Shown one piece after another: positions 1-64,000 of a stretch of 64,000 nt of DNA. The stretch lies in the NCBI GenBank assembly GCA_030425205.1, contig JAUIAP010000004.1:1-64000 (forward strand), given 5' to 3'. A program made the position numbers and the translations under genes. The stretch comes from Anaerolineae bacterium (GTDB taxonomy: Bacteria; Chloroflexota; Anaerolineae; Promineifilales; Promineifilaceae). Numbering within the stretch: position 1 is the stretch's first letter; each line of letters opens with the position of its first letter. Below the pieces are notes generated by a model, which worked only from the letters and a program-made list of their open reading frames with translations, had not been told where the DNA came from and made no database searches.

Positions 1-3000
1 GTGCAGTTTGGTTGGTAACGATTTGACCTGCACAGTGGCGACGCTGCCAGTGGGCGAGTCGGTGACAATTGCAATAAACGGCACAGTTGACCCTGCAACG
101 ACAGCGGTGTTCACGAACACAGCGTTTGCAAGCAGCCCGACCGATACAGACGGCGCGGTCAGTGATGGGGCAACGACAGAGGTGGGTGAATCGGCAGACT
201 TGGCTTTGCAGAAAGATGCAACAGACACCGTCAATGGAGGTGAAATCATCACCTACACATTGACCGTCTACAACTTGGGAGTATCTGACGCAACCAACGT
301 CGTCGTAACCGACACATTGCCAAATGAAGTGACGTTTGGCGATGGGACAGACTGTGTGGATAACAGCGGCATCGTGACATGTCAATTTGGGACGATTGTT
401 GCTGGCGGTATGGAAACACGCAGCTTCGCAGTTATAGTCGATAGTGACATAGAACCGGGCACGAGCATCGAGAATACGGCCATCGTCGGTAGTGACGTCG
501 CAGACCCGAACCCGAGCAATAATACCGATGATGCGGACACGAGCATTCTCGGCAGCGCGGATTTGAGTCTGACAAAGATAGGCCCAACAACCGCAACTGC
601 TGGTGAACTGGTGACCTACACCATCGTCGTGGACAACAACGGCGTGAGCACCGCGCAATCGGTAGACATCAAAGATGCGCTTCCCGTCGGCGTTTCGCTC
701 GTCGATGCGACGGTTGAGCGCGATAGCAGCAGTGCGCCAGCCGCATGTGGTGGTGCGATTTGTCAAGTGGGCGATATGCCGGTTGGCGAGACGGTGACGA
801 TGACAGTCGTTGGGCTGGTTGATGCGGATGTCGTTGATGGCGCCACGTTGACCAACGTGGCGACCGTTTTCAGCGATACGCCTGATGGCAACCTCGACAA
901 TAACAGTGACGATGTAGAAACAACCATCACAACGAGTGCGGATCTGGTCATCACGAAAGTCGATGTCAATGACCCTGTTGCGCCGTTGGGTGGTTTGCAA
1001 TACGAAATCGTGGTTGTGAACAATGGTCCGTCTGACGCGCAGAATGTTGTTATCACGGACACACTTGATAGCAACACGACATTTAGTGGCGCAAGCAGCG
1101 GGTGTGTTCATAGCAGTGGGGAAGTGATCTGTTCAGTTGGTACATTGCCAGTTGGAGAGCGTGCGAGCTACTTTGTGAGCGTCGTGGCAAATGACGTGCC
1201 GACTGGGACGATTTTGAGCAATACGGTTGTTGTGGATTCGACAACGAGTGACCCTGATACAAATAACAATTCTGATGATCAGGAGACGACGGTTGAACAG
1301 TTCGTTGGTGGATCGGCCGATCTCGCCATCCTCAAAACAGGCATCCCCGCCAGCGTAAACGCCGGTGAAACAGTCACCTACACGCTGACTATCACGAACG
1401 CTGGCGTGCAAGCAGCGACAAATGTTGAAGTTCTCGATCTTGCACCAGCAGGCACAGAGATCATCAGCATTAGCGCGAGCAACCCCGACTTCATCGGTGA
1501 AAGCTGCTCGTCAGGCGGTGCCTGCTATCTCGGCACCGTCTACACGACGACAACAGCGATTGTGACGGTTGTATTGCAGGTAGATGACGACTTTACAGGT
1601 AGCAGCATCATAAACAGCGCAAACGTCAGCAGTGACCAAGTTGATCCTGACCCAGCAAACAACATCGACGATGCGACGACAACAATCACGCAAGAGGCAG
1701 ACTTAAGCCTTACAAAAGCGGACTTGACTGACCCCGTGACAGCGGGTGACACCTTAATGTACGAATTGGTTGTCCGCAATGCAGGACCAAGTCTTGCAGA
1801 GAATGTCGTCATCACAGACGATTTGCCAGCCAACACAACGTTTGTAGGCGCGTCGGATGTCTGCGAGTTGAGCAGTGGGGATGTCGTCTGTAACATTGGT
1901 GATTTGGCAGCAGGTGAGATAGCGACCGTCTTCATCCAAGTCGCGGTCAGCGCAACGCTGGCAGATGGTGCGACGATAACAAACGGCGCAGAGGTTGCTA
2001 GTGACACCCCTGACAGCAACACGGGCAATAACACGGCTGAGGAAGATACAACAGTCAATCAGTCAGAGCTGAATGCAACGAACTTGCAACTGAGTAAGAC
2101 AGATACGATTGACCCCGTAACAGCGGGCGAAATAGTCACTTACACACTCGTTATCACGAACGCGGGACCTGCGCCGGCAATCAATGTACAAGTGGTGGAT
2201 TCACTGCCAAACGGGTTGACGTTCATCAGCGCGACCCCATCGCAAGGCGTTTGCAACGGCGGCGTGACCTGCGACTTGAACGATTTGGCGGTTGACGCAA
2301 CGGCTACGGTGATCGTGGTGGCACGGGTCGAGAGCGACCAAACGACCAACGTGACGAATGTCGCAACCGTTTCGGCGACCAATCCTGAGTTAGATGATAG
2401 TGACAATACAGATAGCGAAGTGACGGAAATTACTGAAGAGGCTTCACTCGGAATTGAAAAGACTGGCACAACCAACGCCATTGCGGGTGGCAGCATCAGT
2501 TACGAAATCGTGGTGACCAATAGTGGTCCATCAGATGCGCAAAACGTCACCATCACAGATACGCTGCCAAGTGAAGTATTGAACGCGCTGGCAACATCAA
2601 GTGATGCGGCGTGCAGTTTGGCTGGTAACGATTTGACCTGCACAGTGGCGACGCTTCCAGTGGGCGAGTCGGTGACAATTGCGATAAACGGCACGGTGGA
2701 CCCAGCGGTGACGGCGGCGTTTACGAACACGGCGTTTGCAAGCAGCCCGACAGATACAGATGGCGCGGTCAGTGATGGGGCAACGACAGAGGTGGCTGAA
2801 TCGGCCGATTTAGCTCTCGACAAATCGGCAACAGACACCGTCAATGGAGGTGAAATCATCACCTACACATTGACCGTCTACAACTTGGGCGTGTCTGACG
2901 CAACAAACGTTGTCGTAACCGACACATTGCCAGGTGAAGTGACATTTGATGCTGGGACAGACTGTGTGAACGACGGTGGCGTGGTGACGTGTCAATTTGG

Positions 3001-5220
3001 GACGATTGCTGCTGGTGCGACAGCGGTGCGGACATTTACGGTGCGCGTCGACAACGACGTGGAACCGGGAACAAGCATCGAAAATACGGCTATCGTCAGT
3101 AGCGACGTCGCAGACCCGAACCCAAGCAATAATACAGATGATGCGGACACGAGCATCTTGGGTAGCGCGGATTTGAGTCTGACAAAGACAGGACCAGCAA
3201 CAGCAACTGCTGGTGAACTGGTGACCTACACCATCGTCGTGGACAACAGCGGCGTGAGTACCGCGCAGTCGGTAGACATCAAAGATGCGCTACCGGTCGG
3301 CGTTTCGCTCGTCGATGCGACCGTTACCCGCGATGGCAGCACTGCGCCAGCGGCGTGCGGTGGTGCGATTTGTCAGGTGGGCGACATGCCGGTTGGCGAG
3401 ACAGTGACGATGACGGTGGTTGGGTTGGTTGACGCGGATGTGGCTGATGGCGCAACGTTGAATAACGTGGCGACAGTTTTCAGCGATACGCCTGATGAAG
3501 ACCCCAACAATAACAGTGATGAGGCGGAGACGACAATAGAAACGAGCGCAGACGTGCTGGTTACGAAGGTTGATCTGAATGACCCCGTTGCGCCATTGGG
3601 CGGGTTACTTTACGAGATTGTTGCCGTGAACAATGGCCCATCAGATGCACAAGATGTGGTAGTCATAGACACACTTGACGCAAATACGACGTTTAGCACG
3701 GCGAGCCGCGGTTGTTTGCATGATAGCGGTGTCGTGACCTGCACCATTGGTAGCTTGCCAGCAGGGGAGAGTGCGACCTTCATGATTGGCGTGATGGTTA
3801 ACGATGTGCCAACGGGTACGGTGTTGACCAATGCGGTTGTTATCAACACAACAACGGATGATCCCAATACTGGCAACAATAACGATACTGAAGAGACGAC
3901 GGTTGAACAGCCGCTTGGAGCATCGGCCGATCTCGCCATTACTAAAACCGGCACCCCTGCTAGCGTCATCGCCGGCGAACTTGTCACCTACACACTGCGC
4001 GTCACAAACGGTGGTGTGCAGACGGCGACGGGTGCGGAACTGCTCGACATTGTGCCAGCGGGTGCGACGTTTGTCAGTGCTACAGTGGATAATCCCGACG
4101 ATGCTAGCGCAGTCTGCTCGCTGGGTGGGGCATGCTATCTGGGTCGAATCAATGTCGGCACGGAGGTAGTTGCAACACTTGTGCTGCGCGTCAATGCAGA
4201 TTTTGCAGGTGATTCGCTGCAAAACACGGCCACTGTCTTTGCCGACCAAGTTGATCCAAATACCGATGACAACTTTGATGACGAGTCGACGGATGTAACA
4301 AAATCGGCCGATCTCGCCCTCAGTAAAGTTGACCTAACTGACCCAATCATTGCGGGTGAAGTGTTGCAATATCAACTCGTTGTGACAAACAATGGTTCAT
4401 CCGACGCACAAAATGTCGTTGTGACGGACACGCTCGATAGCCGCACATGGTTTGTTGGCGGCGACGCGGCATGTGTGGAAAACGCTGGCATTGTGACATG
4501 CGCAATAGACGATTTGGCGGCTGGTGCGACACGCACGTTGCTAATCGAAGTGCGCGTTCCAGATAATTTGCCAAATGGGACGACGCTGAACAATTCGGCC
4601 GCTGTGACCAGCGATACGCCTGACCCGAACCCAGCCAACAACACTGATGATGAAGAGACGACGGTTGATCAATCGACGCTTAACCCAACCGATTTGAGCA
4701 TCAGCAAAGATGACGCGATTGACCCCGTGACGGCGGGTGAAACGCTTACCTACACGCTCGTGGTCACCAACAACGGCCCTGCAACCGCCAGCAATGTGCG
4801 GGTGGTGGATGCACTGCCAAACGGCGTGTCCGTTTTGAGTGCGACGGCGCAGCAAGGGACCTGCACCTTGGGCGACATGTCATGTGAGCTGGGCGATATG
4901 GCTGTTGGCGCGACGGTGACAATTGAAATTGTCGTGGCGGTTGATGAGACACAAACGACTGACTTGCTGAATAACGCACGAGTCAGCGCGAGTAATCCAG
5001 ATAATAATCCGTCAAACAACGCAGATGATGAGGTGACGCAGGTGGTTGAATCGGCCGATCTCGCCCTCGAAAAACGCGCGCCCGCGACGGCAACGCCGGG
5101 TGGCACGCTGGCCTATCAAATCATCGTGACAAATAATGGGCCATCGGCCGTGATCGATGCAGTCGTGCGCGACGTCCTGCCCGATCAGCTACAGGGTGTG
5201 TCGGCAAGCGCGAGTCAGGG
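1..5220 (+). repeat. Tandem duplication of a 2610-bp (870-codon) seven-domain block
   Basis: Positions 1-2610 and 2611-5220 align without gaps at an offset of exactly 2610 at every point I compared: 1/2611, 191/2801, 541/3151, 1321/3931, 1721/4331 and 2101/4711. Long stretches are identical at DNA level, with scattered mostly synonymous differences. The following domains look like a third, diverged copy, where the offset has drifted by about 12 bp. It is an in-frame amplification within the giant DUF11 gene. Confidence 0.85.
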
Positions 5221-8200
5221 AAGCTGCGGCTTTGTGGCGGATGAACTTGTCTGCACATTGGGCGCACTCGCTGTTGGCGCAAGCGCGACGATTGATATTT
5301 TGGGGACGGTTTCGGCCGCTGCGAGCACAACGTTAACCAACACGGCAAGCGTTGCCAGCGCACTTGTGCCAGACCCGAATCCCAGCAACAACAGTGACAC
5401 CGTGATAACGGAACCCGATCGCCGTGCTGACTTGAGCATTGTGAAATCGGCCGATTCCACAACGACTGCGGGCGAACTGCTTGAATACACATTGACCGTT
5501 TACAACGCGGGGCCATCCGTGGCGACAAACGTGGTCGTGACCGATGTGTTGCCAGCGGAGGTGACATTTGTCGCCGCCTCTGATCTCTGTAGCGGCACGA
5601 CGACGGTCATTTGCACGGTCGGAACGCTCGGCGTACAAGAGGTTGCCACGTTGACGTTGACGGTGCGCGTTGCTGACGACTTGCCAGCGGGAACGGACAT
5701 TGAAAACGTGGCGACGGTTGGCAGCGATGTGGCTGACCCCAACCCGCTGAACAATTCAGACGATGCGGACACAGGCGTGCGCGTCGGTGCGGATCTCGCC
5801 GTTCAGAAGGAGAGCGCAGGCGAGTTTGTGGCGGGTGGCATTGTCACCTATACGCTGACCGTTCTGAACAATGGCCCCTCGACGGCGCAAAATGTGACGC
5901 TGCTCGACGTGCTGCCCGTCCACTTGACGCTGCTCGACGCGACCAGCACCAAGCCAGTTTGCTCTGGCGCGACGTGCGTGTTTGGTGAGATGGCGGCAAA
6001 TGAAGTGGTGACAGTGACGATTGTGGCGCGGGTCAATAGCAACACGAGCGCGGGAACGCCGATTCTCAACTTGGCGAACGTGACAAGTGCAACACCTGAC
6101 AGCGATCCGACGAACAACGGCGATAACGTCGTAGACACGGTGACAACATCGGCCGATCTCGCCATCGAAAAACGCCACAATGGTGATTTGGCAGCGGGTG
6201 GTCAAGTTGAATACGTGCTGACCGTTGTGAACAATGGTCCTTCAACAGCACGCAACGTCAGCGTGACCGACACGTTGCCACTAAGCGTGACCTATGTGAG
6301 CAGCACGGGCAACTGCGATTTGGCATCTGCTGCACCCGACGTCGTGACCTGCACGCTGAGTGATTTGGCGGTGGGTCAAACTGTGGAAATCGTCCTGACG
6401 GCCGATATTGCGGCGTCGCTGGCGTTTGCAGACGTGACGAACAGCGTCATCGTCGGCAGCGATACACCTGACCCGACCCCCGATAACAACGAAGATGACG
6501 ACACAGCGACGGTCATTCCAGCGGCCGACCTGTGGCTGATCAAATCAAATGTCACACCAAGCGTCATCGCGGGCGAGGTGGCGACCTACACCTTCACCGT
6601 CGTCAACGATGGCCCATCAGATGCAACTGGCGTCGAGGTGACGGACGTGTTGCCGCCGGGTATGAGCTACCACAGCGACAATGCGCCGCAAGGCTGTACG
6701 GCAGTCGCCAATGTGGTGACCTGTTTGGTGGGGTCAATTTCGGCCGATACTCAACAAACGTTTGAGGTTGCGTTCAATGTCGCCAGCGATTTGGTTGAGG
6801 GAACAACCCTCGTCAACGATGCGACGGTGAGCAGCGAGACGCAAGATCCCACCCCATCAAACAACGATGATGAGGCGGCGATTGGCGTGTTGGCACGCGC
6901 GGATCTCGGCATCATCAAACTGGTCGAGCCTGTCGATGTGGTGGCGGGTGAACCGATTACCTACACCATCGTCCTAACAAACGCGGGCCCTTCTGTGGCG
7001 CGGGGTGTGGACGTGAAAGACTTCTTGCCGACAGGTGTGACATTGCGCCATGCAACGACACATGACGGCGTGCCGTGTCTGACTGCCGCACTGTGTCAGT
7101 TAGGCGATGTTGCCACAAATGAGGTGGTGACGATGACGCTGGTTGGGGACGTTTCGGCCGATATTTTGGCTGGCACTATCCTGACCAATACGGCGCGCGT
7201 CTTTAGCGACTCACAAGATCCAAACCCCGACAATGACGAGGCCGAGGCGAGCAGCACGGTCAGCGAATTGGCGCAATTGGTGATCGAAAAGAGCGATTGG
7301 ATCGACCCCGTGGGCGCAGGTGGAGAGGTGATCTACCAGATCGCCGTCACGAACAGTGGGCCATCGGACGCGCATGACGTGGTCGTGGTGGACGTGTTGC
7401 CGAGCGAATTGACCTATCTCAACAGCAGTGCTGACTGTGTTGAAGCGCCTGTTGGCACGCTAACCTGCGATCTAGGTACTGTAGCAGATGGCGCGACGGT
7501 GACATTTAACGTGACAGCACGCAGCGCAGTGACGGTCGCAGATGGCACTGTTGTGACAAATCGTGTTTCGTTGACCAGCAGCACACCGCTGACACCTGAC
7601 AGCGAAACGGAAGATGATGAAGAGACGACGTTGATTCAGACAACGGGCGGCCCTGCCGATGTCGGGATTGTGAAGTGCGTCGGTGCGGCGCCGTGCGAAT
7701 CGGCCGATCCGACACCGCTGATTCATGGCGAAGAGGTCGTCTTTACGCTCGTCGTTACCAACTATGGCCCGGCTGTGGCAACCAACGTGGAAGTGCTGGA
7801 TGCGCTGCCCAATGGCTTGACGCTAATCAGCGCGGATACGCCAAGCGGTGCCTGTAGCGGCGCGACGTGCGTCATTCCACAGATGGCGGTTGACGAGACG
7901 GCGACGATCACGCTGATTGCGCGAGTCGATGCCAGCGTTGCCCACGGCGCACTGTTGACCAACCTTGCAACCGTCTACGCCGACCAGCCCGACAATAACC
8001 CCGACAACGACCGCGACGATGCCGTTGTGATTGTGAACGGTGTGGCCGACTTGGCTGTGACAAAATCGGCCGATTCTGACGCAATCGCGGGTGAACAACT
8101 CGCCTACACGGTGGTCATTACCAATTACGGTACATCGACCGCTAAAAACGTCGTTATCACGGACACGTTGCCAGCAGACGTAACGCTTGTGGCGGCGGCT

Positions 8201-10378
8201 GGCTGCACGCTTACGGGTGTTGAACTGGTTTGCGCGCTCGGTGATATGGCGGTCGGACAGGTGATTGAAAAGACGATTGTCGTCCTGATCGACGCAGATT
8301 TTGACGGCACGTTGACCAATCATGTCAGCGTCGGCAGCGAGACGGACGATCCGAATCCAGACAATGATGAAGATGAGGCGGAGACGGATGTTGCATTATC
8401 GGCCGATGTCGCCATCACCAAACGCGCTCTAAGCGACAGCGTGATTGCGGGTGAAATGGTTACATTTACGCTCGTCGTGGTCAACAATGGCCCGTCGCTT
8501 GCACCAAACGTGACCGTGACCGATGCGCTGCCTGCCCCGCTTGAATTTGTCAGCGCAACGCCACAACCGCTGGGGACAACCCCTGTTGTGTGGGCGTTGG
8601 GCGACATGCAGGTGGGTGAAACGCGCCGCATCACGCTCGTTGTGCGAGCGGACAGCACGACCGTCAACGGCAGGATCATCGAAAATGCGGCGGTCGTGGC
8701 GACCGATGCGGATGATCCCGTGCCGGGCAATAATGTGGATGAGGACGTTGTCCAGACGTTTGGTGAGGCCGATTTAGGTATCACCAAAGTTGCGCTCGCC
8801 GACACCGTGCTGGCGGGTGACACCATCACCTACGTTGTCACCGTCACGAACTATGGCGCTTCAACCGCGATCGATGTGGTTGCCAGCGACATATTGCCCA
8901 CGGCGATGCAGGTTGTGGCGGCCACGCCAACGCAGGGAAGCTGCACAGGCACGACCTGTCTGCTGGGCGATATGCTGGCCAATAGCGTTGTGACCATCAC
9001 GATTTTGGCGACAACGGAATCTGACCTCCCAGCAGGGATGCAGTTGACCAACACCGCCGTCGTGAGCAGCGACACACCTGACCCGAATCCCAGCAACGAC
9101 GCGGATGACGAGACGGTGGGGACAGAGGTTGCGGCCGACCTGCAAATCGAGAAACGCCTCGCACACACCGTCGTGCCGGGTGGTGGGCAGAGTGCTTACA
9201 TCTTGCGCGTGACCAACTTAGGGCCGTCTGATGCAGCCAACGTCGTGGTGAACGACCTGCTGCCAGATGAAGTGACCTATGTCCAAGCATTACCCGTTTC
9301 GGATACGCCAGCACAAGCATTGTCGTGGACGCTGGGTGATATTGCTGTTGGCGAAGTGCGCGAGATAACCATCTTCTTTACGGTTGATGGGGCGATTTCG
9401 GCCGAATTTGAAAACACGGCAACGGTCATCAGCGACACACCCGACCCAGACCCAGATAACAATGAGGACAGTGTGCCGACGCCGCTCGACCCATCGGCCG
9501 ATCTCAGCGTGATCAAAACGGTGACGGATGCGATTATCCGCACGGGCGAGTTGGTGACGTTCACCATTCAGGTCAACAACGCAGGGCCATCGGCCGCACA
9601 GCAGGTCGTTGTGACCGACACGCTGCCGGACGGTCTTGAGTTTGTGCGGGCAACGCCAGTACAGAACAGTACAACACCGTTGACATGGCAGATCGGGACA
9701 ATTGGGGTGGGCGAAACGGCCGAGATTCTGCTCACCGTGCGCGTTACATCACAAATCACGGAGACGCTGATCAATACGGTCGTCGTTGATTCGACTACGC
9801 CAGACCCAGTTGAAGACGACAACGAAGATGATGCGCCCGTTAACGTCGCGCCTCCGCTTGAGCCAGCCGATCTATTCCTGTTTAAGTACACGGTCGATGA
9901 TCTGGTCGTCTCAAATATTGGGGATGTGATTACGTGGACGATCGTTGTGGGGAACGCTGGGCCCGGCACTGCCTATGATGTCGTTGTCACAGACGCGCTA
10001 CCTACGCATGTCTACTTGGACTACGCCGTTCCACCTGTCTCGTCGGTTGATCCGCTGACGTGGGAGCTGGGCAATCTCGCCCCCGGTGAGCGACGGACGA
10101 TCATTCTATCGACCTACATTGGACACGTTTTGGCAGATAACATCGTCAATGTCGCGTCGGTCGGTAGCCTGTCGCCCGATCTAATCCCAGACAACAATGA
10201 CGATTCTGCAACCGTTCCCGTCGTCCAAGCACCGCCGACTGATGTGACGCTGGCCGAAGTGGCTGGCGTGATGACAGGATCACTCTGGTCGGTTACAGCA
10301 TCGCTGTTGGTGGCGGCGGTGGCGACAGTTGCGCTTGAGCGGCGTAGGCGGAACAGATTTTATCGGCGTCGTAAATAG
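2..10378 (+). CDS. Giant DUF11-repeat surface protein, 5'-truncated by window edge
   Basis: The frame is open to the left edge, so the true start lies outside the window and about 3459 codons are visible. The protein is a string of about 28 DUF11 (conserved repeat, Ig-like beta-sandwich) domains of roughly 120 aa. Each opens with a motif like SADLxITK and contains YTLxVxNxGPSxAxNVxVTDxLP and a late DPNPxNNxDD segment. The C-terminus has PPTDVTLAEV, one hydrophobic helix and an RRRRNRFYRRRK tail, so it is probably anchored in the membrane or envelope with the repeats outside. There is no LPXTG motif. Domains 1-7 and 8-14 are near-identical blocks with an exact 2610-bp period, and later domains are more diverged. 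DUF11 proteins of this size are usually regarded as adhesin or stalk-like surface proteins; binding partner and function are unknown. Reading-frame confidence is high, function low. Confidence 0.93.
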   Translation, partial: CSLVGNDLTCTVATLPVGESVTIAINGTVDPATTAVFTNTAFASSPTDTDGAVSDGATTEVGESADLALQKDATDTVNGGEIITYTLTVYNLGVSDATNVVVTDTLPNEVTFGDGTDCVDNSGIVTCQFGTIVAGGMETRSFAVIVDSDIEPGTSIENTAIVGSDVADPNPSNNTDDADTSILGSADLSLTKIGPTTATAGELVTYTIVVDNNGVSTAQSVDIKDALPVGVSLVDATVERDSSSAPAACGGAICQVGDMPVGETVTMTVVGLVDADVVDGATLTNVATVFSDTPDGNLDNNSDDVETTITTSADLVITKVDVNDPVAPLGGLQYEIVVVNNGPSDAQNVVITDTLDSNTTFSGASSGCVHSSGEVICSVGTLPVGERASYFVSVVANDVPTGTILSNTVVVDSTTSDPDTNNNSDDQETTVEQFVGGSADLAILKTGIPASVNAGETVTYTLTITNAGVQAATNVEVLDLAPAGTEIISISASNPDFIGESCSSGGACYLGTVYTTTTAIVTVVLQVDDDFTGSSIINSANVSSDQVDPDPANNIDDATTTITQEADLSLTKADLTDPVTAGDTLMYELVVRNAGPSLAENVVITDDLPANTTFVGASDVCELSSGDVVCNIGDLAAGEIATVFIQVAVSATLADGATITNGAEVASDTPDSNTGNNTAEEDTTVNQSELNATNLQLSKTDTIDPVTAGEIVTYTLVITNAGPAPAINVQVVDSLPNGLTFISATPSQGVCNGGVTCDLNDLAVDATATVIVVARVESDQTTNVTNVATVSATNPELDDSDNTDSEVTEITEEASLGIEKTGTTNAIAGGSISYEIVVTNSGPSDAQNVTITDTLPSEVLNALATSSDAACSLAGNDLTCTVATLPVGESVTIAINGTVDPAVTAAFTNTAFASSPTDTDGAVSDGATTEVAESADLALDKSATDTVNGGEIITYTLTVYNLGVSDATNVVVTDTLPGEVTFDAGTDCVNDGGVVTCQFGTIAAGATAVRTFTVRVDNDVEPGTSIENTAIVSSDVADPNPSNNTDDADTSILGSADLSLTKTGPATATAGELVTYTIVVDNSGVSTAQSVDIKDALPVGVSLVDATVTRDGSTAPAACGGAICQVGDMPVGETVTMTVVGLVDADVADGATLNNVATVFSDTPDEDPNNNSDEAETTIETSADVLVTKVDLNDPVAPLGGLLYEIVAVNNGPSDAQDVVVIDTLDANTTFSTASRGCLHDSGVVTCTIGSLPAGESATFMIGVMVNDVPTGTVLTNAVVINTTTDDPNTGNNNDTEETTVEQPLGASADLAITKTGTPASVIAGELVTYTLRVTNGGVQTATGAELLDIVPAGATFVSATVDNPDDASAVCSLGGACYLGRINVGTEVVATLVLRVNADFAGDSLQNTATVFADQVDPNTDDNFDDESTDVTKSADLALSKVDLTDPIIAGEVLQYQLVVTNNGSSDAQNVVVTDTLDSRTWFVGGDAACVENAGIVTCAIDDLAAGATRTLLIEVRVPDNLPNGTTLNNSAAVTSDTPDPNPANNTDDEETTVDQSTLNPTDLSISKDDAIDPVTAGETLTYTLVVTNNGPATASNVRVVDALPNGVSVLSATAQQGTCTLGDMSCELGDMAVGATVTIEIVVAVDETQTTDLLNNARVSASNPDNNPSNNADDEVTQVVESADLALEKRAPATATPGGTLAYQIIVTNNGPSAVIDAVVRDVLPDQLQGVSASASQGSCGFVADELVCTLGALAVGASATIDILGTVSAAASTTLTNTASVASALVPDPNPSNNSDTVITEPDRRADLSIVKSADSTTTAGELLEYTLTVYNAGPSVATNVVVTDVLPAEVTFVAASDLCSGTTTVICTVGTLGVQEVATLTLTVRVADDLPAGTDIENVATVGSDVADPNPLNNSDDADTGVRVGADLAVQKESAGEFVAGGIVTYTLTVLNNGPSTAQNVTLLDVLPVHLTLLDATSTKPVCSGATCVFGEMAANEVVTVTIVARVNSNTSAGTPILNLANVTSATPDSDPTNNGDNVVDTVTTSADLAIEKRHNGDLAAGGQVEYVLTVVNNGPSTARNVSVTDTLPLSVTYVSSTGNCDLASAAPDVVTCTLSDLAVGQTVEIVLTADIAASLAFADVTNSVIVGSDTPDPTPDNNEDDDTATVIPAADLWLIKSNVTPSVIAGEVATYTFTVVNDGPSDATGVEVTDVLPPGMSYHSDNAPQGCTAVANVVTCLVGSISADTQQTFEVAFNVASDLVEGTTLVNDATVSSETQDPTPSNNDDEAAIGVLARADLGIIKLVEPVDVVAGEPITYTIVLTNAGPSVARGVDVKDFLPTGVTLRHATTHDGVPCLTAALCQLGDVATNEVVTMTLVGDVSADILAGTILTNTARVFSDSQDPNPDNDEAEASSTVSELAQLVIEKSDWIDPVGAGGEVIYQIAVTNSGPSDAHDVVVVDVLPSELTYLNSSADCVEAPVGTLTCDLGTVADGATVTFNVTARSAVTVADGTVVTNRVSLTSSTPLTPDSETEDDEETTLIQTTGGPADVGIVKCVGAAPCESADPTPLIHGEEVVFTLVVTNYGPAVATNVEVLDALPNGLTLISADTPSGACSGATCVIPQMAVDETATITLIARVDASVAHGALLTNLATVYADQPDNNPDNDRDDAVVIVNGVADLAVTKSADSDAIAGEQLAYTVVITNYGTSTAKNVVITDTLPADVTLVAAAGCTLTGVELVCALGDMAVGQVIEKTIVVLIDADFDGTLTNHVSVGSETDDPNPDNDEDEAETDVALSADVAITKRALSDSVIAGEMVTFTLVVVNNGPSLAPNVTVTDALPAPLEFVSATPQPLGTTPVVWALGDMQVGETRRITLVVRADSTTVNGRIIENAAVVATDADDPVPGNNVDEDVVQTFGEADLGITKVALADTVLAGDTITYVVTVTNYGASTAIDVVASDILPTAMQVVAATPTQGSCTGTTCLLGDMLANSVVTITILATTESDLPAGMQLTNTAVVSSDTPDPNPSNDADDETVGTEVAADLQIEKRLAHTVVPGGGQSAYILRVTNLGPSDAANVVVNDLLPDEVTYVQALPVSDTPAQALSWTLGDIAVGEVREITIFFTVDGAISAEFENTATVISDTPDPDPDNNEDSVPTPLDPSADLSVIKTVTDAIIRTGELVTFTIQVNNAGPSAAQQVVVTDTLPDGLEFVRATPVQNSTTPLTWQIGTIGVGETAEILLTVRVTSQITETLINTVVVDSTTPDPVEDDNEDDAPVNVAPPLEPADLFLFKYTVDDLVVSNIGDVITWTIVVGNAGPGTAYDVVVTDALPTHVYLDYAVPPVSSVDPLTWELGNLAPGERRTIILSTYIGHVLADNIVNVASVGSLSPDLIPDNNDDSATVPVVQAPPTDVTLAEVAGVMTGSLWSVTASLLVAAVATVALERRRRNRFYRRRK

Positions 10379-10404
10379 TACACCGTAGAGCAAATTCTGT
10401 GGCG

Positions 10405-10499
10405 TTGTCCATACTCGCGAAGGCGGGAATCCAGTCTTAGAAGAGATTGGATACCTGCCTTCGCAGGTACGACGGGACTTATTTTACGCTGTATTTAAG
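10405..10499. repeat. REP-like inverted repeat pair; right unit recurs at 55993-56053
   Basis: Two related units face each other. The left one carries CGCGAAGGCGGGAATCCAG. The right one, starting near 10438, carries TACCTGC-CTTC-GCAGGTA, a 7-bp stem with a CTTC loop. The right unit and about 40 bp after it recur, slightly diverged, at 55993-56053. This is the classic layout of bacterial extragenic palindromic (REP/BIME) repeats, and the sequence resembles the common GGATTCCCGCCTTCGCGGGAAT family. Confidence 0.7.
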
Positions 10500-10516
10500 A
10501 TGCTAGACTCATAGAG

Positions 10517-10538
10517 GGAGATTTCGGCCGAAATCTCC
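10517..10538. repeat. Perfect 22-bp palindrome centred on TCGGCCGA
   Basis: The arms GGAGATTTCGG / CCGAAATCTCC are perfect inverted complements without a loop. It lies between the DUF11 gene and the PD40 operon. It could be a protein-binding site or simply the longest extended copy of the iterated palindrome. Confidence 0.6.
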
Positions 10539-10743
10539 ACCCCCTCACGACATCCTCTCAATCAATAAACACGCAGGTTATGGCTCAAGAAGTCTCATTG
10601 AGGCCGAAGAGCATCCCCGACGCCATTTGTGCATGGCAACACAAATGTGAGACAAAACCGCATAATTGCGAGATTTTTACCGTCGAGCCGACTGTAGGAT
10701 TGAAATATGCAGCTAATTGATCTGTATCCTAAGGAGAATTATC

Positions 10744-12219
10744 GTGAAACGACTTACTCTTTTCATCCTGATAGGCGGCTTGTTTGTGATTTCGGCATGG
10801 GGCGCAAGCGCGGCTCCGACAGCGATTGAGACGATGCGTGCCTCCATCGCGTCTGACAACACAGAAAGTGATTATCATGCTGAATATCCCGCCCTATCAC
10901 ATGATGGTCGCATCATCGTTTTTGAATCGGCCGCCGCTAATCTCGTCCCCAATGACACGAATAACATTACGGACATCTTCATGCATGATCAACAAACGGG
11001 GCAGACGGAGCGGGTCTCTATAAGCACGACAGGTGGCGACCCCAACTGGTTTTCGCGCTTGCCTGATATTTCGGCCGATGGCACGCTCATCGTCTATGAA
11101 TCACGCGCCAGTAATCTAGTCGATGGCATCACTGGCAACCAAATCTATCTTTACAACCGCCAGCTGATGACGACCACCGTTGTCTCTGTCGCTTCGGACG
11201 GAACGCAGGGGAATGGCTTTTCGAGCGATCCAGCGATTTCTGCCAACGGCCGATTTATCGCCTTTGAGTCATCTGCCGCCAATCTCGTTGCGGACGACAC
11301 AAATGGTGTCCAAGACATCTTCGTACACGATCGCCAAACAGGTCAAACAGCGCGGGTCTCGCTGGCGGACGATGGCACAGAAGCAGACGCTATTTCGTAC
11401 GATGCCGACATCTCCAGTGATGGCCGCTATGTTACTTACTGGTCAGAGGCAACCAATCTCGTTGCCAATGATAACAACTATTGCGGCTCGTTTTTTCCCA
11501 ACTGTTACGATGTCTTTCGTCATGATCGCGACACCGATATGGATGGCATATTCGACGAACCGGGGGCGATTCATACGGAATTGGTCGCCGTCACACCAAC
11601 GGGCGTGCAGGCAAATGACATGACATATTCGCCTGCGATTTCGGGTGATGGCCGCTTTATCGCCTTCCACACCAATGCGACAAACCTGCTCGGCGACGGC
11701 ATTTTTGGCACACACATTTACGTGCGTGACATGCTGACGGGTGCAATCGAGCGTGTGTCGGTGTCATCGGCAGGCGTGGCTGGCAACGGGCAATCGTTGG
11801 TGAGTTCAATTTCGGCCGATGGCCGGTATGTCGCCTTCTACTCAGGCGCATTCAATCTCGTCCCCAATGATACGGGTTTCTTCTTCGATGTATTCATCCA
11901 CGACCGCGAAATGCGGCAAACCGTTCGCGCGTCGGTGGATAGCAACGGCGTACAGGGCAATGGCGCAAGTGATCAGGTCGCCATATCGGGAAATGGGGAG
12001 TGGGTTGCCTACCGTTCTCGCGCGTCCAATCTTATCGCTGACGACACGAACAATTACGACGATGTGTTTGCCCATTTTTGGGAAGCACCAGAGTCATCGG
12101 CCGTCACGTTGAAGTCGATGCATGACGCGTCCCGCAACCATAACCTACTGATTGTATTCATAGGTTTGGTCACGCTCACATCCATATCAAGGCGCATCGC
12201 GCAAGGGGTAAAACGATGA
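10744..12219 (+). CDS. Exported PD40/TolB-like beta-propeller protein with C-terminal membrane helix
   Basis: About 491 aa. I chose the GTG start at 10744 because AAGGAG lies 8 nt upstream and the protein then begins with a clean signal peptide (basic KRL, hydrophobic core, ASA cleavage region). The body repeats about every 60 aa as ISADGRFIAFESxAxNLVxxDTNxxxDIFVHDRxTGxTxRVS, the PD40/WD40-like blade signature seen in TolB. Near the end SSAVTLKS is followed by a hydrophobic helix and a basic SRR...KR tail, matching other exported proteins here. The stop overlaps the next start (ATGA), so the two are co-transcribed and probably coupled. PD40 propellers generally mediate protein contacts; the specific role is unknown. 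Confidence 0.9.
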   Translation: MKRLTLFILIGGLFVISAWGASAAPTAIETMRASIASDNTESDYHAEYPALSHDGRIIVFESAAANLVPNDTNNITDIFMHDQQTGQTERVSISTTGGDPNWFSRLPDISADGTLIVYESRASNLVDGITGNQIYLYNRQLMTTTVVSVASDGTQGNGFSSDPAISANGRFIAFESSAANLVADDTNGVQDIFVHDRQTGQTARVSLADDGTEADAISYDADISSDGRYVTYWSEATNLVANDNNYCGSFFPNCYDVFRHDRDTDMDGIFDEPGAIHTELVAVTPTGVQANDMTYSPAISGDGRFIAFHTNATNLLGDGIFGTHIYVRDMLTGAIERVSVSSAGVAGNGQSLVSSISADGRYVAFYSGAFNLVPNDTGFFFDVFIHDREMRQTVRASVDSNGVQGNGASDQVAISGNGEWVAYRSRASNLIADDTNNYDDVFAHFWEAPESSAVTLKSMHDASRNHNLLIVFIGLVTLTSISRRIAQGVKR

Positions 12220-14030
12220 AGAATCTAATCTGGTTGGCTATGATTGCCGTATTGATCGGCCTACTTTCCCAATTGGCAAGAGCCAACAACAGCATCTCAC
12301 TCGAATCAGTGGCGACCGATGGAACGCAAGGCAATGGGTTTTCTATCGGTCAGGCGATTAGTTCAGATGGTCAACGTATTGTGTTTGCATCGGATGCGGA
12401 CAATCTGGTGGAAGAGGACGTAAATGGGTGGGGTGACATTTTCTTGCGCGATGTGGCGGCCGGAACGACGGTGATCATTGCGGAGAATGCCAATCATTTG
12501 TCGAGTGCACCGGCAATTTCGGCCGATGGGACAACCGTGGCGTTCCAGTCACTTGCCGACAATCTCGTTCCCAACGACACCAATGGGCAGTATGATATCT
12601 TCGTGCGCTCGCTCCCCGATGGCCCAATTGAACGAGTCTCGGTGACATCAGCGGGTGAGCAAGCGTTCCAGAGTAGTTTCGGCCCTGCACTTTCGGCCGA
12701 TGGTCGCATTGTGGCCTTCAGCACCACCTCGTCGCTTGTCCCAACCGATACCAACCGTTTCAGTGATGTGTACGTGCACGACCGTGTGATCAGCGAGACA
12801 GTGCGAGTATCGGTCGCCACGGATGGAACCGAAGGGAACGAAGGGTCAAGCAGCCTTGACATTTCGGACGATGGTCGCTTCATCGCCTTCACTTCGCGTG
12901 CCTCCAATTTGGCTCCCAACGACATGCCTTTGTGTTTTGGCCTTTCCTGTGACGATGTGTTCCTGCATGACCGCAATGACGGTACAACAAAGCGCATTTC
13001 AGTCAATAGCAGTGGCGACGGCGGCAATGGGCATTCGCGATACCCCCATATTTCGGCCGATGGTCGTTTCGTCGTCTTTCAATCTTATGCTGATAATTTG
13101 GTCTCCAATGATGTCGAAATGTGTTTTGAGGAGAATTGCACTGACATCTTTATCTATGACCGCAACACGGATAGCTTGTCGCGAGTTGTCTCGACAGTCA
13201 ACGGGGTGGTGCATTCCGGTCATGCGACCGCGCCTGATATTTCGGCCGATGGCAACACAATTGCCTATCAATTCTTAGCCGACGAGCAGCATGAGCCGTG
13301 CCGAGGGTTGGAGTGTATTCTCGTCTATGACCGCACGTCGGGCGCGGCCACCGTCGTCACCCAAGCGTTTGATGGAGGCACGCCCAATGGTTCCTCGTTT
13401 ACGCCGGTGCTTTCGGCCGATGGTCGGTTTGTCGCCTTTTCGTCTGTTTCCTCGACGCTCGTCGAAAATGACAACAACGGTCAATACGATGTGTTTTTGC
13501 ACGAACGCACGGGGCAACCGCATCCCAATCTCCCCATCTACTACGGTGTCCGCGATCAGTTGATGCGCGGCACGTTGCGCGGCGATCGCTACATTGGCTT
13601 GTATGAGGCGCATTCGCAAGAGATGGTCAACTTGATTTTGGCAGATGGGGCGTTGCGCGCGGATGCGTTGCACACATTGTCATTGTGGGCGCCATCATTT
13701 CAGGCGTTGTTGGATGGGGAACGGGCGCAGCAGACTGTAATTTCGGCCGAACAGGTACAAACGCTCGATGATTTTCTGACCGCTGTCGAAAACGCGGGGT
13801 CGGAAGCGTTGACGGACGCAATTTCGGCCGAACGCGCCGCCCTGCCACCGCTCACCGATTTCGTCGGTATGAGCATGATAGACGCCCGCGATCTTCTCCT
13901 ACCGCCTCCTGCCTATACCGTTTATCTGCCCATCACACGTAGCACCACCAGCGCATCTCGCGCCACGCCAACTAGAAATACTTGCTTTGTCGAGTGCGCT
14001 CATACCGGCCAATGCCAGCAGGATCCCTGA
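12216..14030 (+). CDS. Exported PD40/TolB-like beta-propeller protein, paralogue of the upstream gene
   Basis: 604 aa. The ATG overlaps the upstream stop. It has an N-terminal signal peptide (MKNLIWLAMIAVLIGLLSQL) and then six or more blades of the type ISADGRFVAFxSxASNLVxNDxNxxxDVFLHDR, closely related to the preceding protein. After about residue 435 the propeller gives way to a helical region (YYGVRDQLMRGTLRGDRY...), then YTVYLPITRS near the C-terminus. Such xYLPxI/V tails are frequent in Chloroflexota exported proteins (recollection, not searched). There is no C-terminal membrane helix, so the protein may be released or attached otherwise. Six ISADG-type blades carry the iterated palindrome TCGGCCGAT. 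Confidence 0.9.
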   Translation: MKNLIWLAMIAVLIGLLSQLARANNSISLESVATDGTQGNGFSIGQAISSDGQRIVFASDADNLVEEDVNGWGDIFLRDVAAGTTVIIAENANHLSSAPAISADGTTVAFQSLADNLVPNDTNGQYDIFVRSLPDGPIERVSVTSAGEQAFQSSFGPALSADGRIVAFSTTSSLVPTDTNRFSDVYVHDRVISETVRVSVATDGTEGNEGSSSLDISDDGRFIAFTSRASNLAPNDMPLCFGLSCDDVFLHDRNDGTTKRISVNSSGDGGNGHSRYPHISADGRFVVFQSYADNLVSNDVEMCFEENCTDIFIYDRNTDSLSRVVSTVNGVVHSGHATAPDISADGNTIAYQFLADEQHEPCRGLECILVYDRTSGAATVVTQAFDGGTPNGSSFTPVLSADGRFVAFSSVSSTLVENDNNGQYDVFLHERTGQPHPNLPIYYGVRDQLMRGTLRGDRYIGLYEAHSQEMVNLILADGALRADALHTLSLWAPSFQALLDGERAQQTVISAEQVQTLDDFLTAVENAGSEALTDAISAERAALPPLTDFVGMSMIDARDLLLPPPAYTVYLPITRSTTSASRATPTRNTCFVECAHTGQCQQDP

Positions 14031-14040
14031 TCCACGATAA

Positions 14041-14073
14041 AGAAATGCAACATCTCTGAGATGTTGCATTTCT
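14041..14073. terminator. Bidirectional hairpin terminator between convergent genes
   Basis: A 16-bp perfect inverted repeat (AGAAATGCAACATCTC and its complement, one base between) sits between the end of the PD40 operon and the end of the convergent SARP gene. Its outer bases are A/T-rich, giving short U tracts in both directions. Confidence 0.8.
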
Positions 14074-14118
14074 GCCTTTGGATTAGGCTTATGCAAAGTA
14101 TTGCACTGTATGAGTCGG

Positions 14119-17100
14119 TTAATGCACAAGCGTAATCAGGCGTGCAGCCCGACCATCCTCATAATCACACAACATTCGATAACATTCTGCGTAGGTGCGC
14201 TGTGCGTCAATCACCCCTTCAAGCGGTTTTGCGAGCAATGACGTGGCGGCAGCAGCGACGTACTCATATGCAAGCTCGTGTTTGCCCGCCTGTTGTGCCG
14301 CCGCCGCTGCGCCAATTTGATGCTCTACGATGCTCGAACGATGCCCAAGCTGTCGATAGATGACAAGACAACGCTCGAACGCGGCGAGCGCTTGCAATGG
14401 TCGCACGGTGGCAAGCAGCACATAGCCGAGCGCATACTCTCCCAGCGCTTCCGCTTCGATTAGGCTGAACGTTTTTGCGGTGGCGACCACGTTGGCGGCG
14501 TGTTCTTCGGCCGATTTGAGTTGACCCAGATGGTGCAATGCCAGAGAGAGGTTGAATTCGGCGTGCATCATCTGAATGAGATCACCAGCGTCGCGGGAGA
14601 GGGCGAGAGAGCGGCGATGACGTTTCGCGCTTTTCGCATAGTCACCCGTGCGGCGAGCGACCCAACCGATGACGTTGTTGGCACGACTCTCAATGGCGTG
14701 ATCGCGGGTGAGATCGGTCAATGCTAACGCCGACTCGGCATAACGACGGGTTTGTTCAAGCTGATCTTGTGCAGATGCCGCAATCGCCAACGTGATTTGC
14801 ACCCGCTGCTGTAGGCGCGTGTGGTCAAGCGTTTTGGCAAGTTGTAACGCTGCGCTTGCGACCGCTTTGCATTCGTCATAGCGACTGACCACGCACAGAT
14901 GATAGGCATGCGTTGCCATGATCGTTCCAGCTAGCGCATCGAGTGAATGCTGCTGGGCGTGTGAGAGCGCAGTTTGTAGCAGCGTTTCGGCCGATTCCAC
15001 CTCACCAACCTCCCGCGCAATCTCCCCCAGCGTCAACTGTGCCAACGCAACCTCCCGCGCAGGCACACCATCGGCCACCACGACCGCTTCCGCCAACAGG
15101 CGCGACTGTTCCAAATGACCCCGCTGGAAGAGCAGACGGGCGCGACTCGCCATAATCGGCAGCGCGTCCACCTGCGGCGGATTTGCGTTCAACAGCTCCG
15201 CAAACAGGTCGGACACCTCCTCGTATAACCCCTGGGCAGCGGCAAAGTGCATCCACGCCGTCGCTGTTTGTGCCAATCGGCCGAATTCCCGCTGCGCCAC
15301 CGCAAACCGCCACGCCTGACGGATATTGTCGAGTTCGCGGTTGAGTTTTCGCACGGCCAAGGCTGGTTCTTTGCCATACAGAGCTGGCTCCGTCGCCGCG
15401 AGTTGCGTGCAGTAGTAGCTGCTGTGCTGCTGTTGGAACTGTGGCGCGTCGGCCAACTGTTCCAACGCCAGCTGACGCAACAGTTCGTGCATGTCGTAGC
15501 GCACCCCCTCAGTCAGGCGGTTGATTCTCAGCAGCGATTTGTGGCTGAGGCGCGTCAATTCGGCCGATTCACACCCCGCCAACAACCGCGCCGCCTCCGC
15601 CGTGAACCCCCCTCGAAAGAGCGCAATACGGCTCAACGTTTGCTGTTCCGCCTGACTGAGCAGTCGCCACGATGAGTTGAAGACGGCGCGAATGCTGCGA
15701 TGTTGCGGGGCGACATCGTGGAGCGTCGTCGCCAGAAGGTCGCGGTCAGCCTGAATCGCCTGTGTGATGTGCGCCAGTGGTTGGACAGCAGCAACGGCCG
15801 CCGCCAGTTCGATGCCAAGCGGCATCCCCTCCACCAGTTGACAGATGGCGGTAACGTGCGGGAGATTTTCGGCCGAAAATCGAAAGCGTTTGTCCACGCG
15901 CCGCATTCGATCCCCAAACAGACGCATGGCGGCCGAGCGCGTCGCATCGGCAAGCCGGGCATCTGGTTTGGGCAGCGGCAGCCCGTGCAGTCGATGGATA
16001 TCTTCTGCCTGCACGTTGAGCTGAATGCGCGACGTCACCAGCACGACAATCCGTTCCGTTTGTTGCAGTAGTTTGAGGACAAAATGCACGCCGTCCACAA
16101 TCTGTTCAAAGTTATCGAGCAGCAACAGCGTCTCGCGCTGGCGTAAGGCGTTGAGTAGCTGTTCGCTGTGCGTGATCCCCAGTGCGGATGCGATGGCGGA
16201 CGGCAGCGCGTCGGCACGATCAACACCCGCCAAATCGACAAAGAAAACGCCGTGGGCAAAGTGTGGGAGTTGACGCTGGGCGACCTCATGCGCGAGGCGT
16301 GTTTTGCCCATCCCGCCCGCCCCGACGAGCGAAAAGAGTCGATAGTTGCGGTCGCCGATGGCTGTTTCGAGGTCGGCGATTTCTGCTTTTCGGCCGAAAA
16401 ATGGCGTCAACGTCTGTGGCAAGTTGGAGGGCGTTGCGCGGTTTTGCGCAGCTGTGCCAGCACGTTGTTGTCGCAAGGTGGCTGCAATGGCTTGCGTCTC
16501 TGGAGCAGGTTCGACGTTCAACTCGTCGTTCAGCAGTTGGCGACACCACTCGTAATGCGCGAGCGCGGCGGCGACCTGTCCCTGCTGTGCCAAAAGCTGC
16601 ATCAACTGGCGATGGGCTACCTCGTGGAGCGGGTCGCTGATCAACAGGCGGCGCGTCACGGCGGTTGCGGCTGCCCAACATTGCGCCGCCACTAGCACAC
16701 GACCAAGCTGTTCAAGCCGTTCCATCAGCGCAATTCGCAGCTGTTCACGTTCAACAAACAGCCACTCATCAAACGCGGCGCACTCCTCTAAATAGAAGCC
16801 AGTCAGCAGGTCGGCCGTGTATTGCGTTTCGATGATTTGCCACTGGTGCAACGCCGTCTCTTTGCCGTCAACGCGCTCGGAAAGCAGCTGATTGAGCGTG
16901 TGAACATCGACCGCGACGGACGGGTGGGGTTGAAAAACGATCTGCTGACGGGTCGCCGTGATCAGGGGTGGGGTGGTGTTGGGCAGACGGCGGCGCAAAC
17001 GGGAAAGCGCAACGCGCAGATTGTTCCGCGCCTCTGTCGTGGACAGTTCAGGCCACAGCAAACCGAGCAGCGTATCGCGTGTGACGGGCTGGGCGGCAAA

Positions 17101-17217
17101 TGTCAGATAGGCGAGCAAGGCTTGCTCTTTACGACGGGAAGGGGTGCGGTCGCCCTGCGGGGTGTGGAGGGAAAATCGGCCGAAAAAAGTAATCCGAGAC
17201 GTTGGTGCTGCGTTCAT
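14119..17217 (-). CDS. SARP/AfsR-type transcriptional regulator: DNA-binding and BTAD domains, NB-ARC-like ATPase, TPR repeats
   Basis: 1032 aa. The N-terminus (about residues 8-90) matches an OmpR-type winged helix (FFGRFSLHTPQG, LLGLLWPE, ARNNLRVALSRLRR). It is followed by a bacterial transcriptional activation domain (about 95-245, ending in LNVEPAPETQ). An STAND/NB-ARC-like ATPase follows, with Walker A GAGGMGKT near residue 300 and Walker B LLLLDNFEQI near 360. The C-terminal half is TPR-like helical repeats. This is the AfsR architecture: ATP-dependent activators that bind direct heptamer repeats just upstream of the -10 box. The gene is divergent from the small-protein/giant-protein operon, whose promoter has exactly such repeats at 17519-17536, so that operon is the likely target. 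No ribosome binding site is obvious. Confidence 0.92.
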   Translation of the reverse strand: MNAAPTSRITFFGRFSLHTPQGDRTPSRRKEQALLAYLTFAAQPVTRDTLLGLLWPELSTTEARNNLRVALSRLRRRLPNTTPPLITATRQQIVFQPHPSVAVDVHTLNQLLSERVDGKETALHQWQIIETQYTADLLTGFYLEECAAFDEWLFVEREQLRIALMERLEQLGRVLVAAQCWAAATAVTRRLLISDPLHEVAHRQLMQLLAQQGQVAAALAHYEWCRQLLNDELNVEPAPETQAIAATLRQQRAGTAAQNRATPSNLPQTLTPFFGRKAEIADLETAIGDRNYRLFSLVGAGGMGKTRLAHEVAQRQLPHFAHGVFFVDLAGVDRADALPSAIASALGITHSEQLLNALRQRETLLLLDNFEQIVDGVHFVLKLLQQTERIVVLVTSRIQLNVQAEDIHRLHGLPLPKPDARLADATRSAAMRLFGDRMRRVDKRFRFSAENLPHVTAICQLVEGMPLGIELAAAVAAVQPLAHITQAIQADRDLLATTLHDVAPQHRSIRAVFNSSWRLLSQAEQQTLSRIALFRGGFTAEAARLLAGCESAELTRLSHKSLLRINRLTEGVRYDMHELLRQLALEQLADAPQFQQQHSSYYCTQLAATEPALYGKEPALAVRKLNRELDNIRQAWRFAVAQREFGRLAQTATAWMHFAAAQGLYEEVSDLFAELLNANPPQVDALPIMASRARLLFQRGHLEQSRLLAEAVVVADGVPAREVALAQLTLGEIAREVGEVESAETLLQTALSHAQQHSLDALAGTIMATHAYHLCVVSRYDECKAVASAALQLAKTLDHTRLQQRVQITLAIAASAQDQLEQTRRYAESALALTDLTRDHAIESRANNVIGWVARRTGDYAKSAKRHRRSLALSRDAGDLIQMMHAEFNLSLALHHLGQLKSAEEHAANVVATAKTFSLIEAEALGEYALGYVLLATVRPLQALAAFERCLVIYRQLGHRSSIVEHQIGAAAAAQQAGKHELAYEYVAAAATSLLAKPLEGVIDAQRTYAECYRMLCDYEDGRAARLITLVH

Positions 17218-17241
17218 GCTTAAGTTGCGCTCACTTAATAA

Positions 17242-17434
17242 CTCACGTTACGCACACGGTTGTAGGGGCGAGGTAAACGGCTTATAGCTTTACCTAATTG
17301 CGGTTTACATGCCGTTTATCTCGCCCAGGTTGTGCGAATGGTCAAACTGGGCGAGACAAATGGCGTAAACATTTGAAATGCTTGGCGTTCGATGCCATTT
17401 GCCTAGCCCCTACATCGACGCTGCGTAACGTGAG
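17242..17434. mobile_element. MITE-like double-hairpin element, copy 1
   Basis: The outer 13-bp arms CTCACGTTACGCA (17242-17254) and TGCGTAACGTGAG (17422-17434) are perfect inverted repeats. The core (17262-17413) runs from GTAGGGGCGAGGTAAACGGC to GCCATTTGCCTAGCCCCTAC. Inside, GCCGTTTATCTCGCCCAG pairs with the left arm and CTGGGCGAGACAAATGGC with the right arm, so the core folds either as two hairpins or as one long one. It has no coding capacity. A second core copy lies at 40528-40680. Confidence 0.75.
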
Positions 17435-17507
17435 ATAACCCATTGTAGACGACGCCACCTCGATCCGACACAAAAAAACCGCAACCGACTGAACGCGCGC
17501 CAAATCG

Positions 17508-17557
17508 TTACCACGACTGGTAATGGTTGGGTAATGGTCACATCTATACTGATACAA
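17508..17557 (+). promoter_or_regulatory. Candidate SARP-dependent promoter with direct heptamer repeats
   Basis: Heptamers GGTAATG at 17519-17525 and 17530-17536 are separated by 4 nt (11-bp pitch). Exactly 8 nt separate the second from a -10 box TATACT at 17545-17550, and an ATG follows 7 nt later. Direct heptamers at 11-bp pitch, 8 nt from the -10, are the published layout for SARP activators such as ActII-ORF4, DnrI and AfsR. There is no good -35, also typical of these promoters. A near-palindrome TTACCA-CGAC-TGGTAA overlaps the first repeat (17508-17523). Confidence 0.7.
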
Positions 17558-17755
17558 ATGGAAAAAGAAACGCGCTCCTATCTCTTGCGTTTGTGGCGAT
17601 CGGCCGAAAATCAGCCGTGGCGAGCCACAATCGAACAGATCGCGGCCGAACATGCGCCGCAACATTTTGCCGCCATCGACGATCTACTCAACCACCTGCA
17701 CGCGCTAACAGCGTCAACCACCAGCCAGCCAGCATCATTCGGCAACGAGGAATAA
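17558..17755 (+). CDS. Small conserved-looking protein (65 aa), first gene of the giant-protein operon
   Basis: The protein begins MEKETRSYLLRLWRSAENQPW and has no signal peptide or membrane helix. I start it at the ATG at 17558, which lies 7 nt after the -10 box TATACT and suggests a leaderless message; an upstream ATG at 17534 is also in frame but would lie before the promoter. The opening RSYLLRLWR...PWRATIE resembles short Chloroflexota proteins I recall as following large regulators (memory only). It ends 3 nt before the start of the giant gene, so the two are surely co-transcribed. Function unknown. Confidence 0.7.
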   Translation: MEKETRSYLLRLWRSAENQPWRATIEQIAAEHAPQHFAAIDDLLNHLHALTASTTSQPASFGNEE

Positions 17756-17758
17756 GCC

Positions 17759-18289
17759 ATGAATCGGCTACAACATAAATTAGCAAACAAACGACGACGT
17801 GCCGCCCTTACTTTTGGCCTATTGGTTTTGGCCGTCTCTTTGAGCGTCGTGTACTTTGGGGTGGGCGGCGGTGTGGCGACGGCCGAAAGCGAGTTGGTGG
17901 CGGCATGGCGTAATGTGCAAATTGCGGGTCGCTATGAATTTTCGGCCGATGTGACCCAAAAAACGATCCCGCTGCCATCCGTCACCAACGTCGGGCGTGG
18001 CAGCAGCCAACAGCGCATCTATATGGAAGGTAGCAACCAGATTCAGGAAGAGACGCTCCAGCTTGCAATGTGGTCTAACGGTGGCAGCGTGCTACAGCCA
18101 GACACCGCCTACCAAGTGGAGGTGATCGACGGTCACACACGTACCAAAATCGGCAACGAGCCTTGGCGCGACTCAGAGAGCGTGCCCAGCTCATTTGCCC
18201 CCAATGGCAACCCGTTCTCGTTTCTGGTTGCCGCGACCGACGTCACCCGTGAACCGTCCAGCGACCCCAACCAAACACACTGTCTATAG
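17759..18289 (+). CDS. Giant surface protein, N-terminal fragment (before apparent frameshift 1)
   Basis: 176 aa in this frame. It has a basic N-terminus (KLANKRRRAAL) and one hydrophobic helix at about residues 18-38, a signal anchor, then an extracytoplasmic domain starting ELVAAWRNVQIAGRYEFSADV. The domain breaks off at 18289 in mid-fold, and the missing continuation (THTVYSFALDG...) is in the +1 frame of the next ORF. The switch must occur between about 18260 and 18285, most simply by one extra base in CCAAACACAC. Read together, this and the next two ORFs form one gene of about 4300 codons. It is either a genuine mutation, a phase-variable or programmed shift, or a sequence error. Confidence 0.8.
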   Translation: MNRLQHKLANKRRRAALTFGLLVLAVSLSVVYFGVGGGVATAESELVAAWRNVQIAGRYEFSADVTQKTIPLPSVTNVGRGSSQQRIYMEGSNQIQEETLQLAMWSNGGSVLQPDTAYQVEVIDGHTRTKIGNEPWRDSESVPSSFAPNGNPFSFLVAATDVTREPSSDPNQTHCL

Positions 18290-21200
18290 CTTTGCGCTCG
18301 ACGGCCCCACCTATGCCGCGCATCTGCGTGAACTGATGCGTGAACAGTTGGTCAGCAGCGGCGAACTCCCCGCCAGCGCACAACTTGAACTGCCCGCCGC
18401 CTATCGTGACATGCAGGCAAGCGGCCAACTTTGGGTCGATTCGCGCGGTTTGCCCATGCGCCAAATCATCGACATGCGACTCGCACCAGAGGCAGGCAAA
18501 GATTATCGCGTCGAAGCGCACATGGAGATGGATTTCTCCGACTATGGTGGCGAACGTGTCGCTGCGGTTGGAGACGGATATTTGACAAATTTAGCCACCG
18601 CGTTCGCATGGCATTTTTCCCCCGCACAGTTGGCGCGGTCAATCGACTTGAATGGGCTTGGTTCTGCGATGTTGCTTGTGTTGCTGGCGACGCTATTGGC
18701 ATTCGCCCTCATCCAACAGCGACGTCACCCCAACCTGCACGCCGCGATCAACCTCACCATCGTCGCGTCGATGTTGTTGAGTCCGCTGCTGCAAGCGCAG
18801 GTCGCCCATGCGGAACAGGCGCAGCTTGACCGCTTTACCGCTCGACAATCCGCATTGGAGACGACTTCGGCCGATCTTCTCACTAACAACATGCGTGCAG
18901 AAATGGGGGCAGATCGGCCGAATGATTCCGCCGCCCTCTCAAATAGTCGCACCGCTGCCCAGACGACCGATACAGATGGCGACGGTTTACCCGACGTGGA
19001 CGACGTCTGTCCCGCCGATGTCGATTGTGATGGCGACACGTTGACCGACTACGAAGAGGATCTGCTCGGCACCAATGCGCTGATGAATGACAGCGATGTG
19101 GATGGCATTGCGGACAATCTCGAAGTAGAGGGGTTTCTGGTGGGTGCTGTGCGCTGGCACTCCGACCCCAATCTGCTCGACAGCAACGACGACGGCATTG
19201 CTGACAGTCTCGAATGGGACGAATCAAATCAAGATTTTGACGGTGACGGCACGCCCAACATCCACGACTTTGACAACGACGGCGATGGTGTGCCAGATCG
19301 GTTAGACGTCTCGTTGTTTTCAGCGACGAAAGATGATGCGGGCAATGTCATCACTTTTAATGACGAGAACCCGCTCGAATTGATCGTTGACGATCTCGAT
19401 GTGGGCAAGATCACGTATGTCGATTTCCAGATTCGGCCGATCAATCCCGATCACCTTTGGTACGCATTCAACGTCCTCAACTGGCCGCACGATGATGAAG
19501 GGCAGGTGCAGGATATTGACAACAAAACGTTTTTCGACCTCTGTATTGAGAGCGGCGGCAGCGATTGCAACATGGGGCCAGATGACAATGTTGACATCCG
19601 TTTTGTGCCGATGTTGGAGATCACGCTGCCCAGCGATAACGGCAATTTGCCGCTGCAAACGGTCAAGTCGGTCACGGTCAACGTCACGCCGAGCGCATCC
19701 GTGCTGGACGGCGCTCCCGATGGACGCTCGCAAGGGACGATGACACTGACACAACAGGGTGACGATGTCTATGCTGAAATGGATATGATCGGCCCCAACG
19801 CCAATAACGCCAACGTCGGCGGCATTGTGCGTGTCTATGAGGGCAGTTGCGCCAATCAGGGCGACATCTTTGCGTCAGCGTTTACAGCGGGAGGCTTTGT
19901 CTCGCCCATGATTTATGAGTTCCCCTCTGGGTCGATTTACGATCAGACGGTCACCAACGTCAATTTGTCGCAGTGGGCCGATGGCAAACACGTCATCGGT
20001 GTACATAACCATGCACCCAACTACCTCGACGGCTGCGGGCAGATTCCCATGCTGATCAGCGAAGGCGGTCAAACCGTTGACAACGGGAAGCTAGAGCCAT
20101 ATCAAATCACCCTTCGCAAAGGGGATGATGCTGGCACGACCAACTTGGCACTCGTGCCGCTGCAACTGGTGACTGACCCGCAGACAGGCGAACATGTCGC
20201 CTTTAGCGGCAAGATGCTTTATCAGGCGGGGCAACGTTGGGACACGCAGCAGGTACGCATGGTGTGGGCGGTGCAGATGTTAACCGATGGCGGCTGCGCC
20301 CAGCGCAATTTGCCCGGCCGACCTGATCTTTGCACCCGTGAGCAGGACAACATCCCGCAAATTATCCACACCTATCCGGGCAGCTTTTACCTGACGGGAC
20401 TTGACGTGCGCGAAGATCACGGGGTCGATATGGCTATCATCTATGAAGACCCGACGGTGGACACAGATTGGGACGCGGATGGCCGGTTGATGCGGTTGAC
20501 ACGTGGATTGCACGAAACACTGTTTGTCAATCGGGATTGTGACGCGGTTGATCCAGACGGCAACTGTATTCATGACGGCGAGCGCGACATCACCATTCCA
20601 GAAATTGCCCGCCGCTTTGACCACACCGGCAACGCGGGAATCTCACAGACGGCACGCTGGGGCATTGACAACGTACTCGGCGTTGAGACCTACCGCTTCG
20701 ACCACATTGAGCAGGCACTGGCGGAAACGAGCGGCAAGCACACCCCCGCTATTTTGGCTGCCCACTTTACCGCCCCATGGTACACCGAACCGCTCAGCCC
20801 AACGCTGATGTATGCGTATGAACAAACGTATCGCGCCAGCAATCTCGATGCGAAGTTGCTGTCCAATGGCGGCATATCGTGGAGCGGTAACGCCATTCAG
20901 ATCAACATGAACGGTAACGGCAGCGATGTGACACGGACTGCGACGATAAAATTTTCGCCCTATCAATTTGACCCTGTCCGTGCCAGTTGGGAAGCGTTTC
21001 CGATGGCGGATTACTGGTTTGAATTAGAGCGACGCCTGACGGACACGCCACAAAGCGGCCGTGCAGCCACCACACAGCCTGACCCACTGACCGAAGAAGA
21101 GGTGCTGCTTACGCAGGTTGTTTACGCGCAATTTGAGGCGGGCGACACGGCAGAAAACAGCTCTGCGGCAACGCTTTCGGCAACGTCAGACGGCGTGACC

Positions 21201-24200
21201 ATCGCCTCCGATGCTGATCTAAACGCGATCAATCTGGGCGTGCGTGCTGGGGCGCGACTGCTCTATTTCCTGCCCGGAGAGAGTCGATTATTCCGCCAGG
21301 CGGTTGCAGAGTTTGATCTTGAATTTAAGAATGTCGTCAACCTAAATGGGCCAGACGGTAGACGTCTACCCGCAGCGAACATTGCTAGGGCCAAAGCGAA
21401 TAAAGTGGCAAAGTTAGCCGCACTCAAGCAGATGCGAACACGGCGCTTTGCCTCTAAGACAACTGCCGTGCTGAGTTTAGCCGCAACGGGGCTAGGGTTG
21501 GCGGGATCACTGTTCGGCAGCGGTGGTGTCCAGAGTGCCAGCGAAGTTGTGCTCACAAGCGTGGATGCCGCTAGTCAGGTTTATCACGCCGTTTCACTCG
21601 CCCAGTTAGGCGGCACGGTTGGTAAAACAACCGCTAGCTTGACAACGGCACAAAAAGCCCTGCATCAAACGCTGGCTGGCTTGCGACAGGCGCGGGTTGG
21701 ATTGGCGCGTGCCACCATTATCGGCGCAATTATTGCGGGCGTAATTACGTGGGGGGTCTTTTTCGTCCAGTTGGCATCGGCCGATACGAACAGCATCGAA
21801 TTCAACGCCCTGCTTGCCAACACCGTCGCCAGCACGATTGTGCTTGTGGCGACCGTGATTATCAGCCTCGTCTCTGTCGCTGGCGCAATTTTGCTCGCCG
21901 TCGTCGCCGTGATCGATCTCATTTTGTTTATCATTTGCAAGGCGGGTGTCGATGCGTTGTGTGGTGTGGGCATTTTGGTCAGCTTCACCAGTTGGTTTAG
22001 CGACGCGCTGTATACGGGCGATGTGCTGATCGACGTTGAGCGTGAAAAACCACCCATCACCAATTTGCGAGGGTTAAGCCCCGGCTTGCGCGAGCCAGAA
22101 AAAGGGTTTGTGCCAGGTAATGCGCTGGTCTTTTCGGCCGATATTCGCTCCATCATCAACCACAAGCCCCCCTCTGGCACGTTCAAAGATGTGGTCAAGG
22201 ACGATGAGTTTTATACCCCGCAAGATTTGGCACGCACCACCTTTAACTACACGTTGAGCCAGCAGCCGCAGGAAATTTCGGCCGAACTTGACCAGATGAA
22301 CGCTCTCTGGACAGGCATCAAACCATTCGCCACCAAACGCTACATCTTCGAGCAAATTTTCTTCAGAGAACGCGAAACGCAGCAATTTTGGTACGGTATC
22401 GCCGACAAGACGGCGACAACCGAACCGATCCCGATCATGCAGGCGGGGCGCAATCAAACGTTCCAGCTTTTCCTCAACACGGGCGCGGCCTTCCCCACCT
22501 ACGGCTGTTGGGTTGGCAACTGTTCGTTCGAGGCACCCGTCACCAATTCCAGCAGCACGCCGATTGGCGATAGCTTAGCGATGGATATTTTCCCCGCCAC
22601 GCTTGACGAGTTCTACAATATGGGACGCGGCGAAGCGGGTGGCGGCTGGGTCGGATTGGTGATGGATCAGGCCGACCACGACGGTGATGGGCTGATTTCG
22701 CCTAACTTCAACGGCTCCGACCCGCACCCCAATAGTTGGGACGCGGACGGCGACAAGCTGTCTGACCGCTTCGAGTTGGAGCAGCAAGCACTCGGTCGTG
22801 CCAACGGCGGTTACCTGTTTGACCCGCTCAATGCCGATGCCGATAGCGACACGCTCAACGATGCACGGGAATGGCAGCTTGGCACAAACCCGAATCAGGC
22901 CGACAGCGACGGAGATGGCTTGGACGATCACGTTGAGGTGAACGGCTGGATGTTTACCTATGCGCCTGGCAAAACGATGCGCGTCTCATCCAACCCCTTG
23001 CTCAGCGACAGCGACCTTGACGGCATGACCGATCTGCTGGAGATGCAACTGCACGCGGCAAACGCGGTCGCGTTCCCCTTTCATCCGCTCGTTTACAACG
23101 AATCGCCAGTGGGTCTCTACGCCGCCTTGTCCGACAGCGATGGTGTGGTTGAGCCAGGCGATGTGCTGACCTACACCGCGCAGGTGGTCAACAACATCGC
23201 CGCGCCGCTGATTGTGGACGGCACGCTCACCACCGACATGCCCGCCGCGCTGGGCGGTGGCACGCAGACGGACGCGCTCTTGCTGACGCGAGCGAGTGCG
23301 TTCACACAGTCGGTTGTGGCGACGGCGAGCGGTGGCTCGGCAACGGTGCCGATTTCGTCAAGCGTGGCCGCCGATGTGAGCGCGACCGATCTCAACGCGA
23401 GCTACACATGGTCGGCCGATGCGCCGACGACGTTTGATGCGCCCGTGCGTTTTAGCACGCTGCTAGATGACACCTTGCTGACGCTCGAATCGGCCGATTT
23501 CACACCCCAACAGTTCACCAATGCTGTCGTCAACAGTTTGACGGGCGTGACCTTCCAATCGCGCACGAGAGGTGGGGCGGCGACAGAGGTTTTTGATGCT
23601 GGTTCGGCCGAAACTGCCGCCTATCCGCTCAACATCGCCTGTACATATGGCGACAGTTGCCTCGTCGTGTGGGCTGAACGCACCAGCGCGAGCGCGGCGT
23701 ACAGCGTGATGGGTCAGCTAAACGGCGGCACCCCGTTCGCCATCGCCAGCGGCAGCGCAACAGAACAGCATCTCTACCCCAGCGTCGCCAGCAATGGCAG
23801 CGATTTTGTCGTCGCGTGGTCGCGTCAGAAAGAGGGCAACTTTGAGCTAGTCGTGCGCTCTGTGTCGGCGGCAGGTGCGCTCGGTACAGTGAGCCGCCTC
23901 GATAATCAACTCGAAACCGTCGTCACGGAAGCCGATCTTTTCCCCGCTATCGCTGCGACAGGCAGCAGCTACACCGTCGTCTGGCAGCACGACCACTCGA
24001 CTAGCGACAGCGAGATTTGGCAGGCGCAGGTGAGTGCCAGCGGCGCATATGTCGCCAACAGCATCAGCGCACTGACGGCCGACTCTGTGCTCAACAGCAC
24101 ACCGCACATCGCCTTCAACGACACGTCGGCACAATCGCTCGTTGTGTGGATCAACGCCGGCGATCACGTTATGGCAAAAGTGGGCAGCGCAGATGCGGCT

Positions 24201-27200
24201 ATCGTCGGCAATCGCGGCCAACAGGCGGCCATCACCGCGCCGCAAGCGCATCTGCTGACATCGGCCGAATTGCCAGCCAGTTGGGTCGTTAGTTGGCAAG
24301 CACGCACCAGCGCAACGGACGGCTTCCTGCACTATCAATCGTTAACGGCCGACGGACAGCCGCACACCAATAAGCAAAGCGTCGCATGGCAAAACGGCGC
24401 AATGGCAGCCAGCACCGCCGACTGCACCGCCACCGCTTGCCAACTGGTTCGCACGACCAGCGGTGGCGTGCGCTGGTCGGCCGCCACCCTGACGTTTAAC
24501 GGGTTGACGGGCAACGTCGGCTCCTTAATCGTCAGCGAGACGACCCGCGTCACCATCGACGACGACAATCCTGATGCGGCGACGCTGATCGTCGGCAACT
24601 TTATCGTGCCAGACCGCTCGGTTGTGGTTGGCGGCAAGGCTTCTGATCCAACATCCTATATTACGACGGTCGAGGTCAGCATCGACGGGGGCGCATTCCA
24701 GCCCGCGACGGGCGCAGAGATGTGGGCGTTTGAGTGGGACGTACCAGCGGGTGATGCGACCTACACGATTGACGTGCGTAGTACCGATGCGGTTGGCAAT
24801 AGCACGGTGACCCGTTTCAACGCCGTCACCGACAACGTGCCGCCCGCGCTGACGATTACGCAGGCGACAGACAGCCGTGTGCCGCTGCGCCGCGATGCAA
24901 ATAACAAGTGGGTGTTTGACCTCGACGGCACGGTGAGCGATGCGACGAGCGGTGTCGAACAGGTGACCATCGCCATTGATGGCAACACGACGCAGATTGC
25001 CGCGCTCGCTGCGGGGACGTGGAGCCACAGCTTTACGGTTGACGACTTTAGCTTGAACAACCAGCTATTTCCGTCCAACCCGATCACGCTGAGCGTGACG
25101 GCCATCGACAACGCTGATCCAGCGGGGAACAGCACGACGGTGGTGCGCCGCTTGCTGATTGACGAGGCGGGGCCAGCGGCCGATTTGCAGTCGCACCCGC
25201 CTAACGCACAGCTCAAGCTCGGCACGCAAATCACAGGAACGATTTCCGACACGCACAGCGCGGTTAGTGCGGTTGAGGTCGCCTTTACGCGGGCGGAACT
25301 GCTCGACAGCATGGCTGATCCACGTTTGCTCATGCCGTTTGACGACGCGATTGGGTCGCGCTTTTTTGCCGACGTTTCGGCCGATAATCGCCTCTTCACC
25401 TGCACCGACATCACCTGCCCAACGACGGGGGTCGCTGGGCAGTACGGTCGCGCCGTTCAGTTTGACGGCGTGGATGATATGATTCGGCCGATTATCGTCA
25501 ACAGCCCCTACGACATTCTCGAAACCGACTACACGCTTAGCCTCTGGTTCAACACAAGCTGCGCCGATTGTGGCATCTTTAGCGCAGTGTCGGGTGATTA
25601 TCCCAGCGTGGCTGGCGTTGATCGCTCGATCTATCTCGAAAATGGCAACGTCTGTATGAATGTCTGGACGGGCGCATCGTTCCAGACTGGCTGTTCGGCG
25701 TTCACCAACTACGCGGATAGCGCATGGCATCAGCTTTTTCACACGATTGGCGCGGAGGGCAACCGCCTCTACGTCAATGGCACGCTCGCCGTTTCGACCG
25801 CTGCCACCAGTTCAGCCCACCCACAAAACAGTGTCCACATCGGCTGGTCGGGGGTCGGCAGTGCGCCCTATTTTGACGGGATGCTGGATGAGCTGGCGAT
25901 TTATGACGTGGCGTTGAGTTCGGCCGAAATCAGCAGCCTCTACCGCAACTGGCAACCCGCCACACTTGACAACGACGGCTGGCAGCACACCATTCCCGCT
26001 GGTCTTGAAGGGTATTACCAAATCGACGTGCGCGGCACGGACGCACACGGCAATCAGACAAGCCGCGATCAGTGGCGCACGTGGCGCGGCCTGATCGATT
26101 CGCAGTCGCCGCGTGTGGCTATCGACGTGGCGTATGACGGGATTGACTCGACGGCGCAAACGCTGTTTACCGTTTCGGCCGAAGACGACAACCTCACAAC
26201 CGACCAGCTCGTCAACCACTGCAACACAGCATCACTCGTGCGTGGCTATCGCAACGATGCGTGGTGGCAGGAGTGGGGCGACGGTCAGCAGTTGAATAGA
26301 TTGAGCAGCGACTGCACCGCCAGCGGTTTCCAGACGGGTGAGCTGTTTGCACGCGCCTGTGACACACTCGGCAACTGCGGCGCGGCTGTGCCAGAGCAGA
26401 CGTGGGCGTACCTGAGCGACAACGGGCAGGTCACCAACGAGAACGGATCAAACGACATCGTGCGCTTCAATTTGTATGATGGCAGCGGGCGCGAAACGGT
26501 GGTCGAACGCTTGCACATCGTGCGCGACATCGACTTTGACGAACTGCGCGGCCATCTGTATTGGGTTGAGGTGGACGATTCGGCCGATAGTGCCGCCATC
26601 TGGCGTGCCGATCTCAACGGCAACAACCCAACCCAACTGCGCGGCGGCATCGCTGGCAGTGCGAGCGGCATCCGCAACACAACGCTGGCGGTTGATGCGG
26701 CTGGCAACAAACTATACTGGAGCGAACAGCAGTACATTCGCCGCGCCAATCTCGACATGAGCAACGTCGAAACGGTTTGGTCGTTTGTGCCAATCAGCGG
26801 TGACTATTGCGGTCTCGACTATGCGGCGGTCAATGCGCTGGAAATCGATCATGACAACAACAAACTGATCTGGTCGTTTTCGCGCTGGCTGCACCCGACG
26901 GCCGACGCGGTGTTCACCGCCAATCTCAACGGCACAGGGTTGACGCAAATTGCAGGCGCGTCGCTTGACTGGACAAGCTTGGGCAGTTGTCCGTTTGCGG
27001 GTGCGGTCAAAATTGCCGACCTGCATGTGGTGCCGCAAAACGACCAGCTTTTCTGGGTCGATTACGATGCGGGCGTTGTACGTGCCAATCTGGACGGCAG
27101 CGGCGCGACGACGATTATCGACGTGCCGCGTGTCAACTTCTGGACATCGCTACACGCCGACGCGCCGAGCAACACGCTCTACTGGCTGCAATACGACCGA

Positions 27201-28928
27201 CTCTATCGGGCGGGCTTGGACGGCAGCGATTATGGGCAACTGCTGCCTGGCACACAGGGGGTTCGCACGGTGATGCGGGCGATCACGCTGCCCGGCGAGC
27301 AGTTTGCCGCGCCTGATATGACGCTGACCATCGCGCCAGAGCGCGAGGTAGTTGTGGGCGTGCAAAATGTGGCGGTCGTGGTGACAGCGACGAGCGGCTA
27401 CGTGACGGGCAAACATCCGCAGGTGACGCTGAATCTGCCAACGGGCTTGAGCTACGTCAGCGCGACGCCCGACATCTGCATCTATGCGGCAGCGCAACCA
27501 GAGCGCGTGACGTGTACACCGACGGACGACATTAAGCACGAGTCGCCGCTGGTGATTGATCTGACGCTTAACGTGGCGGCAGGGGAGCAGGGAGCGTTGC
27601 CGATTACGGGGGTGATTTCGGCCGAAAATGGCGAACACAACCCGAACAACAATACCGTCGTCAGCAACAAACTGTTTACCACGCTTCCCTACGTTCCGAC
27701 CGACAGCGGTGGCGATATGCGCGTCTACTACGGCGCGTATCAGGCGATCCGCGAACGCAACATTGCCACAGGCGCAGATGCACTCGTTGCGTCAACTGGC
27801 GGCAATGTTTATGCGGTCGATGTGGATGCAACCAACGCCAAAATCTACTGGTCAGAAGACGACACAGGCACGCTTCGCCGCGCCAACTTGGACGGCACGC
27901 AGGTCGAAACGTTGGTCACGGGACTGCCAACAGGCAGCTTCCCAACAACGGCGGTCGATGTGCTGGTGGTGGAGCAGCACGACAAGCTATATTGGACAAA
28001 CGACCTCGACGTGTGGTGGGCGAACCTCGACGGTTCGGACGCGGCACAGTTTTGGACACCAGTCAACAACGCCGATTTGCGCCGCAACGGCACCGTGCTC
28101 TTAAGCGGTGCGCTGGTTGATACGCTCAGTGTAGAGTCTGTTGCCGTCCAAATTGATGGCGGCGCATGGATGACGGCGACGGCCGATGTGACAAACAACC
28201 GCTGGGAATATGCGTGGCAGGTGGGGGATCAGGCGACGGCTGAAAACGGCTCCTTCCCCGTGACCGTCAAGTTAACCGACGGCGCAGGGCGCACGGCACA
28301 GGTAATCGAAACGGTGCGGGTCGATCTCATCCCACCAGAGCCGCCGACGATGACGGTTGCGCTTACTGGCGGTCAGCCGATCAGTCGCGGCGCAACCATC
28401 CGCAACAGCAATCCGTCGATGACGATTAACTGGACGGCTCCCGTTGATGTCAACGGCATCGCTAACGTTTATGCGGGCTGGACAGACGCGGCGACGGCGA
28501 CGCTTGGCGAACTGACCGCCTACAGCGGCGGCGCAGGATCGCACACACAGACGTTGGGCGAGGCACAAATCAAGTACGCCCATCTGATCGTGGTTGACGA
28601 CGGCGGCAATCAGGTCGCGCAAAACTTTGGCCCAGTCTACTTTGATAGCGCGGTTACACCCGCCCTGATCGACCATGCGCCCGACGTGTGGCTCAATACA
28701 GCGAGCAATCAATTCGGCCGATTTGAGGCACAGGCTGGCACACAGCAGCTTTTCGCCTCATGGAACGCGACCCATCTCAGCTTTGTCTACGAGGGCGGCA
28801 ACTGGAACAGCGATGGCGATCTGTTCCTCTATCTCGACACAGGCGCGGGTGGGGAAGCTCCCTTTACAACCCGTTTGGGGCAGGGGCAACTGTGCTGCTG
28901 CCCAGTGGATTTGGTGCCGATTTTGTGA
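18195..28928 (+). CDS. Giant surface protein, central part: TSP3 repeats, transmembrane cluster, LamG-like, YWTD and DUF11 domains
   Basis: The ORF is 3577 codons; about the first 25-30 precede the frame switch and are out of frame. In order: rest of the N-terminal domain; two hydrophobic helices (nt 18650-18795); calcium-type TSP3 repeats DTDGDGLPDVDD (nt 18970-19310); a long region of unknown fold; about four hydrophobic helices (nt 21460-21990); a second TSP3 block (nt 22670-23040); a DUF11-like domain; a propeller-like region (WAERTS, WSRQ, WQHD); Ig-like domains; a LamG/concanavalin-like domain (nt 25330-25940); YWTD/LDLR-B-like repeats (LYWSEQQYIRRANLD, LYWTNDLDVWWANLD); DUF11; Ig-like. 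It ends at 28928 by apparent frameshift 2 near a GGGG run at about 28850. Probably a cell-surface binding protein; ligand unknown. Confidence 0.85.
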   Translation: MPPMATRSRFWLPRPTSPVNRPATPTKHTVYSFALDGPTYAAHLRELMREQLVSSGELPASAQLELPAAYRDMQASGQLWVDSRGLPMRQIIDMRLAPEAGKDYRVEAHMEMDFSDYGGERVAAVGDGYLTNLATAFAWHFSPAQLARSIDLNGLGSAMLLVLLATLLAFALIQQRRHPNLHAAINLTIVASMLLSPLLQAQVAHAEQAQLDRFTARQSALETTSADLLTNNMRAEMGADRPNDSAALSNSRTAAQTTDTDGDGLPDVDDVCPADVDCDGDTLTDYEEDLLGTNALMNDSDVDGIADNLEVEGFLVGAVRWHSDPNLLDSNDDGIADSLEWDESNQDFDGDGTPNIHDFDNDGDGVPDRLDVSLFSATKDDAGNVITFNDENPLELIVDDLDVGKITYVDFQIRPINPDHLWYAFNVLNWPHDDEGQVQDIDNKTFFDLCIESGGSDCNMGPDDNVDIRFVPMLEITLPSDNGNLPLQTVKSVTVNVTPSASVLDGAPDGRSQGTMTLTQQGDDVYAEMDMIGPNANNANVGGIVRVYEGSCANQGDIFASAFTAGGFVSPMIYEFPSGSIYDQTVTNVNLSQWADGKHVIGVHNHAPNYLDGCGQIPMLISEGGQTVDNGKLEPYQITLRKGDDAGTTNLALVPLQLVTDPQTGEHVAFSGKMLYQAGQRWDTQQVRMVWAVQMLTDGGCAQRNLPGRPDLCTREQDNIPQIIHTYPGSFYLTGLDVREDHGVDMAIIYEDPTVDTDWDADGRLMRLTRGLHETLFVNRDCDAVDPDGNCIHDGERDITIPEIARRFDHTGNAGISQTARWGIDNVLGVETYRFDHIEQALAETSGKHTPAILAAHFTAPWYTEPLSPTLMYAYEQTYRASNLDAKLLSNGGISWSGNAIQINMNGNGSDVTRTATIKFSPYQFDPVRASWEAFPMADYWFELERRLTDTPQSGRAATTQPDPLTEEEVLLTQVVYAQFEAGDTAENSSAATLSATSDGVTIASDADLNAINLGVRAGARLLYFLPGESRLFRQAVAEFDLEFKNVVNLNGPDGRRLPAANIARAKANKVAKLAALKQMRTRRFASKTTAVLSLAATGLGLAGSLFGSGGVQSASEVVLTSVDAASQVYHAVSLAQLGGTVGKTTASLTTAQKALHQTLAGLRQARVGLARATIIGAIIAGVITWGVFFVQLASADTNSIEFNALLANTVASTIVLVATVIISLVSVAGAILLAVVAVIDLILFIICKAGVDALCGVGILVSFTSWFSDALYTGDVLIDVEREKPPITNLRGLSPGLREPEKGFVPGNALVFSADIRSIINHKPPSGTFKDVVKDDEFYTPQDLARTTFNYTLSQQPQEISAELDQMNALWTGIKPFATKRYIFEQIFFRERETQQFWYGIADKTATTEPIPIMQAGRNQTFQLFLNTGAAFPTYGCWVGNCSFEAPVTNSSSTPIGDSLAMDIFPATLDEFYNMGRGEAGGGWVGLVMDQADHDGDGLISPNFNGSDPHPNSWDADGDKLSDRFELEQQALGRANGGYLFDPLNADADSDTLNDAREWQLGTNPNQADSDGDGLDDHVEVNGWMFTYAPGKTMRVSSNPLLSDSDLDGMTDLLEMQLHAANAVAFPFHPLVYNESPVGLYAALSDSDGVVEPGDVLTYTAQVVNNIAAPLIVDGTLTTDMPAALGGGTQTDALLLTRASAFTQSVVATASGGSATVPISSSVAADVSATDLNASYTWSADAPTTFDAPVRFSTLLDDTLLTLESADFTPQQFTNAVVNSLTGVTFQSRTRGGAATEVFDAGSAETAAYPLNIACTYGDSCLVVWAERTSASAAYSVMGQLNGGTPFAIASGSATEQHLYPSVASNGSDFVVAWSRQKEGNFELVVRSVSAAGALGTVSRLDNQLETVVTEADLFPAIAATGSSYTVVWQHDHSTSDSEIWQAQVSASGAYVANSISALTADSVLNSTPHIAFNDTSAQSLVVWINAGDHVMAKVGSADAAIVGNRGQQAAITAPQAHLLTSAELPASWVVSWQARTSATDGFLHYQSLTADGQPHTNKQSVAWQNGAMAASTADCTATACQLVRTTSGGVRWSAATLTFNGLTGNVGSLIVSETTRVTIDDDNPDAATLIVGNFIVPDRSVVVGGKASDPTSYITTVEVSIDGGAFQPATGAEMWAFEWDVPAGDATYTIDVRSTDAVGNSTVTRFNAVTDNVPPALTITQATDSRVPLRRDANNKWVFDLDGTVSDATSGVEQVTIAIDGNTTQIAALAAGTWSHSFTVDDFSLNNQLFPSNPITLSVTAIDNADPAGNSTTVVRRLLIDEAGPAADLQSHPPNAQLKLGTQITGTISDTHSAVSAVEVAFTRAELLDSMADPRLLMPFDDAIGSRFFADVSADNRLFTCTDITCPTTGVAGQYGRAVQFDGVDDMIRPIIVNSPYDILETDYTLSLWFNTSCADCGIFSAVSGDYPSVAGVDRSIYLENGNVCMNVWTGASFQTGCSAFTNYADSAWHQLFHTIGAEGNRLYVNGTLAVSTAATSSAHPQNSVHIGWSGVGSAPYFDGMLDELAIYDVALSSAEISSLYRNWQPATLDNDGWQHTIPAGLEGYYQIDVRGTDAHGNQTSRDQWRTWRGLIDSQSPRVAIDVAYDGIDSTAQTLFTVSAEDDNLTTDQLVNHCNTASLVRGYRNDAWWQEWGDGQQLNRLSSDCTASGFQTGELFARACDTLGNCGAAVPEQTWAYLSDNGQVTNENGSNDIVRFNLYDGSGRETVVERLHIVRDIDFDELRGHLYWVEVDDSADSAAIWRADLNGNNPTQLRGGIAGSASGIRNTTLAVDAAGNKLYWSEQQYIRRANLDMSNVETVWSFVPISGDYCGLDYAAVNALEIDHDNNKLIWSFSRWLHPTADAVFTANLNGTGLTQIAGASLDWTSLGSCPFAGAVKIADLHVVPQNDQLFWVDYDAGVVRANLDGSGATTIIDVPRVNFWTSLHADAPSNTLYWLQYDRLYRAGLDGSDYGQLLPGTQGVRTVMRAITLPGEQFAAPDMTLTIAPEREVVVGVQNVAVVVTATSGYVTGKHPQVTLNLPTGLSYVSATPDICIYAAAQPERVTCTPTDDIKHESPLVIDLTLNVAAGEQGALPITGVISAENGEHNPNNNTVVSNKLFTTLPYVPTDSGGDMRVYYGAYQAIRERNIATGADALVASTGGNVYAVDVDATNAKIYWSEDDTGTLRRANLDGTQVETLVTGLPTGSFPTTAVDVLVVEQHDKLYWTNDLDVWWANLDGSDAAQFWTPVNNADLRRNGTVLLSGALVDTLSVESVAVQIDGGAWMTATADVTNNRWEYAWQVGDQATAENGSFPVTVKLTDGAGRTAQVIETVRVDLIPPEPPTMTVALTGGQPISRGATIRNSNPSMTINWTAPVDVNGIANVYAGWTDAATATLGELTAYSGGAGSHTQTLGEAQIKYAHLIVVDDGGNQVAQNFGPVYFDSAVTPALIDHAPDVWLNTASNQFGRFEAQAGTQQLFASWNATHLSFVYEGGNWNSDGDLFLYLDTGAGGEAPFTTRLGQGQLCCCPVDLVPIL

Positions 28929-30748
28929 TTCACGTCAGCAATGTGACGACGGCGACGCTGTTAGGCTGGGACGGCGCAAACTGGACGAATGCCTTGCCGC
29001 TGGACAGCACGACGTTTAGCAGTGACGGGGTGCGGACGAGGTTGATTTTCCCGTTTGGTGCTTTGGGTTTAAGTGAGGGGGATGGATTGAAGCTGTTGGC
29101 AATGAGTGGGGCTCCTTCGACAGGCTCAGAGCAAGCTGAAAACGAACTTTCCCTCTGGTCAGCAATCCCCGCCAAAAATCCGCTGACAAATGGCGTTGTT
29201 CAAGCACGTCGTGTGGCGAACGATTTACAACTGCAACAGGTGATCGACATTCCCGCGCTGTCGAGTGGTGTCGTTCCCAATGCAGGGGTTTACGATGGCT
29301 CCGATGTACGGATTGACCTGCAATCGGACTCTGGCGGCACGACGTTGCGCTATCGGCTTCATCCGACCGCATTGACGCTGGGTCAGGTGGTTGATAGTGA
29401 CTTAGATGGGGTGATTGAGCCGCAAGTCGGCGTGATTGCAGAGCCGCAACCTGTCGGTGATGGCAGCACGATCAACTACACGGTGCATTACGACAATCTC
29501 GGTGCTGGGGCGTTGTCAACGCTCACGCTCGACGCAACGGCACGCGGCGCGCTCCGCTTTGCTGGCGGCGGCGCAACCGAGCAAATCGTCGTCAACGACA
29601 TCACGCCACAAACAACGAGCGTGGTGACGTTCACTGTGCTGGTTGATCAAAATTTGCACGCGACGGCGGCTGAATTTAGCGTGACCGTTTCAGACAGCCA
29701 CCACACCAATTACGACCAGTATTGGGTGCATCACAAGCTCGATCTGCATGCGCCAAATGCCGTTTCGGTCACATTGCCGATTGGCTTTGTGCGTGCGCTG
29801 TCGAATACACTGGCAATATCTGCCGAAGATGCAGCAGGTGTCACATCATCCGTTGTCGAAATCACAGGTATCCCGACGGGCGATGTGGTGCAGTTGCCGT
29901 GTGCGCTCAACGGTGCGGCGGCGGCAATTGCAAGCTGCCTGTGGCATCTGCCTGATCTCGGCGGCAATACGGCGTATCAACTGCGCGTGAAGGCGGTCGA
30001 TAGCCTAGGCAACGAGAGTGCGTGGAGCGGTGGGGTCGTCTACCCTGTCGATAACACGGCTCCAACGATTGCCCTCAACGCAGCGACAGAGGCAGCCATC
30101 GCAGACGGGCTGCTTGGCAGCGGCGAGCTGGTGCTGGCGGGAACGATCAGCGACGACCAGGCAGCGGCTAGCGTTGAACTTTGTCAAGTGGGGCAGTCAT
30201 GCACAACGTTCCCCTCGACGAGCGAGGGGCACTGGCAGGCGGGATTGAGCTTCGCGGAAAGCGACGGCATCAGTGAGACGGTTGTGCTGGTCGGCGTCGA
30301 TCAGGCGGGCAACCGTTCAGACCCGCTGACGCGCACCTTGCGCGTGGACATCGTCGCGCCTGAGCATTCGGTTACCATGTTGCAAGCCGATCAAATTGCG
30401 GGTAGTGTCAGCGATGGGGGCGGTGTTGGTGAGGTATATCTGCGGCTGGATCGGCAAGATGGGTCGCATCGCTGGATGTTGGCGGCACGCACGAATCATA
30501 GCTGGCGTGTGTGGGTGACGGATGCGTTTATTGGAACAACGCTCGTCACAGTGGTTGCGTTCGATCTGTCTGGCAACGTGACGTACAGCCAGGCGTATGA
30601 TTTCACGATGCCGTTTGTGGTGACGGCGGTTGATGTGGTGGCGGTTTCGGCCGATTCTCGTCTGCCCTTCCATGTTCTGCTGAGCGTGCAGCCGCTGTTG
30701 ATTGTCGTTTGGATTTTGTTGCGTCGGCGCAGGCAGTCTGCGCGGTGA
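28760..30748 (+). CDS. Giant surface protein, C-terminal part (after apparent frameshift 2)
   Basis: The ORF is 662 codons, but about the first 30 overlap the previous ORF and are not the real protein. The true reading starts near 28855 with LYNPFGAGATVLLPSGFGAD, which continues the beta-sandwich broken off upstream. One extra G in the GGTGGGGAAGC run would restore a single frame. Domains: the rest of that sandwich, a DUF11-like domain (about nt 29400-29750), two or three bacterial Ig-like domains (DLHAPNAVSVT, DNTAPTIALN, DIVAPEHSVT), then VTAVDVVAVS, a membrane helix and an RRRRQSAR tail. The end matches the C-terminal layout of the other exported proteins here. Confidence 0.82.
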   Translation: MERDPSQLCLRGRQLEQRWRSVPLSRHRRGWGSSLYNPFGAGATVLLPSGFGADFVIHVSNVTTATLLGWDGANWTNALPLDSTTFSSDGVRTRLIFPFGALGLSEGDGLKLLAMSGAPSTGSEQAENELSLWSAIPAKNPLTNGVVQARRVANDLQLQQVIDIPALSSGVVPNAGVYDGSDVRIDLQSDSGGTTLRYRLHPTALTLGQVVDSDLDGVIEPQVGVIAEPQPVGDGSTINYTVHYDNLGAGALSTLTLDATARGALRFAGGGATEQIVVNDITPQTTSVVTFTVLVDQNLHATAAEFSVTVSDSHHTNYDQYWVHHKLDLHAPNAVSVTLPIGFVRALSNTLAISAEDAAGVTSSVVEITGIPTGDVVQLPCALNGAAAAIASCLWHLPDLGGNTAYQLRVKAVDSLGNESAWSGGVVYPVDNTAPTIALNAATEAAIADGLLGSGELVLAGTISDDQAAASVELCQVGQSCTTFPSTSEGHWQAGLSFAESDGISETVVLVGVDQAGNRSDPLTRTLRVDIVAPEHSVTMLQADQIAGSVSDGGGVGEVYLRLDRQDGSHRWMLAARTNHSWRVWVTDAFIGTTLVTVVAFDLSGNVTYSQAYDFTMPFVVTAVDVVAVSADSRLPFHVLLSVQPLLIVVWILLRRRRQSAR

Positions 30749-30794
30749 TTAAAGACTATCTGTCGGTTCGGGAGTTAAAAGCTGGCGTAACGGA

Positions 30795-31868
30795 TTATCT
30801 CTGCTCAATGATGAGTTGATGAACGAAACCCAGCTTTTCCCGAACCTGCGGGGCAAGCACGAAGGGGTACAAGTCGGGCTGCCCCATGCTTCTGTTCAAG
30901 CTGTTCACCGCCAGCGTCAATTTCAGCCAATCCGACAGGATGATGTTGATGTCGCTCTCTTCCAACAAGACATAATCCAGCTTCAAATCCATCGTTGGCC
31001 CCTGTTTGGACATGGAAGCAACTTTGGGTTGCAACGTTATTCCGTAGGCCTGGGCGCTATGTAAGGTCGCCATCAGATGCATGTAGTGCGCCCACGTTTC
31101 CGCCCAATCCTCCCACGGGTGGCAGGAAGCATACGCGCTGACAAAGTGCGAACGCCAATCGGCACGAGGCCCTGCTTGATAGTGCCGATTAAGCGCCTCT
31201 TGGTAATCCTGACGGTCGTCGCCAAACAGGGAGCGGTATGCGTCGAGCGTGCTGCTATTGGAGCGAATCAACAACTCCCAGTAATAATGTCCGATCTCAT
31301 GGCGGAAATGACCAATCAGGGTGCGGTACGGTTCCTCCATTTCAGCCTTCATCTTTTCCCTTTGCACCGGGTCGGCTTCGGCCGTGTTGAGCGTGATCAA
31401 CCCCTGCATGTGACCTGTCATGACGGGTTCACCACTTGGGGTCAGCTCTTCTGAGAGAAAGTTGAATGATAGACCAGATTCTGGATCCAAACGTTTGCTA
31501 ACGACTGGCAAATTCAGGTGCAACAACTCATAAACGAGTCGATGTTTGGCGCGCTCAATCTCGATCCAATCTTGACGATGTTGTTCAATACTTAGATCAG
31601 GAACTTTGTTGTTGAGATCGCACGCCAAACAGAGCACGTCGTCAGAATCGGCTGATAATAACCAGTTGCACCCGCCGTGCTGGAAGTTTTGGCAATAGTT
31701 AAACCGTTGCGCAGGGTTGTCATAGGCACTCATGCCTTGCGTATGAGATTTCAGGGTAATGAGGCGCATCGCGCTCGGTAGAAATCCCAGCGCACTTTGG
31801 CAGCTTTCGCAGTGCGTGTTCTCAAAAAAGACCGTTTGTTGGCAGTTCTGACACTGAAATAGTTTCAT
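30795..31868 (-). CDS. Zinc-ribbon putative metallopeptidase (Peptidase_Mx/COG4307-like)
   Basis: 357 aa, no signal peptide, so cytoplasmic. An N-terminal zinc ribbon has C6-x2-C9 and C20-x2-C23; a second Cys set follows (C59, C67, C80, C83). The catalytic motif H190-E-I-G-H194 (HFRHEIGHYYWE) is intact, and a downstream PWEDWAETWAHYMH probably gives the third metal ligand. This is the layout of the zinc-binding peptidase family PF10005/PF15887, whose substrates are mostly unknown. Length is typical. It is 27 bp downstream of the small gene at 31896-32267, so both probably form one operon. Confidence 0.88.
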   Translation of the reverse strand: MKLFQCQNCQQTVFFENTHCESCQSALGFLPSAMRLITLKSHTQGMSAYDNPAQRFNYCQNFQHGGCNWLLSADSDDVLCLACDLNNKVPDLSIEQHRQDWIEIERAKHRLVYELLHLNLPVVSKRLDPESGLSFNFLSEELTPSGEPVMTGHMQGLITLNTAEADPVQREKMKAEMEEPYRTLIGHFRHEIGHYYWELLIRSNSSTLDAYRSLFGDDRQDYQEALNRHYQAGPRADWRSHFVSAYASCHPWEDWAETWAHYMHLMATLHSAQAYGITLQPKVASMSKQGPTMDLKLDYVLLEESDINIILSDWLKLTLAVNSLNRSMGQPDLYPFVLAPQVREKLGFVHQLIIEQR

Positions 31869-31895
31869 ATTCTTTGTTGTATGACTAAAATCTGT

Positions 31896-32267
31896 CTATT
31901 CAATCTCATTATAAAATTCAACAGACCAGCGCCAAGACTTTTTATCCTCAGCATTCCACCATGACTGTAGCAGGGCCGCCTCGCCGCCGGGCAACAGCAC
32001 AACCATTCCGTTATGGTCTTCGGTCGGCCAGAGATCTTGTCGCGTGATGCTATCCCCATCGCGGACGAGTAGGCACATGGGGGAATCGGCCGATTTTTCT
32101 AAATCCTTGCCATACGCTAGCCGCTTCCCTGACTCATCCGTGACCTCAACTGTGACGACGGGCGGGGCTGAGTGCAACAGTAGCTTATCAGTCGGGTCGA
32201 TTAACCCACGGCCGACCAGTAGCCCAGTGCTGGCCGCTTTCGGATACCATACAGTCCAATATTGCAT
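31896..32267 (-). CDS. Conserved hypothetical small protein (123 aa)
   Basis: A soluble protein with no membrane segment or signal. Recognisable stretches are LLLHSAPPVVTVEVTDESGK and, near the end, VVLLPGGEAALLQSWWNAED and WRWSVEFYNE, which I recall from widespread uncharacterised proteins with a LPGGEAGILxSWWN motif. The start is supported by AGGAG about 6 nt upstream (ATTAGGAGAAACAGA-ATG). A TATAAT box on this strand at 32380-32385 could be its -10, but I see no matching -35. First gene of a two-gene unit with the metallopeptidase. Function unknown. Confidence 0.75.
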   Translation of the reverse strand: MQYWTVWYPKAASTGLLVGRGLIDPTDKLLLHSAPPVVTVEVTDESGKRLAYGKDLEKSADSPMCLLVRDGDSITRQDLWPTEDHNGMVVLLPGGEAALLQSWWNAEDKKSWRWSVEFYNEIE

Positions 32268-32567
32268 TCTGTTTCTCCTAATAATGTTTCAAAGTAGCTA
32301 CTCCGCAATTCAGCAGAGAGAATAACACAGCTGCTTTTTCCTAGCGGAAATGCTGAAATGCTGACCAGCCATTAGTGTGATTATAGTCGAGCTTGTCCCT
32401 GCATAAGCTTGCAGGCAATAAAATGTGTCATAATTTGTGCTGCGAACACAACCCTACCTGACATGATCTGTTCGGAGGATTTTAGGCAATTTAGATCTGT
32501 CTCGATTCGGCCGAAAACCATACCATTTCCTCAAGAATCCCCGCGTTCATTCCGTTACAATTGGCTT
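32268..32567. other. Divergent intergenic region upstream of pyruvate carboxylase
   Basis: 300 bp between the small hypothetical gene and pyc. It holds a minus-strand TATAAT (32380-32385), one TCGGCCGA (32507) and a -10-like TACAAT at 32556-32561 just before the pyc ATG. The open frame running through it in phase with pyc gives peptide unlike the family and is not taken as coding. Confidence 0.55.
32556..32567 (+). promoter_or_regulatory. Possible leaderless -10 box of pyc
   Basis: TACAAT (32556-32561) matches the -10 consensus at 5 of 6 positions and ends 6 nt before the pyc ATG at 32568; no Shine-Dalgarno lies between. I found no good -35, so this is tentative. Confidence 0.4.
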
Positions 32568-35500
32568 ATGCAATCTTTTAACAAAATCCTAGTAGCCAAC
32601 CGCAGTGAAATCGCCATCCGCGTAATGCGTGCCGCCAACGAAATGGGTAAGCACACCGTCGCCGTATTTGCAGAAGAAGACAAGCTTGCCCTCCACCGCT
32701 TCAAGGCGGACGAGGCGTACCGCATCGGGGCTGGGCTGGGGCCAGTCGCTGCCTATCTGAGCATTGACGAAATGATTCGGGTCGCGATACAGGCGGGAGC
32801 TGACGCGATTCATCCCGGTTATGGCTTGCTGTCAGAGAACCCCGACTTTGTCGATGCGTGTACCGCCAACGGCATCAAGTTTATTGGCCCCACGGCAGAG
32901 ACGATGCGCCAACTGGGTGACAAGGCGAGCGCACGCCAAATCGCGCTGGCGGCCGATGTGCCAGTTGTGCCAGCGACCGACGTGCTGCCCGATGATATGG
33001 ATGAGGTGCGACGCATGGCCGCCGAAATCGGCTATCCGCTGATGCTTAAGGCAAGTTGGGGCGGGGGTGGGCGCGGCATGCGTGCCATTCACAGTGAGGA
33101 TGAGCTAGAAAGCAAGGTGCTGGAGGGGCGGCGTGAAGCGGAGGCGGCGTTCGGTAACGGGGAAGGGTATTTAGAGCGGCTGGTCGAGAATGCGCGTCAT
33201 GTAGAGGTGCAGGTCTTGGGGGATCGCTTTGGGACACAGTACCATCTGTGGGAACGGGATTGCTCTGTCCAGCGACGTAACCAGAAGGTGATCGAACGTG
33301 CGCCTGCACCGTATTTATCAGAGCAACAGCGCGAAGACATATGCAACCTCGCGCTCAAATTGGTTGCCCACGTCAACTATGAATGTGCCGGAACGGTCGA
33401 GTTTTTGATGGATCGGGACACGGGCGCGTTTTACTTTATCGAGGTCAACCCGCGTGTGCAGGTCGAGCACACGGTGACGGAAGATGTGACGGGCATTGAC
33501 ATCGTGCGTGCGCAGATTTTGCTGGCGGAAGGCAAAGATATTGCCACCGCGACAGGGTGCGCGTCGCAAGCGGACGTTCAGCTTAATGGACATGCCGTGC
33601 AGTGCCGCGTGACGACCGAAGACCCACAAAACAACTTTATCCCCGACTATGGGCGCATCACCGCCTATCGCGCCGCGACGGGGATGGGGATTCGGCTCGA
33701 CGGCGGCACGGCGTACTCAGGCGCAGTCATCACGCGCCACTATGATTCACTGCTCGAAAAGGTGACGGCGTGGGCGCAGACACCTGAATTGGCGATTGCG
33801 CGGCTGGATCGTGCGCTGCGCGAGTTTCGCATTCGCGGCGTATCGACCAACATCGCCTTTGTCGAGAATTTGCTGCGCCATCCCGAATTTCTCAACAACC
33901 GTTACACGACGACCTTTATCGACAAAACGCCCTCGCTGCTCGACTTCACGCCCCGCCGCAATCGGGCGACGCGGCTGTTGACCTATATCGCGGATGTGTC
34001 TGTTAATGGGCATCCTGAGACAAAGGATCGGCCGAAACCGCGCACAGATCGCCCCATCGTCGTCCCTTCGCTCTCACTAGAAACACCAACAAATGGGACG
34101 CGCCAACTGCTAGATGAGCAGGGGCCGCAAGCGGTCGCCGACTGGCTATTGGCACAACCACAACTGCTGATTACCGACACAACGATGCGGGACGGGCATC
34201 AATCGCTGTTGGCGACGCGGATGAGATCGGCCGATATGCTCGCCATCGCCCCCGTTTACGCTCAGAAGTTACCGCAACTGTTCTCCGTCGAATGTTGGGG
34301 CGGCGCGACGTTCGATGTCGCCTATCGCTTCCTGCAAGAAGACCCGTGGGAGCGGCTGCGCGAATTGCGGGCCAAAATGCCCAATCTGCTGACGCAAATG
34401 TTGCTACGCGCCTCCAACGCCGTTGGCTACACAAACTATCCCGACAATGTCGTGCGCCTTTTTGTGGCACAGGCGGCGCAATCGGGGGTCGATGTGTTCC
34501 GTGTTTTCGACAGCCTCAACTGGTTCGACAATATGCAGGTGGCAATTGAGGCGGTCTTGGAAAGCGGCAAAATTTGCGAAGGTGCGATTTGCTATACGGG
34601 TGACATGCTCAATCCAGACCGCTCCAAATACGACTTGGCGTACTATGTCGAGATGGCGCAGCAGTTGAAGGGGGCAGGCGTGCATATTCTCGGCCTCAAA
34701 GATATGGCGGGGCTGCTCAAGCCAGCGGCCGCGACGCTGCTCGTCAAGACGCTCAAAGAGGAGATCGGGCTGCCGATTCACCTGCACACCCATGACACAT
34801 CTGGTATTGCGGGGGCAACAATGCTGGCGGCAAGTGCGGCGGGTGTTGATGTGGTCGATTTGGCGATGGACGCGCTCTCTGGCAGTACGGCACAACCCTG
34901 TTTAGGCTCAGTTGTCTCTGCGCTACAACACACCGAACGCGACACCGGTATAGACATCGCGGCGGTGCGCGAAATTAGCAACTATTGGGAGCAGGTTCGT
35001 AATCAGTATGCGGCGTTTGAAGCGGCGACCCAATCCCCCGCATCCGAAGTCTATCTGCACGAAATGCCTGGCGGACAGTTCACCAATCTAAAAACGCAGG
35101 CGCGGTCGCTAGGGTTGGAACCGCGCTGGCCCGAAATTGCGGCGACCTACGCCGATGTCAACCAGATGTTTGGCGATATTGTCAAGGTCACGCCGTCGTC
35201 CAAGGTGGTCGGCGATATGGCGTTGATGATGGTCAGCCAAAATCTGGCCCGTGAACAGGTGGAAGACCCAGCGGTCGATGTGGCGTTCCCAGAGTCGGTT
35301 GTCAACATGATGCGCGGCAACTTGGGTCAGCCTCCGGGAGGCTGGCCGCCCGCGTTGCAAGCGAAGGTGTTGAATGGGCGAGAGGCGTTCACGGAACGAC
35401 CGGGAGCACGGATGGAATCGGCCGATCTCCCCGCCAAACGTGCCGAGCTACAAGCTCTATTCCCCGACGACACCATCACCGACGAAGATTTCTGCGGCTA

Positions 35501-36017
35501 CCTGATGTATCCAAAAGTGTTCACCGCCTATCAGCAGCGCAAACAGCAGTATGGCCCCGTGGACACATTGCCAACGTCTGTCTTCTTTTATGGAATGCAG
35601 ACGACTGACGAGATTGCGATTGAGATCGATCCAGGCAAGACGTTGGAGGTGCGACTGCAGGCGATCAGCGAGGCGAATGACGAGGGGATCAATCGAGTCT
35701 TTTTTGAGCTGAATGGTCAACCGCGCGTCATCTCGATTGCCAATCGGTCGGTGGTGGGGAAGAGTCCAATTCGGCCGAAAGCAGACCCCAACAACCCCAA
35801 CCACATCGCCGCCCCGATGCCCGGTATCGTGACCATTCTCGCCGCTGCCGTCGGTCAGCCCGTCCAAGCGAGCGACCTGCTTTTGACCATCGAGGCGATG
35901 AAGATGGAGACGGGGCTACACGCCGATTTCGCGGGAACGGTCAAGGCAATTCACGTCGCGGCGGGTAGCCAAATCGACGCAAAAGATTTGTTGATTGAAA
36001 TTGAGCCGTCCTCATAA
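32568..36017 (+). CDS. pyc: Pyruvate carboxylase
   Basis: 1149 aa, the usual length. It carboxylates pyruvate to oxaloacetate using ATP, bicarbonate and covalently bound biotin, replenishing the TCA cycle. Domains: biotin carboxylase with ATP-grasp (about 1-450; KILVANRSEIAIRV, KASWGGGGRGMR, EVNPRVQVEHTVTE); HMGL-type carboxyltransferase (about 525-800; TDTTMRDGHQSLLATRMR, LKDMAGLLKP, HLHTHDTSG); the conserved carboxylase region; C-terminal biotinyl domain with EAMKMET, biotin on Lys about 1112. All three activities sit on one chain. I start it at the ATG at 32568 (MQSFNKILVANRSE), where family homology begins; the frame is open 159 bp further upstream. Confidence 0.97.
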   Translation: MQSFNKILVANRSEIAIRVMRAANEMGKHTVAVFAEEDKLALHRFKADEAYRIGAGLGPVAAYLSIDEMIRVAIQAGADAIHPGYGLLSENPDFVDACTANGIKFIGPTAETMRQLGDKASARQIALAADVPVVPATDVLPDDMDEVRRMAAEIGYPLMLKASWGGGGRGMRAIHSEDELESKVLEGRREAEAAFGNGEGYLERLVENARHVEVQVLGDRFGTQYHLWERDCSVQRRNQKVIERAPAPYLSEQQREDICNLALKLVAHVNYECAGTVEFLMDRDTGAFYFIEVNPRVQVEHTVTEDVTGIDIVRAQILLAEGKDIATATGCASQADVQLNGHAVQCRVTTEDPQNNFIPDYGRITAYRAATGMGIRLDGGTAYSGAVITRHYDSLLEKVTAWAQTPELAIARLDRALREFRIRGVSTNIAFVENLLRHPEFLNNRYTTTFIDKTPSLLDFTPRRNRATRLLTYIADVSVNGHPETKDRPKPRTDRPIVVPSLSLETPTNGTRQLLDEQGPQAVADWLLAQPQLLITDTTMRDGHQSLLATRMRSADMLAIAPVYAQKLPQLFSVECWGGATFDVAYRFLQEDPWERLRELRAKMPNLLTQMLLRASNAVGYTNYPDNVVRLFVAQAAQSGVDVFRVFDSLNWFDNMQVAIEAVLESGKICEGAICYTGDMLNPDRSKYDLAYYVEMAQQLKGAGVHILGLKDMAGLLKPAAATLLVKTLKEEIGLPIHLHTHDTSGIAGATMLAASAAGVDVVDLAMDALSGSTAQPCLGSVVSALQHTERDTGIDIAAVREISNYWEQVRNQYAAFEAATQSPASEVYLHEMPGGQFTNLKTQARSLGLEPRWPEIAATYADVNQMFGDIVKVTPSSKVVGDMALMMVSQNLAREQVEDPAVDVAFPESVVNMMRGNLGQPPGGWPPALQAKVLNGREAFTERPGARMESADLPAKRAELQALFPDDTITDEDFCGYLMYPKVFTAYQQRKQQYGPVDTLPTSVFFYGMQTTDEIAIEIDPGKTLEVRLQAISEANDEGINRVFFELNGQPRVISIANRSVVGKSPIRPKADPNNPNHIAAPMPGIVTILAAAVGQPVQASDLLLTIEAMKMETGLHADFAGTVKAIHVAAGSQIDAKDLLIEIEPSS

Positions 36018-36050
36018 ATCTGACGGCGTTACTTTAAGAGGAAACAACAC

Positions 36051-36440
36051 ATGATGAAAATCGAACACGTCGGCTATCAGGTCGCAGACCCAGTGGCAAC
36101 TTGCAAATGGTATTGTGAACATCTGGGATTCACGGTTAAACGGAGCGGCGATGACCCAGCACGAACTCATTTCTTAGCCGATTCTGCGGGGCAGATGATG
36201 ATCGAGATTTACTGCAATCCTCAAATCAGTGTGCCGGAATATGCCAGCATGAATCCATTGACGTTTCATCTCGCATTTTCGTGCGTGGATATTGAGCGAC
36301 GTTCGGAGGCGCTGCTGGCGGCAGGAGCGACAGTCGCAGAGCCGCTCAAGGTCACAGAGGCAGGTGACAAGCTGCTGATGCTGCGCGATCCTTGGGGGAT
36401 GGCGATTCAGCTTTGTAAGCGGGGAAAGTCGATGACGTAG
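36051..36440 (+). CDS. VOC-family (glyoxalase/bleomycin resistance-like) protein
   Basis: 129 aa, one VOC domain made of two beta-alpha-beta-beta-beta halves. The N-terminal half has IEHVGYQVADPVATCKWYCEHLGF and the C-terminal half LMLRDPWGMAIQLCKR, the usual D-P-x-G-xx-hQL ending. His at residue 6 and a Glu in MMIEIY are plausible metal ligands. AGAGGAAA lies about 10 nt before the ATG pair at 36051/36054. It starts 33 bp after pyc and may be co-transcribed. Substrate cannot be inferred; methylmalonyl-CoA epimerase, lyase or dioxygenase roles all occur in this superfamily. Confidence 0.88.
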   Translation: MMKIEHVGYQVADPVATCKWYCEHLGFTVKRSGDDPARTHFLADSAGQMMIEIYCNPQISVPEYASMNPLTFHLAFSCVDIERRSEALLAAGATVAEPLKVTEAGDKLLMLRDPWGMAIQLCKRGKSMT

Positions 36441-36632
36441 ACCACTGGCATCGACTTAGTGTCCGCTAATAGTTAAACTAACTTTAGGTAGTGTATCTTA
36501 TGATAATGAAGGTTATCACAAAGTATATTGTTATGACTAAACTGTCGATAATGACAAGGGACAGGCGTCCGAAAACCGTCCGATAGTCAGCGAGCGCAAA
36601 CGGCTGCATAAGAAGAACGCTTGTTAAACGCA

Positions 36633-37133
36633 TTACTCATCCGCCCTGACTTCAATAAGGACAGCAGGATAGCGTTGTGGCGTTTTTGCCGTTTGGAATG
36701 CAGAAACCCATTTGCGCGGCAGAAACCGTGTCATGCGGTCAGGATTTGCCATGACGTAGTCGAGCGCGAAGGCAGAAATCGTGATGCTCGCCGTGACAAG
36801 AAACCCGTAGACAGTGATGTACTGCCAATAACTCAACCTCAGACTACGCCACGCGCCGAGAATGAGGGCAGCGTACCATGAGATTGCCGAGACGGGGCCA
36901 GCAATGACGAGAAGCGGTGCATAGCGGATAAATTCGGCCGATCCAATCGCCGTTTTCTCCCGCGCACAGCGTGCAAAGATAGGGAACAGCAGACGGTGCA
37001 TGACAAAGCCGTTAAGCGATGCGATCAGCACAATCGTCATCTTTGCCCAAAAGCGCGGGCTGGTCGGGCTACCTGCTCCGATCGCCACGCCGATGATGTG
37101 TCCTATGATTAGAAATGTGTGTAGTAAATTCAT
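36633..37133 (-). CDS. Small integral membrane protein, function unknown
   Basis: 166 aa from the ATG at 37133, chosen because GTGGAGATCAAA-ATG gives a good ribosome binding site; an in-frame start at 37199 is open but unsupported. Four hydrophobic helices are visible: LLHTFLIIGHIIGVAIGAG, the MTIVLIASLNGFVMH stretch, PLLVIAGPVSAISWYAALIL and YITVYGFLVTASITISAFAL. Conserved His residues in helices 1 and 2 (IIGH, VMHR) hint at haem or metal binding as in DUF2214/CopD-like proteins, but I cannot assign a family. A single gene with gaps on both sides. Confidence 0.75.
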   Translation of the reverse strand: MNLLHTFLIIGHIIGVAIGAGSPTSPRFWAKMTIVLIASLNGFVMHRLLFPIFARCAREKTAIGSAEFIRYAPLLVIAGPVSAISWYAALILGAWRSLRLSYWQYITVYGFLVTASITISAFALDYVMANPDRMTRFLPRKWVSAFQTAKTPQRYPAVLIEVRADE

Positions 37134-37439
37134 TTTGATCTCCACAAATATGTCCCAAGATCGGGATGTCAGATCGCACAGGGCGCAATGACCATTCATT
37201 GCTGTGCTGTGCGTCTGAGCATGTAGCGTAGGAACAAACTTTGTGAAAGTTGTGAAGAAATGAAGAGCAGATTGTAAGCTCGCATGAAACCACTATTCGT
37301 TGCATCGCTAACAATCGTGGTTCAGATTAGGATGCGGTCTGCTGGCGACCCATTTTGAGGACAACGCAAACAGCCCATCCGTCTTTTTGATGGATGGGCT
37401 GCCATTAGATTGGGCTGTCGATTATTGAACTGAGATGAG
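37134..37439. other. Intergenic region with terminator hairpin
   Basis: 306 bp. The right part holds the terminator of the serine hydrolase gene (37371-37401); the left part should hold the promoter of the small membrane protein gene, but no clear boxes are visible. Confidence 0.5.
37371..37401 (-). terminator. Hairpin terminator downstream of the serine hydrolase gene
   Basis: A 10-bp perfect stem, CAGCCCATCC (37371-37380) and GGATGGGCTG (37392-37401), with an 11-nt loop, sits 38 bp past the stop of the minus-strand gene ending at 37440. On that strand it is followed by GTTTGCG, a weak T tract. Confidence 0.65.
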
Positions 37440-40295
37440 TCAGTCAGTACGTCGGTTTGTGCGCTTTGTTTGTATAACTAGAAGCGTGACGACGAACAGT
37501 AGCGGGAGCGTTGCTAGCCACATTGTCCAATCGTGACTCACTGCACTGCTTGAAAGCGTCACCGCTGTAGGCACACTGTAATTAGCAGGCGTGTACTGCA
37601 TTGAGGCCAAACCAGTTACGTTGAGCGAAATTTGTTCGACGGGTGGTGCCAAAAGCCTTGACGTGCCGCGCTGACCGATGCGAACTGCGTCAAAGCGCAT
37701 CACGTTGCCCGTTGGGTCTGTCTGCTCCTGCATTTCTGCAAACTCTAGCTGCCAGCCTAAGTCGATGATGCTTGCATGGGTGATGATGCACTCGGTTTCG
37801 TCGGCGTTGCAATGTTTTATCTTGAGGACAGGCTTGCACGTTTCAAACGCGATACCTTGTGATTCAACAATCTCACACTCCCAGCCGTGCCCAATGTCGA
37901 GTGACACAGGCTCATCAGGCCCCACGCTCTTGGTGGCGATGATGCGCCCCTGCTGAATGAACTCAACGACAATTGGCTCGCTGGTCGGGTAGCTGGGCGT
38001 GACGAGGGTGGGAATCACGTCTGTCATCCATGGTGGCGCCGCAAGCTGTGGTAGTTCGATTCCTAGTTGGCTGACCGAGCGACCATTGGCATCGAGCAGG
38101 TCGATGGCGATTTGTTGGCTGATGACATTTCCGACCTGAACGGCGGGGGTGAATTCGGCCGAAAATAGCTCCGTCGGCCGCTGCAACTCAACCAACATCC
38201 CACTCTCTCCCGTATCCCCAATGTTGCTCAACACGAGACCGTCTACAGTTGTCACCAACTGCACGGGTCCTTGTGGCAAATAGAAGTCATCACCGACTGC
38301 AAATTTGACTGCTGGCGAAGTGGGTGCGCTGCCATCACTCGGTGGCATAAGCACGGCTGGTACAACTGGCACGGCGATGTCTGGCTCATTCTCAAGCATC
38401 AGTGCGCCCAAGTCTCGGCCTAATTGCGTTGCGCTGTGACCGCCACCGCTGCGATTGGTCAAGACGACGATCACGATATCCTTCTCTGGATACATGCGAA
38501 TGTAGGTCCGTGCGCCCGACTGTGCGCCATTCTTGGCGACGACCTGCGTCCCTTCCTCTTCGCCAACGTTCCAGCCGTAGGCGTAGTTGTTGCAGTTGTC
38601 GGGAGGTGTCCACAGCGTATCGAGTGACGCCTGTGATAGCAGCGAGCCGTTGAGCAACTTGATGCCAAAACGCCCTAAATCATAGGCGGATGCTTCTAAC
38701 CCACCGCCAAAAATCTTCCAGCTAATGTTGTCTGGCGTGCCGATTTCGTCATTGCTGCTGTTATAAAGCTGCGTGCGATGGTAGTTATAGTTGGCGCGAT
38801 TTTCGACTTTGAGCGAACCCAAGTCAAGCGGGTCGGTAATCTCATCAGCCAGTAGCTGACCGACAAACTTGCCGCTCGCTGCTTCGGCCGCTGCGCCAAA
38901 GAAGTTGTAGGTGTGCGTGCTGTACAGGCAGCCTGCGCCCGGCACATATTCAAGCGCGTCATTCTGGAAAAGCTGTGCGCCAGAGAGGGCTGAGGTGTGT
39001 TGAATCGACGTGTTGGCAGGCCAGCCGAGTTCGGCGTAGTGACCGATGCCGCCGCGATTGGAGACGAGTTGACCAATCGTGTGGGTGTGATGCACGGGGA
39101 ATGAGGGGACATAATCGCGGGTTAGGTCGTTAACATCATCAAATGTGCCATCTTCGAGCATCTCCATTAGTAGCACGCCACCAATCGCCTTGCTCACCGA
39201 TGCGAGCCGATTGACCGTGCGTGAGTTGTACCATTTGCCAGCTTCGACATCGGCGTGACCAAAGCCACGGATATATTTGAACTCGCCGCCTTTGGCAATC
39301 GCAACGCTCATGCCGGGAATATCGAAGTCGTTGAACTGCTCCAGCACCATCGTGTCCACTTCATCGCGCAAGAACCAGTCGTAGCGGTCGCCATCCTGCC
39401 GCCAGACACCCGCATAGCGCACGTTGCCGTCTTCATTGACGTAGCGTTCAAAGTCGATAGGACGCAAGCCCAAATCACGCATCTGATACCAGCGGTTGAG
39501 ATACCCTTGCCCCGTCATGTCGCGGAAGATCGACCAGGTGCGGCCGTTGCTGTTTTCGACCAAGATCGCACCGTAACGCTGTTCGTTGCCAACAGTGTAG
39601 GAATCGACTTTGAGCGGCCGATAGCCGAGGGCTTCATTGTCTGAGAGCCATGTGTCAAAGGTCACGGCATCCATCGCACGACGCATTTTCCAGTTGAGAT
39701 TTTCCGCGTTTTCGACCCATGCGGCCGATAGGCGATGTTCACCGTTGGTGTTGAGATAGATGTCGAAATCGATCATCATGAAGTCGTCTTTGTAAAGGTC
39801 AAAGTTGTCACTGAACTCGTTGCTGGTCGCATTGCGATAGGAGAGCCAGCTGAAATTCTCATCATTTTTGTGCCAGACACCCGAGTAGCGCATTTCCCCA
39901 TCCAGTACAAACGCCTCTTGATCGACTAGGCGATAACCGTCATCGCCGTATTGCGTCCATAGATCACTGAACTGCTGGTCGGTGAGGGTGGAGTGTGATT
40001 TCCATGCGCGATGATTGGGGTTGCTCTGCCACACGCTGCCAAGAATGCGCTGTCCGTTGACAACATCGACTTCGATGTCGAGCAAAATGTAGTCGTCCTT
40101 GATGTCGTTAAAGGTATCGACATAGCTGTTGTAGCTCTGGTTGCGATAGGAGAGCCAGCCCGTGTCGTCGGGGTCGTAGAACGCGAGCGGGTCGGCTTGG
40201 GGAGCCGCTGCTGCGCGTTGATTGAGGAAGAGAAGCGGTAAGACCAAAAGGGTCAATAACAAAATCGTGCGTACAAGACTATTGCTGCGTAACAT
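37440..40295 (-). CDS. Exported serine hydrolase (beta-lactamase/class C-like) with N-terminal BTRD repeats and C-terminal anchor
   Basis: 951 aa from the ATG at 40295, which has AAGGAG 7 nt upstream; an in-frame ATG at 40352 lacks this. N-terminal signal peptide ending near RAAAAPQA. Residues about 40-320 are five or six repeats with YRNQSYNSY/GVWxKNxxxxxWxSxR patterns, the bacterial tandem repeat domain 1 type. Then comes a beta-lactamase-fold serine hydrolase: nucleophile motif S-V-S-K near residue 375 (RLASVSKAIGG), THTYNFFGA as the Tyr-containing motif and a C-terminal HSATQLG segment. It ends with beta-rich sequence, VPTAVTLSSS, a membrane helix and a basic KRTNRR tail. Substrate unknown; BTRD plus serine hydrolase is also seen in polyglycine-hydrolase-like proteins. 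Probably cell-surface. Confidence 0.88.
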   Translation of the reverse strand: MLRSNSLVRTILLLTLLVLPLLFLNQRAAAAPQADPLAFYDPDDTGWLSYRNQSYNSYVDTFNDIKDDYILLDIEVDVVNGQRILGSVWQSNPNHRAWKSHSTLTDQQFSDLWTQYGDDGYRLVDQEAFVLDGEMRYSGVWHKNDENFSWLSYRNATSNEFSDNFDLYKDDFMMIDFDIYLNTNGEHRLSAAWVENAENLNWKMRRAMDAVTFDTWLSDNEALGYRPLKVDSYTVGNEQRYGAILVENSNGRTWSIFRDMTGQGYLNRWYQMRDLGLRPIDFERYVNEDGNVRYAGVWRQDGDRYDWFLRDEVDTMVLEQFNDFDIPGMSVAIAKGGEFKYIRGFGHADVEAGKWYNSRTVNRLASVSKAIGGVLLMEMLEDGTFDDVNDLTRDYVPSFPVHHTHTIGQLVSNRGGIGHYAELGWPANTSIQHTSALSGAQLFQNDALEYVPGAGCLYSTHTYNFFGAAAEAASGKFVGQLLADEITDPLDLGSLKVENRANYNYHRTQLYNSSNDEIGTPDNISWKIFGGGLEASAYDLGRFGIKLLNGSLLSQASLDTLWTPPDNCNNYAYGWNVGEEEGTQVVAKNGAQSGARTYIRMYPEKDIVIVVLTNRSGGGHSATQLGRDLGALMLENEPDIAVPVVPAVLMPPSDGSAPTSPAVKFAVGDDFYLPQGPVQLVTTVDGLVLSNIGDTGESGMLVELQRPTELFSAEFTPAVQVGNVISQQIAIDLLDANGRSVSQLGIELPQLAAPPWMTDVIPTLVTPSYPTSEPIVVEFIQQGRIIATKSVGPDEPVSLDIGHGWECEIVESQGIAFETCKPVLKIKHCNADETECIITHASIIDLGWQLEFAEMQEQTDPTGNVMRFDAVRIGQRGTSRLLAPPVEQISLNVTGLASMQYTPANYSVPTAVTLSSSAVSHDWTMWLATLPLLFVVTLLVIQTKRTNRRTD

Positions 40296-40676
40296 GACAA
40301 ATCTCCTTGTGCGGCTGAAAGTGTTTTTCTGAGCCGCCATTTCGTTACGCATTAATCGTATGATTTTTGGGGGTCAATTTGAATCCAATGGGGTCAGTCG
40401 ATTGTGGGGGATTTGGGGTGGTTTTCGGCCGAAATGGAACGTAATGGACGCAATGAAACGGAAAGTGGGACGAAATGAGGTTTTCGTTCCACTTTTACGA
40501 TTTAATTACACGTTACATGATGGTTCGGTAGGGGCTAGGTAAACGACGTGTGGCCTCAACCAAAACACAATTTTATGTCGTTTATCTCGCCCAAGTGCGC
40601 GATTATATCAAACATGGGCGAGACAAATGGCGCAAACAGTCCACTAGATGAAAGCCGCAAGCCATTTGCCTAGCCC
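40296..40676. other. Intergenic region with palindrome, hairpin and MITE-like element
   Basis: 381 bp between two minus-strand genes. It holds the ribosome binding site of the serine hydrolase, one TCGGCCGA (40427), a 12-bp-stem hairpin (40462-40495) and the second MITE-like element. No gene is supported. Confidence 0.6.
40462..40495 (-). terminator. Hairpin, possible terminator of the upstream PH-like gene
   Basis: AAAGTGGGACGA (40462-40473) pairs with TCGTTCCACTTT (40484-40495), 12 bp with one G-U pair and a 10-nt loop. It lies between the PH-like gene and the serine hydrolase gene, both on this strand, so it could end the first transcript. Confidence 0.4.
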
Positions 40677-40680
40677 CTAC
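40528..40680. mobile_element. MITE-like double-hairpin element, copy 2
   Basis: It starts GTAGGGGCTAGGTAAACGAC and ends GCCATTTGCCTAGCCCCTAC, with TGTCGTTTATCTCGCCCA and TGGGCGAGACAAATGGCG inside, the same four-arm plan as copy 1. The loops differ in sequence but keep their length (153 versus 152 bp). On the left, CACGTTAC (40509-40516) recalls the outer arm of copy 1; the right outer arm is absent. The right end overlaps the last codon of the PH-like gene and supplies its TAG stop. Confidence 0.72.
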
Positions 40681-41297
40681 ATCAGGATTGCTATCAACCA
40701 GACGAAGAATCCCGCCGACAATAACATTGATGCAAATATAAGTAGACCAAAAATCACTAAACCTGGAGCAATTCGGTTGTTGCGCTTTTGATTAAAATCA
40801 CTGATTTTGACGTGGTCAGACAAGTGTGAGCGCAAAATCTCGAAAATTGCCTCTTGATCTCCAAAAAAGTACAGAGATTCAATACGCATACGACTTGCGA
40901 TGATAGTTAGCCCAGCTATTTTATTCTCACCTCCGCGTTGAATAAGCACGCGCTGAATTTCACTGTATGGGATTTCAGAGATTTCGCCTTGGTCGATGCT
41001 CACTCCAGTATTTGTTAGTGTCAAGGTCTGTTGAGTTGGTAAACGTGCGTCTCGCCAGCGTTTCCAGTGGACTCCAACAACAAATATGGCCAGTAGAATC
41101 AGTATAGAAATAAAGGTGAGCTGCGACACATCGAATATCAAGCGCAGAATGAAATACAAGAAGAACGCCAAGCAGACAAATGCAGGAATAGACACGAGCA
41201 GTTGAAAGAGAACTGCCCCGTTGACACCTTGATTGATGTTTTCAACAGGCTTGCTTTCGGCCGAAAAAATCCATTCCTTTTCATCCATTTCATCCAT
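40677..41297 (-). CDS. Membrane protein with a probable PH-like domain, function unknown
   Basis: 206 aa. A soluble N-terminus (MDEMDEKEWIFSAESKP), two hydrophobic helices (about 30-75), a beta-rich middle segment (QTLTLTNTGVSIDQGEISEI and YSEIQRVLIQRGGE) that looks like the bacterial PH/YdbS type, and a last hairpin of two helices at the C-terminus. The stop codon TAG comes from the terminal GTAGGGG of the adjacent repeat element, so the original C-terminus may have been altered. A TATAAT lies 7 nt upstream of the ATG, suggesting a leaderless message. Family assignment is tentative. Confidence 0.72.
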   Translation of the reverse strand: MDEMDEKEWIFSAESKPVENINQGVNGAVLFQLLVSIPAFVCLAFFLYFILRLIFDVSQLTFISILILLAIFVVGVHWKRWRDARLPTQQTLTLTNTGVSIDQGEISEIPYSEIQRVLIQRGGENKIAGLTIIASRMRIESLYFFGDQEAIFEILRSHLSDHVKISDFNQKRNNRIAPGLVIFGLLIFASMLLSAGFFVWLIAILM

Positions 41298-41304
41298 CTA
41301 GCAA

Positions 41305-41310
41305 ATTATA
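41305..41310 (-). promoter_or_regulatory. -10 box TATAAT 7 nt before the ATG (leaderless candidate)
   Basis: A perfect TATAAT on the minus strand ends 7 nt before the ATG at 41297, which would put the transcription start at or next to the A of ATG. A single GGTAATG heptamer, the same as in the SARP-type promoter, lies at 41332-41338 on this strand, but its second repeat is poor. Confidence 0.5.
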
Positions 41311-41362
41311 CATGTCGCTCAATCACTTTTCCATTACCACCTATGAACTGCGTGGTGCGGGG

Positions 41363-43501
41363 TCACGACTTAGAAAACCACGCCCGGATCGTCAATGTCA
41401 CAGCAAATAACAAAACGATGCTTCCCGTCATCAACAAGTACGGTATGTGAGCAGACTGCTGCGCCGCTGAGTAGGTCACGGCTGTTGGCACGGCGAATGA
41501 TGTGGTTTCGACGGCCGAGTTATTGAACTGCAACCCTTCGATTGAGTCGGATGAAACATCGGCCGATATTCGCCCATCTCGATTGCTGCTGCTGGGCGTT
41601 TTCGCCGTTACCATGACGACCGTCATCTCATCAGGAGCGAGCAATCCAAGATCGAATTTTAATGTACAAACAGGTTCACCCGACTGACAATTGGCGGTCG
41701 GATCGGCCGAATCAAAAGTCAACGGCGGACGCAGCAAAACGTCTAGCGTGACGTTGCTCGCGTCGAGGTTGCCGCCGTTGAGAACTTTGATCGTGTACAT
41801 GACGAGATCGTCGAGGGGGGCGGGATCGGCCGATTCTTCAATCGTCACGCGCAAATCGGCATAGCTGCGCTCAAACGTCGGCAGTTCAGACGTGCAGAAA
41901 AGCGTCTCGACATCGACACCAGGAACGATGCCCGCGTCCACCCAATAATCAGCCAGCAACGTCTGCCAATTGTCGTTTGGCGTGTCGAAGAAGCGCAGCG
42001 GCTGCGGGTTGGGAATCGACTGACCGCCGACCGTCAGCTTCGTCTCCTGCGTGTACCAGAGCGATTGCCACGGCATGTAAGACGTGCCGCTGACGACCGT
42101 TGTCATCAACGGCGTGAACAGGCTAATGCCGTCAAAACTGCTGGCTGTTTGGCTTGCCAACGGCCAGTTTGCGGTCGAGCCTTCACCAAAATGGGGAATC
42201 CCGTCACTCCCCTCCTCCACGATCACCGCACTCGTCACGCCAAAATAGGCATCGTTTGCCGCCTGAATCAGCACCGTATCCAGCACAGGATCGTTGTCGT
42301 ACTCATTTAAAATTGCCAGCGCAAACTGCTGAAAATTGACCAGCGCATCGGGGGCAGCCAGCTCATACTCCTGCTCCCCCTCGCAAACCGTCGTGTCATA
42401 TTTCGCGCTGCTGTTGTACGCATTGAGAACCCGCGCATAGGTGGTCGCCGCATCGCTCTGTGCATTGGCGACCAGTCGCTCACCAACCGTCGCCCAATTC
42501 GTTTTGACCGCTTCCAAGCCCGCATTATCGACGGCGGTGATGAGATGGGGATGGGTGTTGGCTGGTTCGTGCAGTGTGTGGTATGAGCTGACCATCTGTG
42601 TGGCGATGTCGTTGTAGTCTGTCGTCGCGTCGATGGTCAAATCTTCCAGCACTTTGGGCAATAGTTCGGGCGCAAAATAGGCGTAGCTGGGCGAGCCGAC
42701 CGTCGCACGCACATAGAGATTGGTATGCCCGTCGTCTCCAGCCACCTCATAAAGCTGCTCGATAGATTGGGAAAAACAGTGCAGCGAATCAAATACGTCG
42801 ATTGGCTTTGCCCCGTCGTTTGTGCCAATGCGTAACGCTTCGCCGATGGCGTGCGGGGTGATCATGCTAAACGCATCGGGGTCGGTATTGGGGATGGTGT
42901 GATCCGTCCCTGCTCCATTGAGACACCAGCGCAGCGGCAACGGGTCGAGTGTGCTGGAGCGCGCATCGTCGCCAGCCTCTTCCATTAGCATGTAGCGTGT
43001 ATAGTCGGTGATTGGCGCGTCGAAATAGGGCGTGACGGGCAAACCGTGACCGAGATAGGTAAACGTCGAAAGCGTGTGGGCGAACTGATTACGCGCCCAC
43101 AAAATATAGCCACCCAGTGCCGCGCCGTCGGTCATGTCGTACTCTGTCAAAGCTGGATCGAGCGTTCCGCTGGCATCTGGCAGTCCGTTGTATGCGCTCG
43201 TGTCGCCGTTGGAAGCGGTGAACACAAAGGTGTCATCTAGCCTACCACCGTCGGCTAAAATGGCGACTGAGATGTTGGGATTGGCGGCGGTGACTGCGCC
43301 AAGCAGCGCGACCGACTCATCCATCAGAGCCGCCAGCGAATTGGTCGCCTCTGGTGGATTGTCAAAAGAGAGCGCGTAGATTGCCAATAGGTGGGGTGTG
43401 TTAAAATTGGGGTCAGCATCGGCCGAATTCACACGGCTCAGCAACGCCAATGTGATGATAGCGAACAGGCCAATCAGTGAGGTTGATAGTTGTTTGTTCA
43501 T
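41363..43501 (-). CDS. Exported clostripain-like (C11) cysteine protease with DUF11 domain and C-terminal anchor
   Basis: 712 aa. Signal peptide MNKQLSTSLIGLFAIITLAL; the ATG has GGAG upstream. The peptidase region spans about residues 35-330, with the catalytic pair H152 (TYLGHGLPVTPYF) and C242 (VFDSLHCFSQSIEQLYEVA). The latter aligns with the clostripain motif DACLMGxxEVxYE but with two extra residues before Cys, so activity needs confirmation. A beta-rich linker follows, then one DUF11 domain (about 570-665; YADLRVTIEESADPAPLDDL), AVPTAVTYSAAQ, a membrane helix and a basic tail. C11 enzymes cut after Arg or Lys, often to process surface proteins. Neighbouring DUF11 and surface proteins are possible substrates (inference). 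Divergent from the TPR/HTH regulator. Confidence 0.85.
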   Translation of the reverse strand: MNKQLSTSLIGLFAIITLALLSRVNSADADPNFNTPHLLAIYALSFDNPPEATNSLAALMDESVALLGAVTAANPNISVAILADGGRLDDTFVFTASNGDTSAYNGLPDASGTLDPALTEYDMTDGAALGGYILWARNQFAHTLSTFTYLGHGLPVTPYFDAPITDYTRYMLMEEAGDDARSSTLDPLPLRWCLNGAGTDHTIPNTDPDAFSMITPHAIGEALRIGTNDGAKPIDVFDSLHCFSQSIEQLYEVAGDDGHTNLYVRATVGSPSYAYFAPELLPKVLEDLTIDATTDYNDIATQMVSSYHTLHEPANTHPHLITAVDNAGLEAVKTNWATVGERLVANAQSDAATTYARVLNAYNSSAKYDTTVCEGEQEYELAAPDALVNFQQFALAILNEYDNDPVLDTVLIQAANDAYFGVTSAVIVEEGSDGIPHFGEGSTANWPLASQTASSFDGISLFTPLMTTVVSGTSYMPWQSLWYTQETKLTVGGQSIPNPQPLRFFDTPNDNWQTLLADYWVDAGIVPGVDVETLFCTSELPTFERSYADLRVTIEESADPAPLDDLVMYTIKVLNGGNLDASNVTLDVLLRPPLTFDSADPTANCQSGEPVCTLKFDLGLLAPDEMTVVMVTAKTPSSSNRDGRISADVSSDSIEGLQFNNSAVETTSFAVPTAVTYSAAQQSAHIPYLLMTGSIVLLFAVTLTIRAWFSKS

Positions 43502-43530
43502 GTTATCTCCGTTGCGTAGACTGTTCTTTC

Positions 43531-43551
43531 ATACGCAATACGCAATACGCA
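43531..43551. repeat. Heptamer tandem repeat (ATACGCA)3
   Basis: Three perfect 7-bp units followed by the near-unit TTACGTT, in the 98-bp gap between the C11 protease and the TPR/HTH regulator. It resembles the heptanucleotide STRR repeats of cyanobacteria; it could alternatively be an operator. Confidence 0.6.
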
Positions 43552-43599
43552 TTACGTTCAAAGCTATTGCAAGGATAACATAAGTCACGAACGGTCTGA

Positions 43600-45651
43600 A
43601 TGAAACAACATAAGCAATGCAGCGATGATTTCTGCCGAAAAATCACTCAAATGGGACGAAAAGAGCGCGTCATGCAGCAGGATGAAACGATAATTGATCT
43701 TGACCAACTCAACGAGATCGTCAGCGACGCATTGACGAGCTTGCGTCTTGGCGACCAGCAACGCATGGCGCAAAACGCCCTTGCGACGTCATCGCTGATA
43801 TCGCCCCACCTGCTCGACGGTGACCCCCCTTCTATCGTGGAACGTGCTGGCGCACTCGACAGCTTTTTGCGCTGGGTCGTCTCCACCTTTGAGCCAGACG
43901 GCGTGCAAAGCTGGCACGACCCCAACTGGCGCACCTACAACATTCTCAACGGCTACTTTGTCGAGCGGATGCTGGCGGCCGATGTCGCTGAAATGCTCGG
44001 CGTGGTTGAACAGACGTTTTACGAGTGGCGGCGACACGCATTGACGGTGGCAAGCGCGGTTGTGCAGCAAGAGCTGCATGATCCCGTTCACGCGGCACAG
44101 CGTCACACCTTTGCCCTCCTGCGCCGCTATCAGACGGCTGCACAACCAATCCAGACGATCATACAGATTCTTGCGCTCCTGCATGAGGACGAGCATTTGC
44201 CAGAGGCATGGCTGGCAGAGTTTGTGCCGCACGTCACGCTGACCGACCTGCTGCAAAGTCAGCTCACCATCCCGCCACAGCTCACGCTTAAGCCACAACT
44301 GCGCGCACACATCAGCAGTGAGTTGCGCGTGCGGCGGCAGTGGCATCTACAGCTTGCCGATCTGTGCGATGATGCGGGCGACTACTTTTTTGCGGCACGT
44401 CACTTTATGCTTGGCAATCGCCTGTTGTCGGGTGTACAGGTGCTGCTCGATGATGCTCAGGCGATTCGTGACAGCGTGCCGCCGCAGCAAATTGAAGCTC
44501 TAATCGACGACATCAAGCCCAGCAAGTTGCGCCGGCATCCAGACCTCGCCGCACGGTTGCACATTTTGCGCGGTGAGCTGGCGGAGAGCGTGGATAACCT
44601 GCCCGCAGCATCAGCCGCCTACGAGCACGCGTTGGGCGCGCCCGATTTGCTGATCAAAACGACCGCCTACTTACGCCGCGTTCGCGTGCTGAAACATATC
44701 GATCTCGATGCGTGTCTCGGTCATTTAGCCGTCATTCTCGATCTACTCGAACGGCTGCACGACCGTCTTGACGATGAGCTGAACTCCCATTTCGGCCGAT
44801 TATACATAGAACGCGCTTGGCTCTTTATCCAAGAATTTCCCGATGCACAGCGGGCGACCGACGACCTAGAACGCGCCAGCCAGGTGTTGCCGCCAGCCGA
44901 CACTGCGCTCTGGTGTGAGTATCACAACGCACGCGCTGGACACGTCACCCATTTTAAGCTAGACGACGCGCTCCAATCGCGGGAGATTGAAATGCGCCAA
45001 CAGGCGTGGGTGGCGGCGGCGGCCAGTGGCCGTAGCGAGTTGATGATGCGCATGGCGCACAATTTGGGGCAGGCGTATGTCTTTTCGGCCGATTACGACG
45101 CTGGCCTCTCCTATCTTACCCGCTGTCTTGAGCTTGCCGTTGAACGCGACAATCTCAACGTGCAGGCGGCCGCCCATAAGGGAATCGGTGGCTGCTACTT
45201 CTTTCAGAGGAAATACGCCGCTGCTCAAACCGCCTATGAGCGTGCCTACGCCCTATTTGAAGAGATGGAAAACGCAACGTGGCTCGCCATTACTACCGCC
45301 GATCTGGTCGAACTGCACGCCACGATTGGTGATTTTGCCGCCGCCCGCGACTATCTCGTACGCGCTCGAAATCTCAGCAACATCATGGGCAACGAACGCT
45401 ATCAAGCATGGGTGACCGCCCTCAACACGCGCTTTCCCGCCCTGCAATCTATCTTCAACGAACGACAATCCGCCTTGCTGCACCATCTCGCCAATCACTC
45501 GCCGATCTCGCGGCAAGGGTATGTCGATCTCGTTGGCGTTTCAAAGAGTCAGGCGTTTCGGGATTTGGAGGAGTTGCTTGAGGAAGGGGTGATAGAGCGC
45601 ATCGGCGTGGGGCGCGGCACACGCTATCAGCTTGCTCACAAACCCAATTGA
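43600..45651 (+). CDS. TPR-containing regulator with N- and C-terminal helix-turn-helix segments
   Basis: 683 aa. After a leader, residues about 75-145 contain WHDPNWRTYNILNGYFVERM and LAADVAEMLGVVEQTFYEWRR, an HTH of the kind found at the start of many Chloroflexota NACHT/TPR proteins. There is no ATPase motif. The middle (about 240-600) is TPR-like (AARHFMLGNRLLSG, AYEHALGAPDLL, AQTAYERAYALFEEM). The C-terminal 70 residues form a DeoR/ROK-type winged helix (ISRQGYVDLVGVSKSQAFRD, LEEGVIERIGVGRGTRYQL). It is divergent from the C11 protease, which it may control (inference). The start is uncertain: ATG codons at 43600, 43651 and 43672 are possible and none has a good ribosome binding site. Confidence 0.85.
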   Translation: MKQHKQCSDDFCRKITQMGRKERVMQQDETIIDLDQLNEIVSDALTSLRLGDQQRMAQNALATSSLISPHLLDGDPPSIVERAGALDSFLRWVVSTFEPDGVQSWHDPNWRTYNILNGYFVERMLAADVAEMLGVVEQTFYEWRRHALTVASAVVQQELHDPVHAAQRHTFALLRRYQTAAQPIQTIIQILALLHEDEHLPEAWLAEFVPHVTLTDLLQSQLTIPPQLTLKPQLRAHISSELRVRRQWHLQLADLCDDAGDYFFAARHFMLGNRLLSGVQVLLDDAQAIRDSVPPQQIEALIDDIKPSKLRRHPDLAARLHILRGELAESVDNLPAASAAYEHALGAPDLLIKTTAYLRRVRVLKHIDLDACLGHLAVILDLLERLHDRLDDELNSHFGRLYIERAWLFIQEFPDAQRATDDLERASQVLPPADTALWCEYHNARAGHVTHFKLDDALQSREIEMRQQAWVAAAASGRSELMMRMAHNLGQAYVFSADYDAGLSYLTRCLELAVERDNLNVQAAAHKGIGGCYFFQRKYAAAQTAYERAYALFEEMENATWLAITTADLVELHATIGDFAAARDYLVRARNLSNIMGNERYQAWVTALNTRFPALQSIFNERQSALLHHLANHSPISRQGYVDLVGVSKSQAFRDLEELLEEGVIERIGVGRGTRYQLAHKPN

Positions 45652-45670
45652 AACACATCCATTGCAGACA

Positions 45671-47068
45671 TCACTCACCAACACGCCTAAGACGAGCCGT
45701 TACGCCAATCAAAACAATCAGCGCAGCGACGAGCATAACCATGTGGGAGTGAGGGGCCATTGATGCCTGTTGTGTTACAAGCGTTGTCACCGTTGCCGTA
45801 GTCGGCACATAGGGCGCACTCATCTCAGAGGTTGTTAGATTGGATGGGTCTGCACGACCCGCAATTAGCACGGTGTTGGTCTCGTTCAGGGTCGGATAGT
45901 TATCGAGATTGACGGGATAGGACGTGATGCCACCGTTGAAGCCAACTTCACCCACATAGGTGCCGCCCCCGCCGCTGCTGGTCGGATCACTGCTCATTTT
46001 GTAGAGGTAGACGCGATTGGTGTCACTGCTAATTTGGAATCTAAGCGTGTTGGTATTTGCGTCGTAACTTTGTGGAACGGGTGTGGTGACGGCATTGAGC
46101 GCAATCGCGATCGGTTCATCGCCGTTGTCTGTGATTTCAAACGGCCGAATAAATGCACGCGTGACGCTGTTACCCCCTTCTGATAACACCTTGCGAATGC
46201 CAACTCCCCCATTGTTCTTCACCGTCAAGTTTGAAAAGTGACTGTTGAGACAGTTCTGCTGGAGTTCGATCAGCATCCCTTCAGCAATGCTCGTTTGGAT
46301 ATTGTCGTTCTTATGAGTGATGTCACACGAGCGATAAACTTCAAGACCAACACGATTGAAATTCATGATGTTTCTTTCGCCGGGGCCGTCGCTTGTTGGT
46401 GCAATACCCACATTGACCTCTGCCGTGCTTGTCAGCTTGATGCCAGCCACATTCATGCCACAAATTATATTGCGCCAAATATATGCTTTGGGGGTCGTTG
46501 CAGAGATATCGCCAATGACATTGATGCCCACGGTCTCGTTGGCGGTATCGGGTGAACAATTAAGTTCGAGGATGTTATTGTTTGAAATTCTCGCATCCTG
46601 TGCGCCGCTTGCAACGCGAATATGGTCACCGTCAAAACCAGTTAACTCTAGATCATTGATGGTGACACCATCTCCTTCGATTACCAAGCCATAGGCAATC
46701 CCATTCTCGCTCCCGCTGATGATGGGCTGGTGCGGCGAACCGTCAATGGTGACGTTGTCAGCTGTAATCGGAGGTAATGGTCCCAACAACTCGATCGTAT
46801 AGGAATCTGCAAACGTAATCTGGGTTGTGCCACTCTCTGCATTGGCTTTGGCAATTGCTTGCCGCAGGAAGCAATCAGTGGCGGTTGTTCTACAGAGGCA
46901 ATCGAAATTACCGCCGGGGCAGCCGATGATCACATCAGCAGCTCGATCAACGACAAGCACCGTTGTCTGTGCGTGGGCTGTCATTTGACTATAGGCAAGG
47001 AACATAAAGAGGCATGGAATAATGCATGTGAATTTGAGCAAGCGAGAGGAGGAGATAGATCTCATCAT
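45671..47068 (-). CDS. Exported right-handed beta-helix surface protein with C-terminal anchor
   Basis: 465 aa. Signal peptide ending near MTAHAQTT. The opening has the CSLRxAIxxAN-type module (CFLRQAIAKANAESGTTQIT) common in parallel beta-helix proteins of the CSLREA family, here with Cys-rich GCPGGNFDCLCRT. Repeated short strands follow (VTIDGSPHQPIISGSENG, LVIEGDGVTINDLELTGF), as in pectin-lyase-like solenoids. No catalytic residues can be assigned. The end is VPTTATVTTL, a hydrophobic helix and ARLRRVGE, matching the other C-terminal anchors here. The gene contains no TCGGCCGA, unlike most neighbours. It converges on the TPR/HTH gene with a 19-bp gap and probably shares its terminator region. 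Confidence 0.85.
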   Translation of the reverse strand: MMRSISSSRLLKFTCIIPCLFMFLAYSQMTAHAQTTVLVVDRAADVIIGCPGGNFDCLCRTTATDCFLRQAIAKANAESGTTQITFADSYTIELLGPLPPITADNVTIDGSPHQPIISGSENGIAYGLVIEGDGVTINDLELTGFDGDHIRVASGAQDARISNNNILELNCSPDTANETVGINVIGDISATTPKAYIWRNIICGMNVAGIKLTSTAEVNVGIAPTSDGPGERNIMNFNRVGLEVYRSCDITHKNDNIQTSIAEGMLIELQQNCLNSHFSNLTVKNNGGVGIRKVLSEGGNSVTRAFIRPFEITDNGDEPIAIALNAVTTPVPQSYDANTNTLRFQISSDTNRVYLYKMSSDPTSSGGGGTYVGEVGFNGGITSYPVNLDNYPTLNETNTVLIAGRADPSNLTTSEMSAPYVPTTATVTTLVTQQASMAPHSHMVMLVAALIVLIGVTARLRRVGE

Positions 47069-47147
47069 AAATATCAGCTGATTAATGAATAAAGTGCATT
47101 AAGAAATCAAATTATCTACGCCGCCTATTGTAGCCGAAAACAGCTAA

Positions 47148-47182
47148 CTGGCGTGTAGCTTATGATGGGTTCTACACGCCAG
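47148..47182 (-). terminator. Hairpin terminator downstream of the LysM/SH3 gene
   Basis: CTGGCGTGTAG (47148-47158) and CTACACGCCAG (47172-47182) form a perfect 11-bp stem with a 13-nt loop, about 75 bp past the stop of the minus-strand gene ending at 47259. On that strand it is followed by a T-rich GTTAGCTGTTTTC. Confidence 0.65.
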
Positions 47183-47258
47183 ATGATTCGCACATCGCTT
47201 GTTCCAGTGAAATTGGAGCGCAGTCGCCTAGCCTTGAGACATCCACGCTCCAAAGTTC

Positions 47259-48416
47259 TTAGTTCCATGAAGTAAGGTTCGGATTTGCACTCACCCAACA
47301 AACACCGCTTTGAACATTGGTGCAGTTGATGCGCCACCAGTTGCCATCCAAACTCTTGCCCGTGACAAACGCCACTTCACCGCCACGCATTGCACCGATG
47401 ATGCTGTAATTCAGACCGGGACCACTGCGGACGCGCACCGTTTGCAACGCCGTCACCGAACGAACAAATGTCGGCTCGAATGGAATGCCCTGCCCATCCG
47501 TCACAATCGAGACGTTGAGCGTGATGTTCGCCAAACCGGTTCCATTGTGGAAAATCTCGATATAGTAATCGCCACTCACAGGCAGCCGACCCGACCAGTT
47601 GAGAGGGTATAAACTCGTCTCGCCGAGCACAGTGCCATTGGGATGACGAATTAGCAGGCTGTTGTAGGAGACATCGCTGACGACATTGACACTCATCATC
47701 TGTCCAGCGGCCGCTCGCAACACGTAGCGTCCCGGCACAATCTGTGATGACGTGCCAGATACCGTCGCTGAACTGCTGCCAGCCGCAAATTGAATGCGCT
47801 GTGGCTGTGGTAGTGGGGTGTTGTAATCTGTCGCGATTATCAAGCGCTGCCCAACAAAAATCCGGTCAGAAATAAGATTGTTCGCCGCCTTAATTGCCGC
47901 GACTGTCGTGCCAAAACGCCGCGCAATTCCACTCAATGTATCACCAGATTGCACGGTATATATTGATGATGGGATGGGAGTAGGAACAGGTGCGTTTCCA
48001 CTCGGAATCAGCAAGCGTTGTCCGACATAGATCCGGTCTGACAGCAAGTTGTTGGCCGACTTGATTGCCGTAACCGTTGTCCCATAGCGTAGCGCGATGC
48101 GACTGAGGTTGTCACCCGCCTGCACAATGTAAATCGTGCCGTTACTGGGTTGATTTGGGTCGACCGAACCCGGAATCACGAGTCGTTGCCCGACATAGAT
48201 GCGATCTGAGAGCAAGTTGTTCGCCCGCTGGATGGCAGCAACGGTGGTGCCATGCTGCTGGGCAATACGCGAAAGCGTGTCACCGCGCTGCACGACATAG
48301 GTCGTTTGTTGCGTTGTGTAGGCTGGGGCCGCTGAAACGTTGGTTGGTAAAGTGAAAAAGCCCGCTGCGCCGATAAAAAGCAGCAGCAGGAAGAGCCAGT
48401 TGCGTAACTGTGTCAT
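47259..48416 (-). CDS. Exported LysM (x3) and SH3-like cell-wall-binding protein
   Basis: 385 aa from the ATG at 48416, chosen for its AAGGAG 7 nt upstream and the signal peptide that follows (MTQLRNWLFLLLLFIGAAGF). Three LysM domains follow with YVVQRGDTLSRIAQQHGTT / YIVQAGDNLSRIALRYGTT / YTVQSGDTLSGIARRFGTT and the shared ANNLLSDRIYVGQRLVIP. Then a beta-sandwich (PPC-like; GDYYIEIFHNGTGLANITL) and a C-terminal bacterial SH3 domain (VRVRSGPGLNYSIIGAM, WWRINC). LysM binds N-acetylglucosamine polymers such as peptidoglycan. There is no enzymatic domain, so it is a wall-binding or scaffold protein. The three LysM units are similar at DNA level, suggesting recent internal duplication. No TCGGCCGA occurs in the gene. 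Confidence 0.9.
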   Translation of the reverse strand: MTQLRNWLFLLLLFIGAAGFFTLPTNVSAAPAYTTQQTTYVVQRGDTLSRIAQQHGTTVAAIQRANNLLSDRIYVGQRLVIPGSVDPNQPSNGTIYIVQAGDNLSRIALRYGTTVTAIKSANNLLSDRIYVGQRLLIPSGNAPVPTPIPSSIYTVQSGDTLSGIARRFGTTVAAIKAANNLISDRIFVGQRLIIATDYNTPLPQPQRIQFAAGSSSATVSGTSSQIVPGRYVLRAAAGQMMSVNVVSDVSYNSLLIRHPNGTVLGETSLYPLNWSGRLPVSGDYYIEIFHNGTGLANITLNVSIVTDGQGIPFEPTFVRSVTALQTVRVRSGPGLNYSIIGAMRGGEVAFVTGKSLDGNWWRINCTNVQSGVCWVSANPNLTSWN

Positions 48417-48748
48417 GATGTTCTCCTTGAAAAGTTTAGGGCAGCTATATGATATAGCCGCTTTATGTTGAATTACACGCAGTTTACGCATCGAACGTCC
48501 GCCAAACGTTACGAAAATCAGGCGTTTGGGGATGCGTTATATCTCACTTGCCGTGCGCGACGATGTTGCGAACGCAGACATAAACGGACTAGCTTAACGC
48601 TTGCAAAATAGTAGGGAATTTACCTATTTCATTGCGTCGAAAAATGTGTAAGATGATGCAAAAATCAACACGAGACGGGCAAGGGCGGCACTTATGAGGT
48701 GTCGCTCTTTCTGGTTACAGGGGCGTTCGCGCCTTCAGTGGGGAACTA
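48417..48748. other. Divergent intergenic region with inverted repeats
   Basis: 332 bp. Near the LysM gene is a 15-nt near-palindrome GCTATATGATATAGC (48444-48458). At 48486-48537 two nested inverted repeats (ACGCATC/GATGCGT and CCAAACG/CGTTTGG) could form a long hairpin. At 48682-48708 a 10-bp stem with two G-U pairs precedes the membrane sensor gene. These may be regulatory or leader structures; no gene is supported. Confidence 0.45.
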
Positions 48749-50002
48749 ATGCAAATGGTGCTGGCAAGATCGAAGAAAACAAGTGATCATCGCATTTTTT
48801 GGCTGTCGCGGGTCGTCTGGTTGTTGGTGGCACTTGAGTCTGTGTTTGTGACGCTGGTCGCGATTCCGCGCATGGTTGGCAGAATTCAGATCGTGTGTGT
48901 GGAAGAGGCATGTACCGACAACATGGCGTTGCGGCCGATCAATGCTGCATTTTTGACAACGCACGCTATTCCCATCGCGCGCTATGCCCTTGTCGTCTCC
49001 ATACTTGCAGTGGTTGGCAGTTTGGTTTTTTGGATAATGGCGTGGCTGATTTTACGTCGTGGACAGGGCTGGATTGCTTATCTCGTCTCGCTGTCATTGA
49101 TGCTGATCGGTGGTCAATTTTTTGTGCAGTCTGACTTGCCCGGACAATTCGGCCGATTCCTAAGCGCGACGCACAACTATTTGCTGTTCGTGACCCTGAT
49201 TTTGGCGTTTTATCTTTTTCCGAACGGTCGCTTTGTGCCGCGCTGGTCACGTTGGGTGGCGGTTGCGCTGTTTATCACCGAGTTTTTCTACAGCTACTTC
49301 CCAAATGCGCCGTTTAGTCCACATAACATTTATCGGCCGATTGAGATGATTGTCTGGCTTGGCGCACTGCTGCTGATTCCATTCATCCAAATCTATCGCT
49401 ATGTAACCGTTTCGACGCCAACCGAACGCCAGCAAACAAAGTGGGTCGTCGCGGGATTGAGCGTCATGATTGCGGGCGTGGTGGTCGTCGTTTGGCTGAT
49501 CGGCGACCCACCCCCAGCATTGGCGCCTGCCAACCGCGTCATTGCCAATCTGCTGCTACCGTTGAGCCTGCTCGCATTGCCTGTCTCGCTGGCAGTTGCC
49601 GTGTTACGTTATCAGTTGTGGCAGATCGATGTGATCGTCCGCCGAACGCTGGTATACACGCTGTTGACGGCAACGTTGGCACTCGTCTATTTTGGATCCG
49701 TCACATTGCTGCAAATTCTGTTCTCGACCGTCACCGCGCAGCAATCGCCCATCGCCATCGTTCTTTCAACGCTGGCAATTGCGGCACTGTTCAATCCACT
49801 GTTGCGGCGCATTCAGCAGATCATCGACCGCCGCTTTTTCCGTCGCAAATATGATGCACAGCAAACGTTGGCGCAGTTCGCTCACGTCGTGCGGGATGAG
49901 GTTGACTTGGAGGCAATTTCGGCCGAATTGCTCACTACGATCGAAAGTACGATGCAGCCAGCACAAGTTTCGCTCTGGCTGCGTAAGGATCGGTCGCAAT
50001 AA
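48749..50002 (+). CDS. Multi-pass membrane sensor protein of a partner-switching module
   Basis: 417 aa with about eight hydrophobic helices from residue 18 to 340. The stretch LRYQLWQIDVIVRRTLVYTLLTATLALVYF (in part) is the membrane region typical of many Chloroflexota sensor kinases (LRYRLWDIDVIINRTLVY type), but here the protein stops after a short cytoplasmic tail (DRRFFRRKYDAQQTLAQFAH...) with no kinase domain. The tail resembles the segment that normally leads into a GAF domain, and the next gene begins with a GAF-like region. So the usual single polypeptide seems split in two. The stop overlaps the next start (TAATG), implying translational coupling. Probably senses an envelope signal for the downstream phosphatase/kinase. 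Confidence 0.82.
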   Translation: MQMVLARSKKTSDHRIFWLSRVVWLLVALESVFVTLVAIPRMVGRIQIVCVEEACTDNMALRPINAAFLTTHAIPIARYALVVSILAVVGSLVFWIMAWLILRRGQGWIAYLVSLSLMLIGGQFFVQSDLPGQFGRFLSATHNYLLFVTLILAFYLFPNGRFVPRWSRWVAVALFITEFFYSYFPNAPFSPHNIYRPIEMIVWLGALLLIPFIQIYRYVTVSTPTERQQTKWVVAGLSVMIAGVVVVVWLIGDPPPALAPANRVIANLLLPLSLLALPVSLAVAVLRYQLWQIDVIVRRTLVYTLLTATLALVYFGSVTLLQILFSTVTAQQSPIAIVLSTLAIAALFNPLLRRIQQIIDRRFFRRKYDAQQTLAQFAHVVRDEVDLEAISAELLTTIESTMQPAQVSLWLRKDRSQ

Positions 50003-51534
50003 TGCTCAGACGACCGCCATTCTGGCGTAAACGAAATCCAACAGCGACCGTTGCCCCCACGCAACCCACTATCGTGGAACTCGATTTAGCAATCACAGAT
50101 GATGACCCGCTATTGACCTATCTCGTGGCACAATCCCAGCCCGTGCTGGTTGAAAATGTAAGAGTCGCTTCACCTGCGCTCGACCAGCTGCGACGAGCGG
50201 GCGTTGAATTGGTTGTGCCGCTCGTGAATCAAGGGGAGCTGATCGGGATGCTTAACTTGGGGCGACGACGCAGCGATCAGGGCTATTCGGCCGATGATCG
50301 CCATCTGCTCAATGACCTCGCCACTCACGCCGCACCCGCGATGCGCGTCGCCCAACTGGTGCGGGAGCAACAGACGGTGGTGGCCGAGCGTAGCCGTATC
50401 GAACAGGAGCTGCGCGTTGCACGACTCATTCAACAAACCCTGCTACCGCAATCGCTGCCGCAAATTAGCGGTTGGAAAATCGACACACACTATCAGCCTG
50501 CCCGTGAAGTGGGCGGTGATTTCTTCGACTTTCTCCCTGCGGCCGATGGCAAGTTGGGCATTATTATTGGGGACGTGACCGACAAGGGAATCCCGGCTGC
50601 ACTGGTGATGGCGACGACCCGAACGCTGTTGCGCGCAGTGGCTGAGCGATTGGCAACACCAGGAGCGGTACTCGAACGGGTCAATAATCTGCTCTACGCC
50701 GACATCCCGCCACGCATGTTTGTGACCTGCTTCTTTGCACTGCTTGATCCGATTGATGGCACATTGCAATTTGCCAACGCGGGTCACGATGTCCCCTATT
50801 GGCGCAGTCCCTATGGTGTTTATGAATTGCGCGCACGTGGGATGCCGCTCGGATTGATGCCAGATATGCGCTATGAAGAGCTAACGGTGCAGATTCGACC
50901 CGATGACACGCTGTTCTTTTATAGTGACGGGCTAGCGGAGGCGCACAACCGCGCGCGCGAGATGTTTGGCTTTCCCCGCGTTTGCCAACTTGTCAACCAG
51001 CACGATGGCACCAACAATCTGATCCGCAATGCGCTCGACGAGTTGGCGCAGTTCACGGGTGAAGACTGGACGCAGGAAGACGACATCACACTGGTCACGG
51101 TGCGCTATGAGGGTAACTGGCAGGAAATCGGCCGAAAAAGTTTCCCCAGTGAGCTGGGTTGTGAACGAACAGCCATGCGCTGGGTCGAGGAGATGGTCAA
51201 GCCATTCGATTTGCCCAATAGAAAGCTAAATCGGTTGAAAACGGCAGTGACAGAGGCCGTAATGAATTCGGCCGAACATGCGCACGGATACAATCCAGCC
51301 TGTCTAATTGATTTGCGCGTCTCTATTGCTGGTGAGCGTGTGAAAGTCGATATTTGTGATCACGGAGATGGCTATCTCGACGCGAATATCGCAACACCTG
51401 ACCTAACCGCCAAACTCAATCATGAGCAGACTCCGCGCGGTTGGGGGCTATTTTTGATGCAGAAGATGGTCGATGAAATGCAGGTGACGCAAGATGATGA
51501 AGGCAATCGCGTCGCGCTGATTGTCAATGGATAA
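50002..51534 (+). CDS. PP2C-type (SpoIIE/RsbU) phosphatase fused to an anti-sigma-like HATPase kinase
   Basis: 510 aa. Residues about 25-120 look like a partial GAF domain (GVELVVPLVNQGELIGMLNL). A coiled-coil linker (RSRIEQELRVARLIQQTLLP) leads into a SpoIIE-type PP2C phosphatase (about 140-370) with metal-binding motifs GGDFFDF, GDVTDKG, ANAGHD and YSDGLAEA. The C-terminal 130 residues are a GHKL/RsbW-like ATPase with N box EAVMNSAEHA, DICDHGDGY and GWGLFLMQ. Phosphatase and kinase for the same switch are thus on one chain. In known systems the kinase phosphorylates a STAS antagonist and the phosphatase reverses it; both STAS candidates follow directly. No sigma factor is encoded nearby. 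Confidence 0.93.
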   Translation: MLRRPPFWRKRNPTATVAPTQPTIVELDLAITDDDPLLTYLVAQSQPVLVENVRVASPALDQLRRAGVELVVPLVNQGELIGMLNLGRRRSDQGYSADDRHLLNDLATHAAPAMRVAQLVREQQTVVAERSRIEQELRVARLIQQTLLPQSLPQISGWKIDTHYQPAREVGGDFFDFLPAADGKLGIIIGDVTDKGIPAALVMATTRTLLRAVAERLATPGAVLERVNNLLYADIPPRMFVTCFFALLDPIDGTLQFANAGHDVPYWRSPYGVYELRARGMPLGLMPDMRYEELTVQIRPDDTLFFYSDGLAEAHNRAREMFGFPRVCQLVNQHDGTNNLIRNALDELAQFTGEDWTQEDDITLVTVRYEGNWQEIGRKSFPSELGCERTAMRWVEEMVKPFDLPNRKLNRLKTAVTEAVMNSAEHAHGYNPACLIDLRVSIAGERVKVDICDHGDGYLDANIATPDLTAKLNHEQTPRGWGLFLMQKMVDEMQVTQDDEGNRVALIVNG

Positions 51535-51883
51535 CACAACGATGAATGTGACGGTAGAGGCGGTAGGCGAGCTAGTGCTGATTGGATTGGCAGGCGTATT
51601 GGACATTTCGGCCGAAAATGTGCTGTTGCAGGCGTACCGCGCGGGCGCGGATTTTCGGCCGAAAATAATTCGTCTCGATTTTGCTGACGTCACCTTCATC
51701 AACAGCATGGGATTGGCATTAATTGTCGAACTGCTCATGCAAGCGCGCCACGATGCCATCAGCTTGCAGGCGTCTGGCCTCAGTGATCATGCGCGCGAGC
51801 TTTTCGACATCACGCGCCTATCCGATTATGTGACGCTGCACGAAAGGAGCGTCACAAACTTGAATGAACGTGACTCTTTTTGA
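51527..51883 (+). CDS. STAS-domain anti-sigma-factor antagonist, first of two
   Basis: 118 aa from the ATG at 51527, which overlaps the stop of the phosphatase/kinase gene; a later ATG at 51542 is possible. The single STAS domain has LAGVLDISAENVLL and RLDFADVTFINSMGLALIVEL (in part). The Ser of NSMG aligns with the phosphorylated Ser of SpoIIAA (DSSG). It is probably the protein that the neighbouring kinase domain phosphorylates and the PP2C domain dephosphorylates. Two TCGGCCGA sites lie only 47 bp apart here (51608 and 51655), read in two different frames (SAE and RPK). Confidence 0.9.
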   Translation: MDNTTMNVTVEAVGELVLIGLAGVLDISAENVLLQAYRAGADFRPKIIRLDFADVTFINSMGLALIVELLMQARHDAISLQASGLSDHARELFDITRLSDYVTLHERSVTNLNERDSF

Positions 51884-51890
51884 GGACAAT

Positions 51891-52229
51891 ATGATTGATT
51901 ACAAAATCCGCACAATCAATGGAAATCCAATCGTCGATATTGAAGGTGAGATCAGGCAAACAGCTGAAACGCAGCTAAGCGCAGCATTTGATCAGGCATT
52001 GGCAATGCAGTCAAACGTGGTGCTACTCAACTTTAGCGGCTTGACTTACATGAACAGCTTTGGCATCGGGCTATTGATCACGCTGCTGATTCGCGCCCAG
52101 CGACAAGAAACTCAACTGCGCGTATTTGGTCTCCACGAACATTACCGCGAGATTTTTGATCTAGCACGGCTCAATGAAGTCATCCCGATTGATGAAGATG
52201 AGGCGCAGTCGCTGCGTGCCGCACGGTAA
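51891..52229 (+). CDS. STAS-domain anti-sigma-factor antagonist, second of two
   Basis: 112 aa from the ATG at 51891, which has TGAGGA about 6 nt upstream; an alternative ATG at 51864, overlapping the previous gene, would add nine residues. One STAS domain: NGNPIVDIEGEIRQTAE, VLLNFSGLTYMNSFGIGLLI, FGLHEHYREIFDLARLNEVI. The Ser of NSFG is at the phosphorylation position. It diverges clearly from the first STAS protein, so the two may compete for the same kinase or serve different outputs. Last gene of the four-gene module; it converges on the fatty-acid oxidation operon. Confidence 0.9.
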   Translation: MIDYKIRTINGNPIVDIEGEIRQTAETQLSAAFDQALAMQSNVVLLNFSGLTYMNSFGIGLLITLLIRAQRQETQLRVFGLHEHYREIFDLARLNEVIPIDEDEAQSLRAAR

Positions 52230-52314
52230 TGTTTCGCTTCTCTAGCCTACCACTGTCCAGCTCCACAAACGGCTGAGCTACGTTTGCAGGAGGTGCTGTC
52301 TCTTGCTAAGTCCA

Positions 52315-54435
52315 TTATCCTGCTTCCACCACTGCACGCAATTGCGCGGGTGGCGTGAAACGTTCGCCATAGCGTTCAGCTAACGCTTGTGCGCGTGCGA
52401 TGAACTTATCGACCCCATATGAGTTGATAAATTGCAGCGTGCCGCCGTTGAATGGTGCGTATCCCCAGCCGAAGATGCTTCCTAAATTGGCATCGGCCGA
52501 ACTCCGCAACACCCCTTCCTCCATACAGCGCACCGTCTCAAGCGACTGAATGAACAAGATACGGTCGATCATCTCTTGTTGATCTAGTTGCGGCTGACCG
52601 TCCATGAAGATGTTTGTCAGCTCAGGCCAAAGCTTTTTGCCATTCTCGCCATATTCGTAGAAACCAGCACCGCCAGCCCGACCAGATCGGCCGAGATCAA
52701 GCATCTTGTCCAGCACAACATCGCCGGGATGATATTGATACGTCTTACCCTCCGCTTCAAAGTCGGCAATCGTTTGGTCACGCACATGCGCCGATAAGCT
52801 CAATGTCACCTCATCGTGCAACGCCAATGGGCCAACGGGCATTCCCGCCTTAATCCCCGCCATCTCAATCGCTTGCGGATGGTTGCCTTCTCCCAGCAAC
52901 GCCATCCCCTCGTAGATCCACGTCCCAAACACCCGCGATGTGTAAAAACCACGACTGTCGTTAACGACGATTGGCACTTTGCGGATCGCCAGCACATAGT
53001 CGAACGCCTTTGCCAGCGTCTCGTCGTCCGTCTTTTCACCGACGATGATCTCGACCAACTGCATCTTGTGGACGGGTGAAAAGAAGTGGAGACCAATAAA
53101 TTTCTCTGGACGTTGACTCGCCTCCGCGAGCCCCGTAATTGGCAGCGTGGAAGTGTTAGATGCAAAGACACCGCTAGCATCCATCGCGTCCTCTGCCAGC
53201 TTTGTCACCTTCGCTTTTAGCGCACGATTCTCAAAAACGGCTTCGATAATCAGATCACAGCCGTCCAACGCGCTGTAATCGGCAGTGGCGTCGACGTTTG
53301 CCAATATGCCATCCGCCTGTTCCTGTGACAGCTTGCCACGTTGAACCTGCTTGCTAAGCAAGGCGGCGATCTTCTCTTTGCCCTTGTCTGCCCCTGCCTG
53401 ATCCGCGTCCGTCATCACGACATCCATACCCGCCATCGCTGAAACGTAGGCGATGCCGTGTCCCATCATGCCAGCACCAAGTACACCGACCTTTTTTGTT
53501 ATTTGTGGGGGGATGTTTTTCGGCCGATTTGCCCCCTTCTTGATCTGATTCAACTGCGTCCAAAACGCGTGAATCATATTTTTGCTCTCATTACTTGTGC
53601 CGAGCTTGGCAAAGTAGCGCGACTCGATACGGCTGGCGGTCTCGAAATCGACCTGTGCGCCCTCGACCAACGCCGACAAGATCGCCTCTGGCGCGGGATA
53701 GTTGCCCTTCGTCTCCTTGCGAATCATCGCGGGCGCAATCGCCAACATTTGGGCAATTGCGGGATGATTGGGCCCACCGCCCGGAATTTTGTATCGTTTG
53801 ACCGCATCCCATGGCGCTTTTGCATCGGGATTGGCGTGAATCCATTCCCGCGCCTGACGCAGCAAATCTCCCTCATCCGTCGCCAGCGCGTGGATCATGC
53901 CCGCCGCCAGTGTCTGCTTGGGCGTATACTTTTTGTTTTGCGTCAACCATTCGAGCGCAGTTTGCAGCCCCGCCAAACGACCCGCACGCACTACCCCACC
54001 CCCACCGGGCAGAAGTCCCAATCCCACTTCTGGGAAGCCAAATTTGATGCGGTCATTGTCGATGGCGATGCGATAGTGGCAGCCGAGTGCTAGCTCAAAC
54101 CCACCGCCGAGAGCGGTCCCGTTTAACGCCGCGACGACTGGTTTATCCAGCTTTTCCAAACGGCGGATGTATGACTTCAACATTTCCGCGCCGTCGAAAA
54201 ACGCTCGTGGATCATCCCCCTCAAAAGAGCTGTCGATGTCCGCACCCGCGATCCAAATCTTCGACTTGCCCGAGATGAGAATCACACCCGTGACCGATTC
54301 ATCCCCCTCTAGTCGCTCCAAAATTGGCACGTATGCGTCATAAAAATCGCTGTTCAACACATTTGCCGAGCGTCCCGGCATATCAATTGTCAGGGTCACG
54401 ATCCCCTGTTCGTCTTGTTCGTAGTTAATGGCCAT
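52315..54435 (-). CDS. fadB: Bifunctional enoyl-CoA hydratase / 3-hydroxyacyl-CoA dehydrogenase (FadB/FadJ-like)
   Basis: 706 aa from the ATG at 54435 (MAINYEQDEQGIVTLTIDMPG), the usual length. It carries out the second and third steps of fatty-acid beta-oxidation. N-terminal crotonase domain (about 1-200) with ALNGTALGGGFELALGCHYR and FPEVGLGLLPGGGG. NAD-binding domain from about residue 313 with GVLGAGMMGHGIAY. Then the C-terminal 3HCDH domains (IGLHFFSPVHKMQLVE, VVNDSRGFYTSR). The frame is open to 54477, but those 14 residues are encoded by the adjacent inverted repeat and are not homologous sequence. It follows the thiolase gene in the same direction with an 80-bp gap; together they form a classic two-gene beta-oxidation operon. 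Confidence 0.95.
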   Translation of the reverse strand: MAINYEQDEQGIVTLTIDMPGRSANVLNSDFYDAYVPILERLEGDESVTGVILISGKSKIWIAGADIDSSFEGDDPRAFFDGAEMLKSYIRRLEKLDKPVVAALNGTALGGGFELALGCHYRIAIDNDRIKFGFPEVGLGLLPGGGGVVRAGRLAGLQTALEWLTQNKKYTPKQTLAAGMIHALATDEGDLLRQAREWIHANPDAKAPWDAVKRYKIPGGGPNHPAIAQMLAIAPAMIRKETKGNYPAPEAILSALVEGAQVDFETASRIESRYFAKLGTSNESKNMIHAFWTQLNQIKKGANRPKNIPPQITKKVGVLGAGMMGHGIAYVSAMAGMDVVMTDADQAGADKGKEKIAALLSKQVQRGKLSQEQADGILANVDATADYSALDGCDLIIEAVFENRALKAKVTKLAEDAMDASGVFASNTSTLPITGLAEASQRPEKFIGLHFFSPVHKMQLVEIIVGEKTDDETLAKAFDYVLAIRKVPIVVNDSRGFYTSRVFGTWIYEGMALLGEGNHPQAIEMAGIKAGMPVGPLALHDEVTLSLSAHVRDQTIADFEAEGKTYQYHPGDVVLDKMLDLGRSGRAGGAGFYEYGENGKKLWPELTNIFMDGQPQLDQQEMIDRILFIQSLETVRCMEEGVLRSSADANLGSIFGWGYAPFNGGTLQFINSYGVDKFIARAQALAERYGERFTPPAQLRAVVEAG

Positions 54436-54439
54436 GTTT

Positions 54440-54513
54440 GATTTACGATTTACGATTTGGGATTTACGAACATTCATGTCTTCTCGTAAATCGTAAATCC
54501 CAAATCGTAAATC
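54440..54513. repeat. Inverted heptamer-based repeat between thiolase and fadB
   Basis: A 23-bp arm (54447-54469) built of GATTTAC-like heptamers is perfectly complementary to 54491-54513, with a 21-nt loop. Both arms have 7-bp periodicity (GATTTAC, GATTTAC, GATTTGG, GATTTAC). It lies exactly between the two cistrons and could tune fadB expression or be a spreading repeat. Similar sequences giving NRKSQIVNRKS-like peptides are scattered in other genomes (recollection). Confidence 0.8.
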
Positions 54514-54514
54514 C

Positions 54515-55729
<1,215 letters not shown>

Positions 55730-56048
55730 GAGATTCCTTTTTGGGATTTGCGGTCTTCACGGAATGGTTTGTAATCCGTAACTTACCTGCTGATAAGTAC
55801 ATGTTTTGTCAAAATTATGGCGCACGTGTTGCAGTAAGTCAATTTAGGCATTTTCCCCCTTCACTAGCGAAATTGGATAGACACAGCCCAATTATGCGAT
55901 GATGTATTTGCAATGCGGGTGCGTGAAGATGGATTGTTTATTTCGGCCGAAAAGACGACATTGGACGGTTCAAAAAGGGTTGGTGCAGCTTTTAGAAAAG
56001 AATGGATACCTGCCTTCGCAGGTATGACAGTTCTTACTTTACGATGAA
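55730..56048. other. Intergenic region: thiolase promoter, palindrome, REP-like repeat
   Basis: 319 bp between the GH31 gene end and the thiolase start, both on the minus strand. It holds the thiolase promoter, one TCGGCCGA (55944) and the REP-like repeat adjoining the GH31 stop. No gene is supported. Confidence 0.65.
55814..55842 (-). promoter_or_regulatory. Sigma-70-like promoter of the fadA-fadB operon
   Basis: On the minus strand TTGACT (55842-55837) and CATAAT (55819-55814) are separated by exactly 17 bp, each one mismatch from consensus. The predicted start lies about 80 nt before the thiolase ATG. It is the best conventional promoter I found in the window. Confidence 0.7.
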
Positions 56049-56053
56049 TTAAG
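55993..56053. repeat. REP-like repeat, second location; possible terminator of the GH31 gene
   Basis: Near-identical to 10438-10499, including ATACC-TGC-CTTC-GCA-GGTAT (56006-56025, 8-bp perfect stem). The repeat runs up to the stop codon of the GH31 gene (56049-56051), so the hairpin may also terminate the sugar operon. Confidence 0.7.
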
Positions 56054-58514
56054 GCAGATCATCCAAATTTATGGGCAGATCCACCCCAGCGCGCACAAAG
56101 ACGGGAATCTTGATGGTTGACACGTCGTAATGGATGACCTGACCACCGTTATACTGCTCGCCCGTCCAAAGGTCACGCCACTCACCGGTGGGCAGATAGA
56201 GCGGCCATTTGCTGACCCCTTCTGCAACGACTGGCGCAACCAGCAACGCAGAGCCAAACATATATTGATAGGGAAATTGGCGGCATTGGCGGTCGGTGGG
56301 GAAGGCCAGTGACAACGCACGCATCATTGGAATACCTATGAGGCTTGACTGCAACGCTTCATACTCGATGTAAGGTCGGAGCTTCAAGCGGACATCGTTC
56401 AAAAAGCGGAATGTCGGAATCACCGTTTCATCCCCTGTGCGCTCTTGGATATTCCATGGGGTGCGGTCGTTGGAGGGTTGACGATGATGGTTGTATTCGG
56501 AGTGATACTGCATGATGGGACAGAAGGCCGCCATTGCGCTGGCACGCAGGTACAGTTCGGCCGATGGAATATCCCCGCTGAACCCTGCAAAGTCCCATCC
56601 CCAAAACGAGACACCAGAGATTCCCGCATTTAACCCAGCTAGCACGGAGTGACGGAACGCCTCCCACGTCGAGTTCTCATCCCCTGCCCAGTGGCATGGG
56701 AACGCCTGCGCCCCCGTGAATCCCGCACGACTGAAGGTGATCGCGTCAGGTTTAATCGTGCGCGCATAGTTGAAATACGCGCCAGCATATAGATTGGGAT
56801 ACTCATTCCAAACTTCATCGCCGCCACGTCCATCGGCAAACTGTAAATCGCGCCCCCAAATGTGTTCGCCGCCATCCGTCTTGAAGCCGTCAATGCCAAT
56901 CTCGCGCAGCAGATATTCCCGCTTCTGCATCCACCAATCGACGCCCTGTGGATGGGTAAAATCCATCAGCAATCCGTCGTGAAACCAAAACGGCCGAATT
57001 TGATACGGTTCGCCGTCCGCCTGCTGAACACAGTACCCTTTTTCGAGCATGTGCGCCTTATCTTGGTCCAATTGTGCGTTTCCGTCCTCGTTGACCTTGA
57101 GGATCGGGATTTGCCACAGCAAAACGCGCATCCCCTGCTCATGCAACTCGTCAACCATCCCCTTTGGATCGGGCCACAGTCCGTCAGGCGGGAACTCAAA
57201 ATCGGCGTAACGGAATGACGCATCGCCAGACTTGGGCTGATATTGGGTATCATTCCAAATATAAAACGTGTTCTCGTCGCTCCATGCTTCCAGTACGATG
57301 ACAGAGGCCGGAATGTCGTGCCGTTTGTGTTGGCGCATGATCTCTTCGACACGTGCTTGAGAGTTCCACTCGTTGCCGCTGATCCAGAGTCCAAACGCCC
57401 AATCAGGAGGCAGCGTGGGCAGCCCCGTCAGCGTCGTTAGCCTTGCAACGATGTCGAGCAAATTTGTGTCGCTGCCCAGCAGAAGATCGAGCGTGATCTG
57501 CTTTTCTGCACCGAGTTCCGTCGTGAGCGTCCAGCGGTTTGGATCATCATGTGCGAGGTCAAACAGGGAATGCCGCAGCGTTTGCACGAGGAGCCCATAT
57601 CCCATTGAGGATACGAGTAGCGGCATCGGCATGTAGGTGCGGAGGCCGTGATTCTTGTACTGCTCGTAAACGCGCACGTCGAGCCGTTGCCCGCGCTGAT
57701 CGAGCGCATTAAACCGCTCGCCGAAGCCATAAAATGCCTCATCTTCTGGTGCGGCAAATGCGAAGATGACCGCTTCGACAAAGTTATCATCGCCAATGAT
57801 TAACTTGGGCGGCTGCATCCCTGTCACGATCAGTTTGTCTTGATGAAAAAGGTTCAGGCCAAACTGGTTTGCGTCTATCTGTATCGTCGTCGCGCCAAAC
57901 GAGAATCGCGTTTCATTGACCTTTTTGAGCGCACTGTTCTCGATGTCTGGACAGTTGCCATGACCCGCTGTGACCTGCAAGTGACCGTTGGTAGCGAGCG
58001 AGAGACGCAGATAGCCTGCATGGTCGGCCGTGTCATTTTGCAGTGCAAGGATAAGCGCATTTGCGCCGAGATACGTGGCCGCTAGCGTGTCGAGTGCAAT
58101 GGTTTGGCGCACGGTGTAGGTGTAAGTAGGGCTGTTGAGTGGGCTGGTGGGGGTTTCGGCCGAAAACTGATAGCAAACCACCGTCCCAGCCGCGAATGCA
58201 GGTAGCGTGACCTGCCACTCGTCCACACCCACAATCAAGCCAGCCCGTGCGGCCGCCTCGCTTAAATGCCCATCTTCGGTAAAGGCGACTTCTTCCTCAA
58301 TGCTTTCTGTCAGTGCTACTTGCTTACTGTTTACTTGATCTGGAAAGCGTTGATCCCAATAGCTGACGAGCATATTTTTTGCTGCCCCAATTGGCCGCGT
58401 CAAGGCGCGCAGTTCTACCACATCTTGCGGGTGGGGATGTCTGGGAACACGTTCATCTGTCGTGCTTTCATAGGGGTGGCGGTCGCCAAATGGACGGTGG
58501 ATCAGTTCACTCAT
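56049..58514 (-). CDS. Glycoside hydrolase family 31 alpha-glucosidase
   Basis: 821 aa, no signal peptide, so cytoplasmic. GH31 enzymes cut terminal alpha-linked glucose or xylose. After an N-terminal beta-sandwich (FYGFGERFNALDQRGQ) comes the catalytic barrel. PPDWAFGLWISGNEW opens it. The nucleophile Asp is in IDGFKTDGGEHIWG and the acid/base Asp in FPCHWAGDENSTW. A C-terminal beta domain has YQYMFGSALLVAPVV and WRDLWTG. Substrate (maltose, isomaltose, xylosides) cannot be fixed by sight. Its ATG overlaps the stop of the GH15 gene by 8 bp, and it is the last gene of the sugar operon. It probably acts on oligosaccharides imported by the ABC transporter. Confidence 0.94.
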   Translation of the reverse strand: MSELIHRPFGDRHPYESTTDERVPRHPHPQDVVELRALTRPIGAAKNMLVSYWDQRFPDQVNSKQVALTESIEEEVAFTEDGHLSEAAARAGLIVGVDEWQVTLPAFAAGTVVCYQFSAETPTSPLNSPTYTYTVRQTIALDTLAATYLGANALILALQNDTADHAGYLRLSLATNGHLQVTAGHGNCPDIENSALKKVNETRFSFGATTIQIDANQFGLNLFHQDKLIVTGMQPPKLIIGDDNFVEAVIFAFAAPEDEAFYGFGERFNALDQRGQRLDVRVYEQYKNHGLRTYMPMPLLVSSMGYGLLVQTLRHSLFDLAHDDPNRWTLTTELGAEKQITLDLLLGSDTNLLDIVARLTTLTGLPTLPPDWAFGLWISGNEWNSQARVEEIMRQHKRHDIPASVIVLEAWSDENTFYIWNDTQYQPKSGDASFRYADFEFPPDGLWPDPKGMVDELHEQGMRVLLWQIPILKVNEDGNAQLDQDKAHMLEKGYCVQQADGEPYQIRPFWFHDGLLMDFTHPQGVDWWMQKREYLLREIGIDGFKTDGGEHIWGRDLQFADGRGGDEVWNEYPNLYAGAYFNYARTIKPDAITFSRAGFTGAQAFPCHWAGDENSTWEAFRHSVLAGLNAGISGVSFWGWDFAGFSGDIPSAELYLRASAMAAFCPIMQYHSEYNHHRQPSNDRTPWNIQERTGDETVIPTFRFLNDVRLKLRPYIEYEALQSSLIGIPMMRALSLAFPTDRQCRQFPYQYMFGSALLVAPVVAEGVSKWPLYLPTGEWRDLWTGEQYNGGQVIHYDVSTIKIPVFVRAGVDLPINLDDLP

Positions 58515-59661
58515 AACGTTTCAATTCCTCGCACAAAATCAAGTACATCGCGTGTGACCACGTGAGCGGTTTCGCCACGGATCCCCAGCGGTCACGCCAT
58601 TCGGCAATGCGGTCGGGCGCGAGCAGATGATCGGACACCTGCTCTGGCAGATAACCGTTCTCATCGGCTTGTGCTTCAACCCAGCTCTTTAATTTTTTGG
58701 CCTCTTCAATTCGGCCGATTTTCGCATAATGCCAGCCCAGCCATGCTGCCAGCAAGACCCATTCGCCACCGCCATAATAGGTGTCGCCCAGATAGCGATA
58801 GACACCGCCGTTGGGTCGATGCAGCATTGCTTCTAGCTGGTCGAGGGTCGCTTGCAGGTGGGGATTATCGGCCGAAAACACCGCATAAGGTGTTGCAAGT
58901 CCGATCAGGCTCGCCTCCGCACCTTGCCGCATTTGCTCATCCGTTGTCGCATCATGGTAAACCGTTTGTGGCGTTTGCAAAATGCTTTGAGGTGGCTGTT
59001 TGAGCGCGAATGATTTAGAAAAGCGGCCGTCGCAGACCCCTTCGGTTAACATCAGTTCCCGAATCGCGGTCGTCACACCCGCCGCATCTTGCGCAAGATC
59101 GGGCAGCAGTTGCGCCGTTGCTTGCAGACCCGCATGAATCGCCGCCAGCGAATAGTTGTGCAGATATTGCGAAAGCTCTTCCCAACAGTCGTAGTTAGGC
59201 TGTTGCCAAAGATGGCTGAGATAACGATAGACGACGCGCACCTCGTCCGCGATTTCGTCGAGAATCGCCCCATCCTGCGCCAACTCAACATACTCACCTA
59301 ACGCCCACAACCAAGTCCCATAGCCGTCAAGTTGAAAATCCCACCACTGGTTTTCATCCTCAAGGCCATCGGCCGTATAGCGCGTGTGCAGGTAATCGTC
59401 GGGGCCAAGTCGCTTGCCCGCCGTGATGTTCGCGATGGCGCGGTCGGCCTTCCATGCGAAGCGGCGAACCGTTTGCGCTGCCCAGATGAAGTAGTCGCGC
59501 GCCTGCTGGAATCGCCCCACGCGACATTGCGCATAGGCGATATAGCTGCTATCGCGGAACCAGCTAAAGCGGTAGGAGGGAAATTCGGCCGATGCAATGA
59601 TTGCGCCGCTTGCTGTCTGGCTGTCTATGAGCAGTTGGATGCTCTGGTCGTATAAAGTCAT
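58507..59661 (-). CDS. Glycoside hydrolase family 15 glucoamylase-like protein
   Basis: 384 aa, a single (alpha/alpha)6-barrel-like domain with no export signal. GH15 signatures: RFSWFRDSSYIAYAQCRVG near the N-terminus, WWDFQLDGYGTWLWAL in the middle, NYDCWEELSQYLHNYSLAA carrying the probable general acid Glu, and GGGEWVLLAAWLGWHYA near the end for the second acidic residue. Shorter than bacterial GH15 proteins with an N-terminal beta-sandwich, which is absent here. Expected to release glucose from alpha-glucans or act on trehalose-like or isomaltose-like sugars. Cotranscribed with the following GH31 gene by overlap. No ribosome binding site is visible. Confidence 0.87.
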   Translation of the reverse strand: MTLYDQSIQLLIDSQTASGAIIASAEFPSYRFSWFRDSSYIAYAQCRVGRFQQARDYFIWAAQTVRRFAWKADRAIANITAGKRLGPDDYLHTRYTADGLEDENQWWDFQLDGYGTWLWALGEYVELAQDGAILDEIADEVRVVYRYLSHLWQQPNYDCWEELSQYLHNYSLAAIHAGLQATAQLLPDLAQDAAGVTTAIRELMLTEGVCDGRFSKSFALKQPPQSILQTPQTVYHDATTDEQMRQGAEASLIGLATPYAVFSADNPHLQATLDQLEAMLHRPNGGVYRYLGDTYYGGGEWVLLAAWLGWHYAKIGRIEEAKKLKSWVEAQADENGYLPEQVSDHLLAPDRIAEWRDRWGSVAKPLTWSHAMYLILCEELKRYE

Positions 59662-59699
59662 GTTTATCTGTTTATGGGAAACGTGCTGGCAGTGAAGGC

Positions 59700-59720
59700 G
59701 AGCCTGTACACGACAGGCTC
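59700..59720 (-). promoter_or_regulatory. Intercistronic hairpin after the binding-protein gene
   Basis: GAGCCTGT (59700-59707) and ACAGGCTC (59713-59720) form an 8-bp stem just after the stop of the substrate-binding protein gene. Such hairpins in sugar transporter operons protect or partly terminate the message so that the binding protein is made in excess. Confidence 0.55.
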
Positions 59721-59733
59721 ACCTAATTCAATT

Positions 59734-61056
59734 CTATGGCAGCAACTCTTCAAGCTGTGCTTTCGCTTCTGTCAACGCTTCTTCAGCCGTCAGCTCGCCG
59801 AGCTTCACTTGGTCGATCAACTGATTGACCGCATCTTGCATCTCGTTTTGTCGCTCGATGACGGGTGGGACGATGGCATAGTTCAGCGAATCAAAGACGG
59901 CTTGCCGGTTGTTGGGCGGCGTTTGCGAGAGGTAGCCATCGACATATGCGGGGTTATCGAGGGTCGGCAATTCCCAACCCGATTCGATCCGAATATCGGC
60001 CATCTCTGGACTGGATGTGAAGAACTTGATCCATTCCCATGTGGCGGCTTGCTGGGCAGAATCGGCCGAAATCGCAACCCCGTTTGAGAAGAAATGGGTC
60101 GCCTGTGTCTCCATGCCCGGCTCTACCTGAATGTCCCACTCAAATGGGGCATCTTCAAATGCGGCAAACATCCAAATACCCGTTACGGTCATGGCGAGTT
60201 GTTGCGATGTGAACATGTCGCCGTCCGATATGCCAGCCATGTCAATATCGCTCGGCATGACGCCATCCGTCTCAACTAAATCGACCATCGTTTGCAGCGT
60301 TTCAACACAGGCAGGGGAGTCAATCGTGACCGCGCTCATGTCTTCGCTAAAGAATGAACAGCCATTTTGTGCTGCCTTTTTGTAGAACTCCCAGAATTGA
60401 ATGGCCGAATGGAGCCCCCACACGCCAGCGTCGGCATCGGTCATTTGCTCTGCCGCCACAACCGCATCATCCCACGTCCAATCGGCGGCGGGGTAATCGA
60501 CACCCGCCGCATCGAACATGTCTTTGTTGTAGAAGAGGACGACAGTTGAGAATGTCGCTGGCAACGCTTGTTGGCTACCGTTGTAGTTAAATGCTTCGAG
60601 TGAGCGCGGATAGTAGAGGTCGCCATTGTACTCATTATCGGCCGATGCCAACGCACTCAGGTCTGCCAACGCACCCTTTGCCGCAAAGGTGACAAAGTTT
60701 TCGTAATTTAACTCAAACGCATCGGGTGCTTCACCACCAGCGATCAACGCTTGTAGTTTGGTGAAATAGTCATCGAACGGAGCCGTTTCAACCGCGACCT
60801 TGATGCCCGGATTTTTTGCTTCAAAAGCAGCAATCATCTGATCGAGTTCTTCAAGATGGTCAGGAGCGGCCGAGAAGGTCAAATAGGTGATGGTGACGGG
60901 TTCATCTGTCGTCGTGTCATCCACTTCAACGGCCGTCGTTGGACTTTCCACCTCCGTGGTGGGGTCAGTCGTTTCACTCGTTGAACAGCCGATAAGCAAC
61001 AACATGGCTGCCAGCAGCAGCATAATCTGGAAAAGAGCGGTGCGTTTTTGGTACAT
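59734..61056 (-). CDS. ABC transporter sugar-binding lipoprotein (family 1)
   Basis: 440 aa. A lipoprotein signal with lipobox LLIGC (Cys24) is followed by a Thr/Glu-rich linker (STSETTDPTTEVESPTT). The mature part is a family 1 solute-binding protein: ITYLTFSAAPDHLEELDQMI, AFEAKNPGIKVAVETAPFDD, NKDMFDAAGVDYPAADWTWD, GISDGDMFTSQQLAMTVTGI. It captures an oligosaccharide outside the membrane and delivers it to the two permeases encoded just upstream. AGGAGA lies 6 nt before the ATG. The neighbouring GH15 and GH31 genes point to an alpha-glucoside such as maltose or isomaltose (inference). No ABC ATPase gene is in the window, so a shared MsmK/UgpC-type ATPase elsewhere is likely. Confidence 0.93.
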   Translation of the reverse strand: MYQKRTALFQIMLLLAAMLLLIGCSTSETTDPTTEVESPTTAVEVDDTTTDEPVTITYLTFSAAPDHLEELDQMIAAFEAKNPGIKVAVETAPFDDYFTKLQALIAGGEAPDAFELNYENFVTFAAKGALADLSALASADNEYNGDLYYPRSLEAFNYNGSQQALPATFSTVVLFYNKDMFDAAGVDYPAADWTWDDAVVAAEQMTDADAGVWGLHSAIQFWEFYKKAAQNGCSFFSEDMSAVTIDSPACVETLQTMVDLVETDGVMPSDIDMAGISDGDMFTSQQLAMTVTGIWMFAAFEDAPFEWDIQVEPGMETQATHFFSNGVAISADSAQQAATWEWIKFFTSSPEMADIRIESGWELPTLDNPAYVDGYLSQTPPNNRQAVFDSLNYAIVPPVIERQNEMQDAVNQLIDQVKLGELTAEEALTEAKAQLEELLP

Positions 61057-61118
61057 TTTGTTCTCCTAAATATGTTTTTGATGCAAGACGCGCAATGCCC
61101 ATCTTGTCATCGCGGCGT

Positions 61119-61955
61119 TTAACCCTTCAGACCACTCGTCACAACGCCTTGCACGAAGTAACGTTGGGCAAACAGGTAAACAATTAGCATGGGGATGATG
61201 GTGATCACAGCGCCAGCCATCACTAAGTTCCATTGCGTCAGCCAGCGACCGTGCAGGGTCGCCAAGCCAACGGGCAGGGTCATCAACTGCTCGTTTCGCA
61301 CGATAAACAGCGGCCAGAGGAATGCATTCCACGACCCCATAAAGGCGAATACACCGAGCGTTGCTAACGCAGGTCTCGACAGCGGGATGACGATGAGCCA
61401 GAAAATTGTCCAGCGTGACGCCCCGTCGATAAAGGCGGCCTCTTCCAACTCTCTTGGGAGCGTGAGGAAAAATTGCCGCAACAGAAACGTGCCAAATGCG
61501 CTGAAAATGCCTGGCACAATCAAGCCCGGATAGCTGTTGATCCAGCCTAAGTAGCGCATCAAAATAAAGAGGGGAATGATGGTGACTTGCGATGGAATCA
61601 TCAGCGTCGCCAAGTAAAGGACGAATAACGTGTCACGGCCGCGAAACTCGATGCGGGCAAAGGCGTAAGCCGCCATTGCGCTGACCGTTATTTGACCGAT
61701 CGTTGTCAAAACAGCCACAAATAGGCTGTTCCAGAACATACGCGGCATTGGGAAAATTTCGGTCAGCCGTCGGTAGCTATCAAACGTCAACGGACGCGGG
61801 ATAAATTGCAATGGAATTGACAGCACATACTCGTCCGCTTTCAATGAAGTTGAAATCATCCACATGAACGGTATCAACATCATCAACGCCGCCGCCAGCA
61901 GCAGGACATAGAAAAACAGCTTTTTCAGGGGCAAAGTCAGCAGGGCCTTATTCAT
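61119..61955 (-). CDS. ABC sugar transporter permease, MalG/UgpE-type
   Basis: 278 aa from the ATG at 61955 (MNKALLTLPLKKLFFYVLLL), which overlaps the end of the previous permease; a frame extension to 61991 is less likely. Six hydrophobic helices. The ATPase-docking EAA loop reads EEAAFIDGASRWTIFWLIVIP. SLKADEYVLSIPLQFIP after helix 1 is typical of the MalG subfamily. It pairs with the MalF-type permease to form the channel. A 62-bp gap separates it from the binding-protein gene. Confidence 0.93.
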   Translation of the reverse strand: MNKALLTLPLKKLFFYVLLLAAALMMLIPFMWMISTSLKADEYVLSIPLQFIPRPLTFDSYRRLTEIFPMPRMFWNSLFVAVLTTIGQITVSAMAAYAFARIEFRGRDTLFVLYLATLMIPSQVTIIPLFILMRYLGWINSYPGLIVPGIFSAFGTFLLRQFFLTLPRELEEAAFIDGASRWTIFWLIVIPLSRPALATLGVFAFMGSWNAFLWPLFIVRNEQLMTLPVGLATLHGRWLTQWNLVMAGAVITIIPMLIVYLFAQRYFVQGVVTSGLKG

Positions 61956-62829
61956 ATGCCACCCAATTCCTTTGCAAGCGCATTTGCACAAGCGTCACCG
62001 CAAACACCAGCAGAAATAGGACCCAGGACAGCGCGGAGGCGTACCCCATGCGGCTGTAGCTAAAGGCGTTCTTGACGATGAGTTCAACCAGCACACTCGT
62101 CGCGCCAGCCGGCCCCCCTTCGGTCATAATCCAAATTTGGTCGAAGACCTGAAACGAGTTAATCAGTGAAATAATGAGTGCGAAAAATGCGGTTGGCGAG
62201 AGCAATGGCAGCGTGATGCGCCAGAATGTTTGCCACCGAGTCGCGCCGTCGATGGATGCTGCCTCGTAATACACTTCTGGAATCCCCTGCAAACCAGCGA
62301 GAAACATCACCATTAGGAATCCCAAGTCCTTCCAAACACTGGTGATAACGACCGCTGGCATCGCCCATTGGGGGTCAAACAGCCATGCAGGACCGTCAAT
62401 CCCGACAAGGGCAAGCGCATAGTTGAGCAGGCCAAAGCGCGGGTTGAATATCCACTTCCACAGCAGAGCGATGGCGACCCACGCCGAAACAACTGGCACA
62501 AAGAATGCGGCGCGAAAAAACAACAGACCGCGCAACTTTTGATTGAGAATGACAGCGATTGCCAGCGAGCCAGTCATGACAAGCGGGATGTAAAAAACGA
62601 TGTAGGAGAGCGTGTTTTTCAGGGCTTGCCAGAAGTCGTCATCAGCCAACAACCGCCTGAAGTTGTTCACGCCAACGAAGCTAGGTGGTGTCAGCAAATC
62701 CCATTCAAACAACGTTAGCCCTAGCGATGACAAGATTGGCATTGCCGTGAACAACAGCAATCCAGACAGGCTAGGCAACAGAAAGATGCCTACCCATAGA
62801 TACTTGTTCCATCCGCGCTCTCCAGCCAT
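61948..62829 (-). CDS. ABC sugar transporter permease, MalF/UgpA-type
   Basis: 293 aa with six hydrophobic helices. The opening WNKYLWVGIFLLPSLSGLLLF and LFEWDLLTPPSFVGVNNFRR are typical of the UgpA/MalF subfamily, and the EAA loop reads YYEAASIDGATRWQTFWRITLP. It is one half of the membrane channel for the imported sugar. It lies 62 bp after the ROK regulator gene and overlaps the next permease start by 8 bp. A GGAG about 11 nt before the ATG is a weak ribosome binding site. No TCGGCCGA occurs in either permease gene. Confidence 0.93.
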   Translation of the reverse strand: MAGERGWNKYLWVGIFLLPSLSGLLLFTAMPILSSLGLTLFEWDLLTPPSFVGVNNFRRLLADDDFWQALKNTLSYIVFYIPLVMTGSLAIAVILNQKLRGLLFFRAAFFVPVVSAWVAIALLWKWIFNPRFGLLNYALALVGIDGPAWLFDPQWAMPAVVITSVWKDLGFLMVMFLAGLQGIPEVYYEAASIDGATRWQTFWRITLPLLSPTAFFALIISLINSFQVFDQIWIMTEGGPAGATSVLVELIVKNAFSYSRMGYASALSWVLFLLVFAVTLVQMRLQRNWVAYE

Positions 62830-62891
62830 AAAAGGTTTAGCTCCGTCGTACTTAGTTCAGTAAGTGAATAAAGAATTGCAAAAAATTTTGC

Positions 62892-64000
62892 CTACTTCAG
62901 CATAGGCGACTTGAATAACTCGCTTAACACGAGGCTTGCCGCGCCACGCGCCCACGTTTCATCGCCTACAGGTTCGATGACGATTTTTAGATCGTCCGCC
63001 AGCCCGTTAAAGACGTGGCGTTTAATCGCTGCGTGCATCGGTTCTAATCGCCACTCGCCAGCCTGCACGCCTTCGCCGCCAATAATGACCAGTTCAGGAT
63101 TGAGCAGGTTGATGAGAATGGAGATGCCGATGCCGAGCCAGCGACCTGCATCGGCCAGCAAGCCTTGTGAAACGCGGTCACCTGCGTTGGCGGCGGCGAT
63201 GATAGCGTCGAGGGTGAGGGGATTTTCGGCCGAAAACAACGTCTCCTCCCCCCGCGCAATGATCTCCTGTGCAAAGTGCAGAATCGCGTTGTCAGACGCC
63301 AATTGCTCCAACGTGACGGGCGGCTCACCATCCTGCATGGTGATGTGTCCAAACTCACCCGCGCCACCAAATGCACCGCGATAGAACTGCTGATTGAGCA
63401 CGATCCCAGCACCCACACCTCGCCCCACCGTGACGACAACAAAGTGCGAGAAATCACGCCCGTAGCCAAACCATTTCTCGACAACGGTCAGCGTATTTAC
63501 ATCATTTTCGACATAAACAGGCAGGTCGAAGTGCGTCGAAATCGGTGTGGCGATGTCCACGTCGCGCCAGTTAAAGTAAGGTGAGTAGTGACATATCCCC
63601 TGCCCGCCGTCGATGACGCCAGCCAGTCCAATGCCAATACCGACAACCCGCGCTCGCTCAATATCTGATGCGACAAGCGAATCTTCAATCGCTGCAATAA
63701 GGGCGGCAAAGACGTGTTGAGGTGGCGGGGAAGGCATCGCCACATTCAGTGGATAGATTTGGTGGTAGATTACTTTGGCATCTAAATTAGTGACGGCAAC
63801 GGTGATTGCCTGCTCCATCAGCTTGAGTCCGACGACAAATCCCGCCCGATGGTTCAAGCGCAACAAAACAGGCCGCCGCCCACCGCTCGACTCCCCTTCC
63901 CCCGTCTCTTGAATTGTATCGTCAGCGATCAGGCTGCTGGTGATGTTGGAGATCGTCCCCGCGCTGAGGTTAGAGCGTTGGATCAACTCTGTGCGCGAGA
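62892..64000 (-). CDS. ROK-family transcriptional regulator (5' end beyond the window)
   Basis: About 369 codons are visible. The frame continues through SRTELIQRSNLS to the right edge, so the N-terminal part of the MarR-type winged helix is cut off. The rest of the HTH (RSNLSAGTISNITSSLI) and the wing (GGRRPVLLRLN) are present. The ROK sugar-kinase-like domain follows: GIGIGLAGVID, VYVENDVNTLTVVEKWFGYG, VTVGRGVGAGIVLNQQFYRG and GAGEFGHITM. The zinc-binding Cys cluster of most ROK proteins is not present: the region after GEFGHITM has no Cys. ROK regulators of the NagC/XylR type respond to sugars. As first gene of the visible sugar operon it probably controls that operon. Confidence 0.9.
   Translation of the reverse strand, partial: SRTELIQRSNLSAGTISNITSSLIADDTIQETGEGESSGGRRPVLLRLNHRAGFVVGLKLMEQAITVAVTNLDAKVIYHQIYPLNVAMPSPPPQHVFAALIAAIEDSLVASDIERARVVGIGIGLAGVIDGGQGICHYSPYFNWRDVDIATPISTHFDLPVYVENDVNTLTVVEKWFGYGRDFSHFVVVTVGRGVGAGIVLNQQFYRGAFGGAGEFGHITMQDGEPPVTLEQLASDNAILHFAQEIIARGEETLFSAENPLTLDAIIAAANAGDRVSQGLLADAGRWLGIGISILINLLNPELVIIGGEGVQAGEWRLEPMHAAIKRHVFNGLADDLKIVIEPVGDETWARGAASLVLSELFKSPMLK

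What the first reader, a model, noticed from the sequence alone, without database searches (positions are those of the whole stretch)
1313..63233. HIP1-like highly iterated palindrome TCGGCCGA (about 88 copies in 64 kb)
Seen: about 88 exact TCGGCCGA octamers, one per 730 bp, against one or two expected from base composition. Nearly all are flanked by A/T, often symmetrically (TTTTCGGCCGAAAA). They occur in genes on both strands, in all three codon phases (SAD/SAE, IRP/FRP, FGR) and in intergenic DNA, so selection or spread acts on DNA, not protein. Related CGGCCG sites without the flanking T/A are much rarer. Known: cyanobacteria carry HIP1 (GCGATCGC), whose role is debated. Inference: this lineage has an independent iterated palindrome, perhaps maintained by a methyltransferase, repair bias or nucleoid protein. 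I know of no description in this phylum.
Basis: partly seen in the sequence, partly recalled or inferred. Interest (0 to 1): 0.88.

Follow-up and report, generated by a model that had tools for sequence, protein, structure and literature searches.

The report
Family-wide palindromic DNA word with dialects
Most sampled members of one family of Anaerolineae bacteria carry thousands of copies of a short palindromic DNA word with a shared core and lineage-specific ends, strong enough to bias the proteins they encode and also present in some phages, and it is likely read by a still unknown DNA-handling protein.

Summary
TCGGCCGA occurs 88 times in the window (1.6 expected) and 9,414 times in the 7.79-Mb genome. 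It beats a protein- and codon-preserving shuffle 17-fold, in all three codon phases. Its core, CGGCCG, exceeds all codon shuffles in 37 of 43 testable genomes (of 52) of the same family, but the end bases differ by lineage: T..A here and in G008; A..T in most sampled genera; unconstrained in others, even in the same genus. Among four close congeners with the A..T dialect, octamers are intact in 136 of 144 comparisons, against 730 of 1,939 for neighbouring 8-mers. The word biases proteins dialect by dialect (SAD/SAE here, TAV there), and some phage contigs carry it densely. Two near-complete carriers lack both enzyme families that methylate DNA cytosine, unlike the rule reported for cyanobacterial HIP sites. 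Most likely it is a maintained recognition site for a symmetric DNA-processing protein, Chi-like in effect; that protein is inferred, not found. It works like a HIP, in a new variant.

The parts
1313..1320 (.). TCGGCCGA site
2801..2808 (.). TCGGCCGA site
3923..3930 (.). TCGGCCGA site
4304..4311 (.). TCGGCCGA site
5051..5058 (.). TCGGCCGA site
5447..5454 (.). TCGGCCGA site
6149..6156 (.). TCGGCCGA site
6740..6747 (.). TCGGCCGA site
7154..7161 (.). TCGGCCGA site
7700..7707 (.). TCGGCCGA site
8066..8073 (.). TCGGCCGA site
8399..8406 (.). TCGGCCGA site
9398..9405 (.). TCGGCCGA site
9494..9501 (.). TCGGCCGA site
10524..10531 (.). TCGGCCGA site
11071..11078 (.). TCGGCCGA site
11812..11819 (.). TCGGCCGA site
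12519..12526 (.). TCGGCCGA site
12693..12700 (.). TCGGCCGA site
13053..13060 (.). TCGGCCGA site
13242..13249 (.). TCGGCCGA site
13413..13420 (.). TCGGCCGA site
13743..13750 (.). TCGGCCGA site
13824..13831 (.). TCGGCCGA site
14507..14514 (.). TCGGCCGA site
14987..14994 (.). TCGGCCGA site
15277..15284 (.). TCGGCCGA site
15560..15567 (.). TCGGCCGA site
15869..15876 (.). TCGGCCGA site
16390..16397 (.). TCGGCCGA site
17176..17183 (.). TCGGCCGA site
17600..17607 (.). TCGGCCGA site
17942..17949 (.). TCGGCCGA site
18867..18874 (.). TCGGCCGA site
18914..18921 (.). TCGGCCGA site
19433..19440 (.). TCGGCCGA site
21777..21784 (.). TCGGCCGA site
22134..22141 (.). TCGGCCGA site
22278..22285 (.). TCGGCCGA site
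23412..23419 (.). TCGGCCGA site
23490..23497 (.). TCGGCCGA site
23604..23611 (.). TCGGCCGA site
24261..24268 (.). TCGGCCGA site
25377..25384 (.). TCGGCCGA site
25484..25491 (.). TCGGCCGA site
25920..25927 (.). TCGGCCGA site
26175..26182 (.). TCGGCCGA site
26580..26587 (.). TCGGCCGA site
27618..27625 (.). TCGGCCGA site
28714..28721 (.). TCGGCCGA site
30647..30654 (.). TCGGCCGA site
32086..32093 (.). TCGGCCGA site
32507..32514 (.). TCGGCCGA site
34028..34035 (.). TCGGCCGA site
34227..34234 (.). TCGGCCGA site
35418..35425 (.). TCGGCCGA site
35771..35778 (.). TCGGCCGA site
36934..36941 (.). TCGGCCGA site
38155..38162 (.). TCGGCCGA site
40425..40432 (.). TCGGCCGA site
41257..41264 (.). TCGGCCGA site
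41559..41566 (.). TCGGCCGA site
41703..41710 (.). TCGGCCGA site
41826..41833 (.). TCGGCCGA site
43419..43426 (.). TCGGCCGA site
44792..44799 (.). TCGGCCGA site
45085..45092 (.). TCGGCCGA site
49149..49156 (.). TCGGCCGA site
49333..49340 (.). TCGGCCGA site
49919..49926 (.). TCGGCCGA site
50287..50294 (.). TCGGCCGA site
51128..51135 (.). TCGGCCGA site
51268..51275 (.). TCGGCCGA site
51608..51615 (.). TCGGCCGA site
51655..51662 (.). TCGGCCGA site
52493..52500 (.). TCGGCCGA site
52687..52694 (.). TCGGCCGA site
53520..53527 (.). TCGGCCGA site
55093..55100 (.). TCGGCCGA site
55943..55950 (.). TCGGCCGA site
56557..56564 (.). TCGGCCGA site
58156..58163 (.). TCGGCCGA site
58711..58718 (.). TCGGCCGA site
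58868..58875 (.). TCGGCCGA site
59585..59592 (.). TCGGCCGA site
60062..60069 (.). TCGGCCGA site
60638..60645 (.). TCGGCCGA site
63226..63233 (.). TCGGCCGA site

Best explanation
TCGGCCGA is this genome's dialect of a palindromic word (core CGGCCG) shared by most sampled members of its family, and it is likely the recognition site of a symmetric DNA-processing protein that would treat word-bearing DNA as self, as Chi sites do in other bacteria. Shown: the shared core, lineage-specific ends, enrichment at DNA level in every codon phase and between genes, near-perfect retention of octamers among four close congeners of one A..T-dialect genus, dialect-specific effects on proteins, and carriage by phage contigs. 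Inferred: that one two-fold symmetric protein reads the core plus one base on each side, that changes in that protein make the dialects, and that DNA poor in the word fares worse inside the cell (for instance degraded more or recombined less well), which would be why chromosomes, plasmid-like elements and phages keep it. Not shown: the protein, its activity, or that T..A octamers themselves are retained between close relatives (the nearest relatives searched, G001 and G008, are at 73% and 70% rpoB nucleotide identity).
For: Genome-wide 9,414 copies. Octamer 577 in coding DNA vs 34.3 in synonymous shuffles, all phases. Core above all codon shuffles in 37 of 43 f1 genomes with enough coding DNA, of 52 in the family. 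Dialects: T..A in G000 and G008, A..T in most sampled genera, unconstrained in G001 and g6. Retention 136 of 144 octamer comparisons vs 730 of 1,939 same-phase shifted 8-mers in four close congeners of G044; 19 of 29 vs 56 of 400 in a fifth, more distant one. Across rpoB of 23 genomes core sites are kept more than other G/C-only hexamers (0.35-0.55 vs 0.12-0.36 at 60-85% identity). Spacing in 400 kb of G000 is more even than random (CV 0.82; null 95% 0.92-1.08). Tripeptide excess follows dialect. Phage contig L381/L397 with terminase, portal and head genes has 76 coding octamers vs 5.5 in codon shuffles. The palindrome implies a symmetric reader (inference).
Against: No reading protein was found. 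Elhai argues that a protein could hardly change its binding specificity as easily as HIPs change (PMC4390886); the same objection applies to these dialects. Chi sites of named bacteria are not palindromic (recalled). Even spacing is clear in G000 C31 only; the window (CV 0.92; null 0.81-1.20) and G008 (0.94; 0.93-1.09) lie inside the null band. Phage contigs were found through a cluster of three octamers, so their density is biased upward, and of 13 word-rich viral loci compared with 2.4 Mb of fetched f1 and related DNA only the contig of L375/L400 shows protein kinship. Some f1 genomes (G010, G028, G012, G021) show no core excess in their samples. The octamer comparisons share sites and are not independent. 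A directed repair process could give the same retention.
Confidence: 0.4

Rival explanations
1. The word is the site of a nucleoid or chromosome-organising protein that needs a site every few hundred bases; selection keeps spacing even.
For: Density, even spacing in G000 C31, palindromic symmetry, presence in all codon phases and between genes.
Against: Some phage and plasmid-like contigs carry the word as densely as or more densely than the sampled chromosomes, which a chromosome-folding role does not ask for. No candidate protein found.
Confidence: 0.2
2. A DNA-level repair or conversion process, without any function of the site, turns near-miss sequences into the octamer and restores decayed copies.
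For: Would explain carriage by any replicating DNA in the cell, protein effects and retention. Single-base decayed octamers are rare: 1 of 144 comparisons.
Against: A T-to-C correcting system would be expected to remove TGGCCG, the C-to-T near-miss of the core, but it stands at 1.36 to 1.82 times a masked third-order expectation in all five samples; other kinds of conversion are not tested by this. Dialect-specific ends need a sequence-specific agent anyway.
Confidence: 0.2
3. It is a DNA uptake sequence: transformation takes up word-bearing DNA, as in Neisseriaceae and Pasteurellaceae, and the dialects are mating barriers.
For: Dialects with a shared core, density and family scale match the DUS dialects of Neisseriaceae (PMC3630211, part 1 of 8 read). 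ComEC domain in 47 of 52 f1 genomes.
Against: The ComEC domain is also present in the genomes without core excess (G010, G028, G012, G021). The published DUS words are not palindromic. Phages, which inject their DNA, carry the word.
Confidence: 0.1
4. As Elhai proposed for cyanobacterial HIPs, a cytosine methyltransferase of matching specificity plus methyl-directed mismatch repair creates and keeps the sites.
For: PMC4390886 reports one or more methyltransferases predicted to recognise some portion of the word in every HIP-rich cyanobacterium, while noting some HIP1-rich genomes without the CGATCG enzyme (parts 1, 2, 4, 5 of 8 read). G000 has four PF00145 genes.
Against: 28 of 52 f1 genomes have no PF00145 match, among them strong carriers. 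G006 (94% complete) has no PF01555 match either, and G044 (97%) only two weak ones, best E 4.6e-4; matches at that E score about 22 bits elsewhere, under the 26.7-bit cut-off. In G000 one of the four PF00145 genes is a HaeII-type system and one is broken.
Confidence: 0.07
5. Artefact of codon or amino-acid usage.
For: Phase 0 (Ser-Ala-Asp/Glu) holds 386 of 577 coding sites in G000.
Against: All three phases exceed synonymous shuffles 14- to 37-fold; sites outside ORFs at 875/Mb.
Confidence: 0.01

Closest known systems
HIP1 (GCGATCGC) and alternate HIPs of cyanobacteria
   Same: GC-rich palindrome at about 1,000-2,000 per Mb; a core with replaceable end bases (HIP1 versus TCGATCGA; PMC4390886).
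   Different: Other sequence and phylum; core shared by most sampled members of a family with several dialects; no gene of either cytosine-methyltransferase family in two carriers; retention among congeners and phage carriage measured here.
DNA uptake sequences and their dialects (Neisseriaceae, Pasteurellaceae)
   Same: Thousands of copies, a common core with lineage-specific outer bases, family-wide (PMC3630211).
   Different: This word is palindromic and is carried by phages; no uptake evidence; the ComEC domain does not track it.
Chi recombination hotspots
   Same: Short over-represented words read by a DNA-processing enzyme, marking self DNA (recalled).
   Different: Known Chi words are asymmetric (recalled); no RecBCD/AddAB link was tested.
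Restriction-modification recognition sites
   Same: Short palindromes read by sequence-specific enzymes.
   Different: Such sites can be avoided: three RGCGCY-type words are depleted in the genome that carries a HaeII-like system, while this word is enriched.

Membership tests
HIP class (Elhai 2015, cyanobacteria) | Palindromic octamer far above expectation, hundreds to thousands per Mb | tested here: met
   1,209 per Mb genome-wide; O/E 28.7 in 464 kb
HIP class (Elhai 2015, cyanobacteria) | Acts on DNA: several codon phases and intergenic DNA | tested here: met
HIP class (Elhai 2015, cyanobacteria) | One-off forms deviate mostly at outer bases | tested here: met
   T>A 66 and T>G 105 against 4-32 for each inner change; the outer change T>C, 10, is low
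HIP class (Elhai 2015, cyanobacteria) | Genome holds a methyltransferase that could modify the word | tested here: not met
   Not in G006 and G044 (G044 has two weak PF01555 matches); undecided for G000, whose four PF00145 genes have no assigned CGGCCG specificity
HIP class (Elhai 2015, cyanobacteria) | Cyanobacterial host | tested here: not met
   G008 of the same family is identical over 4,001 b to a record titled Anaerolineae bacterium
DNA uptake sequence | Dialects sharing a core across a family | tested here: met
DNA uptake sequence | Non-palindromic word | tested here: not met
   the word equals its reverse complement (sequence)
DNA uptake sequence | Raises DNA uptake by competent cells | not testable with these tools
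   bench assay needed
Chi site | Asymmetric word with strand bias | tested here: not met
   palindromic word, so no orientation exists (sequence)
Chi site | Stops or alters a RecBCD/AddAB-type enzyme | not testable with these tools
   no enzyme identified or searched for
Restriction site of a resident R-M system | Avoided in the genome | tested here: not met
   enriched, not avoided

The most novel reading that the evidence does not exclude
A methylation-independent DNA identity code: each lineage of the family writes the core CGGCCG with its own end bases every few hundred bases, a cognate protein reads it to tell own DNA from foreign DNA, proteins bend to accommodate it, and phages forge it to pass as self.
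Probability: 0.25. Interest if true: 0.93.

Novelty: new variant of a known kind. Interest (0 to 1): 0.82.

Why it matters
The role of HIP1 in cyanobacteria is still debated, with methyltransferases as the best circumstantial lead in print that I read (PMC4390886). Here is a separate case in another phylum that allows tests HIP1 does not easily allow: dialect differences even inside one genus, members without the word, carriers without either cytosine-methyltransferase family, and phages that carry the word. A word strong enough to multiply Ser-Ala-Asp/Glu or Thr-Ala-Val tripeptides also means that protein comparisons in this family are biased by a DNA-level force. If hosts are confirmed, the dialects could serve as a host tag for phages and plasmids in metagenomes.

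Tried and rejected
Methyltransferase link: four PF00145 genes in G000 and a cluster of similar ones in G001, G037 and G046 (68-76% identity) looked promising until the family-wide search found none in many strong carriers. The regular expression missed several of these genes; one search replaced it.

A T-to-C correcting, Vsr-like system: the near-miss spectrum does not show the expected loss of TGGCCG; no Vsr search was made. The ComEC domain does not separate carriers from non-carriers.

L168 (G008) was the useful hit; four other dense ones that I looked at (L167, L198, L222, L244) are ~20-bp tandem arrays; the other 114 were only counted, and the densest of them were mostly GC-rich. Viral scan with a stricter T..A pattern: 0 hits; the plain T..A pattern gave 6, of which only L393 was tested, 7 coding octamers against 0.3.

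rpoB tree: its count of 7 dialect changes is not used, because G031, G020 and G039 were labelled 'none' from small samples; one search shows a weak core excess in G031 and G020, and G039 had too little DNA. The same labels excluded seven genomes from the conservation counts. Literature: searches of the held open-access library listed (in the rows shown) no description of such a word in Chloroflexota; a 2018 HIP1 paper that I know by recall is not held.
Full report
Observation. The window holds 88 exact TCGGCCGA (shuffles give 1.63, largest 5; third-order Markov 3.1). The whole genome, 7,787,621 b in 108 contigs, 96% complete with 7.7% contamination, holds 9,414 copies against 27 of the reversed word. 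In a 464-kb sample (the window plus 400 kb of contig C31) the octamer occurs 619 times; 97% of the bases next to it are A or T, and the two sides vary independently. It lies in ORFs (577) and outside (42), at 1,387 and 875 per Mb. Re-dealing synonymous codons over the same proteins leaves 34.3 of 577 coding copies, and each codon phase is enriched alone. The force therefore acts on DNA.

Family and dialects. In 98 genomes including the window's own, the T..A octamer is at high density only in G000 (9,414) and G008 (7,668 in 5.1 Mb); next come G037 (2,070), G046 (1,900), G043 (1,889) and G001 (1,326). The bare core CGGCCG stands at roughly 1,200-5,100 per Mb in most members of the same family (f1, 52 genomes). 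Raw density alone does not decide (GC-rich G028 has 1,390 per Mb without excess), and the tool's control word GCCGGC is itself avoided in some genomes, so I tested against codon shuffles: the core exceeds every shuffle (10 or 40 per genome) in 37 of 43 f1 genomes. Not exceeding: G042, G010, G028, G012, G021, and G029, which ties on 3.7 kb. Dropped for too little coding DNA: G050, G051, G039; not sampled: G030, G033, G043, G046, G047, G048. Of four genomes outside the family two exceed weakly (G053 1.7-fold, G086 1.6-fold) and two do not (G064, G091). The bases next to the core differ by lineage: T..A in G000 and G008; A..T in G002, G003 (5 sites), G007, G009, G011, G013, G014, G016, G017, G018, G022, G025, G027, G032, G034, G036, G040, G044 and G049; probably G..C in G015 (8 sites only); unconstrained in G001 (same genus as G000), G037, G006 and G026; weak and unconstrained in genus g4 (core ratio 1.4-2.5). 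Four of the 40 samples were masked (G004, G005, G019, G052). G008 is 100% identical over 4,001 b to a contig titled 'Anaerolineae bacterium isolate ACE_NR_CHLO5', which places the family in the Anaerolineae (Chloroflexota); its formal name was not established.

Sites are kept. In a 20-kb stretch of G044 (A..T dialect), the 47 octamers were compared with four congeners at 85-88% identity: 32 of 32, 40 of 43, 28 of 31 and 36 of 38 are intact (136 of 144), against 183/440, 243/586, 148/415 and 156/498 for same-phase 8-mers shifted by 12-30 bases (730 of 1,939); windows with gaps were left out, and the four comparisons share sites. In a fifth congener at 78% identity (G040) 19 of 29 are intact against 56 of 400; in another genus (G025, G036) 19 of 34 against 47 of 458. 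The eight losses among the four congeners fall at five sites; only one is a single-base change. Eight CGGCCG sites of G044 without A..T ends are kept at 17 of 25 in the four congeners, not far above other G/C-only hexamers (1,419 of 2,532). So the octamer, more than the hexamer, is the maintained unit in that genus. In rpoB of 23 genomes (30 aligned, seven left out as word-poor), core sites are conserved at 0.35-0.55 against 0.12-0.36 for other G/C-only hexamers at 60-85% identity; at 85-90% the gap is small (0.60 against 0.53, 40 sites) and above 90% it is 0.94 against 0.48 on 17 sites. Where the protein permits the core in rpoB, 14 of 18 positions carry it in G001 and 15 of 20 in G006; but GC-rich G028, without excess, has 10 of 17 and G000 only 4 of 18. 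Part of the rpoB conservation may be repeated gain at the same permissive codons: P(site in b) is 0.50 when a has it and 0.31 when not. Of the six rpoB positions where G000 or G008 has a T..A octamer, G001 has the core at four, with T..A ends at one.

Cost to proteins. In G000, Ser-Ala-Asp and Ser-Ala-Glu occur 195 and 239 times against 75 and 78 expected from dipeptides; in G008 101 and 256 against 58 and 61; in the A..T genus g22 they are at expectation (5 and 4) while Thr-Ala-Val, which ACGGCCGT encodes in phase 0, occurs 80 times against 18.7; in unconstrained G001 and G037 the SAD/SAE excess is slight, 1.2- to 1.6-fold. The protein bias follows the dialect.

Spacing. In 400 kb of G000 the gaps are more even than random (CV 0.82; null 95% range 0.92-1.08), with 33 gaps under 100 b against 65 expected; the window and G008 lie inside the null band for CV, though G008 too has fewer short gaps (66 against 90). 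The null ignores codon structure.

Mobile DNA. Scanning IMG/VR for three clustered A..T octamers gave 14 and 17 rows. In the first scan 10 of 14 rows are local clusters with 3-7 octamers, most in GC-rich DNA; the other four (L374, L375, L381, L386) carry 2.5-3.7 octamers per kb throughout, against about 2.4 per kb in G044; the second scan added further word-rich segments. I chose 11 word-rich groups for a codon shuffle: 9 of 9 of A..T type exceed all 20 shuffles, as does T..A in L393 (7 against 0.3) and the core in L405 (28 against 5.3). L381 encodes a terminase, portal, major head and head-morphogenesis protein and L407 a major head protein, so these are phages; L375 and L386 have lysis, FtsK-like or partition genes and may be plasmid-like. 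Seeds were chosen for clusters, so density is biased upward. The contig of L375/L400 shares proteins with pieces of G008 and G000; for the other loci tested no host is shown.

Methyltransferases. Elhai reports, for every HIP-rich cyanobacterium, one or more methyltransferases predicted to recognise some portion of the word, and proposes methyl-directed mismatch repair as the source (PMC4390886; parts 1, 2, 4 and 5 of 8 read). In f1, 28 of 52 genomes have no m5C-type (PF00145) match. G006 and G044, both strong carriers (core 93 vs 24.0 and 60 vs 23.6 in codon shuffles), also lack a convincing m4C/m6A-type PF01555 gene: G006 has no match, G044 two weak ones with best E 4.6e-4, a level that scores about 22 bits in other genomes, under the 26.7-bit cut-off. 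Missing contigs or masked stretches could hide a gene in either, at 94% and 97% completeness. In G000 one of four PF00145 genes stands beside a HaeII-type nuclease (PF09554, E 1.2e-110), and the RGCGCY words (recalled HaeII specificity) AGCGCC, AGCGCT and GGCGCC are depleted: that resident R-M system goes with avoidance, not enrichment. Whether another of the four reads CGGCCG is not known.

Mechanism. What is shown is a palindromic word with a fixed core, changing ends, site-by-site upkeep in one genus, an effect on proteins and carriage by phages. What is inferred is a symmetric reader whose action favours DNA that bears the word. I commit to a Chi-like self-DNA recognition site because the word is kept in phages and chromosomes alike; a nucleoid protein, functionless directed repair and DNA uptake remain rivals. 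ComEC is present in 47 of 52 genomes with and without the word, so this competence gene does not decide.

Known or new. Frye et al. (PMC3630211; part 1 of 8 read) describe dialects of uptake sequences with a shared core, the nearest parallel to the dialects; an earlier paper on cyanobacterial octamers (PMC3497702; passages read) remarks, citing unpublished work, that very few bacterial genomes hold octamers as frequent as HIP1. A 2022 Synechococcus paper (PMC9239245; passages read) links HIP1 to site-specific recombination. The searches listed under Tried and rejected showed no report for Chloroflexota. It works like a HIP; I do not file it as a member of the cyanobacterial HIP class, because host and methyltransferase features are not met, and call it a new variant of that kind.

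Noticed in passing
L006 (G000 contig C31, about 96820-100713): A C5-methyltransferase beside a HaeII-family nuclease (PF09554), in a genome in which AGCGCC, AGCGCT and GGCGCC are strongly depleted; CCGCGG, CTGCAG and GTCGAC are depleted too and may mark further R-M systems.
   Followed up: partly
L007 (G000 contig C44): A C5-methyltransferase gene interrupted by a stop codon.
   Followed up: no
window 8-10378: A giant ORF of 3,456 aa with 27 DUF11 stretches; a second giant ORF of 3,577 aa at 18195-28928 matches only a laminin-G-like and a bacterial Ig-like domain.
   Followed up: no
L167, L198, L222, L244: TCGGCCGA in tandem arrays with mostly about 20-bp spacing in other genomes (for example 20 copies in Ectobacillus antri, L167); not the iterated word, perhaps operator arrays.
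   Followed up: no
G015 (g15): CGGCCG 13,814 copies against 51 of GCCGGC; ends look like G..C, a possible fourth dialect, on 8 sites only.
   Followed up: partly
G042 (g5): Its 17-kb sample has no core excess although the whole genome has 19,439 CGGCCG; perhaps a foreign contig or island.
   Followed up: no
window 37440-40352: Protein of 970 aa with a beta-lactamase-family serine-hydrolase domain and BTRD1 repeats (polyglycine hydrolase-like).
   Followed up: no
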